From positions 1,488,001 through 1,552,000 of the forward strand of contig JAINUG010000168.1 of the NCBI GenBank assembly GCA_029706075.1: 64,000 bases of DNA, written 5' to 3'. Below, in pieces: positions 1 through 64,000 of this stretch. This stretch comes from Aldrovandia affinis (taxonomy: Eukaryota; Chordata; Actinopteri; Notacanthiformes; Halosauridae). The position numbers and the translations under genes are program-made. Every line of letters starts with the position of its first letter. Within the stretch, counting starts at the first letter, position 1. Below the pieces are notes generated by a model. That model did not search any database, was not told where the DNA came from, and saw nothing but the letters and a program-made list of their open reading frames with translations.

Positions 1-905
1 GTATGTCGAAAATTGATTATGTTAAAAAAGGTAGAATACTCCTTTAACACCATTTGAAGTTAATATTTTAATGAATGTATTTGTTATTCTACTAGTGTGC
101 TTTGCTGTAATTAAGAACGGGAATGCACCATTGACTTGACTTGCAGAATTGACTTCAGCGAAATTCATCTGGGGATCATGTTGTTGGCTTGCTGGTAGCC
201 ATCGAAGTAGGCATAAATTCTCCATGATATTAGTCATGTTTGGCTTGGCATTGTCTGTGAGTTTTGAAATAATTATATCATAGCGTTATAAAGGCAGAAT
301 AATGCTTCTGCGAAAGTACACGTAAACGTCTCTGCGTAGCTATGCAGAGAAGGGGTTTATGGGTAACCGTAGCTCGCAGAGGAGCTGAAGCGCACACCTC
401 CAAAATGTCAACAACATGTAGCTGTGGTTGTGTGCGTCACAGAAACGCTGATTGGTTGAGCAGGGAAGTATATCCAGTAGCATTGGGGTTGGGCCAAACC
501 CAAAACGGAACTAAAACAAAGAACCAAAACATCAAACGGGAAACTGATTTTCTTCTTCGTTTTCTGTACATTCTTTAGTTGTAGTAAATGCAACACTGCC
601 CCTACTGCACGTGTTACAACATTGTGTAACATTATGTGGCCACTAAAAATGCAGCATTGGTGGCCCGAATTGTCCACACCATAACATAACATGAAGTGAA
701 AAAGTATGAAATTGTATTCCACATTAGACATAAACAGATTTGTGCGGTTACAAAATTATACGCAGTATTATGCATTGAATAACACCTACTCTGAAACAAA
801 AATGTCAGACAATCCCCCCCCCCCCATGGTGCAACCCACAAAGCATGAAACAGCGCAGTGTTTATCATCACCCTTGACACTAATTTTGCCGCAAGTGAGC
901 TGGTT
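1..905. other. Unassigned AT-rich sequence
   Basis: I see no coding region, terminal inverted repeats or tRNA-like promoter boxes here. The only visible simple-sequence feature is a short C homopolymer near 817-826. Short open frames on both strands have no recognisable motif. Confidence 0.4.
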
Positions 906-1039
906 TAGGCAACGTCACATTTCTGCTCAGTGAAGCCACGTTGGGACAACTGAAAAATTACTTCACTGCCAAAGGGAATCCTATAGAACAGTTTAATGAC
1001 ACAAGGAGTGCTCATGTGTCAGATATGAGCAAAGAAGGC

Positions 1040-2181
1040 TGTGAAAATTCAGCAATGAATAGAAAGAAGAATTTACCTGGTTGGAATATGACCATGCCAA
1101 AGATTTAATGTACTGTCGTGACTGTTTCCACAACTATCGGACAAGCTAAGTGAATTTTACACTGGAAGCAACGCATATAGAAAACATATCCAGTTTCACA
1201 GGAAAAGCAGACAACCCACGATGTGAAGCGGCTGCAATCGTGGCCAGATGTCTGGGAAGTGCCCTATGGACAAAAAGTGCGACGTTGACATGGGAAACGG
1301 CTGCTCCAATGACAGCCGTTGCAAGGTAAGTTTTGACAGCCATCCACCGAGCCGGCATGTAATCATGTAGTCATGTGTCATGTAGCTTTCTAACTCTCGC
1401 TAAGGTTTGCCATATTAGTTCATCATTAAGTTGCGTTAAACAGCTAGCTAGGAAGCTTACTACAGGCGACTATCAAAGAGCTAACTTGTGATGGACTTTG
1501 TACCCTAGGTACCTACCCCAAAAAATTGTGCTCTGGAAAAAAGAAAGTGCGTGGTAGCCTACACATTTTTGATTTGGTCAAATAATCAAATTCGTACCGT
1601 ACATCTACAACGACATTTTGGAACCTGAGCTGGAAAAAATTAAGTAAGCGCGCTACATTTGGTTGCTGGCGGATTCATCCACAAACTGCAGTGTCAGACA
1701 CCTGCAGCTGATCTATGTGCGTTTGCGAGACAGTGCAGCACCCCGAAATGTCTATGTATCAGTGCAGGAGCTGGAACATTGCCACACTAAGGGACATCTG
1801 CAAGCTATAGACTTTTTCCCTAGCTCTCTTTTTTCATTTTCTGAAAATTGATTTACCCTGACCATATTATAATATTATTAGCCAGCAGGAATAACAATAG
1901 TGGCAAGACACATATTAGTACAACATAATTGAATAACAACTATTGAAAGATATACTTTCTTTTTTATTGACAGGGTTAAAAGAGTGAAAAATTACTGCCG
2001 TTCAAGAATGAGCACAGAAATGCTCAACCAGCTACTGTTTATTTGCATTGAAGGGCCAGACACCACTGACTACGAGGCTGCAGGTACATTGGAGGTACAA
2101 GTGGTGGTCAAGAGGGGAAAGAGTCAGAAGGGTACATGTCTGAATTATTTTGTTTGTAGATACAGGAAGGTATCTGTATGA
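1040..2181 (+). pseudogene. Decayed hAT-derived ZNF862-like gene
   Basis: Three collinear blocks resemble the hAT-derived ZNF862-like family. The first, near 1077-1136, reads WLEYDHAKDLMYCRDCF, the start of a TTF/BED-like zinc finger, and then hits a stop. The second, at 1663-1815, resembles the catalytic-region segment (LADSSTNCSVRHLQLIYVRL and ELEHCHTKGHLQAIDF). The third, at 1984-2090, reads VKNYCRSRMSTEMLNQLLFI then IEGPD, matching the C-terminal hAT dimerisation segment. Stops and frame changes separate the blocks and the bulk of a normal 700+ residue protein is missing, so this is a relic. I cannot tell a dead transposon from a dead host-domesticated copy. Family assignment is from memory of conserved motifs. 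Confidence 0.6.
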
Positions 2182-2510
2182 TTGTCTTGTTTGTATATTT
2201 TTTTATAAATGTTTGAAACTGAATGGCAATTATTTTTTTCAAGCCAGCAAAACATGTTCAATTCACTTTTAGGTCTTATGAGCACTTTTGATTAAATGAT
2301 TTTGAATGTTTATCAATATTTGAAATGTAATATGTATTGCTTGATTCTTCATTCTATAAATAAATGATTTGTCAATCAAAACATTGTGCTAACATTAATT
2401 TTCTTGTAAAAAGCAAACATTTCATGTTTAATCATGTAGTCAAGGTAGGGTTCATGTAAAATGTATAGCACCATTTACAAACAGGTTGTCACAGGTTGAA
2501 CTATGTTAGC

Positions 2511-2661
2511 TAGCATTTTGGGAGTCAGCTTTGGTCTGGAGGGAGGGAAATACAGTTTGGGAAACCCTGAGATAATATCACATTTGCACGTTTATTTCTT
2601 AAGTTGTTCATTAAGTACGCCATCCTTAGTAGAAGCCTATCCATGTTTATTCAAAACTGCT
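2511..2661 (+). repeat. 151-bp direct repeat, copy 1
   Basis: This block starts tagcattttgggagtcagc and ends tcaaaactgct. It recurs in the same orientation at 4006-4156 with the same length and only scattered substitutions. The family is not recognised. The two copies flank a SINE and CFAP20DC exon a. Confidence 0.8.
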
Positions 2662-2844
2662 TGTAAATCTACAGAGGAAGGGCAGAGTGAGGCTGAGCCA
2701 GGTTCAGTAAATGAGGAAGAAAGCTGTCCCTACACCTGCTGGCCCCTACAGTGTTGTAAATATTTTGTATTGTATATTGTAATTATTGTACATATGTTAA
2801 TTTTATAAATTGTTTTGTTTAACTTCTTGTCAATAAAATTGTAT

Positions 2845-2868
2845 TATGATTAATTAATTAATTAATTC
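2845..2868. repeat. Short (TTAA)n simple repeat
   Basis: A short run of gattaattaattaattaatt follows an AATAAA-like motif (tcaataaaattg), which may mark the 3' end of an old retroelement. Confidence 0.6.
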
Positions 2869-2907
2869 CTGTTTCAGATAAAATAGATAAATACTTATAT
2901 TGTTAAT

Positions 2908-3109
2908 TAGGCGGCACGGTGGTGCAGTGGATAGCACTTTCACAGCAAGATAAAGGCCGGGGGCCTTTCTGTGTGGAGTTTGCATGTTCTACTCCGGGTA
3001 CTCCGGTTTCTTTTCCTAATTGGAGAGTCTAAAGATAAATGAACTGGATTATCCATATTGTTAATGGTCTTGACCAAATAAGCGGCTTAGACAATGGATG
3101 GATGGATGG
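2908..3109 (+). mobile_element. tRNA-derived SINE with (GGAT)n tail
   Basis: It begins taggcggcacggtggtgcag, the widespread teleost repeat head with an A-box-like region. It includes the characteristic ggcctttctgtgtggagttt segment and ends in (ggat)3. The 11-bp sequence atattgttaat occurs just upstream (2897-2907) and just downstream (3110-3120), so it looks like the target-site duplication. The middle is shortened and the B box is degraded. Confidence 0.7.
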
Positions 3110-3126
3110 ATATTGTTAATGGTCTT

Positions 3127-3785
3127 AAATCATGTGAAAATGCAGTTTTGGGTTAAATAATGTGAAATATTCTTAGGGAGGGAACCCCAAAACCCCCTGT
3201 ACCTGCCCCTCCCCCCCAAAAAACCCAACACACTAAGCCCTAAAAAATGCCAGGGAAAACCATGTCAACCTCTTTTTTGGGTGGGTTGGACAGACTAGAT
3301 CTAGACAGTCTAGAGGCAGTCTAGAGACAGTCATGGACAGAGCCAAGACCCTCATAGTAAGCCAGAGTTTAAGAGGTGTGTAGGAAGTGAAAATGACAGA
3401 CATTGTTTTTGTATTTGCATTTTCTTTAAGTATTTAACAGCTTAACATGAGCTCAAGATATTTTGTGCAGGTTTGATTATTTCAGCACACTAGCCCCTTT
3501 CTCCACACATATTGAATTATTTTCTAGGGGAAAACAATTAACCAGTTGTTAAGTGATGATGTAAATTAATTAAAGTAATTTCAGTCTAGCTGCTAGCCTC
3601 ATCTTTACATTGAAGGGAAAAAAATCTCATTACTGATCTTATATGGGATTGTTAAAGAAAATAAGAATTTTAATTAAAATGTATTTAAAAAATGTGTCCT
3701 GATTATTAAAACCTGTCATGTCTGTTTTTAACTGAAAGCTACTTCATACTGTGCATACATTTATTTTTCATTCATTTATTTCCAG
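3127..3785. other. Intronic sequence upstream of exon a
   Basis: This is AT-rich intron with no recognised repeat except a small direct repeat of agacagtctagag near 3300-3330. It ends in a good polypyrimidine tract (tttattttt...tttccag) that serves as the exon a acceptor. Confidence 0.4.
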
Positions 3786-3900
3786 GTTAACAGATTCAGG
3801 CAATCTCAAGAGAAGACTGTATTTATCAACTGTTCATAAGGAGTTTTCAGCGACCCCTTTACATGCCAAAATACCTCTTTCAAGTCTCAGACTTAACATT
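3786..3900 (+). CDS. cfap20dc: CFAP20DC exon a (CFAP20 domain, middle)
   Basis: CFAP20DC (C3orf67) carries a domain related to the ciliary inner-junction protein CFAP20. The exon lies between a strong acceptor (atttatttccag|G) and a canonical donor (ATT|gtgagt). Only one frame is open: G + 38 codons, reading [20 protein letters not shown] and then [18 protein letters not shown]. This matches the core beta-sandwich of the CFAP20 domain as I recall it from vertebrate CFAP20DC. The exon begins with the third base of a codon and ends at a codon boundary, which matches exon b (starts with TGG). The domain's start must lie in exons upstream of this window. Confidence 0.85.
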
Positions 3901-4005
3901 GTGAGTATACATGCATGAATTTTATGAGGATAAATTTATTTAAATGTATTTTATGAGTAGCCTTTTGTTACGACTGATACACAGGTTGGACCCAAACACA
4001 GACAT

Positions 4006-4156
4006 TAGCATTTTGGGAGTCAGCTTTGGTCTGGAGGGAGGGAAATAAAGTTTGGGAAACCCTGAGATAATATCGTATTTGCACATTTATTTTTAAAGTT
4101 GTTCATTAAGTACGCCATACTTAGTAGAAGCCTATCCATGTTTAATCAAAACTGCT
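4006..4156 (+). repeat. 151-bp direct repeat, copy 2
   Basis: Same-length partner of 2511-2661. It is preceded by tgttacgactgatacacagg, a tgtnacg...-type sequence resembling an LTR end, so the pair may be remnants of one retroelement family. That link is inference. Confidence 0.75.
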
Positions 4157-4271
4157 AAACTATGTGTAGCTTACATAGTTTGTGAGCACACTTCTCATAT
4201 ACTTTGTAGTATAACATACTAAATGACATAAAATAGGCCTACCAAATGACAAATTACCAGGTTTTACACAC

Positions 4272-4300
4272 TCACACCCACACACACACACACACACACT
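4272..4300. repeat. Short (CA)n microsatellite
   Basis: About 29 bases of mostly (ca)n in the intron between exons a and b. Confidence 0.85.
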
Positions 4301-5094
4301 TGTATATGTGTAATATAACATTGAAAATAGTTTTGAAGTTTCATACTCCTTCACACATCTATATCATATAACACACAAGTGATGCTGTGATCCATGTCTG
4401 TATGTGACATTTTAATATTAGCTGGATTAGTTATTTCCTTAGCATGCATGCTTAAGTAAGCATCGTTTACATTTTAAACAAGAACCATCTTCAGAGCTGG
4501 TTATATGGCAAAGTAATAAGAGACTCATCATGCATAGTACATGTTGAGGTCAGAGATCAAGAGATGTAACAGCTGAAAATAGATTTTATCATTTCAAAAC
4601 CCACAGAGCTCAGAGGAATTGGATTTTACATTGATAGCAAAATAAATGTCTTTTTTAAAAAATCAGCACATTGTGAATATTATTTAGTGAATTAAACCAG
4701 TGACAAAAAGGATGGCTATGGCAGAATAAAACCATTTTATTTAGAATCATAGCTTCCTTTGGTATGGGAGAGTTAACTGGTTCAGATTCTGAAATTCAGA
4801 AATACAATTGAAATTATGATTGGTGCAATGTAGCTAGCTTGGTAGCTAGTTAGCGTCATTACTTGGTAGCTAGCTAGCTAGCTAACCAGCTACCTGTCTT
4901 ACACCAGGGCTGGATTGCACCAGGTATGTGTAAATTCATTATTGTGTGTGAAGTCTGCACTCAACCCTAAAGGGGGTATTCTGACTCTAAGGAGCCAAGC
5001 GCAAGATAAACACATTTCACTGCACAGGATTTAAACACATTTGAGATGCAAGTATTGATTATTATTATTATTTATTTTTTCATGCATTTCCCCT
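4301..5094. other. Intronic sequence with TAGC runs
   Basis: No gene or recognised transposon. It holds clustered tagc/ctag tetramers around 4830-4890 and a (tta)n run near 5058-5075. Confidence 0.4.
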
Positions 5095-5480
5095 TTATCT
5101 CCCCAGTGTTGGAATGCCCAATCATATTCCTGAATCACATTCTCTGCAACCTCCATTGTCAATTCGGGAGAGTGTAGACAAGTAAACGCTCTCCTCCGAA
5201 ACACGTGATGTCAGTCGATGCCTCTTTGAACACCACAATTCACAAGCTAAGCTTGCACAGACATGAGTCAGAGGAAGACTCATCATGTGCAGCTTTATAC
5301 CGGCAGTTTGTGGGCACCCAATTGACTTGTGGGCGATGAGATGCGGATAACCAAGTCCACTAAATCTCTCCCTCCCTGGGTGACCATACCAATCATGTGG
5401 CTGCTGGTCACAGTCAGCACTGGCATGGTCTCGGCACGGTCTGGCACGGTCTCGCTTTGATACCAGACCATGGGTGCACA
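5095..5480 (-). repeat. Dispersed repeat, possibly a SINE
   Basis: This segment has the composition of a teleost dispersed repeat (gggagagtgtagacaag, acgctctcctccgaaacacg, gggcgatgagatgcggat). Read on the - strand it opens with a tRNA-like head near the right end. Boundaries and family are uncertain because I identify it by recall only. Confidence 0.4.
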
Positions 5481-5813
5481 CATTCAATTTAATTTACAGT
5501 TCATACAGAGTTCTAGCTTTATAACACAGCTGAAGAAGAGTGAGAGGCTGTGAAATAGGGGAGGAGAACCTAGTTAGCTTGAAGAGGCTAACCTGAAGGA
5601 AGACGGAGACAGAAATTCTCACAGACATGTACGAGTTATGATTTCGCTATGCTGGAAAACTGTACAATAGATATGCAGTGGCAAGATCTTGGTCGCATAA
5701 ACAACTAGCCGGAAATAGCCACGATATGACAAGCCCTTGTAGCCTATGGCTGCAGGCAACTCTTAACGTCTCACATCTGATTTATGAATACATAGCTGAA
5801 TGTTACACTAGGC

Positions 5814-6137
5814 CAGGGGTCGGCAACCTTTAACACTCAAAGAGCCGTTTGGACCCGGTTTCCACGGAAAAGAAAACACTGGGAGCCGCCAGTGGCGTAG
5901 CGTGGGTTGCCAGCACCCGGTGCAAGCCATGTAAACGGCGCCCCATTTTCTGTCGACGGGGGCAACGCGAAAAAATTATTGCGCCCCTCGGATTTTCGTG
6001 CGCGAGGAAATTTAGAACTACAAATAAAATACACTTCAATTGGATACTTATAATTTATTTTCCCAAGCCACGCGGAGCCGCAGCATAAGGATGAAAGAGC
6101 CGCATGCGGCTCCGGAGCCGCGGGTTGCCGACCCCTG
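5814..6137. mobile_element. Non-autonomous hAT element (MITE)
   Basis: Perfect 15-bp terminal inverted repeats CAGGGGTCGGCAACC (5814-5828) and its complement (6123-6137) are flanked on both sides by the 8-bp sequence CACTAGGC (5806-5813 and 6138-6145). An 8-bp duplication and CAGGGG ends define the hAT superfamily. At 324 bp there is no room for a transposase. An internal segment starting agtggcgtagcgtgggttgc looks like part of a second hAT-type repeat nested inside. Confidence 0.93.
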
Positions 6138-6299
6138 CACTAGGCTATCAAATGTCAGTTTGTTTACAATGCATATGAAATGATAATGCCATTCCAAGCA
6201 AAAACCTGAACGAAGTCAAATAGAAAGAAAGTTAAATTTTGCTGAAAGATGACTTTAGCACACAGGAATGTAGATTTCCATCAAAATCCTGATGGGTCG

Positions 6300-6547
6300 G
6301 GCCTCCAAGTGGTTAAGGCAATTGTTCTAGTGCAGATTGCCCACTGCAGCCTGGTTTCGAGCCCACTTCGGGCAGCGATTAGCTGTCTGCCCACTCAGTC
6401 TCAGAGGAGGCAGTTTAGTTAGCCCTTGCCAGTCACTGCCGGTCCCATAGTTGCAGCGGCAGATTCGCAGTACAAGGGGAATTGAACTAGAAGGGTACAA
6501 TTGGTCACCAAACTGTGAGAAAAAAATCTGAAATATAAAGAAAAAAC
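6300..6547 (+). mobile_element. tRNA-derived SINE
   Basis: The head ggcctccaagtggttaaggc resembles a pol III A box and ctggtttcgagccc a B box. The body ends with the typical gggtacaattggtcacc...gagaaaaaaatctg tail. A 12-bp flank, cctgatgggtcg (6288-6299) and cctggtgggtcg (6548-6559), differs by one base and looks like the target-site duplication. Confidence 0.8.
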
Positions 6548-6559
6548 CCTGGTGGGTCG

Positions 6560-7356
6560 TCAAGCAGACCACAATTTTCGGCATTGCCAGATCCCACTTG
6601 CTCCACATTTCCATTTTGGGGTGCAATCCGTTAGGTGCAGAGTCAGAATATGCTTAACTAAACCCCTTCCATATCTCTCCGATCAGCCTCCTCTGGCCAG
6701 CTGGCTATCCCGTCTTTCCAAACACCCGGTAGCCACTCCTCATGGCCCCACCTCTTCTCTGCCCTTGTCCCTAGATGATAGAATGACCTTCCCCACTTGG
6801 TCAGGATGGTAGTATTACTAGCCATCTTCCGCAAAAGAATGAAAACACCTTTTGCGACTTGACCTCAATTAATAAAAAAACCTACAAATGTTCATTTTAA
6901 CTTTCTCTCCCCTTCGTATTACAGGTTTTGTGGCAAGGACAAATTTGTAAATTGTAATTGTAAATTTTATGCGCACGTAACTCAAGTTAGAATACCCCAT
7001 TAGTCATTACTAGTTAGTTTATAACTCATGTTGAGTTAAATTACCTTGCATTGTTCAAATTTACGGTATAATTTAACTTGCAATGTGTTAGTTTATTACT
7101 AATAAGTAAATATTAGGGCACAAGCACACTGGGAATTGTAGTTTAATGTTTTAAAAAGAATGAGGAGGGCAAAATCCAATTTTTTGATCTTTTGACAGAG
7201 ATGGACAAAAATAGCATGTATCCTTGATTTTTTACATCTCCTGACCTTTACTCTTCAAATGAGCCTCCTAACTCTAATTCATTCTGTATCATTAACTTAC
7301 ACTTTGTTTGTATATGTGATCGACTTTATTAATGGTTAAATATTCCACACTAATTT
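6560..7356. other. Intronic sequence, no gene seen
   Basis: A GC-richer part (6640-6810) contains no frame I recognise. The remainder is AT-rich intron. Confidence 0.35.
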
Positions 7357-9262
7357 ACATTCAACTCCAAAATTATTCACAAAATTATTTTATAAAATAA
7401 AATAAAAAATGCAGGCAACTTAAATTATTTTTGATTAATACAGATTAGTAAAAAAAAATTCTCCAAAAAAGATGTAGCAATAATTTACACCCGTAATTGA
7501 CCTTAACAAGAGCACCAGGACCAGTAGATGCAAAAAAAAAACATAGCATCAAAGATTCACCACCATAATTTACTGTAGGTATAGGTTCTTTTCATAAAAC
7601 ACTATTGAAGACTATTGTGGGCCCTATTTAGGACGGTGTCGGTAACGCAGACGCAAAGCGAAGACGGTGGCGCTTTAGGGCGTGTCTAACGCAATTTCGG
7701 TAATTTTAGGACGATAGCACACCTCCGGCGCAGATGTAAAAGAGGTTGGATTAACTTAAAAAAATACATGTGGGTGTGGTGGGGTTTGGTTTCATAATGG
7801 CCAATCAGAACACCTATTTTCTATCCCTTTAAATACCAGTGCGTTAACGCTATAGCAAATGAGCAATATCCTGACATGACAGTTTTGCACGGCTGCGCCA
7901 GGAGCGCTTCTCAGAAATCATGTTATTTTCATGATTTCAGTTAATATTTTGAGACCTACATTGTGAAAAGAAAGTGTTTTATCTCTTTTTTTCCTTATTT
8001 GTAGGCTTTCCTACTTTAAAAAAACAATGTTTCTTTTCTTCTAACTTAATGTAATTGTTAAATGGAAAGCAATAAATAACAAACTCACAACTGCAACTAG
8101 GCCTGTTTCATTTATGTTCGACATGCAGTAGGCCTACATGTGTCACCCTGGAGTGTGCATCACAAACCACTTTAATGGAGTTAATTCTGTTTCACATAAA
8201 TGATACCGTGATCAGATGGTGCACACAACTGAACATGTGTGCAGACCCCAGGGAATCTACATTGCATATAATAATCCTGTTTAGTTCTCTGCTGGCTGTT
8301 GGGTGTAGGAAAAGTAATAAACGAATTTGCATGTTGGACAAGACTGGAAGAAACTGCATGTATAGCCAAATTGATAGCCGTCCGGCAAACACCGGCTACC
8401 AAACCCAGGGTATCGCTCATGGTATTGCCTTCGCATATTGCTTATCGCATTTTCTGTAGTGCAAATGGAAAGAATAAAACCCTTTCACATAAGAAAAACA
8501 ATGTGCATACAAACATATATTTATTTAACAGGTGTATCTTACTGAACGGTAGCGATGGATGGCCTGCTGGGTTCAGTCTTTCATGTCCGTGCATTGAATA
8601 ACCACAAGCTGTGGTGAAATATGTTTTAGCCTAATTGATTACACTTGCAGGTTACCCATAGATTGGACGATTTGCCTCAACATGGGGGGAAATTCACAAT
8701 ATTCACAAAACATTCTCATGTGATTTCAGATAACCTTATGTTCATAAACATCAATAAAGCGCATCAATAAAGTCACCAAATTGCACAGAGCGCCAGCGTT
8801 TGCGCTAAGAGGTGGTGTAGTTGGACGTTAACACAAACGCATTATTTGACACCAAACTTGCATAGCGCTGACTGTTTTCATAGTCACACCCCCTATTGCG
8901 CTGCCCAGCCCATAGTCGCGCAAACGCCTTCATTGCGCACCACGAAATTGCCAAACTTGGCGGAGACGGGAAATATTCCGTTTGCGACAGACAGAACTGG
9001 CAATTCGCCTGCGCTAGGGCATAACGCCCCTTAGCACCGGCACGAAAATAGGGCCCTGTGTGTTAATGCAGATTCATTTTTATTGGATTTTATTTAAAAT
9101 TAGGGGAAAAAATCTCTGAGCAATTGTATTATTATAAAATAACAATTTTGTATTTATTTATTTGAGAATACAATATAGCACATTACCTGTATGGTTTATT
9201 TTATACAGCCTTTTTTGCTCATCTTTATCAAGGGTGTGAATAATTTGGGAGTTGACTGTATA
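7357..9262 (-). mobile_element. Decayed Tc1-like transposon, split
   Basis: Inverted ends are visible: tcaactccaaaattattcac at 7361-7380, and gtgaataatttgggagttga near 9236-9255 ending at TA. Inside the left half, 7520-7600 resembles the - strand of a Tc1 transposase around the conserved VKYGGG segment (accaccataatttactgta). The element is interrupted by the insertion at 7619-9056 and has no open transposase frame left. Confidence 0.6.
7619..9056. mobile_element. Non-autonomous DNA element with GGGCCCTATTT ends
   Basis: The block starts GGGCCCTATTTAGGACGG and ends in the inverted form ...CCGGCACGAAAATAGGGCCC, about 1.44 kb apart. The inner flanks carry GC-rich motifs (ggcgctttagggcgtgtc, cgcagacgcaaagcg) known from an abundant teleost repeat. 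TGT occurs on both sides, consistent with a 3-bp duplication as in PIF/Harbinger, but the superfamily is not certain. No transposase frame is visible. Confidence 0.65.
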
Positions 9263-9384
9263 GTGTGTATACAGTATTGCAATCATTTCTCAGGTGATGA
9301 ATATCTCCATAGTAACACAATAATTTCTATGTTCAACACTCAAATAATGTTGTTTAACTGTTCCTTTTACATTCTGATTTTCAG

Positions 9385-9541
9385 TGGTGTAACATGTGCA
9401 TCGACCTTGTGTCATTCACTGGTGAGATATTCAAAGGAGCTGTATTCTTATCCTTGGATAGAATCATAGTTTGTGCCAGCTGCAGGCTCAGAAGAATTTT
9501 CACTATGAAGCTCCAGCCTGCAGATGCTTACAGTGAGAGTG
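9385..9541 (+). CDS. cfap20dc: CFAP20DC exon b (CFAP20 domain)
   Basis: Acceptor tctgattttcag|TGG and donor AGTG|gtatgt bound this 157-nt exon. In the phase left by exon a it reads [20 protein letters not shown], followed by [20 protein letters not shown] and ending ADAYSES plus one base. The [18 protein letters not shown] signature is what I recall for CFAP20DC proteins directly after the SLR-NI segment of exon a. It ends in phase 1, which exon c completes as a GAT codon. The intron upstream is 5,484 nt and holds the DNA elements listed between 4 and 9.3 kb. Confidence 0.88.
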
Positions 9542-10015
9542 GTATGTTTTTGACTCAATCAATATTTGGCTTACCTACCCAACCTTTTTGATTGAAAAAA
9601 CTAAGTTTATAGTATGTTATATAGTATGTTCAGGTTTTTTCATCTTCTGGTTAATTACTGATAATTCATATCAGGAGCATGTAGTAAACTGGTATTTTGT
9701 AACATTTAGAGAATTGCAATCATTGTATATTCATTTTTCAACAACATTCTTTTTCATTCTCAGATTTAGAATGCCAAATTGTAATTACGTACCTGTCCAT
9801 ATCCCCTCGCTGTAATATCCTCCTTAAATTTGGGAGGGTGCTCATTAGCATCCGCATCATTAGCATAGCAGCCAGCTGCTTCTTGTCACTTTACAGTCCA
9901 CTGGCAACACTTGTTAATAGATGATAATATTCAAGATACAATTTCAAACGTACCTCAGAACTGGTACAGGATTAAAATACATTGAATAACCAATGTCTAA
10001 CCAAACCTTATATTT
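9542..10015. other. Intron between exons b and c, left part
   Basis: AT-rich sequence without recognised repeats, between the exon b donor and the inverted-repeat element at 10016. Confidence 0.4.
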
Positions 10016-10329
10016 CATTAAAAAAATAAAGATTCAAAGGCACTCACAAGGATTAAAAAGCCTTTATTCTTTTGGCATTTCATATTTCCCTTAAAGCGTC
10101 CCCTTAAATTCATCCCCAATTCAATTCAAGGAGGCAATAGATTGAAACTCCTATTACAGAGAGAGACATACTGGATAAATACACTCTGAGCAACTGTTTT
10201 TCCTGGCATTAATGAGGAGATAGATTTTTAGTTTCTGTAATTTAATGTAAATTTAAGTCTCAAAGGAATACAAAACAAAGTATTGGTGTTATGCCCTTTA
10301 TTGTTCTCTAGGACTTAGCATCTCGTATT

Positions 10330-10356
10330 TTAATATATATATATATATATATATAT
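10330..10356. repeat. (AT)n microsatellite
   Basis: About 25 bases of alternating at, next to the 3' tail of the nested SINE. Confidence 0.85.
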
Positions 10357-10371
10357 TAAGTTATTTCAGAT

Positions 10372-10719
10372 TTTTCCCCAGTTTTTTCCTAATTTGGTGG
10401 CCAATTGTACCCTCTATTTCTTCAATTCACCCTCCTCCACGAGTCCACCACCCATTCTCCGGGTAAAGCCAATACCCCAAGGCCGGCAATGATCTGCCTC
10501 CTCAGAGACAGAACTCTGTCTTACAGGGATGCCCTTTGCGCTTCTTGGCGAGCTCATGACGGCTCTCCCTCCCCCCTTCCCCTGGGGCGGACAGCCAATC
10601 ACCATTCCTGAACGGGCACCCGGCCAGAGCCGGTCTGGCGCAGCCGGGAATCGAACCTTGGCCGCAGTGGGCAACCTGCATTCCGGGTGAATGACTTTAC
10701 CGTTACACCAGCTGAGGCC
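10372..10719 (-). mobile_element. tRNA-derived SINE, nested
   Basis: On the - strand it begins GGCCTCAGCTGGTGTAACGG (A box), then has a clear B box GGTTCGATTCCC, and ends with a ccaattg...tttttcc-type tail (ggtggccaattgtaccctct on the + strand). The architecture matches the SINE at 6300-6547. It lies wholly inside the inverted-repeat element 10016-10930, so it inserted later. Confidence 0.8.
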
Positions 10720-11330
10720 ATTTTTGAGTGGCTGGCCATAATGCAATTTACTAATGAGTAATCATTGCTAATTGAATCCATCCACAGCTATAAGTATATT
10801 TTCTGTGCGTGATTACCCTGATGAAGGCTGTTTAGCCGCAACATGTCTCAGCAAAATGTTTAATGTTCTAGCCAAGAGAATTAAGGCTTTTTAATCCACG
10901 TGAGTGCCTTGGAATCTTTCTTTTTTCATGAACTTCATCTCCCCTGTTTCCAAAGAGCACCAGTGGTTAAAACTCTACTACACACTTGAAGCACACCTAG
11001 TACATTTTGTTTTCATTCACTTATCATTTTATTGTTCTTTTTTTTCTCCAGTACAATTTCCCAGCTTCTGGAGAGACTAATATTGAAAAATGCAGCCATT
11101 TATCATTGAAAACTGCATACATTTGCTTTATTCTGATGAATGTACTTTGTTTTAATGATTTTAGTTTTTCAAGCTTATAATCCCATCCTTTTCCTTCACA
11201 ACACCTTTCAGTGAAAGCACATTGTGCAACACAAAATCAGATATTGGGCCTTTTTATACCATAGGTGTGAATAAAAAAAATGGTTTAGAGGGAGGAAGTT
11301 CATTTTTGAAATTGGTCTTTTCACCCATAG

Positions 11331-11480
11331 ATCTTTATATTTGCGGAAATGGTCCCAGGGAAATCATTCCAAGGATTTGCCAGTTTCCAGCAGATGTACA
11401 ACACATCACACAGGTGTTGAACATGAATAAGCTGCGACTGGCAGAAATGAAGCTCAGTGGCTCTTTATCTTCAGAATTGG
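11331..11480 (+). CDS. cfap20dc: CFAP20DC exon c (end of CFAP20 domain)
   Basis: The acceptor is ttttcacccatag|AT and the donor TTGG|gtgggt. With the single G carried over from exon b the first codon is GAT, and the 150-nt exon reads DLYICGNGPREIIPRICQF, then PADVQHITQVLNMNKLRLAE. The IIPR-CQ and QVLNM-KLR-AE segments are those I recall from vertebrate CFAP20DC just beyond the folded domain. It ends in phase 1, which exon d completes (G+AA = GAA). The intron upstream is 1,789 nt and the one downstream 32,844 nt. Confidence 0.88.
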
Positions 11481-12860
11481 GTGGGTAAAAAACGGAATGA
11501 TTTTTTTCTCCCTCTTCATTTTCTGTGTTGTTAATACATTGTTTTCAGGGCAGCATTAATATTGCTCACTGGCCTTGCCAAGTCTCTCCCCTGTGTGGGT
11601 TCCCTTGGCATATTTAAAACTATCTGTCACAGAGCCCTCTGGTTGTTAACGAATCTAATACGTACATTGTCATCACTTGTCATTTGTAGCACTTTTTCTT
11701 ACATGCCAATATTGATTTTGACAAGTAAGTATTCTAACACTACACATAGAGTGTTTAACTCTGGCATGTATATATCTGACTGGAATTAAAACAACATGTT
11801 TTCCACATGAGATATTTGCTGAACATCTTGATAGGTTCTCCATATACAGTGATTGTATCTGAATGATCTTTTGTCAGTTTGAGTAAATGCTGGGAACTAA
11901 ATTGATGCTGCTTTGGTTTTTAATGTATTTTAAAGACATCTTTCGTCATGTGCATTTGGGTTGGAGATAGGGCCTGTGTATGGTTAGAGGAGTTTATTGT
12001 TATGCTAAACACATTTAGTTTTCACCACCGTTGGGTGACACATCCAGTGGTGTAGTGCTAAAAAATGTGGATAAGGGAGCAAAGCACAGCACCATGAACC
12101 AATAAATGTATTTATTTGGGGGGCAAAGGAAATACAAAATAAAAATCATAGTTTCTCCTAGACAAAAAGGAGCATACTGGGACCAAAATGAGAAATGTTT
12201 CTCAAATGTTTCTATTAAGAAATAACACTGAGCGTCTCAGATGTGTTCCAGTTTAATCTAGAATGAGTGCTCTAAATGTTCCTAATGAAGTCTCTATGAA
12301 CTCTGCAGAAGTGTCTCAGGCCACTCTCAAATGCATCTCTTCCTGACCTCCACTAACTTATGTCTCTTCTTGTCCATTACTAGAGTTGAGATTTGGCTCT
12401 GTCGCATTGGTTCTAAGAAGAACAAATGAAAGTCACATGAACATGCAAAATATACTCATGACATTTCCTAATTTATGAATTTGTAAACAGAAAATATAAT
12501 TTGTTATGTGTTTGAAAATGTATGCCCACACTTACACAGGGATCAATTAGACCCCTACCTGTAAAAGTAGTCTTATACATACTAAACAATCATTTATTTG
12601 AAATATGTTCTTCTTGAGGTTTACAATAATCATTCAAAAATATTTATATAAAATGATTTTATATAAATAATATTTAATATTACAATTAAAATAAATTTAA
12701 ATCACATCTCGTCTCTTATGTATCATAATTCTCAGCGTAAAATTTAAGATTGATCTCAGTTGACTCAAAGATGTTTCAGTTTTACATTTATTTTTAATGC
12801 TTTTTATTACTCCTGAGGCCCTCTTAGGAGCCAGAAAACAGACGTTAAAGAGCATTTATA
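11481..12860. other. Start of the 32.8-kb intron, unassigned
   Basis: AT-rich intron. I see no open frame with a motif, no inverted ends and no pol III boxes. It may hold old, unrecognisable repeats. Confidence 0.35.
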
Positions 12861-13078
12861 AAAGAACATAAGAATACATAAGGATGAGAAGAGGCCATAT
12901 GGCTAATCTAGGCTTGTAATTTCCTAGTCTAAAGGATATCCAGTACTATATCAAGCCTGGACTTGAATACTCCAAGTGCTTCTGCCTCAACTATCTGGCC
13001 TGGCAAGCTGTTCCACGTCATTGACAACTCTCTCTGTATTTGCCTTTAACTAATTTCCACCTGTGCTTATTCTGCTAA
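12861..13078 (-). mobile_element. CR1-like LINE, 3'-end fragment
   Basis: The sequence aagaacataagaatacataa and the following 200 bases match the 3' end of the better preserved CR1-like copy at 20132-21001, including cctggcaagctgttcca and tttgcctttaactaatttcc. It is 5'-truncated and has internal losses. The tail of repeated ttatgttc units on the - strand is typical of CR1 3' ends. Confidence 0.8.
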
Positions 13079-13202
13079 GGGTCGGGTTTACCCATTTCGC
13101 AAACTGCGTTAGGCCCCGAGGGTGCTCTGCTGGCTACAAGCTGTATTATATTACATCTACTTTAGAAACTAGCACAACAGATAAATAAGACCATAGGGAA
13201 AT

Positions 13203-13680
13203 TATCAGGATAGTGGTAGGTGCAGGCGAGAGAGAGACCCAGAATGCGGAGATGCGTTTAAGATATGTTTTATCTTTAAACGCCGGCAGGAAATTAAAGC
13301 AAAAACTGTGTCTGCGAAGACACGTAAAGATATAAACAAAACAAAACAAAATAACCAGTGATCAGGAACAAACAAAACGAGTAGAACGGTAAATCCAGAA
13401 CGTATTCCAAAAAACACGGAATAAACTAAACACTGGGAATCTAATAAACAAACCAGAACACGAACAAACAATTTCACGAGAGGCAAGCAACATTAAGTAA
13501 CACTGGGTACTACAAAGCAAAGCTAGATAATGTCCAAGCAACTAAACAGAGAATGCCAGCTGGTTAAATATCCTCCCGGTAATCATTCACAGCTGTCAGC
13601 AATGATCCTGATTGTTTCTGAGAATTCCTGGCATGCCTTTTACTTGGGGGAAATGCCTGTTAGCTGATCGAGTTGTGACA
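13203..13680 (-). mobile_element. Solo LTR (family C)
   Basis: Read on the - strand the block opens TGTCACAACTCGATCAGC and closes near ...ctatcctgata. GAAAT lies immediately outside both ends (13198-13202 and 13681-13685), a plausible 5-bp target duplication. The far end reads TA rather than CA, one transition from the usual form. There is no internal retrotransposon sequence, so it looks like a solo LTR of unknown family. Confidence 0.6.
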
Positions 13681-14261
13681 GAAATAGGACAATAAAGCCC
13701 TTAAACTCTTCAAATAAACATTTTATTTAATCAACTAGACATCCTATCTGCTCTCCAATTTAAGGAAACTTTATGCACATTTTATGTTATGTTTCAGGCA
13801 ATTTTCCTTTACATTTCATGGATGTTGATCATTATGTTTGAGCTAATGTAGCTATCTCGCATTGTCAGTCAGCCAACTAGCTACTATGTCGTCAGTCAAC
13901 CAAACAATCAAGCAAAAATGAAGCGATCGTATCCGAGTGATATGCTAAAAAAGAAAACAAATAGAGAGTGAAGCTAAAAGCAAAAGTTTGCAGAAGCTCA
14001 ATTTTTTAAGACAAACATCAGGGAGTGTCGAGGAGGAAGACAACACAGCAATTGACACCTGCTGACAGCATGGCAAACGAGCCAGCATTGAATTTTCTGT
14101 TACCATGTTTCCGTTACCATTTGCTGGTTACCATTAGTAAAAATGCAAGCTCCCTCTCCAATGACCCAGCCAGCTGGCCAGACAATCTTTCTGTTCAGGA
14201 AAAGTGCTATGTTGTTAAAAAGGGGCCAGTTCAGATTAAAAGTTATAACTCCCCCGAAAAG
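13681..14261. other. Intronic sequence, no gene seen
   Basis: Between the solo LTR and the LINE tail. It holds gtcagtcagcc/gtcagtcaacc short repeats near 13864-13900. Nothing else is recognised. Confidence 0.35.
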
Positions 14262-14450
14262 ATCAAATCAAATCAAATAAAATTTATTTGTATAGCGCTT
14301 TTCACAATTGAATTGTCACAAAACGCTTAACAGAGGGGGAACCCAGGCCTAGACCCCCCCAAAAGCAAGCCTAAAGGCAACAATGGCAAGGAAAAACTCC
14401 CTTGATAGGGAGAAACCTTGGGAGGAACCAGACTAAAAGGGGGGGGAGCC
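14262..14450 (-). mobile_element. LINE 3'-end repeat (L2-like tail)
   Basis: The motif (aaatc)n then aaaatttatttgtatagcgc, followed by acccaggcctagacccc and ggcaaggaaaaactccct, is a ubiquitous fish repeat. It is the reverse complement of the 3' tail seen at 56650-56736 (gcgctgtgtgacaacttg, gcgctatacaaaaataaaga, (ttga)n), so it reads as the 3' end of a - strand element. Confidence 0.65.
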
Positions 14451-14710
14451 TAACTTGCTACCCATTCATTTCAATGGCAGCGATAGCAGCGGTGTGACAT
14501 TGTTAATGTAGCGGCAAATCTAGTGGTTTAATCCGGGTAAAACATCGCTGGGTATTCGCTTTGATGTCCCTCCTTATTAACCAGGCCGTTATCGCGGTCC
14601 AAATCGGTCGGGAAAGTGGTTTAAAACAAGTCGGAAACACCCTAACTTGCTACCCATTCATTTCAATGGCAGCGATAGCAGCGGTGTGACATTTTTTATG
14701 TAGCAGCTGG
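14451..14710 (+). repeat. Tandem-spaced ~60-bp direct repeat
   Basis: The block ctaacttgctacccattcat, ttcaatggcagcgatagcag, cggtgtgacatt is present at about 14450-14505 and again at 14641-14694 with almost no change. It may be part of the repeat cluster that continues to 15.6 kb. Confidence 0.8.
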
Positions 14711-14982
14711 TGTCAGCTGGTGAAGTTAACCGACGTTGCTCTTGTCACTGTTGGCTAGGCACGCTTTCGTTAGAGAACACGTTATCAAGCCGCTTTCAAA
14801 ATAGAAACTGCTCTGGTTTAAATAGTACAACATATATAAACATTCTGTAAAAAAGGCATCTTAATATAGGTAGTCCTCTCCCGTTTAAAGTTTGAATGGT
14901 GTCGGGATGATTTAATATAAAGGAGCTGTGATAAAACATAAATTGCCTTCTATTCTTCTTTTCACACACAGTGTCACATGTG

Positions 14983-15402
14983 ACTTAACATGGGAGTGTA
15001 TGGGACTGTTAGACAGCACTCTCTGTCCTTTTGGGCGATTTATTCAGAAACCCTGAGTCCTATTTCAATGGAAGTAACATTGGATGAGAGAGGACAAAAA
15101 TGGCTACATGTTGGTGTATAAATTGTGCATGTACAGTGGAAGGTGTGGGAGTAAGATGATAATGTTTGGAAGATTTGGGATAACATTTTGCTACCTGCTG
15201 AAGGTAGAGGGCATTATGACGTCACTCACTCTAGTTGTGAACATTCCGCTCCATAGACTCCCATGTTAAGTGGCATCTGACGCTTAAAAACAACAACATT
15301 ATCATCTTACTCCCACTCCCATCTTACTCTCTCATCCAATGTTACTTCCATTGAAATAGGACTAACAGTTTTTGAATAAAGCACTCAAAAGGACAGAGAG
15401 TA
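14983..15402. mobile_element. Foldback repeat with three inverted pairs
   Basis: A ~75-bp arm at 15018-15092 is the inverse of 15329-15402 (cctatttcaatggaagtaac shared). A perfect 22-bp pair lies inside it (15144-15165 with 15295-15316). A third pair, 14983-14996 with 15258-15271, crosses the first. Such a layout suggests a non-autonomous foldback DNA element rearranged by inversion or nested insertion. No coding capacity is seen. Confidence 0.75.
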
Positions 15403-15429
15403 CAAAGAGAGTACTTTTTATTTTGTACT

Positions 15430-15697
15430 TTTTCACAATTTCCCATTCATTTGAATGGGCCAAAAAAAGTGACGTTTTCACACTTTGTGCGAAAACGTCA
15501 CGTGCGATTGCTAAGAAAAGTTTCCCGATTCCCGTTCGAGGCACACGTTTTGATGTATTTTTTGTGTGCTGGCAACGCTGCCAGACTAGTAGCGCGCCAA
15601 AGTTTTGTACGGAAGAATAATAATAAAGAAACAAAATAAGTATGTGGAATAACAATAGGGTGCCTATTAAAGTACCCTAATAAAGAAAACATAATTA
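15430..15697. repeat. Probable teleost DNA-repeat segment
   Basis: The sequence cccattcatttgaatgggcc, gtgacgttttcacactttgt and the (aata)-rich gaagaataataataaagaaa resemble a common fish DNA-repeat module. I cannot classify it. It probably belongs with the adjacent foldback cluster. Confidence 0.4.
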
Positions 15698-15702
15698 AGC
15701 TG

Positions 15703-17005
15703 TGGAGGGCGTCGGTCTTGGCAACACGGGAGAGGTCTTTGGAGCAGTGAGACTTTCCAGGGGCAGGTTTGGCACTCTCGCAGGGTGTGAGTGTGTGAAC
15801 TGTTGCCCGGAAGGTTGCTCCATAGGCCATTATTGATTTAATTATTATTTAATTGGTGTTAATTGGTAAGTGATTATTCACTTACCTGGTTGTGTGTGAG
15901 AATGTGAATTGTTTTGTGTGGAGTAATTCTGATTGGGTGAGTGAATGATAGACGGGGGATTGCCTCAAGAGTCCCACCTGAGCCAGGCAGAAAGCAAGCC
16001 TATTTAAGAGCAGGTGGGGTGAGTGGGGGATCAGTTAGTCTTGTGTGTGCGTATTGTAAAGTTGTTAGTCTTGTAAAGTTGTTAGTCTTGTCGTTCATGT
16101 GTTGAGAGTTGTTGTTCACGTGTGCGCGTGCACGCGTATGGTATCGTGTTGTATTGTGTAGTGTGGAGTGTTCATTTAATGTGAGTGACATACTGTGTGT
16201 GGTATCTTCCCTGTGGGTTTCCATGTCGGAGGACGTGGAGTCTGTGGAGTTCTGTGTGTGTTCATTAAGAGTGACTGAGTAGAGTGGTTCCTGTGTGTCT
16301 GGGAAAGAGAGTGAGAGGGCGCACTGAAATAGTGTCCGCCTCTCACCCTCTGCGTGATTGGAAGAGAACTCAGGCAGTGGAGAGTGTTTCTGGACAATGG
16401 CCTGAGAACTCTCACTGAAAGAGTGGAGAGTATCTTGGGGCTGGTTGCCAGATAACTCTCACTGTGAGGAGTGGCGAGGGTCTCTGTGTGTTTGGGTTGA
16501 AAAGATAACTCGGACTGAAAAGTTTGAGTGTCTCTGTGTGCATGGGTTTGGGAAGCACTTGAAAAGTCACTGGATATTTGTGTGCCTGGGGAGGTTCTAG
16601 GAGAACTCCGGACTGAAGAGGCACGGTGTACTGTTCGATATGTGTGTTGAGTGTGTGTCGGGACAGTGCGTAGAGTTCTACCCAGTCCCGGTAAGTGTTG
16701 ATGTGTGTTTAATGTGAATGTATGAAGGAGGCGGGGCTTTCATTTATGGTTTGATTATTTTAGTTTCATTGTCTTTGCCCGAAAGCTTCGCGGCAAGTAG
16801 GGTGAAGATTTTGTGTTTGTGTTTGTTTTATGTTAACCTGCTCTCCCACTGTCTCTCTCTCATGTCTGGGGGGAGAGACAGAAAAAAAAAAATCTGGTCC
16901 GTAGACTGGCAAACCCCACTCCTCTGCCACGTCTTACCATCAGCTGCTCTGCTCCAGTCCAGGGATTGTCACGTGGCGTGTGACACAATTGTACCAATGG
17001 AATGC
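15703..17005 (+). mobile_element. LTR-like repeat family B, copy 1
   Basis: The segment from about 16350 to 17005 matches 57843-58555 closely, including agagtgtttctggacaa, gaggttctaggagaactccg, aggcggggctttcattta, ggggggagagacagaaaaaa and the shared end gtcacgtggcgtgtgaca. A poly(A)-signal region and TG...CA-like end suggest an LTR. Relative to copy 2 it lacks about 65 bp after gtatgaagg. It contains imperfect repeats of a gagaactctcactg...gagtggagagt unit. The left limit is uncertain. Confidence 0.55.
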
Positions 17006-17140
17006 TTCAGTAAAGATTACCTTACTAACTACACCGGAGCTTAGAAATGTAACTGAACAAACACCTTCATAGCTATCTATTATTTATAATGCAACTAAAA
17101 TAAAATAAACGAAATAAAGTAAATAAATCATCTGATTTAT

Positions 17141-17395
17141 AATGGTGGCAGCCATACCACCCTGTGATTTCCTCCTGCCTGGCTGAAGCTAAGCAGGGCT
17201 GGGCCGGGTGAGTACTGAGATGGGACACCTGGGAAAATGAAGTCGCTGCTGGAAATAGTGTTGGTGGGCCAGTACTAGGACTTCCCTGTGGACCAAGCAT
17301 AAAATCAGTGCCTTTGTGCAGTGATGGGATGGGGACACTGTATTGCAGGATATTCCCTCTTTCATATGACATGGTTAAATCAAGGTCCTGACTCA
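17141..17395 (+). mobile_element. 5S rRNA-derived SINE
   Basis: The head tggcagccataccaccctg, then gaagctaagcagggctgggc, gggtgagtactgagatggga matches the 5S rRNA consensus including its internal promoter. The body continues with aatagtgttggtgggccagt and a tail containing caaggtcctgactcac, as in fish SINE3-type elements. Substitutions and a lost internal segment show it is a SINE copy rather than a functional 5S gene. Confidence 0.85.
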
Positions 17396-17719
17396 CCTGA
17401 CTCAATCCATTATTATTAAGTATGCTCAAGGAACTATATGAAAAATGGAATGTGGAAATGTCTTTTTAGTTGGCCAAATGGTTACACCAAAGATCAAAAC
17501 TTGCAAATGTAATTGAAAATAGAACATATATTTTGTTTATTGGTAGAAAACAGCACTTTTAAATAATACATCCTAGGTTTTTATTGACTGGGTGTATGAT
17601 AGGGAAATAAGCATTAAACTCATAAGGCACACACCACTTGACACAAAGATTTAAATACAAAGAATGTAGTTATAATAATTTGTGAAATTAACTAAAGGAA
17701 TTCAATTAATTTCATTCAA
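17396..17719. other. Intronic sequence, no gene seen
   Basis: AT-rich spacer between the 5S SINE and the Polinton remnant. It may be further decayed Polinton DNA, but no motif supports that. Confidence 0.35.
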
Positions 17720-17947
17720 ACATACCTTTATGGTACCTATACATATGCCTTTTAAAAGTGCATTTTTAATTTGATTGAATGTTCTTGGCCTACTTGGGAG
17801 ACCCCAAAACAGTCCTCCAAGCCCTGTTCCATACATGACGGCACTACCATGGTATCCAGGCAGGCCGTGATCGGCTTGAGATGTATAATAATTTATATAT
17901 CTATGAGGGTCCACATAATGGGCAGTCGGCACCATTTTTAAATGCAA
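17720..17947 (-). pseudogene. Polinton/Maverick small virion-type protein, remnant
   Basis: The - strand frame reads HYVDPHRYINYYTSQADHG, then a segment containing YGTGLGGLF followed by a hydrophobic/basic stretch. Polinton-type elements of fish and cnidarians encode a small protein with this DP-Y-YY-NQ start and glycine-rich GxGLGGLF segment, usually next to capsid genes. That family link is from recall. The frame starts without a good ATG of its own and is cut after about 60 residues. It lies downstream of the integrase remnant (21010-21855) in the same orientation, which supports one broken element. Confidence 0.6.
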
Positions 17948-18004
17948 AAAGACTGCTCTGAAGGTCTAAAATGTAATCTTGCGACAAGTTTTCCATAGCG
18001 AAAG

Positions 18005-18478
<474 letters not shown>

Positions 18479-18976
18479 TTAACCCTCTGAGGTCCGTGCT
18501 AAGCTTTTAGATGTTTTTTGATTTTGGCATGGTCTGATATTTATCTCAATTTCATCAATTTAACACACACTTACTCCAAAGTGTTTGATATTTTTATTTG
18601 AAGGACAATCACAGCTACATTTGTATGCCATCAATAGTTTGGTCAGTATCATATGCAGCTTGTAAATAGATCTACAAACACACAAGTTAAAAATAGTAAA
18701 TTTTTCTGCTGTCACAAAAGTTGTGAAAGCACACACTAAACTATAGTGACGAATTGTTTTGCCAATATGCGTTTGTTCATCAAGGTCTTGGTTATGTAAG
18801 GGTGTGAAAACAGTTTAGCACATCTGAGATCTAAATAGCTAAAAACCTGTTTTTATCAGAACTGGTCACATTTATTTCAGGCTGTGGGAGGGCTAAATGC
18901 TAAAGACCTGAATATTCATTATTCATTGTCCACACCTCTAAGATCTGTCAGATGGGCCATCTCACTGGGCCATCAG

Positions 18977-19307
18977 TGTTATATTCTGAGTTCCTGTTCT
19001 GTTGTTTTTGGTCTTTGTTTATTTTTCATTCAGTCCTTATTCATTATTCTTTATCCAGTATTGCATTTTCCCTGTTCTGTCACGTTCTGCTCCCTGTCTG
19101 TCCTTGCTCCGTTTATTTCGAGATCCACTCCTTGTCTTGTCATGCACTTCGGGGAGTTTATACTTTTCGGTTTTTTCCGCCTTCGCTTATTATCTCGTTT
19201 TCTTCCTTCTTACTTTCTAGATTGCACTTTGTATATATTAGGTAGATGTGTATAGTACTAACCAACTAATCTACTAACGTTAGGGATTTAGATTAAGTTA
19301 CTAACAC
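18977..19307 (+). mobile_element. Truncated LTR, Gypsy family A
   Basis: It begins tgttatattctgagttcctg and follows the LTR of the Gypsy element at 44.6-50.9 kb in reverse (cacgttctgctccctgtct, cgagatccactccttgtctt, taatctactaacgttaggga). It stops after gttactaacac, about 330 of roughly 900 bp, so only the 5' part of the LTR remains. Confidence 0.85.
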
Positions 19308-19520
19308 GCGGAATATGTTTGGCGTCACAAGACGCGGAATTCATATATTTTCACGAGTATTTGAAAACAAGCGAAATAAATAACATTTTAGGCTGTTTGA
19401 AAAGTATTCTTCCATAGATCTTGTGTGCATATTGCAATTTGTTACGTTGCAACACGCGGAATATGTAGTCACAAGACGCGGAATTCATATATTGAATATA
19501 TATACGAGTATTTGATAACA
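19303..19520 (+). repeat. Pair of ~60-bp direct repeats
   Basis: acgcggaatatg...gtcacaagacgcggaattcatatatt...acgagtatttga occurs at about 19305-19365 and again at about 19453-19518. The cause is not known. The first copy abuts the truncated LTR. Confidence 0.75.
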
Positions 19521-20003
19521 TGGCAAATCAAATATAGTTACTTACTCTTCGTCAGTTATTGTCTTCGTCGCTTTTCATCAATACTCTCAAACACTGCAGC
19601 GCAGAAAATCTTTCCATCTTGAATAAAATTGTATGTCTGTATAAAATCTTGCTTCAAATTGTCGGGACAGTTTATGTGTTTACGCCGGCGTTTTCACACA
19701 TGGCCCCACGCCCCTCCCCACGCACCTCCCAGAAACTCGCACCTAGTTACCATGTCAATAGAAGGGGGACGTTACTACCAGGTAAAAAAGAGAGTAAAAG
19801 GCAAGGTTTACTTTTGGTCTAATTAACCTAATTTAAAAAATCCCGTTTGATTTGCCAGTGCTCAAATCGGAAAGTCGCGATTCTAAGGTTTCTGTCAATG
19901 TTTTTGTCGCGTGTGTATGATAAAATATCGCGAAGTTAGAAATAGTAATATACTTTTATTGCTGCTGGGAGCGGCGCCGCTCCCGTCGACCTCAGGGGGT
20001 TAA

Positions 20004-20131
20004 ACCCAGGTATGAGGATATTGTATCTCTGCAAGAGCGACTTCCCATTCACCCCTCAAATCAATAGGCTTGGCAAGCTTTGTCCTGAAACTACCAATTT
20101 TGTTTTCAGGATACATGTCCAACAATGTATT
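20004..20131 (-). pseudogene. Polinton/Maverick structural-type protein, N-terminal remnant
   Basis: The - strand reads DMYPENKIGSFRTKLAKPID, then LRGEWEVALAEIQYPHTW. A YP-N-...F-T-L--P--L-G-WEV-L-EI-YPH-W signature is found in a protein encoded beside the integrase in Polinton-type elements of fish and cnidarians (recall). Only about 40 residues survive: a CR1 LINE cuts it on one side and the piggyBac element on the other. The exact function in the element is not known to me. Confidence 0.6.
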
Positions 20132-21001
20132 AAGAACATAAGAACATAAGAATACATAATGATGAGAACGGGCCGTTCGGCCCATCTAGGCTCATCATGT
20201 CCTAATCTAAAGAGTATCTAGTACTACATCTAGCCTGGACTTGAATAGCCCAAGTGTTTCTGCCTCTACTACCTGACCTGGCAAGCTGTTCCAGGCATTG
20301 ACAACTCTCTGTGTAAAGAAAAACTTCCTAATATCTGTGCGGAATTTGCCTTTAACTAATTTCCACCTGTGGCCTCTTGTTCTGCTGACCCCACTTATCT
20401 TAAAAAATCTTTGGTATTTTACTTTGTTAATCCCTTTTAGGAATTTAAAAACCCCAATCAAATCCCCCCTAAGTCTCCGTTTGCTAAATTTAAATAGATT
20501 GAGTGCCTTAAGTCTATCATCATAACTTTTACCTTTCATACCAGGTATCAGTTTAGTTGCCCTTCTTTGGACTTTTTCAAGAGCTTCTATATCTTTCTTG
20601 TAGTGCGGTGCCCAGAACTGCACACAGTATTCTAAGTGGTCTGACAAAGGCATTATATAACATTAATATAACCTCCTTTGATTTATACTCAATACTTTTT
20701 GCTATGTATCCCAGCATCCTGTTGGCTTTTTTCACTGCTGTAGCACACTGCTTTGATGCAGATAGGCTTTGATCAACTACAATTCCTAAGTCCTTTTCAA
20801 ATTGAACACCTACTAACTTTTCTCCTCCCATAAAATACTCCTGTCTAATGTTTTTATTTCCCACATGCATAACTTTACATTTAGCAATATTGAACGTCAT
20901 CTGCCATGTATCTGACCATTTTGGGATTTTGTTTAAATCATCTTGGATTAGTATTAGTTTAGTATCATCTGCAAATTTAACTATTTTGCTACTAATGTCC
21001 T
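20132..21001 (-). mobile_element. CR1-like LINE, 5'-truncated
   Basis: Two overlapping - strand frames cover the C-terminal part of a CR1-type reverse transcriptase polyprotein. 20577-20900 begins MTFNIAKCKVMHVGNKN and has LGIVVDQSLS. 20207-20653 has EALEKVQRRATKLIPGMKG, RRLRGDLIGVFKFLKG and VVNAWNSLPGQVVEAETL. A frameshift separates them. The catalytic YADD region is missing through 5' truncation, as is usual for CR1. The 3' end carries the repeated ttatgttc tail near 20132-20150. The element lies inside the Polinton remnant. Confidence 0.88.
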
Positions 21002-21009
21002 ATTAGTAC

Positions 21010-21855
21010 TATTAGTACTACTATTGCTTGGGAACGTAATATAAAACTTGTGCCCTTCCATGTCTTAATGTGTATAGATTTTTGTACACGTTTGTACACG
21101 TTGCAGCTGGTCTGTTTTAATACGCTTGGATATTAACAATTTGATCACTAGGAATCCATGTATTAAATTTCTCTGGCCATCCGACCCATTTCACTAAACA
21201 CATTTTTTCCTGTTTTGCTTCTTTTCAGCCAAAATCTTTTCCACTTTAAAAGCTTTATCTTTACCCACAAAAATATTTTGCAGTTCTTCCTCGTAAAATG
21301 TACCCTCTATCTTTTCACCGGCATAATCTTCCAGTCTGTACACAGGCGGGCCCGGGTTTCACATTATACAACCTTGAAATACTCATCTGTAAAAAAAAGG
21401 CCCTTTTGCTTGGGACTGTATCGCCAACCTTAAACCTATATCATATATTTTTTTAAATCATGGATTGGAAAGGCGTTTTCACTATTAACAACAACAGTTT
21501 TCATTTTAATACAGCTGAGATAACTTTGGTTGTAAGCACTAACCATATCTTGCACAACATAAACATTTTCTGGTATTGATTGCAGTAAAATAGCGCCACA
21601 TTTTAGTTTTCAGCGTTCAGTTAAATCTCTCCACTACAGATGCTTTGGCTTCATTTCCTGTAGCAAAATGTGTAATGTTATACTTTTTCATAAGATTTAG
21701 GAACCCTTTGTTGAAAAACTCTGCCTTTGTCCATTTGTAGTTTCAACGGCTTTCTCCCCTGCTTTAATATGTTCGCAAAGGCCTTCGCAACTTCAGAACC
21801 AGATTTGTCTTTTAATACACAGACCCAAGCATACTTTGACAGTACATCTATAGTT
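21010..21855 (-). pseudogene. Polinton/Maverick integrase remnant
   Basis: Read from 21855 downward, the - strand gives IDVLSKYAWVCVLKDKSG, then a helix and KPLKLQMDKG. These are the first two acidic positions of an integrase catalytic core in the family often labelled F54H12.3-like. Past several stops it resumes near 21430 with an SH3-like linker containing PPVYRLEDYAGEKIEGTFYE and ends in a chromodomain-like segment near 21200. Polinton integrases carry such a chromodomain. The N-terminus is removed by the LINE inserted at 21.85 kb, and stops plus frame changes make it inactive. A retrovirus-derived or Ginger integrase is the main alternative, but the neighbouring structural-protein pieces favour Polinton. 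Confidence 0.7.
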
Positions 21856-22219
21856 TAGTTTAGTTTAGTTTATTGGTTTAGTTGTACAGGGACAATGCAC
21901 ATTCATTAACATCGCTGTAAATGTGCCAGTTTTAGCCGACTGGCTAACTTTTAACTGCAGTCCCTGGGCAAGGTTTTGATTGCCAGATAAAAGCACAATA
22001 AAAACAAGCAACACAGTTAAAGCACTTCAAACACATTATAATGGGAGATTAAGCATCATGCTGGCAAGCAGACAGACAAAGTAACAAATGTAACATATAG
22101 GCAAGACAGGAAAAGAAAAAAGGAAAAAACGCATAGGCAAGTATATTTAGGCAGGCAAGCAAAGCAGACAGGCAGCACGACATACAGTATGTACAGGATG
22201 ACAAGACATGGGATCTACA

Positions 22220-22990
22220 TTAGTTGTTAAGAGGGTTAGAATATGGGAGAGTGCTACTATGTCCACACACCTGATTGACCTTTAGCCATGTTTTCAGAGT
22301 GTGTTTGAAAGATCTGTATGTATCAATCTTGCGAATGTGTGACAGTATGGAGTTCCAGAACAGAGCAGCTCTCACTGAGAAGGCTAACTGACTAAGGGAG
22401 CTTTTCCTCAGCGGCACGATACAGCCACCTACCGAGACAGTTTTATTATTTGAGTGACTTTCTTTACCTGCTTTTTGAATGTGAGATCCCTCCTCTCCAG
22501 AATGCCTCTCACCTGCAACATATACATCTGGGTCAGGGGTATCAGATGCTCTTTTTGTGAAAAACATAGATACAGTTTTTTTCACATTAAGGTGGAGACA
22601 GGCGTCATTGAGCCACCTGGATACCTGCACCATAATTGCAGAGAGTTTGCTTGCTGCCTCGTTTTTGTTTTTAGCATGTGCATATATTACTGTATCATCT
22701 GCATACATTTGAACTGCACACCCAGCACAGACAGAAGGCAGATCATTGATATATATACTGAACAGGAGGGGCCCCAGAATCGACCCCTGGGGCAGACCCA
22801 CATCATATTTGAGGAAGGGTGATGAGTCACCACTCACTCTGACGCACTGTGTTCTGCCTTCAAGGTAGGATCTCATCCATTTTAAGGCATCAGGGGAGAA
22901 GCTAAACATAGATAGCTTAGTGATGAGTACCTTGTGGTTAATGGCATCAAATGCCTTCCTCAGGTCTAGAAGCACAGCTCCAACAATGCC
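22220..22990 (-). pseudogene. LINE reverse transcriptase, catalytic part
   Basis: The frame starts LLDLRKAFDAINHKVL (RT motif with the first catalytic Asp), continues with GLPQGSILGPLLFSIYINDL and the YADD box (MYADDTVIYA). It ends with FSVRAALFWNSILSHIRKI, the usual C-terminal segment. Part of the region after the YADD domain is lost (jump after DPDVYVAGER). The N-terminal half of RT continues at 24020-24563 beyond the inserted LTR: across the insertion the frame resumes KGGIVGA-LLDL. Inactive through disruption. Confidence 0.85.
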
Positions 22991-22997
22991 CCCTTTG

Positions 22998-24014
22998 TGT
23001 CACAGTTCCATGTAATTCATGCCACGTTTTATGTGTTATTTATGTCATGTTTCATTTCATGTCATGTCTTGATTCGGTTTTCATGTTACGTTTCTGTTCA
23101 TGTTTAAAGCATACACTTTTTCATGTTCTTTCCGCAAATCTTGCGTTCATGTTTTCTCTCTCTCTCTCACTGTCACTCACGTTTCCTTATTGTTTCTAAC
23201 CCCTCCTTGTCTGATTACTAATTTACTAACGATTAGATAGGTTTATTGTTTCTGCTAGCACGATTGGCAATTTAGTAACTCTAATTGCCGACGTGCTGGA
23301 GATTTACTAATTACTAACTTGCTAATCATATGTATTCATGTTTCCTTTCATTTCTAGTTCATGTCTGATTTACTAATCTACTAACGCTAGGTCAGGATAG
23401 GATAATCACTAACAACGACTAATTATTGTTACCTTGTCACGCTCTCCTCAGCTGTTTTCTGTTTCGCTCTGTTCTCAAGCTAAGTGTCTGCACCTGTCTA
23501 CACCTCCATATAAGCTCAGTGTTTTTGTCACGTCCTTGCGAAATGGTTGCCTATATTTCTATAGCACTTTTGAGTGTTTTCCTTGGTTGAGTTCATTGTT
23601 ATGACCCAAGCCTGTTTACTGACCATTGTTACTGCCTGCCGTTTTTGTTACCACTGCCTGTTTTGTACCACGAGTTTTGCCTGCTGTCTTTTGTGCCTTT
23701 GCCCCGCGGAGCAGACTTCGGTCTTGACTCTTGCACCGTCCCTGACTACGAGCCTGCCTACCGTCCTCCTGTACGTCTGCCCCGCTGACAGCTACTCTGG
23801 TTTGTTTAGATTTTTTGCATGGTTTACCGAGTTCGAGACTGCCTTCTCCCTCGGTACTGTACTTTAGTTATTGGCTTGATTTTTTGGTTATCGGACTTTG
23901 CTTTTGTTTGACTACGTCTCCTGAACATTCCTCTAATAAAGCCCTTGCAGGTCTTTATTTTACGTCATTGTTTGAGTCGTGCATTTCGGGTCCAACATTC
24001 ACACACCCGTCTCA
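22998..24014 (+). mobile_element. Solo LTR (family D) inside LINE RT
   Basis: It starts TGTCACAGTTCCATGTAATT and ends ...ACACACCCGTCTCA, with CTTTG on both sides (22993-22997 and 24015-24019) as an exact 5-bp duplication. An AATAAAG signal lies at about 23935. At 1,017 bp it has no internal coding region. Removing it and one CTTTG restores the sense of the interrupted LINE frame, which confirms the boundaries. Confidence 0.93.
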
Positions 24015-24019
24015 CTTTG

Positions 24020-24563
24020 TCCATTTTTGATTTGACAGTCTCAAGAAAAAAGCAGTTAGCAGTTTCGGTAGAGTGGTTGGCCTGAAGTCAAACTGCATAG
24101 GGTGTAATGTGTATGGAGTGTTGTTGAGGTGGGCAATTCGCTGTTCTGCTACACAATTCTCAGCAATCTTTGACACTACAGGAATAATGCTGATAGGCCT
24201 GTAGTTGCCAACATCATTTGCATTTCCTGACTTAAAAATGCCTGTAATTATAGCTGATTTCCAGACTTGTAGAAACATAACCTGTCTAATAGATGCATTA
24301 ATAATTTTGGTGATGGGGTCAGAGAGTGACTCTTTGTGATTTTTGTGCAACACGTCTTTAGATTTGAAGTCTTTTAGTGAGCTTAATATTGTATTAACTT
24401 TTGATTCTGCGACCTCGTGTATAGAGAAGACAGGTAGTGTTTCATTTACTGGCACTAGATGTAATGAACCAGCAGGAGGTCTATGTGTTAGTGCCTTGAC
24501 AGACAGAGTCAACAAAGTATGTGTTGAAAGTTGTTGCGATTTGTACTGGGTCTTCTCAACCAT
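24020..24563 (-). pseudogene. LINE RT, N-terminal part
   Basis: The frame contains KSAIITGIFKSGNANDVGNY then RPISIIPVVSKIAENCVAEQ, the conserved W-K-A-I-P-I-K-G...NYRPIS-LP--SKI start of non-LTR reverse transcriptases. It ends in MQFDFRPT, the QFGFR motif. It joins the catalytic part at 22990 once the solo LTR is removed. The 5' side is cut by an L2 fragment at about 24665. Confidence 0.85.
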
Positions 24564-24664
24564 TTACATTTAGCTCTAGTCTTTTTTCTGAATTGCTGTG
24601 GTCTTTTCCTGTCAACTTCTTCAGATGATCCCAAACCAGTTTACAGTTTCTTTTGCCTCACTAA

Positions 24665-25290
24665 TTATTCAGATTCAGATTCAGAGATTCTTTAATCGCC
24701 ATCATGTAAACATGTAGGAACTTGGTACGGTATTTAAAGTGCGTATGTCACATTCTTTACACAAATAACAACAATAACAACAACCGAGACCAAGTGCAAA
24801 ACATGACAAAAAAAAAGTGCAACAACAGAACAGTTCAAGTGCAATGGCTGGTAAACACAATAGACAGGGAGGTAGAGCAGTGCAAAAAGAAAATAAAGTT
24901 CAGTGGTCAGTCTCAGGGAGGGGGTGGGGAGGGCAGGGGAGACCAGACTTGTTGACTAGGCGTGCTGCTGAGGGGAAAAAGCTGTGTCTGTGACGTTCTG
25001 TTCCCGTCTTAGGCAGCCGTAGCCTCCTTCCATGAGGCAGCAGGGTGAAGAGGTTGTGACCTGGGTGGGAGGGGTCCGCCATTATCTTCCTCGCCCTCCT
25101 CAGAGCCCTGGTGTTATGTAGGGACTCGAGGGGGGGGAGGGCGCAGCCAATCACCCGTTCCGCCGAGCGTATCACCCGCTGCAGCTTGGCCTTGTCCTTG
25201 ACCGTAGCCGCAGGGAACCAGGTGAGGATGGAGAGGGTGAGGATGGACTCAATGTTGATGAAGAGGGATGCCTTGGCCTGTCTTAATTAG
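24665..25290 (-). mobile_element. L2-clade LINE, 3' fragment, nested
   Basis: The - strand frame 24900-25175 reads ARKIMADPSHPGHNLFTLLP, then HGRRLRLPKTGTERHRHSFF and FPSAARLVN. This is the C-terminal end typical of L2 polyproteins. The 3' end carries attcagattcagattcagag at about 24670. It is a 5'-truncated copy inserted into the older LINE at 21.9-26.5 kb. Confidence 0.85.
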
Positions 25291-25463
25291 TTGATTACTC
25301 TGTTTCTCAGTGTTGTGAACCTATGCTTGTCATGTTCTAATTTTGAATTTATGGCTGTTTTTAGGGCATGATCTCATTCTTTCATTCGTTTCCACATGTC
25401 CATTTATCCAGGGGAGAATGCTCTGTTGACAACAGTTGGGCTTTGTTTCTTTTAGAAAGCTAT

Positions 25464-26290
25464 TTATTGTAGACTTGATTGTGGAAAGAAACAAATTCCA
25501 CATTTGTCCCTGACAGTCCAGTTAATTCCCTTTATTGCAGCATTAAAATGATCTTGGTTGCCCTTAGGAATTTTAAGATAGCTGTGCTTTCTAGTGTTGG
25601 AAAGATTAAATTGTTTCTTTGACAGTTTTCTAGATCTAAGAGTCAAATTATGATCAGACAGCCCAGTAACCATGTTAAATGATTTGGTTACCCTCTCAGG
25701 TTTATTGCTGAACACTAGATCAATTTGGGTCTTGGAGGAAGATGTTACCGTTGTTGGGCCTTCAATTATCTGGATAAGATCAAATTTTGTCATTTGTTTT
25801 AGGGTCTTTCTACTGGTTTATCTTCCCAATTTATGTTGAAATCCCCCATTAAAATAACTTCTTTATCAAAATTGCATTCCCTGAGTATTGAGTTCAGTTG
25901 ATCAAAAAACACACTTTTTGAGTTTGGTGGTCGGTACAGTCCTATGAGGGTAAAATACTTTTGCAACATTTAAACCAATACATTATAATTCATTGTCAGA
26001 GGACCAGTGAATCTGATTGCAGTGTATATGATCTTTAGTGTAGAACATCAGACCTCCTCCTTTTCCTTCAGATCTGTCTCTTCTGAACACATTTTAACCA
26101 GGTACAGACAGCGCAGCAGTTGGAGAGTTTTTATGAAGTCTTAGATAGACACAGAAAGTCCATGTTGGATTCTAAGAGAAGGTGTTTAATCTGGTTACTT
26201 TTTGGGGTGACACTGCAGATGTTTAGGTGCCCTCCCAACAGACCTTTGGGCTTGGCCCGAGGGTCCCAGAGAACTCAAGCGTGATTAACC
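25464..26290 (-). pseudogene. LINE endonuclease region
   Basis: The open part 25464-25793 includes TKTQ-like SSSKTQIDLVFSNKPE and VTGLSDHNLTLRSRKL, with the SDHN active-site motif of AP-endonucleases. Upstream, across stops, fragments such as RSEGKGGGLMFYTKDHI (about 26040-26090) match the middle of the same domain. It is the N-terminal half of the LINE ending at 21856. Confidence 0.75.
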
Positions 26291-26470
26291 ATCTGGAAAG
26301 ATGGTCTTACATTGTCTGAGTTTTCTGATTGCTGGGTTCGGTGTATGATTTCTTACTTTAGTCGTGAGAATGGGACATTCAGTAAAGTCATTTTGGTCTG
26401 AACCGGACAGTCAGCCTACTTGTCGGACCAATCACCTGCAATGGACGATCACAACATTCGCTAGGAGTTG

Positions 26471-26855
26471 TGGTGTGGATGGATGGCACTCACCCATTTC
26501 AGCTGGAATTAAGTTTTGAGAAAAAAGTTGTTTGTTGCTGCCTGGAATCCGCTTTCAGAGCTGGGGGATGTTTCCATGGTGTTATTACGTCGCATGGGTT
26601 TGCCTAGCAGCCTCGAAGAATCTCAAGGAATAGCTCCTCATTGACTCGCTTTCTCCATCGCCGAAGTCCTTAGCTGGCCGGGTATATCAACCTGGCAAGC
26701 TGTTCCATGCATTGACAACTCCTAATCCGGGCAAGAGCATGCATTGTCGGTAGGGAACGATGGCTGCACACTGAGTTTGAGTGCAGCAGATGCGTGGCAA
26801 TTGAGAAAAGACGCTAGAATGCCCACTTTAAAAAAAAAAAAAAAAGGTAACAATT
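26471..26855. other. Junction region with CR1 scrap
   Basis: It includes cctggcaagctgttccatgc and attgacaactc (about 26690-26725), a short fragment of the CR1-like repeat of 20.1 kb. A 16-17 base A run lies at 26830-26846. It probably holds the 5' region of the - strand LINE and the start of the + strand L1. Confidence 0.45.
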
Positions 26856-27042
26856 AAATTCTTACCAACTTCTGATAGCAGCAACAGATTTTGGTTCTTC
26901 ATTTACCAACAATTTTTTATATTTTTTTAAATAGTTTGATTCCAATCTGGCATACTACAAACAAGCACAAAGTCTGGATGAACTTGACCGTAGTCTGGAT
27001 GAACTTAAGTCCTTTATCGACTCTTAAGACTCTTATCATAAA

Positions 27043-27897
27043 ATGTCGGAGGATAAGACTGTTCCGAAAGCAATACGGAGGCCTGAACTACCACTGACAT
27101 CTGAGGCTGAAACATATTCAACGGTGATTTCTACCAAAATACTAGGCCTACCGGCATCGGGAAAGCTGACCCCAAAGTGGTATCGGGTATCATCCACCGA
27201 AACAGATGGTCAGCCTGCGGTTGAAATAGAGTTGGGGGTTTTGGAATCAATCAATGAAAGATTAGCAAAACTGGATATGCTTGATACACTGTTAGCTGAA
27301 GTTGAGAGTTTAAAAACATGTTTGAAATTTAACCACCAACGCACGGAGGATCTGATTATCAAAAACAAGGTAATGAATGGCAAAATATATCATCTACAAA
27401 TTAAGGTAGATGTGATGGCAAAAGAAAATAAATATCTGAAAGAATCCTTGTTGGACATTCAGATGTTATCCATGCAAGATAACCTCATCTTCAAAGGCAT
27501 TCCAGAGAAAAAAGATGAAAATCCAGAAGCAGTTATCCGCAATTTCATACAAAAAGAGATGAAGATGACATCCGAAAAAGTGAATAGAATCTCCGTTGCC
27601 AGAGTACATCGGATGGGGAGGAAAAATGAACAGAACAACAACCCCCGTGTCATAGTGGCAAAGTTTGATTTCTTTAAACAAAAGGAGGAGATAAAACGGA
27701 AGAGTAAGGAACTGAAAGGGTCCAAGTTCTACGTGTCTGATCAGTTCCCCAAGGAAATACTAGATAGGCGCAAGAAGCTGTACCCCATCCTCAACGAGAA
27801 CTGGAAACTGGACAGACGAGTGACCCTGGTGGTAGACTGGCTGTACATTGAGGGACAGCTATACAGAAATAAAGAGGTAACACCGTGGCTTTATTGA
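27043..27897 (+). CDS. L1 ORF1 protein (coiled coil plus RRM)
   Basis: This is an intact 284-residue frame. L1 ORF1 proteins are trimeric RNA-binding chaperones that package the element RNA in cytoplasmic particles. Residues about 65-140 are rich in Leu/Glu/Lys with heptad spacing, consistent with a coiled coil. Residues about 143-225 form the RRM-like region (DNLIFKGIPEKKDENPEAVI, ARVHRMGR, NPRVIVAKFDFFKQKEEI). The C-terminal domain follows with FYVSDQFPKEILDRRKKLYP. The start is the first ATG in frame. The length is close to that of fish and mammalian ORF1p. Unlike ORF2 it has no stop, which is notable in an otherwise broken copy. Confidence 0.85.
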   Translation: MSEDKTVPKAIRRPELPLTSEAETYSTVISTKILGLPASGKLTPKWYRVSSTETDGQPAVEIELGVLESINERLAKLDMLDTLLAEVESLKTCLKFNHQRTEDLIIKNKVMNGKIYHLQIKVDVMAKENKYLKESLLDIQMLSMQDNLIFKGIPEKKDENPEAVIRNFIQKEMKMTSEKVNRISVARVHRMGRKNEQNNNPRVIVAKFDFFKQKEEIKRKSKELKGSKFYVSDQFPKEILDRRKKLYPILNENWKLDRRVTLVVDWLYIEGQLYRNKEVTPWLY

Positions 27898-29019
27898 TGG
27901 ACATAAAGTTGGACAAAACATGTTAGCCCCCACGGAAGGCTGAAGTTTTCACCAAAAAAGAAAAGACACTGAATTGGACTACAACTACGGTATGGATTTA
28001 TTTTCATTATAATTTTTTGGACCATCCACTCTGGGAGCAGAGGTAAGAATGTTTTCCTTCGAGAGGCCTTTTTTTTCTTTCTTTTTTTCTTCCCTGTGAC
28101 CGAACAATTTTGAACAATATAAGTTAATTTGCTAGGCCATTATGCCTATTTCTTTCCTTTTTTCCCTCTCATTCACCTTTGAGTAACTATACGGGACTGG
28201 ATAGAGACCGATGATGGACAAAGTTCAGACCGTCTGACTGGTTTAATAGGTCGCTTTTTGCTAACGAGTCTTGCGTGCTCCCAATCCCCTTCTGAACGAT
28301 ATGTTTTACTATTCGTTTATTGGTCATAAATTGTACAGTGTCAATGAAAAATATTGTAAACATTATGCTGTACATGGAATAGGATGTATATAAATAATGA
28401 AATGGTGGAGTGTGTGTGTGGATGTGGGTGTGGGTGTGTATGTGAGTGAGGGGGAGAGCGAAATAAAATGGCATAGTTAGATGGAGGGGTATGTGGGTGT
28501 GTGTGTGGGGAGGGGGGTTTATTAGTCATAAATGATCTACAGGGGATAGAATGTACAAAAATAAGGAAATTGTGGAGATGTGTATGTGTGTTAATTTTCT
28601 CTTCAGTTAAGAATAGTGATAAGGATGGTAAAGTAATTAACTTTGTTAGTCGATTGAATATTACGGTCTGGGATATTTGCTAAATGTTTTTGTTACATGA
28701 CCACCAGACCGATTGTAAATTGTAATTTGGGTTAATAGTGTTTTCTCGTGTCTTAGTGTGTAAGTCAGTTTGTCCTGTCTGCGTCTTAACGTCTATCCCA
28801 GTCAGTCATACTTTTTGTGAATTACTCAGTACCTATACCAGTTTGTCTCAACTTGTCTGTATTGTACATGTTTTCCCCATTTCAGATAAGGAAGGTCTCT
28901 ATAAAGCCGATCATACATTGTTTACAAGACCCATATTCGCTTAAAATATCTGAAAAGGAATATGCCAAAGTAAAAAGGTTGGGTAATATGCCCCTGTCTA
29001 TCCATACCCTAAATTAATA
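27898..29019 (+). other. L1 inter-ORF region with GT-rich stretch
   Basis: This 1.1-kb spacer separates ORF1 from ORF2. It includes a gtgtgtgtggatgtgggtgt region at 28405-28515. No coding motif is seen, and I cannot say whether it is native to this L1 lineage or inserted. Confidence 0.5.
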
Positions 29020-29372
29020 TGGCTGAAACCCAAGAAATACAAAGTGTCCCTAACACATTTAAAGTAACAACGTGGAATGTGAATGTCCTCCGTGAGGGTA
29101 CAAAAAAAACATAAAGTTTTAAACCATTTGGAAAAGATATCCTCGGATATTGCATTTTTGCAAGAAACTCACTTTAAAATTAAATTCCTTAAAAGAAATT
29201 GGGTAGGAGAAGCTTTAGATGCCACATACAGCTCTAATAGTAGAGGTGTTGGGATACTGACAAATACAAATATACCATTTACTTTCAATTCTCAACATTC
29301 AGACCCAGAGGGGAGATATTTAGTTGTAAATTGTCTTATTTATGGTAATACATACAGCCTTATTAACATATA
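29020..29372 (+). pseudogene. L1 ORF2 endonuclease, N-terminal part
   Basis: It begins at ATG 29020 (MAETQEIQSVPN...FKVTTWNVN), the TWNVNG start of L1 AP-endonucleases. It shifts frame near 29080 and continues SSVRVQKKHKVLNHLEKISS, IAFLQETHF (the QETH catalytic Glu), RGVGILTN and GRYLVVN. It is cut at the TA target of the Tc1 insertion after INIYI. Confidence 0.85.
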
Positions 29373-30977
29373 CATTGGGGAGAACAAGTATTTGATACAC
29401 TGCCGATTTTGCAGGTTTTCCCACTTACAAAGAATGTAGAGGTCTGTAATTTTTATCATAGGTACACTTCAACTGTGAGAGACAGAATCTAAAACAAAAA
29501 TCCAGAAAATCACATTGTATGATTTTTAAGTAATTAATTTGCATTTTATTGCATGAAATAAGTATTTGATACATCAGAAAAACAGAACTTAATATTTGGT
29601 ACAGAAACCTTTGTTTGCAATTACAGAGATCAGACGTTTCCTGTAGTTCTTGACCAGGTTTGCACACACTGCAGCAGGGATTTTGGCCCACTCCTCCATA
29701 CAGATCTTCTCCAGATCCTTCTGGTTTCGGGGCTGTCGCTGGGCAACACGGACTTTCAGCTCCCTCCAAAGATTTTCTATTGGGTTCAGGTCTGGAGACT
29801 GGCTAGGCCACTCCAGGACCTTGAGATGCTTCTTACGGAGCCACTCCTTAGTTGCCCTGGCTGTGTGTTCCGGGTCGTTGTCATGCTGGAAGACCCAGCC
29901 ACGACCCATCTTCAATGCTCTTATTGAGGGAAGGAGGTTGTTGGCCAAGATCTCGCGATACATGGCCCCATCCATCCTCCCCTCAATACGGTGCATTCGT
30001 CCTGTCCCCTTTGCAGAAAAGCATCCCCAAAGAATGATGTTTCCACCTCCATGCTTCACGGTTGGGATGGTGTTCTTGGGGTTGTACTCATCCTTCTTCT
30101 TCCTCCAAACACGGCGAGTGGAGTTTATACCAAAAAGCTCTATTTTGGTCTCATCAGACCACATGACCTTCTCCCATTCCTCCTCTGGATCATCCAGATG
30201 GTCATTGGCAAACCTCAGACGGGCCTGGACATGCGCTGGCTTGAGCAGGGGGACCTTGCGTGCGCTGCAGGATTTTAATCCATGACGGCGTAGTGTGTTA
30301 CTAATGGTTTTCTTTGAGACTGTGGTCCCAGCTCTCTTCAGGTCATTGACCAGGTCCTGCCGTGTAGTTCTGGGCTGATCCCTCACCTTTCTCATGATCA
30401 TTGATGCCCCACGAGGTGAGATCTTGCATGGAGCCCCAGACCGAGAGAGATTGACCGTCATCTTAAACTTCTTCCATTTTCTAATAATTGCGCCAACAGT
30501 GGTGCCTTCTCACCAAGCTGCTTGCCTATTGTCCTGTAGCCCATCCCAGCCTTGTGCAGGTCTACAATTTTGTCCCTGATGTCCTTAGACAGCTCTTTGG
30601 TCTTGCCCATTGTGGAGAGGTTGGAGTCTGATTGATTGAGTGTGTGGAGAGGTGTCTTTTATACAGGTAACGAGTTCAAACAGGTGCAGTTAATACAGGT
30701 AATGAGTGGAGAATAGGAGGGCTTCTTAAAGAAAAACTAACAGGTCTGTGAGAGCCGGAATTCTTACTGGTTGGTAGGTGATCAAATACTTATTTCATGC
30801 AATAAAATGCAAATTAATTATTTAAAATCATACAATGTGATTTTCTGGATTTTTGTTTTAGATTCCGTCTCTCACAGTTGAAGTGTACCTATGATACAAA
30901 TTACAGACCTCTACATGCTTTGTAAGTGGGAAAACCTGCAAAATCGGCAGTGTATCAAATACTTGTTCTCCCCACTG
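29373..30977 (-). mobile_element. Tc1-like transposon, almost intact
   Basis: The element is 1,605 bp with TA on both sides (29371-29372, 30978-30979). Its terminal inverted repeats run about 200 bp and differ at only a few sites. They open with ggggagaacaagtatttgat and contain a second internal aagtatttgat copy (IR/DR type). The transposase on the - strand covers nearly the whole interior. Insertion occurred in the L1 endonuclease frame: excision of the element with one TA restores INIYIPPG. Confidence 0.97.
29589..30610 (-). pseudogene. Tc1 transposase (DD34E), one frameshift
   Basis: Tc1 transposases cut and rejoin the element at TA sites. The frame from ATG at 30610 reads [19 protein letters not shown] (first helix-turn-helix). 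The main frame from 30461 carries the second HTH, the linker, and the catalytic triad: MWSDETKIE (D), [11 protein letters not shown] (D) and DLNPIENLW (E), with the last two spaced as in DD34E. The region [14 protein letters not shown] is also intact. One base appears missing near 30503 (in gagaaggcaccactg on the - strand). With 1,022 nt present, a single extra base would give exactly 340 residues, the standard family length. Confidence 0.95.
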
Positions 30978-30979
30978 TA

Positions 30980-31538
30980 TATTCCCCCAGGATTAAACCC
31001 AACATTTCTTTAAAAAATACAATCTATAATAGACACCTTGGAAATAGGCACGATAATATTGGCTGGAGATCTTAATAATACCTTCAATAAATTAGATAGG
31101 GCTTTTTAACTTGGTAGTCCTTCTATCTCACCAAAGACCTTAAACTTCTTAAGTAATAATAACTTGCAAGATATTTGGCACACCCTCAACCCAAAAACTA
31201 TGGACTACACCTTTTACTCACATCCTCAAAATAGCTACAGCAGATTATATTACATATTTATTTCTAAATCTGGAATCGATAATATTATATCAACAACAAT
31301 TTATGATATAGTAATCTCCGATCACGCAGTAGTAACGGCTATGATTTTACCCGTTGGAAATAAGCAATCCAATACAATGTGGCGCTTAAATAGGAAATAC
31401 CTTTTGGACACAGAATTGATTAAATATACAAATGAACATATAAGTATTTTTAAACCAACTAATGTAGAAATGTATGACATAGACAAGCTAAATCCTCAAA
31501 TAATATGGGACTCTTTAAAAGCTTACATGTGGGGCATG
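30980..31538 (+). pseudogene. L1 ORF2 endonuclease, C-terminal part
   Basis: It resumes after the Tc1 insertion with PPGLNP and includes ILAGDLNNTFNK (GDFN-type motif, across a frame change near 31060), YTFYSHPQNSYSRLYYIFIS and the terminal SDHA motif (YDIVISDHAVV). It then runs into the linker NPQIIWDSLKAYMWGM and is interrupted at 31539 by a hAT element. Stops near 31110 show decay. Confidence 0.85.
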
Positions 31539-32803
31539 CAGGCACGTGCACAGATAGGGCCCAAGGGGGGCTTGAGCCCCTGCCCTTTTGCCCTCAGAAT
31601 CAAAAAGTGCCCTTTTTTTGGCTGGTGTTAATTGTATTTTATTTTTCCTTTGTTTGTTATTGAAATTCTATCAAATATAAACAGGAAAATGTATAGTAGT
31701 ATCCACGAAAAAATACACCTTATCAATTTAAAAAGTACTCCAATCTCCAACCCCCCCACTTCCAAATGGTTTTGTCTCAATCAATCAATCAACGTCGCAT
31801 CTTCCGACATTCCAAATACAACTTGTCATGAAAAGCAAGTTCGGTTACGGTGAATGATATCACTCAGGTAGGCACTGTTTTAATTATGAAACCACGATTA
31901 AGCAACACTTAAACACCGTTAAAAAATCTATGAAGTAGGTCAGTAGGACTTGCCACCTTCACGCTGTAATTTCGTCATTACTAGCCTCGGTACTCGCGAG
32001 CAAGTAAGCTAGTCTAATTATCATTAAAATGACGTTATCTCCGTCATGCAGGACAACTTACAACTATGGAATTAATTTCTGAAGCAGGTAGTTACGTTTT
32101 GGAAAGTTTTGCTAGTGTAGTCACCCCCTTTTCTTTATAGCCAGTTTAAAAAAAAATTGATGTTTAAAGGTATAATATTGTTCGGGCATGTAGCAGTGTG
32201 TTCCTATAGTGTGGCTAGGTTTACATGTATTACCTTATAGAGATGTTTTCTTCATATAGGCCTATTTATTCCTTTTTATTTATTTTAATTATTCATTTAA
32301 ATTATGTATTGCATGTCTTTTATGTTTTGTTATTCCTGTTCCTGGAATAAAGATTGAAGACTAAGGTCTACAGTATGTGATGTCTGTGTGAATTGCTGTT
32401 GTAGACAGGGTAATACAATCTGTAGAACATGAACCATGCCACACTTAGGAAGTGTACATACTGGAAAGGTATGATCTGAATGCCATTAAATTGCATCCTT
32501 CCTAACTTTCTTTCTCAAAGAAACCACTGATCTAATGTGACTGAATTGGTCTAAACAGCTGAACACTGACTGACTGCATTACTTACACTGACTGACTGAT
32601 TTTACGACATCAAATCTGTGGTTTCTTCATGGAATAATGTGTTTCAGTATAATTTAAACAGGTCACATGCTATGAACATAGTGTGTGATTATGGATGGCG
32701 GCGGTGTGGCAACATCGGGGTGGGAATAGTCTGTGTTGGTGGGGTGAGTGCCATTTTTTTTTGCTTGAGCCCCTGCCCCCCAAAATGTCTGTGCACGGCC
32801 CTG
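31539..32803. mobile_element. Non-autonomous hAT element in L1
   Basis: The ends are inverted: CAGGCACGTGCACAGATAGG at the left, and at the right tgtctgtgcacggccctg (complement CAGGGCCGTGCACAGACA). Both are followed internally by ggggcttgagcccctgccc. The 8-bp flanks are GGGGCATG (31531-31538) and GGGCCATG (32804-32811), one mismatch. No transposase frame is visible in its 1,265 bp. Removing it rejoins the L1 frame as KAYMWGM-IISY. Confidence 0.92.
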
Positions 32804-32811
32804 GGGCCATG

Positions 32812-35150
32812 ATTATTTCATACTCTGCAAGAAAAAGATCAAGTCTACAGAATGAATTGAAATCTGTTGAAAAAGGTATTACAGCTAGAGAAAAGGCATA
32901 AGAGGTGTGTGAATGAAAATGTTAGGAAGGAACTTCAAGTGATGAAATGTAAATATGATAATGTATTATTAATGAGAGCCAATGACTACATTTAATTTAA
33001 TTTAAATTATATTATATATCTGCAAACAGGACAGGGAAACAACTATGTGCACTAACAAATGAATATTAACTAAGTCCACAGTAGTTCTTAAAGACCCACA
33101 AAGTAAAGTAAAGAACCAATATATAACAATCGAATGATTAATGTTTAAATTGTATTATGAACAGTAATATCAATCGGAGATAAAACAGCAGGAGTATGAT
33201 CCCCAACTATTCTTCAACTCAATAGATTTAAAACAAATCAATACTGAACAGAAAGAGAACCTGACAAATGACATAACTCCAGAAGAAGTACTGGAAGCAA
33301 TCCAGAGATAATTCGCCCAGACCAAACTGGATTAATTCAAAATAGAAACCTGCGTACCAATACAAGAACATGTTTAGCGGCCATCCAATATGCAAAGAAA
33401 TATGGTATCGATCTAGCACTCATGTCGGTAGATGCCGAAAAGGCATTCGACCGGGTCGAGTGGCCATATTTATTAAAAAGTTTACAAGCATTTAATTTCC
33501 CCCCGGAATTTATTAACGTTATAAAAATACTTTATAAAAGCCCAACTGCTCAAATTCTCTCAAATGGTGTGCTATCTAAACCATTGTACCTAACAAGAGG
33601 AACTAGACAAGGTTGCCCACTATCACCTTCTTTGTTTGCAGTTACAATTGAACCACTGGCTCAAAAAATAAGGCAAAATAAATAAATATCAGGCATGATG
33701 ATTGGAAATTACCATCATAAACTAAGCCTATTTGCAGACGATCTCATTAAAACATCAATTCCGCAACTATACAACAGTATTCCGAAATATCGGGGTATAA
33801 AATAAATATTGGAAAAACAGAAATTTTAACAACTACTAGAATGCAAAACATACCAGTCCAGTTAGAAAAATTTAAGTGGATAACTAAAGGCATTAAATAT
33901 TTAGGATGCTTTATTCGCCCAGAAAAATCACAACTGTATAAAGACAATTATTTACCTCTAATTAAACATTTTAAAAAGAGTCTAAATAAATGGACAGATT
34001 TAACCAATAAATATAATAGGGAGAATTAACTTATTCCAAATGATATGGTTGCCTAAGTTCCTATATATATTTTCAACAATCGTGGATTCACTGTGAAAAG
34101 TGGATTCACATAGAAAATCAGATGACCCAACCGCAAAACTTATTTAATTGCTTATTTTCAAAACATAAATTAAAGAACAATAAATAACAATTCCCCAAAT
34201 TATTGAATAATCATTGGTTAACTATTGAACATAAACCAATAGCATGGGAAAAATGGAGGACGAATAAAATAAACTACATAGCAGATATATTAAAAGAAAA
34301 TAAATTAATGACCTTCCCCGAAATCAAAGAGGCTTACTATTTAACTGACGCTGAAACATGGAAATATCTACAACTTAAAAGTTGGATACTTAAAGATTAT
34401 GATTTGGAATATCCAAGCAGCAGCAGTGAAATATAAGTGGTTTTTGACTCTGATGGAAGAAAACTCATAGGGAAAATGTATAAAATATTGGTCAAATCAA
34501 AATCCAGCGACATTACTGACTAAAATATACAGTAAATGGAATCAAGACTTAAAAGTTAAGGATACGGATGAAAAATTTAAAAACTGTTTAAATATCACTA
34601 ATGACATTACAATAAATGAAAATTAAAGATTAATCCAATATAAATGAATGATGAGAATGTATTACACACGAGATCGTATAAATTGTTTTGATTCAAAGGT
34701 ATCATATCTGTGTGAAGTGTAATAAAAAGAGCGATTCACTTATACACTCCTTTTGGGAATGCAAAGTAGTCCAACAACTTTGGAGGCAGGTTGAGAAATG
34801 GCTATCTGAAACACTTAACGTTAACGTTTCCATTACTTTTACGCCTAACATATGTACAGTATATTCCAAAATACAGGGAACTTAAGATATCCAAATGGCT
34901 GGGTCATACTACTGTCATCACTGATTATAAAAAAACTAATCTTAAAGAAATGGAAAGACCCAACATCGCCAACGATGGAACAGTGGAGGATCCCAATGGC
35001 ATTTTACTTAAATATGGAAAACCATGATATAACATGGGTTTGAGTTCCATATCACTTTTTGAAAATGGATGCATCCAGAGATATCTGTATATACCTCGGA
35101 AAAGTAAGACCATTTTAACTTCTGAACTTAACTAGGATTGACGCATAATG
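32812..35150 (+). pseudogene. L1 ORF2 reverse transcriptase, decayed
   Basis: The piece at 33422-33685 reads MSVDAEKAFDRVEWPYLLKS (catalytic Asp motif) and LTRGTRQGCPLSPSLFA. A frameshifted LFADDLI box follows near 33729. 33841-34029 has GIKYLGCFIRPEKSQLYKDN, and 34688-34780 has a CVKCNKKSDSLIHSFWECK motif, the Cys-His region near the L1 C-terminus. At least six frame changes or stops separate these. The 3' limit is set near 35150 because no L1 motif is seen beyond it. Confidence 0.85.
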
Positions 35151-35879
35151 TTATACATTTCACCATTCATTGTTGTTTTACCTTTCTGCGTACCAAAGCG
35201 GCTATAAGATTTTGTGCATTTTTATTATGATTGACAGTTTACAAAGTTTCATATCTTGGATTTTTAAGTTAGTGGAAGGCACAATAACATTAAAATGATA
35301 TAGAACATTATATTTAGCCATGCTGTATCATAAATTTCAGCACTGCCAGGAAGTCTGGATGACCAATCAACATCCAGAACCGGAACTATACTTTTTATAA
35401 TGGTGATTACAGTATTTCAACTGTTGACTCAGATGGTCATGTCCTCTACACTTATTTAAAAAAATACAGTTTCAGTATTTAATTTATATTTGGAAGTGAG
35501 AAATTAACACAATGACAAGACATGACATGATGACATGATGTTTATCGTGCCGTGGCGCTGCTCTGTTGTGACCCGGGCTGCCCTGCTGCTGCCTTGTAGT
35601 GTGTTTTTTTTGCTTGTTTGTTTGTTTGTTTGTTTGTGTCTAATATTGCGTGATTTTATTAGTACTACACGAGGATGATTTTGTTGGAAGTACTGTTCAT
35701 GATTTTAATTGTCTGGGAACTTATAACAAAATGCCATTCGACTCCAGCATGTTGGGATGCCAAGCCGGCGCTCCTATGCTACACCCGAGACCAACTCCTA
35801 CTGCTCCACCCCAGCCGCACACTTGCTCCCCAGCTACCGAGAGAACTGTGGGCTCGGACTCCGAGTGAACATGGACGAC

Positions 35880-36840
35880 CGCGGAAGAGGCGAAAACGCG
35901 GAGGCGTGAGACAGAGACTATGGAGAAGAGCAGACAGATCACCTCTGCCTTCCATGACTCTCTGCACTGCCCGTTCCTTGAAGAGCAAAGTTGACGAGCT
36001 ACGATTTAACACCAGAGTTCGACACGAGTACCAGGATTCGTGCCTGCTTGTGTTCACCGAGACCTGGCTACAGGAGGATGTACCCGACTTGCTCGTTGTC
36101 CTGGAAGGCTTCTCTCTGGTGCGCTCCAACAGGAATGCAAACTCGGGAAAGAGTAAGGGAGGAGGCACCTGTGTCTTTGTCAACCAAAAGTGGTGCTCTC
36201 AATTCACCATGAGGGAGTCGGTTTGTAATCCCGACATTGAGCTGGTATGTCTAACTCTCAGACCCTTTTATCTTCCCCGTGAAATCGGGAATATTTTATT
36301 ATGTACTGTTTATATCCCGCCGAGTGGAAACGCTGCAAAGGCAGCCACCACAATAGCAGACTGTGTTCACAGACAATTGAAGACACCCCTGAAGTGCCTT
36401 CTTTTATTGCTGGTGATTTTAACCATTGTAAGCTTGAAGCTGCGCTGCCTGGATTCAAGCAATATGTACACTGTAATACTAGAGGCAAAATAATTCTGGA
36501 CAAATGCTATGGCAATGTTAAAGACGCCTACACAGCCAAGACTAAACCCCCATTAGGCACCTCTGACCATAATGTTGTCCATTTAATTCCCACCTACAAG
36601 TCCCTGCTTAAAAGCAGTAAACCACAAGTAAAAACTGTACATGTTTGGAACAATGATGGCATTGAAACCTTAAAAGGCTGCTTTTCCTGTACCAATTGGG
36701 AGCTCTTTCATAGCCTGGACTTAGAAGAGGCAACAGATACCATTACAGACTATATTACATTTTGTAGAGATATTGTGTTAACCCAGAAGTCAATAACTAT
36801 GTACCCAAACAACAAACCCTATATTTCGGAAGGAAATTAA
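35880..36840 (+). pseudogene. L2 endonuclease region
   Basis: The frame from about 35880 reads RKRRKRGGVRQRLWRRADRS, then SLKSKVDELRFNTRVRHEY, LLVFTETWLQEDVPD (catalytic ETW), KSKGGGTCVFVN and VYIPPSGNA. A frameshift near 36395 moves the continuation to a second frame with FIAGDFNHCKLEAALPGF, NVKDAYTAK and GTSDHNVVHLIP (SDHN). It is typical of the N-terminal half of fish L2 polyproteins. The upstream start is uncertain, since the frame continues to 35675 without recognised sequence. Confidence 0.88.
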
Positions 36841-36889
36841 GAAGTGCATAGTTCAGAAAAAAATACCATTTAAGAGTGGGGATCTTGTG

Positions 36890-37843
36890 TGTGACGTACG
36901 TGATAAGGACCCAGACGCAGATCAGGATAAGGCAAAATAATCGTTTAATGGGAAGCAGGGGTCAAAACCAGGAATCAGGGTAGCGAAGGTACAAAATCAC
37001 AAGGCAGAGTGTAGTCACAAAAACAATCCAAAAAGTCTAAACCGGGAAGCAGAAAGGCAAACAAACAGAATCGACAGGCAGGCTCGGAGTGGTAACAGAA
37101 GGGGTGTCTCAGGAAATACTATAAACTCTGGCTTACGAAGAATTGGCTCAGGGAATAAAGATCAACGTTCTGACGGGGAAGGAACATAAACACGGAACTG
37201 ATATACAAACAGGAAAGGGCAACACAATAGGAATCAGGTGTGACTGGGAGGAGAGAGAGGTAGGAACACAGGTGTAAACATTGGCAATCGTTAATCCAGT
37301 AACGAGGGGAAACGCAAGACACGGACTGGGAATAATACAAACACATAGACAATAAACGACCTGGGAGATCAGGCAGACACGTGCATAGTTAGAAGGGGAG
37401 GAACGCAAAGAGAGAAACTGCGTGCGAATGAAAAAGAAAAGTGAAAAGCTAACAGGGATAGGATAATGAGAGGGAATGACAGCGATAGTCAGAAGCATGA
37501 GATAATTAGTGATTAGTAGTGTTAGTAACTTAATCTAAATCCCTAATGTTAGTAGATTAGTTGGTTAGTACTATATACATCTAACTAATATATACAAAGT
37601 GAAATATAGAAAGTAAGAAGGAAGAAAACGAGATAATAAGCTAAGACGGAAAAAACCCGAAATGTAGAACTTCCCGAAGTGCATGACAAGACAAGGAGTG
37701 GATCTCGAAATAACAGGAATGATGACAGACGGGGACCAGAATGTGACAGAACGATGAAAATTAAATACTGAATAAAGAATAATGAATAATGAATAATAAA
37801 CAAAGTACAAAAAACAACAGAACAGACACTCAGAAACATAACA
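36890..37843 (-). mobile_element. Solo LTR, Gypsy family A
   Basis: It starts tgtgacgtacgtgataagga and ends ...cagaaacataaca, with TTGTG on both sides (36885-36889 and 37844-37848). It matches the LTRs at 44576-45462 and 49966-50850 in the same orientation, and the LTR at 42079-43023 inverted. At 954 bp it is somewhat longer than the LTRs of the full element, so it is a related subfamily. It interrupts the linker of the L2 LINE (frame resumes SGDLVAMRNI). Confidence 0.95.
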
Positions 37844-38390
37844 TTGTGGCTATGAGGAATATTCAGAAATAACTCAACCACAAATTAAGGAAGGCTAGGA
37901 GGAAGGAGAAGGAGAAATTTGAAACCCACTGCTCTTCTATGAACACCAAAAACCAAACATGGCTCCAGCTAAAAAGTGTCTTAGTGTTTTAAATGAGGGT
38001 GAGAAGGCCAATGAATTAAACAACTTTTATGTGAGGTTTGAAATAGCTGACTTCCTGCGTCGACTTAGAGTTCACGGTGTTGATAAAAAATGTATGTTAG
38101 TCTTTTATCAGGCAGTTTTAGAGAGCCTTAGATACGGCATCACAGCTTGGTTTGGTAACCTCTCCGTGCAACTAAAGTCCAAACTGGTCCGATTGATGCA
38201 GACTGCATGGAAGATTATAGGGGTAAGACGGCATCCATCCTTGCAATCTACTTATGAACAGGCTACCCTAAGGCAAGCCAATAGGATAGTTACGGACCCA
38301 TCCCATGTTCTACACGCTGAGTATCAGCTACTGCCCTCTGGGAGGAGGTTCAGAGTCCCTTGTTGCAGATTAAATAGATTTAAAAATTAA
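37844..38390 (+). pseudogene. L2 linker joined to C-terminal tail
   Basis: After the LTR the linker reads LNHKLRKARRKEKEKFETHC and LNEGEKANELNNFYVRFE. Without any RT motif it passes to FLRRLRVHGVDKKCMLVFYQ, then WKIIGVRRHPSLQSTYEQAT and VLHAEYQLLPSGRRFRVPCC, the normal C-terminus. The junction near 38045 therefore marks an internal deletion of roughly the whole RT domain that kept the frame open. Confidence 0.85.
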
Positions 38391-38618
38391 TTTATCCCTG
38401 TGTCAATAAAACTTTTAAATAGCGGCAGATAAGAAAGGGATGAGGCCAGGATGGACACTGGAGGATCTTTGTGTTGTTTTATTAAAGGGATTTGTGCAGA
38501 TCTTTGTATGTTTTTTGTATGTGGAATGTCTGTCTGCAGCATGGGTGAAAGCCCAAGCCAAATTTTCCACTCTGGGACAATAAAGGTAATCTTGAATCTT
38601 GAATCTTGAAGATGCTAT

Positions 38619-38680
38619 TATGACATCTAAGGTGCTATTAGGACATTAGGATGCTATTAGGACATCTAATGCTAAGGTAC
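38619..38680 (+). repeat. Short imperfect tandem repeat
   Basis: Units of gatgctattaggacatcta recur about three times directly after the L2 3' end. Confidence 0.7.
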
Positions 38681-39150
38681 GCTTTGAATCAAATATAGAT
38701 TACATGACATTTGATGTCTGTGGCATTTGTTGATAAAAAATTATGTTTTGAAAATATGGGTGCAATAATATTGTTTAGTTCACTAAAACATGCACTAGTT
38801 GAATATAGAATATGAATGTAGAATATGAACCCTGGATTCCATGTGCCATGTGCCATGCTTCAAACCATATATTTGTATTATTTTACGCAGGTAAAAACCA
38901 TAGCTTATTAGCACATAAAACACCTCTTAGTTCATAAATTAGATCAGGAAGTCCTGCTTGCTCCCTGTGAATGTATAGGCTATTCTCACTTCTCAGAAAA
39001 TTGTTGTAATACTATACTAAACAAAATTGACACCTTGATGACTGATATTTTCTGACGCTTATCAGTTTTGACTTGAAATGTGCACATTTACCATGAAAGT
39101 ACTATAGATATTTCCGAAACGATTTTAACAGTTTTTGGGTAAAATTCTCA
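38681..39150. other. Intronic sequence, no gene seen
   Basis: AT-rich. A small atgtgccatgtgccatg repeat lies near 38840. Nothing else recognised. Confidence 0.35.
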
Positions 39151-39168
39151 ACAGCATGCATACGCATA

Positions 39169-39368
39169 CTCTCGCAGGGAATCCCAGAAGCACAGGGCTC
39201 ATATTTCACTCATCACATTTTTTTAATTAAGGGGTGGGAGATATCTCCCTGGCTTCAGTGACAGTATAAATGGAGTAATACAATCATTACACACAATTTT
39301 CTTAGTCACAACAAACTTTTGTGATGTGTGAAATATGAGCCCTGCACTTCTGGGATTCCAGGTGTGAG
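39169..39368. mobile_element. Foldback MITE with 49-bp inverted arms
   Basis: The left arm 39169-39217 (gaatcccagaagcacagggc, tcatatttcactcatcaca) is the inverse of 39320-39368 with few mismatches, around a ~100-bp loop. Weaker similarity extends the arms outward to about 39155 and 39383. No target duplication was identified with confidence. Confidence 0.75.
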
Positions 39369-39404
39369 TATGTGTGGTGTGCATGGCCAAGAAGCTAAAT
39401 ATTG

Positions 39405-39590
39405 GTCTCATCTGATTATAACACCTGGTTTAAATTGGAGTTACAAACTCTAGATGCTTATTTATTCCCATTTTTTTCTGGCAACTCTTCCATAAAGCCT
39501 ATTGGTGTCTGATGGTACATTTGGAGACTGTGTGCCTCCAAGATGCAACCAAGTTTTGTGAATAATTTTGGAGGGTACTGAATGTTATTA
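39405..39590 (-). mobile_element. Tc1-like end fragment
   Basis: The sequence tggtctcatctgattataac corresponds to the - strand of a Tc1 transposase around its catalytic Asp region, and gtgaataattttggagggta resembles a Tc1 terminal repeat like that of the element at 7357-9262. The other end is not seen. Confidence 0.5.
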
Positions 39591-40029
39591 ACCTTCAATA
39601 GATAACTGAAAGATCTGTCCATTAGAATTTTCATTGTCCCTTGTCATATAGTTAGATAATTCGAGTTATTGTACAATAATACGTCAAATATGTGTTATTT
39701 ATTATTGCACCATAACGTGTCATGACAAAAATAACAGGATAGGCTGTGTCACATGGTAGCATATTACGTCTCTCAGCTCAACCAACATCTTTGTTCAAAC
39801 CAAGCTGTCTTCCCCAGCTAGAACTAATTAGTTCATTATTTTTATATATTTAAAATTTTAGTGTATAAGAAATGCTGCTAGGAGCACCATGCACTTTATT
39901 TTTCAAAAAGTAATGTTGATATGTTCTGTTTTGCAGTATTTTTAAAAAGATAATGTTGAAATGTTCTGTTTTGCAGTATTTCATTAAACAATGTTTAAAG
40001 GCATTTTAAGGGTGTTTTGTGTTGGAGTT

Positions 40030-40172
40030 TGTGTTACTGCAAATTTTGACACTAAAATTGTCATTTTTACTGCAAATTTATATCGGCCCCAAATATCGGT
40101 TATCGGTCTCCTCGATTACTAATAATCGTTTTCAGTATCGGCCCTGAAAAAACCATATCGGTCGACCCCTAC
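40030..40172. mobile_element. hAT-like arm with TATCGG repeats (left)
   Basis: The sequence atatcggccccaaatatcgg, ttatcggtctcctcgattac, accatatcggtcgaccccta has the TATCGG repetition and terminal GGGGTCGACC complement of a common teleost hAT family. The inverted partner may be at 40588-40660. Confidence 0.55.
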
Positions 40173-40587
40173 TGTGAACCATATCTCCAAATGACCCCAT
40201 GTCTAACAATGCATAGGCGTATCTTTGAGAACAGAAAGTATTGTACGGTCTGAAGCATAAACAATGTGATGCATGGTACATTTACAGAAGCTTTATACAT
40301 TGCACTGGAAGCTTTTCAATATCTGTATGTGAGGTTTGAGGCATTGTACTTGTGAAACTTTGCATAATAAATGTGACTGGAGGGTTCTTCTGTATGTGGA
40401 CCAGTTTAGAATGCTTATTATTGATGACACATAATGGTTTTCAAGAGCATTGCCAGTAGTAAATGGGTAAAAATAAAATAGGAGTAAAATTTCTCCCCTA
40501 GTGAAGCTAATGTAAAAGATATGCTCAGTAGATTCCTCAGGGAGGAATGGCCCCTTAATGTTAGCATTAGTGGCAGCTGCCTAATGA

Positions 40588-40690
40588 CTAGAGGTGAGAC
40601 TGATCGATTGGCCCCGCCGATAGATAGGGCCGATATTAGCATTTTCAAAAATATCTGCATAGGCAGGTGAGGACATTGATATGGCCCATC
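40588..40690. mobile_element. hAT-like arm (right), degraded
   Basis: tagaggtgagactgatcgat, gggccgatattagcattttc, aaaatatctgcat resemble the opposite terminal arm of the TATCGG-type element. The direction suggests a second or rearranged copy rather than the simple partner of 40030-40172. Confidence 0.45.
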
Positions 40691-42005
40691 TTTATTCTTA
40701 TTTTGAAAGCCTCTCCATACACTCCCTCCAGTGTCGGTATCAGTATCTCAATATTTCCTTTAATTTCTTCTATTAGCTAGATAGCTACCAAATGTTCATT
40801 TATCCATACCATGTTCAGTTAGATAGTTTGCTAGATAGCTATATCAGAATTTTTTTTTTAAAAGCCCTAAAATACTGAGGTAAATGTGGAAAAATACTTC
40901 CCTCCCTGTATCTGATTAAAGTAACATTTTCTGATTTGGAGCATCATTTATTTTACGCAGAATGAGCTAATTGTTATAGCTACTCAGATGGTTGATGGCA
41001 TCATTGTCTGTAGGAGTGTAAGTAGACTGCTAGCTAGCTGTTGCTAGCTAATGTTGAACATGACTGAAACATTGTCACATTATCAATTTTAATAGCAATG
41101 GGAATTTCAGTTCCCAACCACTGTCATCTTATGTCTGAAAACCTAAACATAGAGCAACATTAAACTGATAATGTTTCATTTATTACAAATAGCTGAGAAA
41201 GGCAAAGTGTGAGCACTGCATGCAAAAAACATAATAAAAAATTGGCAGGCATTGGTCTTTCTGCTCTCTAAAGTATTTGTATCAGCCAACTCTCTACTCT
41301 ACATCTGGCTGGGGAAGTAAGCTTCGTGACTAGGGCCACATTAACTGCAGAAGCTTGCTTGCGGTTAAAACAACACACTCAATCTGTAGCAGAAGACAGA
41401 TGGCTCTGCTGCTGCTTCTGATTTTGTGAATGTGGAGAAATATTAAGAGTTATGGCTGTGGACAGGGCATGCGGGGGTGAGCATGTATGAGTAGCTTTAT
41501 GGTCATCAAGCTCCCTGTTGGGCCTTCAGGGGGGCTAATGGTGGCTCTAGTTGAGTTTGAGGGCTGTTGAGAATGAGCAGAGCAGAACTACAGGGGGTTG
41601 GGGGAACCCAACCTGTGTGGGTGAAAGGAGGAGTCAGGGATATAGAGAACTCCATGTTGGCAGTGCTGTACATGTGGGCAGGAGGAACATTTGTTCTCAA
41701 TTTTCCAAATTGCACTTCAATTTATTTGCTTTTTGTTAACACCAATAAAATAACATATTCAAAGTATGGTGCCTGCAATCCCCAATATCACCTCTTACAG
41801 TTGGAGGCTAAATTGTTGATTTGTAAATTGTGGGCACAGAAATGGATAATATGTCACTATTTGCATACATTTTCTCTTAATAGTTTTTTTAGCACAAATT
41901 AATTTGTTAAATTGTCAGAGGGAGGTAATTAGCAATGTAATAAAATCATGCTCTTTGAAACATGCTGCATCAGTCTTGCTCTGTTATTTGCATTAACTAG
42001 TTAAA
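40691..42005. other. Intronic sequence, no gene seen
   Basis: It may include internal hAT sequence (ctacatctggctggggaagt near 41297). tagc-rich patches lie at 40785-40850 and 41020-41050. An open frame at 41551-41739 has no recognisable motif and no splice context. Confidence 0.35.
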
Positions 42006-42078
42006 ATATACTCTCAGTGGCCACTTTATTAGGTACACCTTTCTAGTACTGGGTAGGACCCCCCTTTGCTCCCAGAAC

Positions 42079-43023
42079 TGTTACGTTCTGAGTGTCTGTT
42101 CGGTTTGTTTTTGTACTTTGTTTATTTATCATTCTTCGAGTCTTGTTCTGTCACGTTCTGCTCCCTGTCTGTCCTTGTTCCGTTTATTTCGAGATCCACT
42201 CCTTGTCTTGTCATGCACTTCGGGAGTTTATACATTTCGGGTTTTTTCTGTCTTCGCTTATTATCTCGTTTTCTTCCTTCTTACTTTCTAGATTGCACTT
42301 TGTATATATTAGTTAGATGTATATATTACTAACCAACTAATCTACTAACGTTAGGGATTTAGATTAAGTTACTAACACTACTAATCACTAATTATCTCAC
42401 GCTTCTAACTTTCGCTCATTCTCTCTCATTATCCTATCCCTGATTAGCTTTTCACTTTCCCTTTCATTCGCATGCAGCTTCTCTCTTTGCGCTCCTTCCC
42501 TTTAACTATGCACGTGTCTGCCTGATCTCCCAGGTCGTTTATTGTATATATGTTTGTATGTTTCCCAGTCTGTGTATTGCGTTTCCCCTCTTTATTCTAT
42601 TAGCGAATCCCCTCGTTATTAGATTAACGATTCCCATTGTTTACACCTGTGTTCCTCCCCTTTCTCCTCCCAGTCACACCTGAGTCCTATTGTGTTCCCT
42701 TCCCTGCTTGTATATAAGTCTATGTTCTTTCCTGTTCTGTACTTGATCCTTATTCCCTGTGCCTACTCTTATTCAGCCAGTGTTTATTGATTTTTCCGAG
42801 ACATCCCTTCTGTTTACGACTCCGAGCCTGCCTAGCGATTCTGTCTGTTTGCCTTTCTGCCTACCTGTTTTTACTTTTTGGACTGCCTTTTTGTGACTAC
42901 TCTCTGCATTGTGATTCTGTACCTTCGCTATATCTGACTCCTGGTTTTGACCCCTGCTTCCCAATAAACAACTCTTTTGCCTAAGTCCTGATCTGCGTCT
43001 GGGTCCTTATCACGATCGTCACA
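42079..43023 (+). mobile_element. Solo LTR, Gypsy family A
   Basis: It starts TGTTACGTTCTGAGTGTCTG and ends ...TTATCACGATCGTCACA, flanked by AGAAC on both sides (42074-42078 and 43024-43028). It is homologous along its length to the LTRs of the full Gypsy element but in the opposite orientation. It contains a TATA-like tgtatataagtc (about 42708-42720) and AATAAA at 42963. Confidence 0.95.
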
Positions 43024-43319
43024 AGAACAGCCTGAATTATTCATGGCATGGATTCAACAAGGTGCTGGATTGGTGCTGAACCAGTTGACAGAAGGCAGGA
43101 TGGATGCATGGATTCATGTTGTTTACGCCAAATTCTGACCCTACCATCTGCATGTCGGAGCAGAAATCGAGATTCGTCAGAGCAGGCAACGTTTTTCCAA
43201 TCTTAAACTGTCCAGTTTTGATGAACTAGTGCCCACTGTAGCCTCACTTTCCTGTTCTTAGCTGATAGGAGTGGAACCTGGTGTGGTCTTCTGCTGCTGT
43301 AGCCCATCCACTTCAAGGT

Positions 43320-43574
43320 TCAATGTTTTGTGCATTCATAGATGCTCTTCTGCATACCACTGTTGTAACGCGTAGTTATTTGAGTTACTGTCGCCTTCCT
43401 GACAGCTTTAATCAGTCTGGCCATTCTCCTCTGACCTCTCTCATTAACAAGGCGTTTTCGCCCACAGAACTGCCGCTCACTGGATGTTTTTAGTTTTTTG
43501 CACCATTCTCTGTAAACTCTAGAGACTGTTGTACAGGAAAATCCCATGAGATCAGCAGTTTCTGAGATACTCAC
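43320..43574 (-). pseudogene. Transposase DNA-binding region, remnant
   Basis: The 84-residue - strand frame starts MSISETADLMGFSCTTVSRV and continues FCGRKRLVNERGQRRMARLI, KAVRKATVTQITTRYN. This is the paired helix-turn-helix layout (two HTH joined by a GRKR-type hinge) of Tc1-family transposases. The catalytic domain does not follow in an open frame. Confidence 0.8.
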
Positions 43575-44044
43575 ACCACCCGGCTGGCACCAACAATCAT
43601 TCCACGGTCAAAGTCACTTAGATCACATTTCTTCCCCATTCTGATTTTTGGTCTGAACAACAACTGAACCTCTTGACCATGTCTGCATACTTTTATGCAT
43701 TGAGTTGCTGCCACATGATTGGCTGATTAGATCATTGCATTAACGAGCAGGTGTACAGGTGTACCTAATAAAGTGGTCATGACTGTATATACATAGATTT
43801 TAACAGCAGAAGTGGTTATTGTATTGATTAAATTAAGCTTTTAATTAGAACCTTTACTAGGTTAGACAATTGTCACAAAGATATTCAAACACACACATAT
43901 AAGCATCCATCTCCCTATGATCAGCGATTAATTACTTCATTATATGTTGACAATTGAAGACAAATATTGTGGGATGTTATTTCCACTTCAATCATACAGT
44001 TTAAGAATTGTGATGATTCTCACAATTAATTTTTTAATGTTTCA

Positions 44045-44145
44045 TTTTGAAGTGCTATTATTTATTTTTTATTTATTTAACCTTTATTTAACCAGGCAAG
44101 CCATTAAGAACAAGTTCTTATTTACAATGGCGGCCTGGGTACATA
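44045..44145 (-). mobile_element. LINE 3'-tail repeat
   Basis: tttatttatttaacctttat, ttaaccaggcaagccattaa, gaacaagttcttatttacaa, tggcggcct is a ubiquitous fish retroelement 3' motif. Only about 100 bp are present. Confidence 0.6.
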
Positions 44146-44324
44146 CCTGGGTACATACACCATTCACTCACACATTAAAAGGACACTAATGTGTATTCAC
44201 CCCATCTCAGATAGTGGATTTGGATATTAACAATAAAGTTGGTCTTATGTCCATTATGATGTGTGGTTAATAGTTCCCTCTTTATTTTAAATGTCCAACT
44301 GTCAGCTGTCTCTATCTCCAACAG

Positions 44325-44461
44325 AACAGACAAATGGTGGTAGTTCAATTGCTGCACGGGTGTTCAAGAACCAGGATGTGTGCCACATTGCTTTCGGATC
44401 AAAAGTCCCAGGACCCCCTCCAGCAACAGGGAGGAAGACCAGCGCAACTGGCAGCCGGGAG
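44325..44461 (+). CDS. cfap20dc: CFAP20DC exon d (KNQDVCHIAFGSK)
   Basis: The acceptor is ctctatctccaacag|AA and the donor GGGAG|gtaagt. With the G from exon c the exon opens with GAA and reads EQTNGGSSIAARVFKNQDVC, then HIAFGSKVPGPPPATGRKTS and ends at a codon boundary. The KNQDVCHIAFGSKV-GPPP-GR signature is, from memory, nearly invariant in vertebrate CFAP20DC just beyond the CFAP20 domain, and was the clearest identifier of the gene. Downstream the protein becomes low-complexity and I cannot place its next exon with certainty. A complete Gypsy element begins 114 nt after this exon. Confidence 0.9.
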
Positions 44462-44575
44462 GTAAGTTCAAGCCTGATCTAGAGCAAGGGTAATTGTTCC
44501 CTTAGGGAAGGAACTGTAATCTATCCAAATAATCACCTACGATACTCAATACCATCAACACATATGACCTCACAT

Positions 44576-45462
44576 TGTGACGACCGCGGTAAGGACCCAG
44601 ACGCAGATCAGGGATTAGGCAAAAGAGTTGTTTATTAACAGGCAGGGGTCAAAACCAAGAATCAGGGAATCAGAGGTACAAAATCGTGAGGCAGAGAGAA
44701 GTAGTAATAGGGCAGTCAAAAGGTCGATACTCAGGAATCAGAAGGGCAAAAGGACAAAATCACTGGGCAGGCTCGGGGTCGTAATCAAAAGGTAATCTCG
44801 GAAAATGCTAATAACTCTGGCTTCGGAAAGGTAGGCTCAGGGAAATAGAATCAACGTACTGACAAGGGGAAATGAAAACACTGAACATATATACAGGGAG
44901 ACATAATAGAAATCAGGTGAGACAACGAGGAGAGAGAGGCTGGAACACAGGGAAGAGATAATTACATAACAAGAGGGAAACGTAAGACACGGACACTGAA
45001 CCATACTAACATATAGACAATAAACGACCTGGGAGAACAGGCAGACACGTGCATAGTAAAAGGAGAGGTACGCAAGGAGAAACGTTGCGTGCGTATGAGA
45101 GAGAGACGGAAAACTAAGCAGGGATAGGATAATGAGAGAGAAATGCCGGTAGTAGGAAGCGTGAGATAATTAGTGATTAGTAGTGTTAGTAACCTAATCT
45201 AAATCCCTAACGTTAGTAGATTAGTTAGTTAGTACTGTACACACCTAACTAATATATACAAAGTGCGATCAAGAAAGTAGGAAGGAAGAAACGAGAAAAT
45301 AAGCGAAGATTGAAATCCCGAAATGTAAACTCCGAGTGAATGACAAGACAAGGAGTGGATCAGGAACAATAACAGACGGGGATAACAGACGTGAACGAAA
45401 CATGACTCGAAGAAAGATAAACAAAGTACAAAAACAACAGAACAGATACTCAGAATATAACA
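44576..45462 (-). repeat. 3' LTR of Gypsy element
   Basis: 887 bp, TG...CA in both directions. On the - strand it follows a short purine-rich tract (ttagggggtcc) at 45463-45473 that can serve as the plus-strand primer site. Confidence 0.95.
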
Positions 45463-45551
45463 GGACCCCCTAAGAAACGCCTCTTGGCGTTTTAAACAGG
45501 AGGACACAAAAACACATGAACAAACAAGACGCAGGAAAGCCAGGCAGAAAG

Positions 45552-45690
45552 GGGCAAAGCACGTGGCGGGATCTCAGAACAGGCAGGGTCAAAACACATG
45601 GCAGAATCTCAGACAGGCAGGGTAAAGGCACGGGGCAGAATCTCAGACAGGCAGGGTCAAAACACATGGCAGAATCTTAGACAGCTCAGG
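45552..45690. repeat. 34-bp minisatellite in Gypsy 3' region
   Basis: About four imperfect units of caaaacacatggcagaatct, cagacaggcagggt lie between the chromodomain end and the 3' LTR. Confidence 0.85.
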
Positions 45691-46956
45691 GAACAATCAA
45701 AGTCTCTGATAAGGATTTGTCCAATATGAACCGGGATGGGACCCAGATGCGTTCTCGGGACGTAGCCCTCCCAGTCCACCAGGTATTGGCGACCACGGCC
45801 CCTGCGGCGAACGTCCAAGATCTTACGGACCGTGTAGGCATCTCCACCATCAATAAGGCGGGGGGGTGGGGGTGGCTCAGGGGCGGGACACAAAGGGTGG
45901 GTTACAAGGGGCTTGAGGCGGGAAACATGGAAGGTGGGGTGAATACGACGCATGGTGTGGGGTAACTTCAAAACAACGGCAGTGGGACTGATAATTCTGG
46001 AAATGGGGAAGGGGCCAATAAAACGGGGTGCGAGTTTGCGGTGGTCCATTCTGAGGGGAATGTCCCTGGTGGTCAACCAGACCCGCTGCCCAACCCGGTA
46101 ACGGGGAGCCTTGGAGCGTCCCTTGTCCGCCGTCTCCTTCATGCGGGCGCTGGCTCGGAGGAGGTTGCGACGTGTGAGGTTCCAGGTACGTCGGCATCTA
46201 CGGATGAACGCCTCGGCAGAGGGGACACCCACCTCCCTCTCCTGGCTAGGGAATAAGGGTGGTTGGTAACCAAGGCAGCATTCAAAGGGGGACATACGGG
46301 ATGAGGAAGAGGTTTGGGAGTTGATGGCATACTCTGCCCAGGGAAGATGTTGGCTCCAAGAGGAAGGGTTCCGGGAGCACAAGCATCGCAGAACGGTTTC
46401 AATAACCTGATTAGCCCGCTCTGTCTGGCCATTAGATTGGGGATGGAAACCTGAGGAAAGACTGACTGACGAACCAAGGAGTAAACAAAAAGCCTTCCAA
46501 AACCTGGCGATAAACTGGGGACCTCTGTCGGAAACAATGTTACTGGGGATGCCATGTAAACGAAAACGTGTTGGATAATGAGGGTGGCAGTCTCCTTGGC
46601 GGAGGAAGCTTGGGTAAGGGGACAAAATGAACAGCCTTGGAAAAACGATCAATAACAGTCATAATGGTGGTGTTGCTGTTGGAGGAGGGTAAACCCGTAA
46701 TAAAATCAAGAGCTATGTGGGACCAAGGGCGGTGAGGGATGGGTAGGGGCTGTAACAAACCAGAGGGATGCTGATGGGAAACCTTATTCTGGGCACAGAC
46801 AGAGCAGGCAGAAATAAAACTCCTAACGTCCTGGACCATGGCAGGCCACCAAAAACGTCTCTGGATAAAAGACATAGTCCTGTTTATGCCAGGGTGACAT
46901 GACAAGCGGGAGGAGTGACCCCACTGAAGCACCTGGGATCGGACAGAACTGGGCAC
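45657..46956 (-). pseudogene. Gypsy integrase with chromodomain
   Basis: The integrase inserts the DNA copy, and the chromodomain of chromoviruses binds modified histone tails and guides insertion. The frame 46540-46956 holds the HHCC zinc-binding region (from [14 protein letters not shown] to CSVCAQNK) and the first catalytic Asp ([11 protein letters not shown]). After a frameshift near 46600 the frame 45657-46652 supplies the second Asp ([12 protein letters not shown]) and the Glu ([13 protein letters not shown]). A GPF/Y-type region ([13 protein letters not shown]) and a chromodomain ([25 protein letters not shown]) follow. The chromodomain's last part is also shifted after DWEGY. Inactive as written, but every key residue is present. 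Confidence 0.93.
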
Positions 46957-48235
46957 GAAGAGGCGGTTCGAGGACAGCGACTGGGGCCGGCCTCACCCTC
47001 CAAGGCAGAGCGCACTGTTGCCTCAATGCGAAGTTGAACGCTGTTGATGGAGCATTGAGGCAGGATGGTGTCCGGAATGGAAACCCTGGATATGGGTTCG
47101 AAACGGCGAAAGGGCATCAGGTTTGGTATTCTTGGATCCAGGTCGATAGGAGAGAACAAAATTGAATCTCGAAAAGAAGAGAGACCAACGAGCCTGGCGG
47201 GAATTGAGTCTCTTGGCAGTCTGCAGGTACTCCAGGTTCTTGTGGTCTGTCCAGACCAGAAAAGGAACTTCAGCCCCCTCCAGCCAGTGCCTCCACTCCT
47301 CCAAGGCGAGCTTGACTGCGAGCAGTTCCCTGTTGCCAATGTCGTAGTTCTGCTCCGTAGGGCTGAGGCGATGGGAATAGAAGGCGCAGGGGATGAACCT
47401 TCTTGTCCTTGGCGGAGCGTTGGGAAAGGATGGCACCTGCCCCAATGTTGAAGCGTCGACCTCGACGATAAACTGGGCGGTGGGATCAGGGTGAATGAGA
47501 ATGGGGTCTGAAGTGAAGCGTTGTTTGAGTGACCGGAAGGCTAGTTCAGCTTGAGGATTCCAGTGAAACCGGATCTTGATGGAGGTGAGGGCGGTGAGTG
47601 GAGCAGCAATGGTACTGTAGTTCCTGATGAACCTTCTGTAGAAATTGGCAAATCCCAGAAAGCGCTGTAACTCCTTCCGGGACTCTGGCTGGGGCCAGTC
47701 CAAGACAGCCTTGATCTTGCGAGGATCCATTTGGATGCTCCCCGCCGAGATGACGAAGCCCAGGAAGGTGGTGGTGTGACAATGGAAGTCACATTTCTCT
47801 GGCTTCACATAAAGCCTGTTCTCAAGGAGACGCTGTAGAACTCTGCGGACCTGGGTGATATGTTCCTCCATACTCTTGGAAAAAATAAGGATATCGTCCA
47901 GGTAGACAAAACAAAACTGATTAATGAAATCCCTGAGGACATCGTTGATCAATGCCTGGAAAACGGCAGGGGCATTGGTTAACCCAAAAGGCATTACCAG
48001 GTACTCCCAGTGACCTGTCGGAGTGTTGAACGCCGTCTTCCACTCATCCCCCTCACGAATGCGCACCAGGTGGTAGGCGTTGCGCAGGTCCAACCGTGAA
48101 GACGGTAGCTCCCTGAAGTTGTTCAAATGCGGACGTCATGAGGGGAGAGGGTAGCGATTCTTGACGGTGATGTCGTTGAGCGAACGGTAATCAATACAGG
48201 GGCGAAGAGAACCGTCCTTCTTCCCCACGAAGAAG
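46884..48235 (-). pseudogene. Gypsy reverse transcriptase and RNase H
   Basis: The frame 47023-48126 contains [20 protein letters not shown], the fingers-palm start with its catalytic Asp. It continues with [19 protein letters not shown], the YLDD box ([13 protein letters not shown]) and the connection region ([16 protein letters not shown]). RNase H follows with [29 protein letters not shown] and [17 protein letters not shown] frameshift near 48130 separates it from the RT N-terminus (in 48123-48330). Another, near 47450, falls in the RNase H start, where the ASTLG segment lacks some residues. Family: Ty3/Gypsy. Confidence 0.95.
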
Positions 48236-48699
48236 AACCCGCTCCAGCGGGTGATGAGAGATGGCGAATGAGGCCAGCGGTCAAGGACTCCTGAAGGTAA
48301 GTGTTCATGGCCTCCGTCTCGGGACGGGACAAGGAGAAAAGACGCCCCCTAGGAGGGGTAGCGCCAGACAGGAGCTCAATGGCGCAATCATAGGGACGGT
48401 GGGGGGGCAGGCAGGTGGCTCGGGACTTGGAGAAGACCTCCTTGAGGTCCAGGTACTCGGAAGAAAAGCCCGACAGGTCAAGACTCATCTCGGAAGAAAG
48501 GGGACTCGGGACAGAAGACAGGGGACTCGGAACAGATGAATGGGCTTGCTGCAGGCATTCGGAAAGGCATTGTGGGCTCCAACCCACAATCCTGTGACTG
48601 CTCCATTCCACGGACGGATTATGCTTCACCAGCCACGGGTGGCCAAGGACAATAGGTGAGTGAGGGGAGTCAATAATGTGCAACCTTATCTTCTCTGGT

Positions 48700-48910
48700 G
48701 GTTGCCGGAGGTACGCAACGTAAGAGGGAACTGATCTGGGTAACTTGGGCCAGTCTCTGACCGTTGAGTGTGTTGGCAATAAGGGGGTGTGACAGACTGG
48801 AAACTGGAATCCCCCACTTCGCGACCACACCAGCATCCAGGAAACTCTCCTCAGCACCCGAGTCAATGAGCGCGGTGGTCTCTCGCCTCTGACCCTCCCA
48901 CTCGTCGTCA
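48700..48910 (-). pseudogene. Gypsy aspartic protease
   Basis: Around 48850-48870 the - strand encodes [11 protein letters not shown], the DSG active-site triad of retroelement proteases. It lies in a frame different from the zinc-knuckle frame just upstream, so a frameshift separates them. The flap region follows in about 48700-48800. Confidence 0.8.
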
Positions 48911-48959
48911 CCGGCAGGCAGGTCCGTTGCTTAGAGGATCGCTCAACAGGGATGACACC

Positions 48960-49949
48960 CACTAGTGCTCCTCGCTTAACTAGTGGGCGTTGGCTCCTTA
49001 GTAGGCAGCTGGAAATGAAGTGCCCAGACTCACCGCAGTAGAGACAGGATCGGTTGGCCATCCTGCGGTCACGCTCCTGACGAGAAAGGCGGGTCGATCC
49101 AGCTGCATGGGTTCAGGCTCCGGGGTAGTAGATGGAGCTGCCCTAGGGTGGTTGTAGGCACCGATCGGTGACCTGACCCCGGTCCTCCCAGACCCGGGAA
49201 AACCTCCGGAACTACGCCAGCGACGACGCTCCTGAAGCCGGGAGTCCACGCGGATGGCAAGGCTGATAAGGTCATCGAAGGACTCTGGCAGGTCACGAGT
49301 CAGGATCTCGTCCTTAAGATGTTCGGAGAGTCCACAGATGAAGGCGTCGTACAGCGCCTTCCTTCCCCAGCCACAGGCGTTAGCCAAGGTCTGGAAACGA
49401 ATGGCGTAATCCGACACCGACCCTCCCTCCTGGCGTAGGTAGAGCATCTCTCGAGCCGCGTCATGACCCTGCTTAGACCGGTCGAAGACCCTCCTCATCT
49501 CCTCGGAAAACCGGTCAAAGCTCTGACAGCAGGGAAGAGAGCCCTCCCACGCGGTGGTAGCCCAGGACTTGGCACGACCAGTCAGTTGGGTGATGGCGTA
49601 GGCGACCGGGATAATTCGCTGGGAAGCGTGGATGGCTGCAGTTGGAAGATCAACTGGCACTGCGTCAGAACGCACGACAACCTCCCGGTTCACCTGCGTA
49701 TCTCTCAGGAGGAGGCAGGCGTGGTTCGCGCACCGGCGCGGAGGAAGGCTCGGGTTGAAGTGGCGCCGCGGCATGCTGGGGTGCGGGGTTAATGACCGGA
49801 GCTCGCAGCGTGAGGGTAAGCTCAGCCAAACCGGAGGTGAGAGACTGCAGGTGTTCAGTCACACGCTCCAGATGGTCCTGGTGCGCTCCGAGCATGGCAC
49901 CTTGCTGCTCGAGGGCGAAGCGGAGCTGGTCTGGATCTGCTGGGTCCAT
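48960..49949 (-). pseudogene. Gypsy gag (capsid and CCHC knuckle)
   Basis: Gag forms the particle and binds the RNA. It starts at ATG 49949 (MDPADPDQLRFALEQQ), only 17 nt after the 5' LTR. The N-terminal frame runs to about 49690 and shifts into 48998-49774, which holds the capsid-type region (ITQLTGRAKSWATTAWEGSL, FDRFSEEMRRVFDRSKQG, RQEGGSVSDYAIRFQTLANA). The knuckle [14 protein letters not shown] lies at 49005-49050 in yet another frame (48123-49061). Confidence 0.9.
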
Positions 49950-49965
49950 CTTGGTCAGTACGTCC

Positions 49966-50850
49966 TGTGAAGACCGCGGTAAGGACCCAGACGCAGATCA
50001 GGGATTAGGCAAAAGAGTTGTTTATTAACAGGCAGGGGTCAAAACCAAGAATCAGGGAATCAGAGGTACAAAATCGTGAGGCAGAGAGAAGTAGTAATAG
50101 GGCAGTCAAAGGTCGATACTCAGGAATCAGAAGGGCAAAAGGACAAAATCACTGGGCAGGCTCGGGGTCGTAATCAAAAGGTAATCTCGGAAAATGCTAA
50201 TAACTCTGGCTTCGGAAAGGTAGGCTCAGGGAAATAGAATCAACGTACTGACAAGGGGAAATGAAAACACTGAACATATATACAGGGAGACATAATAGAA
50301 ATCAGGTGAGACAACGAGGGAGAGAGGCTGGAACACAGGGAAGAGATAATTACATAACAAGAGGGAAACGTAAGACACGGACACTGAACCATACTAACAT
50401 ATAGACAATAAACGACCTGGGAGAACAGGCAGACACGTGCATAGTAAAAGGGGAGGTACGCAGGAGAAACGTTGCGTGCGTATGAGGAGAGAACGGAAAA
50501 CTAAGCAGGGATAGGATAATGAGAGAGAGAAATGCCGGTAGTAGGAAGCGTGAGATAATTAGTGATTAGTAGTGTTAGTAACCTAATCTAAATCCTAACG
50601 TTAGTAGATTAGTTAGTTAGTACTGTACACACCTAACTAATATATACAAAGTGCGATCAAGAAAGTAGGAAGGAAGAAACGAGAAAATAAGCGAAGATTG
50701 AAATCCCGAAATGTAAACTCCGAGTGAATGACAAGACAAGGAGTGGATCAGGAACAATAACAGACGGGGATAACAGACGTGAACGAAACATGACTCGAAG
50801 AAAGATAAACAAAGTACAAAAACAACAGAACAGATACTCAGAATATAACA
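49966..50850 (-). repeat. 5' LTR of Gypsy element
   Basis: 885 bp, nearly identical to 44576-45462. Differences that I can count are one substitution near its inner end (tgtgaag versus tgtgacg), a few others in ggagaggt/ggggaggt-type positions, and several 1-2 nt indels in short homopolymers or ga runs. Confidence 0.95.
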
Positions 50851-50855
50851 CACAT

Positions 50856-51822
50856 ATATTCCATAGTCTGATTAACATCATCTTTTTAATTAAGAAATTA
50901 CATGTTGTTTTGGAGTATAAGCAAGCAGTGTTGCCTTTCTGAGACCTTTTAGAGTCAGACAGAAGTATTTTGAAATACTCAGATTAAAACATCACAGTGC
51001 TGTGGTTGGAGTTCAGTAACCAGGTGTCAGGCGTCATGGTCAGAAAGTCCAATGGAGAGTCTCAGATTTAGTCAGGTACCTGTAAACCGTAGGTCCTGTA
51101 ATGCCTTGTTCACACTACACGTTCTTGGCATCATTTCAGCTCACATTTTATAATTATTAGTCTGCACTTGAAACATAATATAACTATTGTTCTTTGTTAG
51201 GATTACTTATTGTTCTGGTTGTGGTTTCCTAACAAAAAATTAAACCCTGTCTCCTCCTACAGTTTTGAAGCTACAGGCACCAAAATCGTTTTTTTTTTCT
51301 TCTGTCAAAATATTAGGCTAGTGAGCATGGCTACATTTGGAGCAAGGTTTTAAAAAAGGTTTGAAAAGGTTTTCAGTCAACCACATTCTTGAAATACATT
51401 GCGATTGGTCTAATAGAAATATAATTTGGTTACATAAGGGCAAAAATCAACAAGGAATACCTGTGCCCATCATAAGTAATGTGACAGTGATGTCAGAAGC
51501 CGTTTGGATATGTAATCAATGGAGGCATATGAGGGGTAAGTACAAAATGTAACATTTCAAAGTTACACAGGCTTTAATTATGATTTACAAGCAATATGCA
51601 ATGCAATATTTTAACAGACTATAAATTAACAGAAATTAATTTGTCCAGATACTTACGATCACCTAAAATGGGCAAGCAGTTTTAAAATACTAAAACATAT
51701 ATGCATATAAATACCCAGGAATAAATTGTCACATTCTGTACTTGCCTCCCATATTCTTGTATTGAAAATAAATCTAAATGCTTGAGTATAGAGCAAACGT
51801 AAACATTTAGACTTCACTGTCC

Positions 51823-51823
<1 letters not shown>
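50856..51823. other. Intronic sequence with an orphan open frame
   Basis: The + strand frame 51340-51552 (VNHILEIHCDWSNRNIIWLH, then NVTVMSEAVWICNQWRHMRG) is preceded by gttttcag and ends at a donor-like AGGG|gtaagt. The protein is not recognised and its phase does not directly follow CFAP20DC exon d. It could be an exon of this or another gene, or an old transposon piece. The rest is AT-rich intron. Confidence 0.35.

Positions 51824-51824
<1 letters not shown>

Positions 51825-51856
<32 letters not shown>
51825..51856. repeat. (TAA)n microsatellite / LINE tail
   Basis: A 32-base trinucleotide run at the 3' end of the - strand L2 element. Confidence 0.9.
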
Positions 51857-51862
<6 letters not shown>

Positions 51863-52201
51863 TATTTTCAAATAGGTATCTCAAAGTGATCTCTGTACTC
51901 TGTGCTGTACAGAGTGGGTGGTGACATTGCAACACACAATAAAAACAATAGTACACTTTAAAAAGTGCACTGTAAAAAGACCAAGACCAATAATAATAAT
52001 CATCATAATAATGCATGGCTAAAAACAGAAGTTGTTTCTTTTTAAGTCAAGGGGTGAAGGCAATATGGTACAGGTGGGTTTTGAGTCCAGCTGAGTGAGT
52101 GTTTGAGGTAGCTGAAAGTGGTTGGGCAGTGTGTTCCAGAGGCGGGGGGCAACAGTGCTGAAAGAACGGTTACCTATGGTGTGGAGTGTGGTCCTGGGAA
52201 T

Positions 52202-53174
52202 CTAGAGTTTGGGGGTGGCCTTGGACCTGAGACTGCGGGTGGGGGCTTGGGAATGTAGCAGTTCCTTCAGATAGGTAGGGGTATGTAAGTGGATGCATGT
52301 GAATGTCAGGAGGAGGATTTTGTATTGGATTATTTGGGTTATGGGGAGCCAGTGAAGAGATGCCAGTATGGGGGTGATGTGTTCATGTTTGGAGACTAGC
52401 ATGAGAATCCGGGCTGCACTGCTTTGGATGTATTGAAGTTTTTGGAGGCTTTTGACTGGGATTCCTGTGAAAAGGGAGTTGTAGTAGTCCAGTCTTGAGG
52501 AGACAAAGGCATGGGCTAGCTTCTCAGCGTCAGAGTGATTCAGTGAGGGGCGGAGTTTGGAGATGTTTCTCAGATGGTAAAAAGAGGCTTTGTATATATT
52601 TTTCATGTGACTGTCGAAGGTGAGGGATGGATCAAACTTAATACCAAGGTTGTGATGGAGGTGGAGAGGGGGATGGTTTGTCCTGCGCTGGTGAGCTGAA
52701 ATGTGTCTGAGTGCAAGGTCTGGTGGGGTGTGCCGATCAGGAGGGCCTCTGTTTTGCTGCTGTTGAGTTGCAAGAAGTTGTGTGTCATCCATACCCTTAT
52801 CTCCTTAATACAGGTGTTCAGGCACGTGATGGCAGCAGAGGCACTGGGAAGGATGTTGAGGTATATTTGCATGTCATCCACATAGCAGTGAAAGAAGACA
52901 TCATGGCGACTGATGATGCAGCCTAGCGGGAGGAGATACAGAATAAGTAAAATAGGGCCTAGGACCGATCCCTGCGGAACACCACATGTGACCGGGTAGG
53001 ATTCAGATTTGATGCCCCCCAAAGTAACATATTCGACTCTACCCCGGAGGTAGTTGAGAACTGGTGCAGAGAGGCCAGTTCAACAGCATAGTTGTTGAGG
53101 TGCTGGAGGAGGAGGGAGTGGTCAATAGTATCAAAGGCTGCACTCAAGTCAAGAAATACCAGCAGACTTGGCAA
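52202..53174 (-). pseudogene. L2 reverse transcriptase
   Basis: Three overlapping - strand frames. 52959-53174 opens LLVFLDLSAAFDTIDHSLLL, with the first catalytic Asp. 52603-53022 has GVPQGSVLGPILLILYL and the box FFHCYVDDMQIYLNI (YVDD form). 52202-52792 has LGIKFDPSLTFDSHMKNIY, then DAEKLAHAFVSSRLDYYNSL and HITPILASLHWLPITQIIQY, the L2 C-terminus. The overlaps show at least two frameshifts. Confidence 0.9.
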
Positions 53175-53201
53175 GCCGGAGTTAGCAGGTCATTAGTGAC
53201 C

Positions 53202-53690
53202 TTAACTAGGGCAGTTTCTGTACTGTTTCTGACATAGAGCAGGGGTGCAGGTTTTCAGCAGTGTAGTGGTGATAGGGTGAAGTGAGCAGGTTGATGTTTT
53301 CATTTTGGTGATGATTTCTCCAATACCATGGGGGGTAATGTCATAAAAGGTTGTAGATGTTGGTGGCCAGGGATCAGTAGAAGGGCGGGTAGTGGGTGAT
53401 GAGGATATGACAGCTCTGATATTGCTGACTTTGTTCTTGAAGAACTCAATTAAGTTGTTGCACTGAGTCTCAGTACCTTCGATTGGGGATTGGGTCACTG
53501 GTTTTAAGAGGTGGTTAATTGTTGAGAAGAGATGCTTGGGCTTGCCAGCATCACGGTCAATGAGGTAGGAGGAGAAGGTTGACCGTGCATCTTTCAGTGC
53601 TAACGAGTACGCCTACTGGTGTTGATGGAAGGCAATTTTGTGGACAGTGAGACTTGTTGACCTACATAGGCATTCAAGCTTAAGTCCAGA
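53202..53690 (-). pseudogene. L2 linker before RT
   Basis: The frame 53202-53498 includes NNLIEFFKNKVSNIRAVISS and DITPHGIGEIITKMKTSTCS, the spacer that precedes the RT domain in L2 elements (F-NKI--IR...PT-LLK). No catalytic role is known. Confidence 0.7.
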
Positions 53691-53695
53691 CGTCT

Positions 53696-54890
53696 TCATC
53701 TTTCGTAGCTCAGGGGTATACCAGGGGGCAGAGTGTGAATTGGACACAAGGACACAGGGCGTGATTTCAGGGGAGCAAACTGGTTGAGTGTGACGCTCAA
53801 AAGGTTGTTATAGTGGGCAACAGATTTCTCAGCAGATAAATTAACTGGAGGAGAGACTGTAGACTGAAGTTGCTGGGCAAACTGCTCTGTGTTAATGGAT
53901 TTTAGTTTTCTAAAATGAATGACACGGTGCCTGTTTCTTGAAGGTGGGAGAAATGCCAGATCCACTGACACAGCCATGTGGTCAGAGAAGCCAAGGTCTG
54001 AGATCTGCAAGTTATTGACTGGAACATGATTAGTTATGAGAAGATCTAGTGTGTGGCCACGATTTTGAGTAGGGGTATCAACATGTTGCTTTAAAACGAC
54101 ATAGTTGAGTAAGTTGAGAAAATCTGCGGCTAGTGTGCAGCTGGGTGAATCAACATGTATATTAAAATCCCCTAAAATTACTGTGTTTTTTGAAGAGGAA
54201 CAACATTTTTACATTTTACAATGTAACAAAGAAGTGAGGAAGTCAGACATTTCAGATAAAAAGGCTGCATTAGCTTTAGGAGGTCAGTAAGCAACTATGA
54301 CAGAGGACGGTTTACATTTGAAGGCTAAATATTCAAAGGAATTTCAGGTAATGAAAGTAGTGACAGTTTCAGATCGGCTCGATGTATAACAGCAAGTCCT
54401 CCACCACGGCCGGAGCAGCAGGCTTTTTCAATGTAACTGTAGCCAGAAAGGCAAGTCTCATTTAAGGTGTGATAAGGACCATGCTGATGCCAAGTTTTAG
54501 TCAAGCATAAAATATCCGTTTTAGAGTCCATTTGGCTAGTTGTGTAACAGAAGAGACTTATTAGTGAGAGATTGTGTGTTGAGCAGGGTAAGTTTGACCG
54601 GTGTAATATTTTGGGAAGAGGAGGGAATTTGATTATATCTCTGAAGGGGGCGTAGGTTGCTGAAATCCACTCCGTGTTTTGCACTTGTCAGGAGTTTGTG
54701 AAGTCTCACGGTGTTTCTGATGATTACCAGAAGCGGGAATTTGCTTTTAGTTTGAACACGTCGGGATCCTGTGTGAAGGTACTTTAGTCTGTTAAGGCAT
54801 CCCAATTCACGGCACCAGCTCAGAACGTATTTTCCGATTGAATGTTTAATGTTCCTCAGTCTCAGCAGCTCAGAGACTGTGCATGTTGTC
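53696..54890 (-). pseudogene. L2 endonuclease and N-terminal region
   Basis: 54325-54684 encodes SKTDILCLTKTWHQHG (the ETW motif appears as KTW, the Glu replaced by Lys), followed by SGRGGGLAVIHR. 53696-54010 ends the domain with SDLGFSDHMAVSVDL (SDH motif). Between them an open stretch is broken by stops. 54536-54892 is the N-terminal leader. The ETW-to-KTW change would abolish the usual metal-binding Glu. Confidence 0.85.
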
Positions 54891-54924
54891 ATGATAAAAA
54901 TAGTTTCAAAGTATCAACTGGGCT

Positions 54925-55230
54925 TCCCGCATGGTCTAGTGATTTTAACGTCCAACGCTGGCCACAGCGACCGGGGTTCGTTTCCACCGGGGGTGGCAAT
55001 TGGCTGTCCACCCCAGGGAGAGGGAGGGAAGCCAACAAGACATTCTCTGCGCACAGGAGTGGCGGGGTGCCGGAGTTACGATTGACAGCTTGGCGAGTGC
55101 CATCTCGGGGGAGACGATACTTTGACTTTGTCACTGCCGGTCACAGGGCTACGGCAGCGAACTATGAGGGAAGGATTGACCTGAAAATTAGCAGGTGTAA
55201 TTGGCTACCAATTTGGGAGAAAAACGGGAT
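54925..55230 (+). mobile_element. tRNA-Glu-like SINE
   Basis: The head gcttcccgcatggtctagtg resembles the 5' part of tRNA-Glu including the A box, and ccggggttcgtttccacc is the B box. The tail ggtgtaattggctaccaatt, gggagaaaaacgggataaaa is shared in type with the SINEs at 6300 and 10372. Substitutions in both boxes and lack of a foldable acceptor stem rule out a tRNA gene. Possible flanking duplication: aaagtat at 54908 and 55256. Confidence 0.82.
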
Positions 55231-56339
55231 AAAATCAGAAAACAAAATAAATTATGTAAAAGTATACACTTATAAGCATGGACCACACTGCCATTTGCAT
55301 TTATACTACAGATCAGTCAGAACCCCCCTCCCCATTGGACAACTTTGCGATGCCCAGGTTCCCAATCACCCACAGCTACACCGCAACAGCACACTGCTAC
55401 ACTCCACACACAACTCCAAGACTGACCGATAGTTAGGTGATGAACAATACCCCCAACCAGCGGACCAGATCAGAACCGGTAGCTAGCTAGCGCGGGATCT
55501 GGGATAGGCAGGCAGCTCTCACAGCGGTGCTGCCTGGGAGGGAGATCCAACAGAGGGTGGGAGAGATCCGGCAGAAAGAGAGGTATCAGGTATCAGGGGT
55601 ATTGCTGGTATCAGGAGAACCATACTGTAGTAGAGCAGGAGTGGGGCAGCCAGGTAGGGTAATGTAGCCGATAACGTTAACCATAAAGTCCATTTGATTG
55701 AAGAAATCCTGTATCAAGTCGAATGCAATAAAAAGCACAAACAGCTGCGATTGGTAGTTTAAAGGGTAACTTAATGACTGTGATGGACTAGCAAAATAAC
55801 AGAACATGTTATCTAGTCTAGGCTACTTTATTGTAGAGCGGAGCAACCGACATGTCCGACACGTTCACCAGCGTTCCCGCAACTGACAAATCCTCCATCA
55901 ATTGTAATTGTAATTGTAATGTGCACTGTATATGTATGACTTCCCCATGTATGCTGTTTTTTTTGTCACAGTCAACCTTGATTAATTAACATTGAAAATA
56001 CAGTATGTGTTTAAATATAATTCAAAACCTTTTTGACAATTTGCCAAACTATTCAAGACTTCCAAGATCAAATGTTAGTCTCCAGTTAACATTCTGTAGG
56101 GCCATAATTGTCCATTGAGTAGGCTATTTTGCTTATTAATTTAATGAGCCACAATCCATACCAAAGAATATCAATTTTGAGCTATGATAACTCACTGATA
56201 AAAAGAACTCCAGTCTCAGGTTTAGAATAACTAATTTATTATAGGCTACTTTGATGCATGAGCGCACTCCAGGAAATTCTAGTGAACACTGGCCAAAGAT
56301 AATTATATATCAACTTTTTGAATAAGAATGCATAAAACT
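55231..56339. other. Intronic or LINE 5' sequence, no gene seen
   Basis: GC-rich part 55320-55600 (ggtagctagctagcgcggga, gggagggagatccaacagag) may be the 5' UTR of the - strand L2 element continued beyond the SINE. The remainder is AT-rich. Confidence 0.35.
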
Positions 56340-56736
56340 TTAGGCAACCAGAGTCAACCCCCCACCCCTGCCATGTGTTAGCTGGATGCCGCTGGCCCGG
56401 ACCCGAGCTGCTGGTTCCATCCCCCGCCCTGCCCTGGTATCTGGAGGGATGAGGTCCACCCCACCCCTACACTTAGAATGCCCTTCCGGTGGTCTGTTAA
56501 GCCTCATGAGCCTCAAGGACTATTTGTTTTGTTTTTCTCTGTAACCCACAATTTTCCAGGAATTCATTTCGACCGCCTTTTAAGGGAATCATTTTCCAGT
56601 CTCCCACATTGGTTCCAATGGTTTTCTGTTTTTTTTATTCCCTCTGGAAAATGCCAATTGTGAAGCGCTGTGTGACAACTTGTTTGTAAATGGCGCTATA
56701 CAAAAATAAAGATTGATTGATTGATTGATTTATTTA
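56340..56736 (+). mobile_element. L2-like LINE 3' UTR fragment
   Basis: It ends agcgctgtgtgacaacttgt, ttgtaaatggcgctatacaa, aaataaagattgattgattg: the mirror form of the repeat at 14262-14450. No coding part is attached, so the copy is strongly 5'-truncated. Confidence 0.65.
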
Positions 56737-56739
56737 TTG

Positions 56740-57827
<1,088 letters not shown>

Positions 57828-57839
57828 CGCATATATTGT

Positions 57840-58555
57840 CCCTCGGTGTGATTGGAAGAGAACTCGCACTCGGGCAGTGGAGAGTGTTTCTGGACAACGG
57901 CCCGAGAACTCTCACTGAAAGAGTGGAGAGTGTCTCGGGGATGGTTGCCAGAGAACTCTCACTGTGAGGAGTGGCGAGGGTCTCTGTGTGTTTGGGTTAA
58001 AAAGAGAGCTCGGACTGAAAAGTTTGAGTGTCTCTGTGTGCATGGGCTTGGGAAGCACTTGAAAAGTCACTGGATATGTGTGTGCCTGGGGAGGTTCTAG
58101 GGGAACTCCGGTCTGAGGAGGCGCGGTGTCTTGTTGAGATGTATGTTGGGACAGTGCGTAGAGTTCTACCCTGTCCCGTAAGTGTTGATGTGTGTTAAAT
58201 GTGGATGTATGAAGGCAGTGTGGAAAGCCGCTGATTGTCTCTGTTTGTTGTGTGTTCCCCGGAAGGGGATTTCCCCCTCGGAGGAGGCGGGGCTTTCATT
58301 TATTGTTTGTTTATTTTAGTTCCTTATTTTAGTTCATTGTTTTTGCCCGAAAGCTTTGCGGCAAGTAGAGTGAAGACTTTGTGTTTGTGTTTGTTTTATT
58401 TTAACCTGCTCTCCCACTGTCTCTCTCCTATGTCTGGGGGGAGAGACAGAAAAAAATAAAGATCCGGTCCATAGACCGGCAAACCCCACTCCTCTGCCAG
58501 TTCTTACCATCAGCTGCTCTGGTCCAGTCCAGGGATTGTCACGTGGCGTGTGACA
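57840..58555 (+). mobile_element. LTR-like repeat family B, copy 2
   Basis: Homologous to 16350-17005 over its full length, ending at the same gtcacgtggcgtgtgaca. It keeps a ~65-bp segment (agtgtggaaagccgctgatt, gtctctgtttgttgtgtgtt, ccccggaaggggatttcccc) missing from copy 1, and an aataaag signal near 58456. The left end merges with the GT microsatellite, so the boundary is unclear. Confidence 0.6.
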
Positions 58556-59566
58556 ACAATATTTTGTGGATGTTCTGTATTTCACCTAAATCTGAGGCAA
58601 ACAGACCAATCAAGCACTATTTTAAATGCAACATGTATTCAGCACTTCATTTTCAAGTATTTAAGCATTGCAAGCAGGGAACGGTCACATTTTGTGTAAA
58701 ATGTGTTTGTATGCATTTATGTATGTATTGTAAGAAGGAAAAGGACGTCTCATGGAAGAAAATGATCTTTATTCCAAAAATGGGAGCTTCAACTTCATAG
58801 CGGCAGCAACAGAGACAGTAGCATACAGGGACCGTACTCAGGATTCAGCATAGTCAATCTGAACCCTGTTTCTGTGTAAGCAGTCCAGTTGTATACCTTT
58901 AGTGGCCTTTGTGCAGTTACGGCAGTTTAGAAAGATGCAATAGGTGTTGACCATAGTTGATGGCGGAGGCATCTGGGCATTGTACTATAAAGACCGTATA
59001 CCATTGATGATCGTCTGGGCATCGGCCTTATTATAATGAACAAGCCAAGGGTGAATGTTTGAGACGTTGAGCGAATTAGGGGAGACTTAACTTCCAGAGC
59101 CCTTAACCAAACCATCTTACAGTATGTATGTATGCACACTGGTTTTTGCTAAGTGAAATATTTCTAAGTTCCAATACAATAAAATGGAGCACATAATTGG
59201 ATGCTATATCATGTGTAAATACCCTGAGCATATATACCGCCAGCGCAACAGAATTGCAGGTGGCGATTAGGGGGCATAGGGAGGGACCTATTTGCAACAG
59301 AGCATCATAAGTACATCAAGGAAACGTAACGGTTAATATTATTAATATATTATGTCACTTACATAGCCTGGTAAACTCAAAAAGTAATGCAGCGATAAAC
59401 AAATTTGAGTAATGCAAATTATAGTAATATTTGTAAATGTAAATTTAATGAGAGATTTGTTAGATGAATATTCATTTTCTAGTATGCTATTTCCTTTACG
59501 GATATATTCCTTGGTTCTGGCTCCTCTGGTGGTCCCAGGCTAATCCATTAATTTCATGGTGATATG
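58556..59566. other. Intronic sequence, no gene seen
   Basis: No motif, inverted ends or pol III boxes recognised. Confidence 0.35.
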
Positions 59567-59574
59567 GATCTAAG

Positions 59575-59708
59575 AATGGAAGAGGATAATGACTATGAAG
59601 CAGAAGAAGATAATTCCCAAGTGTACACACGTTTAAATGTGCCTGCTTCTGCTGTTTTTGAGAATCTAGCAGCACCAGCCAGTGATGTGTCGGAATCTGT
59701 AAAACAAG
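59575..59708 (+). CDS. Candidate exon, acidic (possible CFAP20DC)
   Basis: The frame reads MEEDNDYEAEEDNSQVYTRL, then NVPASAVFENLAAPASDVSE and SVKQ before a gtgaac donor-like site. The acidic, low-complexity character suits the disordered C-terminal part of CFAP20DC, and position and strand fit. The acceptor (ggatctaag) has a poor polypyrimidine tract. The spacer to the next candidate exon is only 39 nt, too short for a normal vertebrate intron. Either that intron is exceptionally short, the splice choice is wrong, or a base is missing. Confidence 0.4.
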
Positions 59709-59747
59709 TGAACCCTCATACAATGGTTGGATTCTGTTTTTCTACAG

Positions 59748-59919
59748 GTAGTTCTTGTTTCTGGTACCAAAGCAGGTCAGACCTCTGGCCCAGCAAGTCA
59801 GAACAGTGGAGATTCGACAGACAAGCAAAGTCATCTGCGTGAGGTGGTCCCTGTTGCTGGGCATGACCACACACTTCAGTGCTGCCAGGACAGTGGGCAT
59901 GCATTAGAGGGGCTGGCAG
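59748..59919 (+). CDS. Candidate exon (possible CFAP20DC 3' half)
   Basis: A strong acceptor (ggattctgtttttctacag|GTA) and a good donor (CTGGCAG|gtaaag) enclose a 172-nt open frame: VVLVSGTKAGQTSGPASQNS, GDSTDKQSHLREVVPVAGHD, HTLQCCQDSGHALEGLA plus one base. It is Ser/Gly/Gln-rich and probably disordered. No transposon motif is seen. Assignment to CFAP20DC rests on strand, position and composition only. Confidence 0.5.
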
Positions 59920-60105
59920 GTAAAGAGTATAATTTGTGCATGTACTATATCAATATTTTATGCCATTAAGTGAACCATATTAGATGGAAGCTGGAAACGC
60001 AGAAAGGGGACAATAAAGAAGAAGACCATAGTTTACTTGACTTGTCAAAACTTAAATTCAATTCAATTCAGAGAACTGTCACAAAGACACTTTACAGAGT
60101 ACATA

Positions 60106-61696
60106 TACTACCGGTCAGAAGTTTTAGAACACCTCAATTTTTCAGTTTTTATAGAAATGTACAGTTTAATGTTTCAATGTACTCTGAAATTAAAGCATAG
60201 AACAAATAAACTATTTGAGATAAAAAATAAATAATGGAATCATTTTGTTTAACAAAATGTTATCTTAATTTTTGACTCATCAAAGTAGCCACCTTTTGCA
60301 GATATAACAGCCAAACACACTCGTGGCATTCTTTCTAGAATGGAAATCAAATATTGTTTGGAAAGTTCTTCCCAACACTGTTGCAGAAGTTCCCACAAAT
60401 GTGTTGCACTTGTAGGTTGCTTTGCTTTCACCCTTCTGTCCAGTTCATCCCAAACCAGCTTGATGGGGTTTAAGTCTAGAGACTGTGCTAGCCATTCCAT
60501 GATTTGAAGCCTACCGTCTTGTTCTTTCCTTCTAAGGTAGTTCTGTCATAGCCTGGAGGTATGTGTTGGGTCATTATCTTGCTGTAGGATGAACCCCTGA
60601 CCAACTAGGCGTAGACCAGAGGGTATTGCATGGCGCTGCAAAATGCTGTGGTAGCGTTTTTGGTTCAGGGTGCCAATCACTCTGTGCAAGTCACCGACTC
60701 TGGATCCAGCAAAAGAGCACCAGACCATTACGCTTCCGCCTCCATGTTTGACAGCTGGTGTCACACACGGAGGAACCATCCTTTCGCCTGCTCGACGGCG
60801 TACAAAAGCCGTGCATGACGATTCATCGGTCCATAAGACCTTCTTCCAGTCTTCAGTAGTCCACTGGTGGTGCTTCATGGCCCAGGCAAGCCTCTTTTTC
60901 TTATTTTGCCATCTTAGCAATGGCTTTCTTACTGCCACTCAACCTGTCAAACCTGCAGCTCAAAGTCTTCTCTTCACAGTTGAAACTGAGACTTCCTTAC
61001 TTTTACCAGTTTTAAGCTGTGCTTGAAGCTGTTGTCCTTTGAGCCTCCTATCATGCAAGCTGTTGACTCTCAAAAACTTGTCTTCTGATTTTGTTCTGTT
61101 TTTGGGTCTGCCAGACCTCTTCTTGTCAGAGTTTCCAAGTGCCTTTTGACGGTGTAGGAAACTGTACTCACTGACACCTTGGCCTTCTTTGCAATTTCTC
61201 TAAAGGAAAGGCCTACACTTTTAAGGGTTATAATAGTCTGTCTGTCTTCCTTTGTTAATTGCCTTTTTCTCGCCATTATGATAGCAATATACTACTTCCT
61301 GCAGTGCAATATGGTCCAAATAATGCTTCAGAGGGTGTAGTAACACAGTCTGTTCCAACACTGCTTTTATACAGACAGGGGTTTGTAAGTAATCAACAAA
61401 ATTTGGGACACCTGTAGGAATTGTTTGCATCAACTTTCAAGGCTTAATTAGCTTCCATTGCTGCAGAACAGCTGTAAATTGTTAACCCAATATTTGTTCC
61501 CTGAAAAGGGCCTTTTTTTAATAACTCTGAAATGTACATTATTTTTCAGTTTTTGGGAACCTAAACTTTTTTCTTAACCGCAGTTCACTGCTTACATTTG
61601 TACCATTTCAGGTTATTCACTGGACCTGAACTGCTTACATTTCTGTAAAAACTGGAAAAATGGGGGTGTTCTAAAACTTTTGAGCGGTAGTGTATA
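60106..61696 (-). mobile_element. Tc1-like transposon, decayed
   Basis: The ends are inverted next to TA: ctaccggtcagaagttttag, aacacctc at the left and gtgttctaaaacttttgagc, ggtagtg at the right. The - strand transposase occupies 60249-61276 in pieces. Insertion split the repeat at 60040-62385. Confidence 0.92.
60249..61276 (-). pseudogene. Tc1 transposase with lost catalytic Glu
   Basis: The N-terminal frame 61070-61276 begins MARKRQLTKEDRQTIITLKS and has the first HTH (SFREIAKKAKVSVSTVSYTV). After stops, 60546-60938 has VLWTDESSC (first Asp), AVKHGGGSVMVWCSFAG and LQQDNDPTHTS (second Asp). 60249-60500 carries the third site as DLNPIKLVWDELDRRVKAKQ, where the invariant Glu of NPIE is Lys (AAG for GAG). 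With at least two frameshifts and this change it cannot be active. Confidence 0.92.
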
Positions 61697-62385
61697 AAAA
61701 CAAGAAAATACCAGGCTTGAACCCCCAAAAAGCAGACAGCAAGGCAGAAACTTTCCAGTAGGTAGAGAAAAAACTCTCAGGAGGAACTTGTCTTATTGGA
61801 GGAACCCATCCTCTGCTAGCTGGCCCGGGTGTCAGTAGTGGTAACTAAATGTCCTAAGAAGGAAAGGTCTAAGGTTCAAATAATTCATCCAGGCCTCCAT
61901 CCTACATTGTGGTCTGGACAGGAACCAGGAAAGTGTTGGTGCTGGAGCAGTCTGGTCTCAGGATGATGGAAGGGGCAGCCAGGGAAGAGAACAAAAGTGG
62001 GTAGGTTAGAGTCAGTGTAATAAAATGTTAGGTATGTTAGAGAGGCCAGTGTAACATGGGACAGCCCCAGCAGTCTAAGCTATGGCACCATATCTAAAGG
62101 TTGAGCAGGAAGGGGGTGTATTAACCATGAGAGTGGACTAGCACTGACAGCATCATAACACAGCACAGAGCAGCTAATCACAGCTAATCACATGCTGTGA
62201 TTGGGTAACACCACTGTCAGCTCACCAAACAGCTCTACGGTCTCAATCCAGTCGTCCTACTCATCTTTAGCTATAGATTGACAAAAAATGTAGGTTTTTA
62301 GCCTAGATTTAAAAACATAGTGTGTCTGAAGCCTGAACATTTAGAGGAAGATTATTCCATAAAAGCTCATTAGGAACAAATTTAC

Positions 62386-62698
62386 AATGTGTAACATTAG
62401 CTTTCTTTCAATAATAAAAAATAAATTGACAGTACAACCAAAATATTACATGTATTGTATAAATCGTTGGCATCTATTTATATATGTTTTTCAAAATAAT
62501 GTTTATTTGTATTATTTTCATGTATACAATGTATTTAATTCATTCATATTTTATTATAATTACTTTACCAGGACAGTTGAAAATCTTGAAGTAGAAACAA
62601 TCTCTTTTCCTAATGCTATACTATGGAGACGTGAACATTAATCTGGATATAGCATGAGCTGAAACCCAAAATAGTGAAACCCGCACAGACACATTTAG
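62386..62698. other. Intronic sequence, no gene seen
   Basis: AT-rich. tttaccag near 62570 precedes a short open stretch (GQLKILN) that could be a microexon joining the candidates at 59919 and 62699 in phase, but support is minimal. Confidence 0.3.
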
Positions 62699-62765
62699 CA
62701 TGAAAAGGCAAGAGTTTTTAGGACTGCCAGACCAATCAGAGGCATCCCATGTTGCCAATCACTCT
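62699..62765 (+). CDS. Weak candidate exon
   Basis: An acceptor-like acatttag|C and a consensus donor TCT|gtgagt enclose MKRQEFLGLPDQSEASHVAN, HS in an open frame. The polypyrimidine tract is weak and its phase does not match the next candidate directly. Not recognised. Confidence 0.3.
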
Positions 62766-62929
62766 GTGAGTATGAATTTTCATTGGTTACAATCTTTTAC
62801 TTCCACCACCATAGAGAGGTATGGCATATTAAACAGAATTTATTGAGATAAGGAAAGGGATATATACTGTAAGGTAAGGAACAACATATACATTTTATAT
62901 TTTTGGTAAAGTTACTTTCTAAGTTTTAG

Positions 62930-63069
62930 GTCTGTTAATGAATGGATTGATACAGAGAGCAACTGGAGCCTGCAGCCACACCCCCCACCAGGCAAATTGT
63001 TCACGGAGAGGGCAGAAACGAGGAAGCTACGAGTCTACAATGCAGAGCGAGAAAATCAAGTCCTCATAG
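62930..63069 (+). CDS. Candidate exon (possible CFAP20DC 3' half)
   Basis: The acceptor is ttactttctaagttttag|G and the donor CTCATAG|gtgagg. The 140-nt exon reads SVNEWIDTESNWSLQPHPPP, GKLFTERAETRKLRVYNAER, ENQVLIG. The two other frames contain stops. A later acceptor (tacagag, 62957) would shorten it while keeping the frame. No transposon motif is present, so a host exon is likely. Membership in CFAP20DC is inferred from strand and position. Confidence 0.5.
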
Positions 63070-63550
63070 GTGAGGTGTGGGGACTTCAGGGTGTGGGCAG
63101 TAACTTTCTCCAGGGCCAAATTAAGCATTTGTCTCTGCATTTAAGCAATAAGTACAAGAGTTTGTAAAGCCTTTTCAAAAGCCCAAAATGTATGTATAAA
63201 ATATTTACTGCATTCTTTTTTTTCCTGGTGGAAAATCTTACTCCTTCTTTCATTACTTTGCACCTTACAGATACAGTACTCTATGGCTGAAGTTAATGCA
63301 TGATCTTTTCTGTGCACTGTACTGTAGCTAGCTAGTAAGCTGATTCGATTAGTTAGTTAAGAGTAAGTAGCTATAGCTAAATGTAGCAAGAAAAAAATAC
63401 AGCTAAAAAATAAAAATAACATGAAATTACATTGCTAGCTAGCATGCTAAATCGATTTGCTAGCTATGTAAAATAAACTATTTTATATACAATTAGTTTG
63501 CTTATCTGTTAGATTGCTTAAATACTTGATCATACAATGGTAGTGCTCAT
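63070..63550. other. Intronic sequence with TAGC runs
   Basis: ctagctag-type tetramer clusters lie at 63325-63470. No gene seen. Confidence 0.35.
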
Positions 63551-63935
63551 ACAGGATCTCCACAAAACTGGCCTGGCAATGTTGGGTTTGCACGAGATGT
63601 ATGCTCTGTATTTTGACTGAAAAGTTCCAATTTTGTCTAATCTGACCATAAACTTAATTAAAATGCTTTCCTGCTAACTCCATATAGGATTTGAGATGGG
63701 TTTTCAGTTATGGCTTCCTTCTTGCGACTGCCATTCAGGGAAGTTTTGTGGACTGAGCAGAATATTGTTAGTTCATTGACATTTTGAACTCTGTAACTTG
63801 TTCGACGTTGCTGTTATCATGACAATAACGAGTTTCCTTGCCTGGCTCCTCAGTTTTTAGGGACAGCCTGATCTAGGCAGCATCCATGTTCAATAAGTGA
63901 ACTAAAGGTTTTGGAAGCTTGTTGTTTTATTTAAT
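63551..63935 (-). mobile_element. Probable decayed Tc1-like fragment
   Basis: tgaaaagttccaattttgtc, taatctgaccataaact and the following cctgctaactcc, tggcttccttcttgcgactg resemble the - strand of a Tc1-type transposase around its first catalytic Asp and the region after it. No inverted ends are seen. Low confidence. Confidence 0.35.
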
Positions 63936-64000
63936 GTAGAGCTTTGCTGATTGGCTCTATATGGGAATTGGAAAATCACCAATGACAGACTGAACAAATG

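Follow-up and report, generated by a model that had tools for sequence, protein, structure and literature searches.

Introduction

CFAP20, also known as FAP20, is an inner-junction protein of the doublet microtubule, where its fold seats it between the A and B tubules. The product of the locus described here shares the CFA20 domain and the fold of CFAP20, but CFAP20 chains are mostly about 190 residues in length and lack a long tail, whereas this product continues through exons 8-12. Similarly, WDR90/POC16 carries the domain at its N-terminus (DUF667), but in that protein WD40 repeats then follow. CFAP20DC (C3orf67 in human, zgc:162324 in some fish models) agrees with our product in the domain, in sequence (64-68% identity to the trout protein) and in the tail stretches encoded by exons 8-12. 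In the literature searched we found no functional study of CFAP20DC; of the 18 papers that mention this name, none has it in the title or abstract, while C3orf67 occurs in 46 papers (in the abstract of at least one) and together with cilia in two.

We analysed a 64,000-nt stretch of the genome of Aldrovandia affinis (hereafter the window; C757:1488001-1552000 of a 1.22-Gb assembly), along with the adjoining parts of the same contig, 40 kb on the upstream side and 60 kb on the downstream side. Coordinates are those of the window, and the contig position is 1488000 plus the window coordinate. The gene found here is CFAP20DC, an identification we consider practically certain. It adds a vertebrate ortholog to a gene already known, ordinary rather than new, and has little importance in itself. 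Its value is as a gene model that spans at least 126.8 kb and has a start codon and twelve recognised coding exons, two of them provisional.

Results and Discussion

The exon chain in the window

An earlier note on this DNA had called four exons whose phases chain as 0, 1, 1 and 0. A check of splice sites and frame against the window sequence reproduced the borders of all four (exons 5-8; Table 1) and the intron phases behind them to the base. Joined, these exons give 186 stop-free codons, and stops occur in seven of the eight other forward frames. The first base of exon 5 fills the codon left open by upstream exon 4, and exon 8 carries the KNQDVCHIAFGSK stretch. The four calls thus stand, but the set was not complete, as a fifth exon at the far end of the window (exon 9) had been missed. 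No exon was recognised upstream of exon 5 within the window (positions 1-3785) by tblastn of relatives. We infer that the chain is expressed and spliced in this fish.

Short open frames between AG and GT are common, and the 18.5-kb intron behind exon 8 holds 63 phase-compatible candidates (one with a good donor), so phase-matched exons could in principle be lookalikes that arose by chance. Against this, each exon has its own homology, in order. With relatives searched against the window, the best tblastn E-values were 1e-15, 3e-20, 1e-10 and 8e-13 for exons 5 to 8, respectively, among the 14 of 36 proteins listed. A search with 239 proteins gave a best value of 2.2e-20 in the real window, far beyond the best values in the reversed window (0.002) and in three block-shuffled windows (0.003, 0.009 and 0.002). 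In these controls up to 184 of the 239 proteins stacked at one chance site at E <= 20; the number of proteins matching a site is therefore uninformative, and it is the E-value that counts. The control searches and the further exons on both sides of the four refute a chance origin, which we consider vanishingly improbable.

Table 1. Features of the CFAP20DC locus in window coordinates; negative positions lie before the window and positions above 64,000 lie after it
Feature	Coordinates	Length	Strand	Phase in/out	Acceptor/donor	Evidence and remarks
Coding exon 1	from -15726		+			Pattern match; start codon, MFKNEYQ
Coding exon 2	-15414..-15325		+		AG/GT	tblastn
Coding exon 3	-12120..-12027		+		AG/GT	tblastn
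Coding exon 4	-11009..-10937		+		AG/GT	tblastn
Coding exon 5	3786..3900	115 nt	+	2/0	ttccag/gtgagt	tblastn, 4.9e-12 vs O. mykiss P0001
Coding exon 6	9385..9541	157 nt	+	0/1	tttcag/gtatgt	tblastn, 1.1e-19 vs P0001
Coding exon 7	11331..11480	150 nt	+	1/1	catag/gtgggt	tblastn, 2.1e-10 vs P0001
Coding exon 8	44325..44461	137 nt	+	1/0	caacag/gtaagt	tblastn, 8.0e-13 vs Leucoraja P0003
Coding exon 9 (provisional borders)	62930..63069	140 nt	+	2/1	tctaagttttag/gtgagg	tblastn
Coding exon 10 (provisional borders)	68099-68453		+	2/	AG/GT	
Coding exon 11	89065-89466		+		AG/GT	
Coding exon 12	110799-111056		+		AG/GT	
Ty3-type LTR retrotransposon	44576-50850		-			Pfam and LTR comparison; both ends present; 114 bases after exon 8
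Tc1-like transposon	29368-30982		- (transposase frame)			Frame of 306 residues; 203-base inverted repeats 97% alike
Reverse-transcriptase fragment	22220-22999					Pfam
Reverse-transcriptase fragment	33272-33685					Pfam
Reverse-transcriptase fragment	52603-53079					Pfam

The gene beyond the window

Exons 1-4 were located upstream of the window, at a distance of 10.9 to 15.7 kb, and the coding region extends at least 47 kb past the window's end. The start was located by the pattern MFKNEYQ, which had only one match in the 24.6 kb scanned. In total, twelve coding exons were recognised in order on the plus strand. Both borders were placed for all of them but the start exon, and the distance from the start codon to the end of exon 12 is 126,783 bases. 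The end of exon 1 and the start of exon 2 are both in phase 0, and exons 2-8 are in frame when joined by script; together, exons 1-8 encode 279 residues. Past exon 12, neither a stop codon nor a further exon was recognised in the fetched downstream DNA.

Long, transposon-rich introns (32.8 kb and 18.5 kb), together with the two phase mismatches midway along the chain, might be expected of a decaying or partial copy, such as a pseudogene or a duplication fragment. A retrocopy is ruled out because introns are present. As for the remaining forms of decay, the start exon and exons 2-12 are in order, free of stops and frameshifts, and bounded by AG and GT (exons 2-12), with exons 1-8 in exact phase, while the pieces not found fall where the orthologs themselves conserve poorly. 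This makes a decaying copy very improbable. Gene identity, exon chain, open frames and domain are directly supported, and the exons of the window are, with very little doubt, coding exons 5-8, plus 9, of an intact-looking CFAP20DC ortholog in a ray-finned fish.

Identity of the gene

The earlier note had also named the gene as CFAP20DC, and the domain, the named orthologs and the twelve ordered exons on one strand all agree with it. The four-exon peptide matched Pfam CFA20_dom (PF05018) at 1.9e-18, with the domain ending in exon 6, and the 279-residue product matched it at 3.1e-42 over positions 1-173 of the 185 in the profile. The protein search that had been suggested as a check, using the spliced 186-residue peptide, returned 36 of 124 candidates at E <= 0.001. 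The best was CFAP20DC of trout (O. mykiss; 1.5e-63, 64% identity over 97%). Named matches were mostly CFAP20DC, C3orf67 or CFAP20/CFA20-domain proteins, and some were called hypothetical, had a clone-type name or had no name. Over its residues 1-274, the 279-residue product shares 68% identity with the O. mykiss protein P0001 (369 bits). Past the domain, conserved tail stretches were recognised by eye from alignments in exons 8, 9, 10 and 12 (NQD..HIAFGS, PHPP...KLR, DDFIGSES and LSASQIH.CNVSI).

The CFA20 domain is common to several genes, and the sequence matches in the PDB are of the CFAP20 type (8 distinct sequences, best 6.8e-13), so the locus might instead be CFAP20 or WDR90/POC16. The match to CFAP20 is weak, in contrast to the 64-68% identity to CFAP20DC: the four-exon peptide gives an E of 0.15, and the whole domain gives 52 bits, against 369 bits for P0001 with another program, a gap that is indicative only. 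Exons 8-12 match CFAP20DC tails, which most CFAP20 chains lack. Stronger CFA20 matches lie elsewhere in this genome, on contigs C1358 and C2355. Another CFA20-domain gene is, in our judgement, extremely unlikely. Pfam recognised no WD40 repeat in the 279 residues encoded by exons 1-8.

The genome-wide search for the CFA20 family gave 15 matches on four contigs. When eight loci from the other contigs were compared with the 279-residue product, there was one weak match (L008, E of 0.004). Two clusters of CFA20 matches lie about 7 kb apart at C2355:3633537-3643443, with further matches on C1358 and C2356; the two clusters are possibly a tandem duplication of CFAP20.

It had been expected that automatic annotation could easily miss this gene. 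This was not supported by a search with the plaice model P0057: among the 120 best of 1013 proteins at E <= 0.001, very many were fish proteins to which annotation pipelines had given the name CFAP20DC or C3orf67 homolog. This search scored only the 7994 candidates sharing the most words, and the 1013 are not all necessarily CFAP20DC. The one annotation fault that we saw runs the other way, with reverse-transcriptase sequence apparently taken up into the Diretmus model P0230.

Exon 9 and the variable middle region

Among the exons, exon 9 has the weakest evidence. It was recognised by tblastn with longer-tailed orthologs, best with the protein P0183 (2.3e-5) over SLQPHPP...KLRVY(N/S)AERE, at 62967-63053 on the plus strand, and its position, after exon 8 and before exon 10, keeps the order of the chain. 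This site was matched by 103 of the 239 proteins at E <= 20, a count that by itself is uninformative in view of the controls. In the larger search its best E-value was 5.9e-5, compared with 6.5e-5 for the stray reverse-transcriptase match of P0230. The borders given in Table 1 are the likeliest ones for exon 9, and those of exons 9 and 10 are provisional.

Exon 8 ends in phase 0 and exon 9 begins in phase 2; likewise, exon 9 ends in phase 1 and exon 10 begins in phase 2. These mismatches indicate at least one small exon still to be found at each join, or other borders. An exon is expected between exons 8 and 9, since some tens of poorly conserved residues separate the two in orthologs. A profile of this segment from 72 of the 239 proteins, searched against 473 translated plus-strand fragments, recognised none in 44462-62929; the best match (E of 0.91) falls in a retrotransposon LTR. 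The stretch 63069-68099 was covered by tblastn of relatives alone. We also considered an acceptor at 62957 that would join exon 8 to exon 9 directly and in frame, and set it aside for its weak pyrimidine tract (judged by eye). Between exons 8 and 10 the protein has its variable middle, and the phases there call for exons that the ortholog profile did not recover. That this part is encoded by new, lineage-specific exons, possibly derived from the intron transposons, seems very unlikely.

Phylogenetic placement

A tree was built from 30 rows, the window peptide and 29 sequences chosen from the 239 proteins, using 185 of 186 columns. Three rows are partial: Pangasius and Cyprinus cover 49% of columns, and the sturgeon row is without exons 5 and 7. 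The window peptide is sister to 14 clupeocephalan rows (joint branch 95/91; the 14 rows together 99/98). Sturgeon falls outside, and the group of 16 is supported at 93/90. The CFAP20DC peptide of this fish therefore branches below the sampled Clupeocephala and above sturgeon. Such a position would suit an eel-like or bonytongue-like fish, or perhaps a gar-like one, on a tree whose rows were drawn from other groups.

Protein fold and proposed role

The fold was predicted for the trout ortholog from a 28-row alignment, with a mean pLDDT of 77. Blocks 11-180 and 191-220 of the model reach a pLDDT of at least 79, and elsewhere it is lower. When the model was compared with the PDB, the 19 best of 593 matches (among the 50 listed) were chains from ciliary microtubule structures. 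All 19 come from entries with CFAP20 chains, at an identity of 19-24%, and the fold class is directly supported.

The CFAP20DC product begins with one CFA20 domain, and the long tail behind it is poorly conserved. Its most likely role would be that of a microtubule-binding protein of the CFAP20 fold linked to the cilium or the sperm flagellum. We infer such binding and a ciliary role, and we would put a ciliary microtubule role for CFAP20DC at about even chances. For the related DUF667 domain of WDR90/POC16, binding to both microtubules and tubulin has been reported in vitro (PMC7500955). CFAP20DC itself appears in the gene lists of papers on ciliary-dyskinesia and male-infertility panels (PMC13410081, PMC7602585).

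Transposons and other intron sequence

The long introns of CFAP20DC in Aldrovandia affinis are filled with transposons, which we take to be passengers. The earlier note had held that none of them is part of the gene and, consistent with this, none of the elements listed here overlaps an exon. The window has 35 frames of at least 130 residues; 20 of these were searched with Pfam, and nine of the 20 matched models of reverse transcriptase, RNase H, transposase, integrase, gag, endonuclease or Tf2/chromo (E <= 0.001), with the endonuclease matches falling below Pfam's own cut-offs. The other 11 frames had no Pfam match, and any transposon label on them is by eye only.

The Ty3-type element inserted recently and is oriented antisense to the gene. 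Between its two LTRs, at 44576-45462 and 49966-50850, there are 8 differing sites and 6 gap columns in 889, and it has TG...CA ends and a 5-base target duplication, CACAT. Two stretches at 36890-37752 and 42079-43024, in opposite orientations, are about 76-83% identical to these LTRs and 86% identical to each other; they are probably older related copies. On the minus strand, 22658-22786 is matched by residues 717-759 of the Diretmus CFAP20DC model P0230, which has probably absorbed a transposon.

A match to 5S rRNA was found at 17144-17254 on the plus strand, with 44.5 bits against the Rfam gathering score of 38. It looks less like a 5S gene than like the head of a SINE derived from 5S; a literature search for 5S-derived SINEs in fish returned nothing of use. 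Finally, the introns hold two perfect dinucleotide arrays, (GA)74 at 18007-18154 and (GT)77.5 at 57669-57823.
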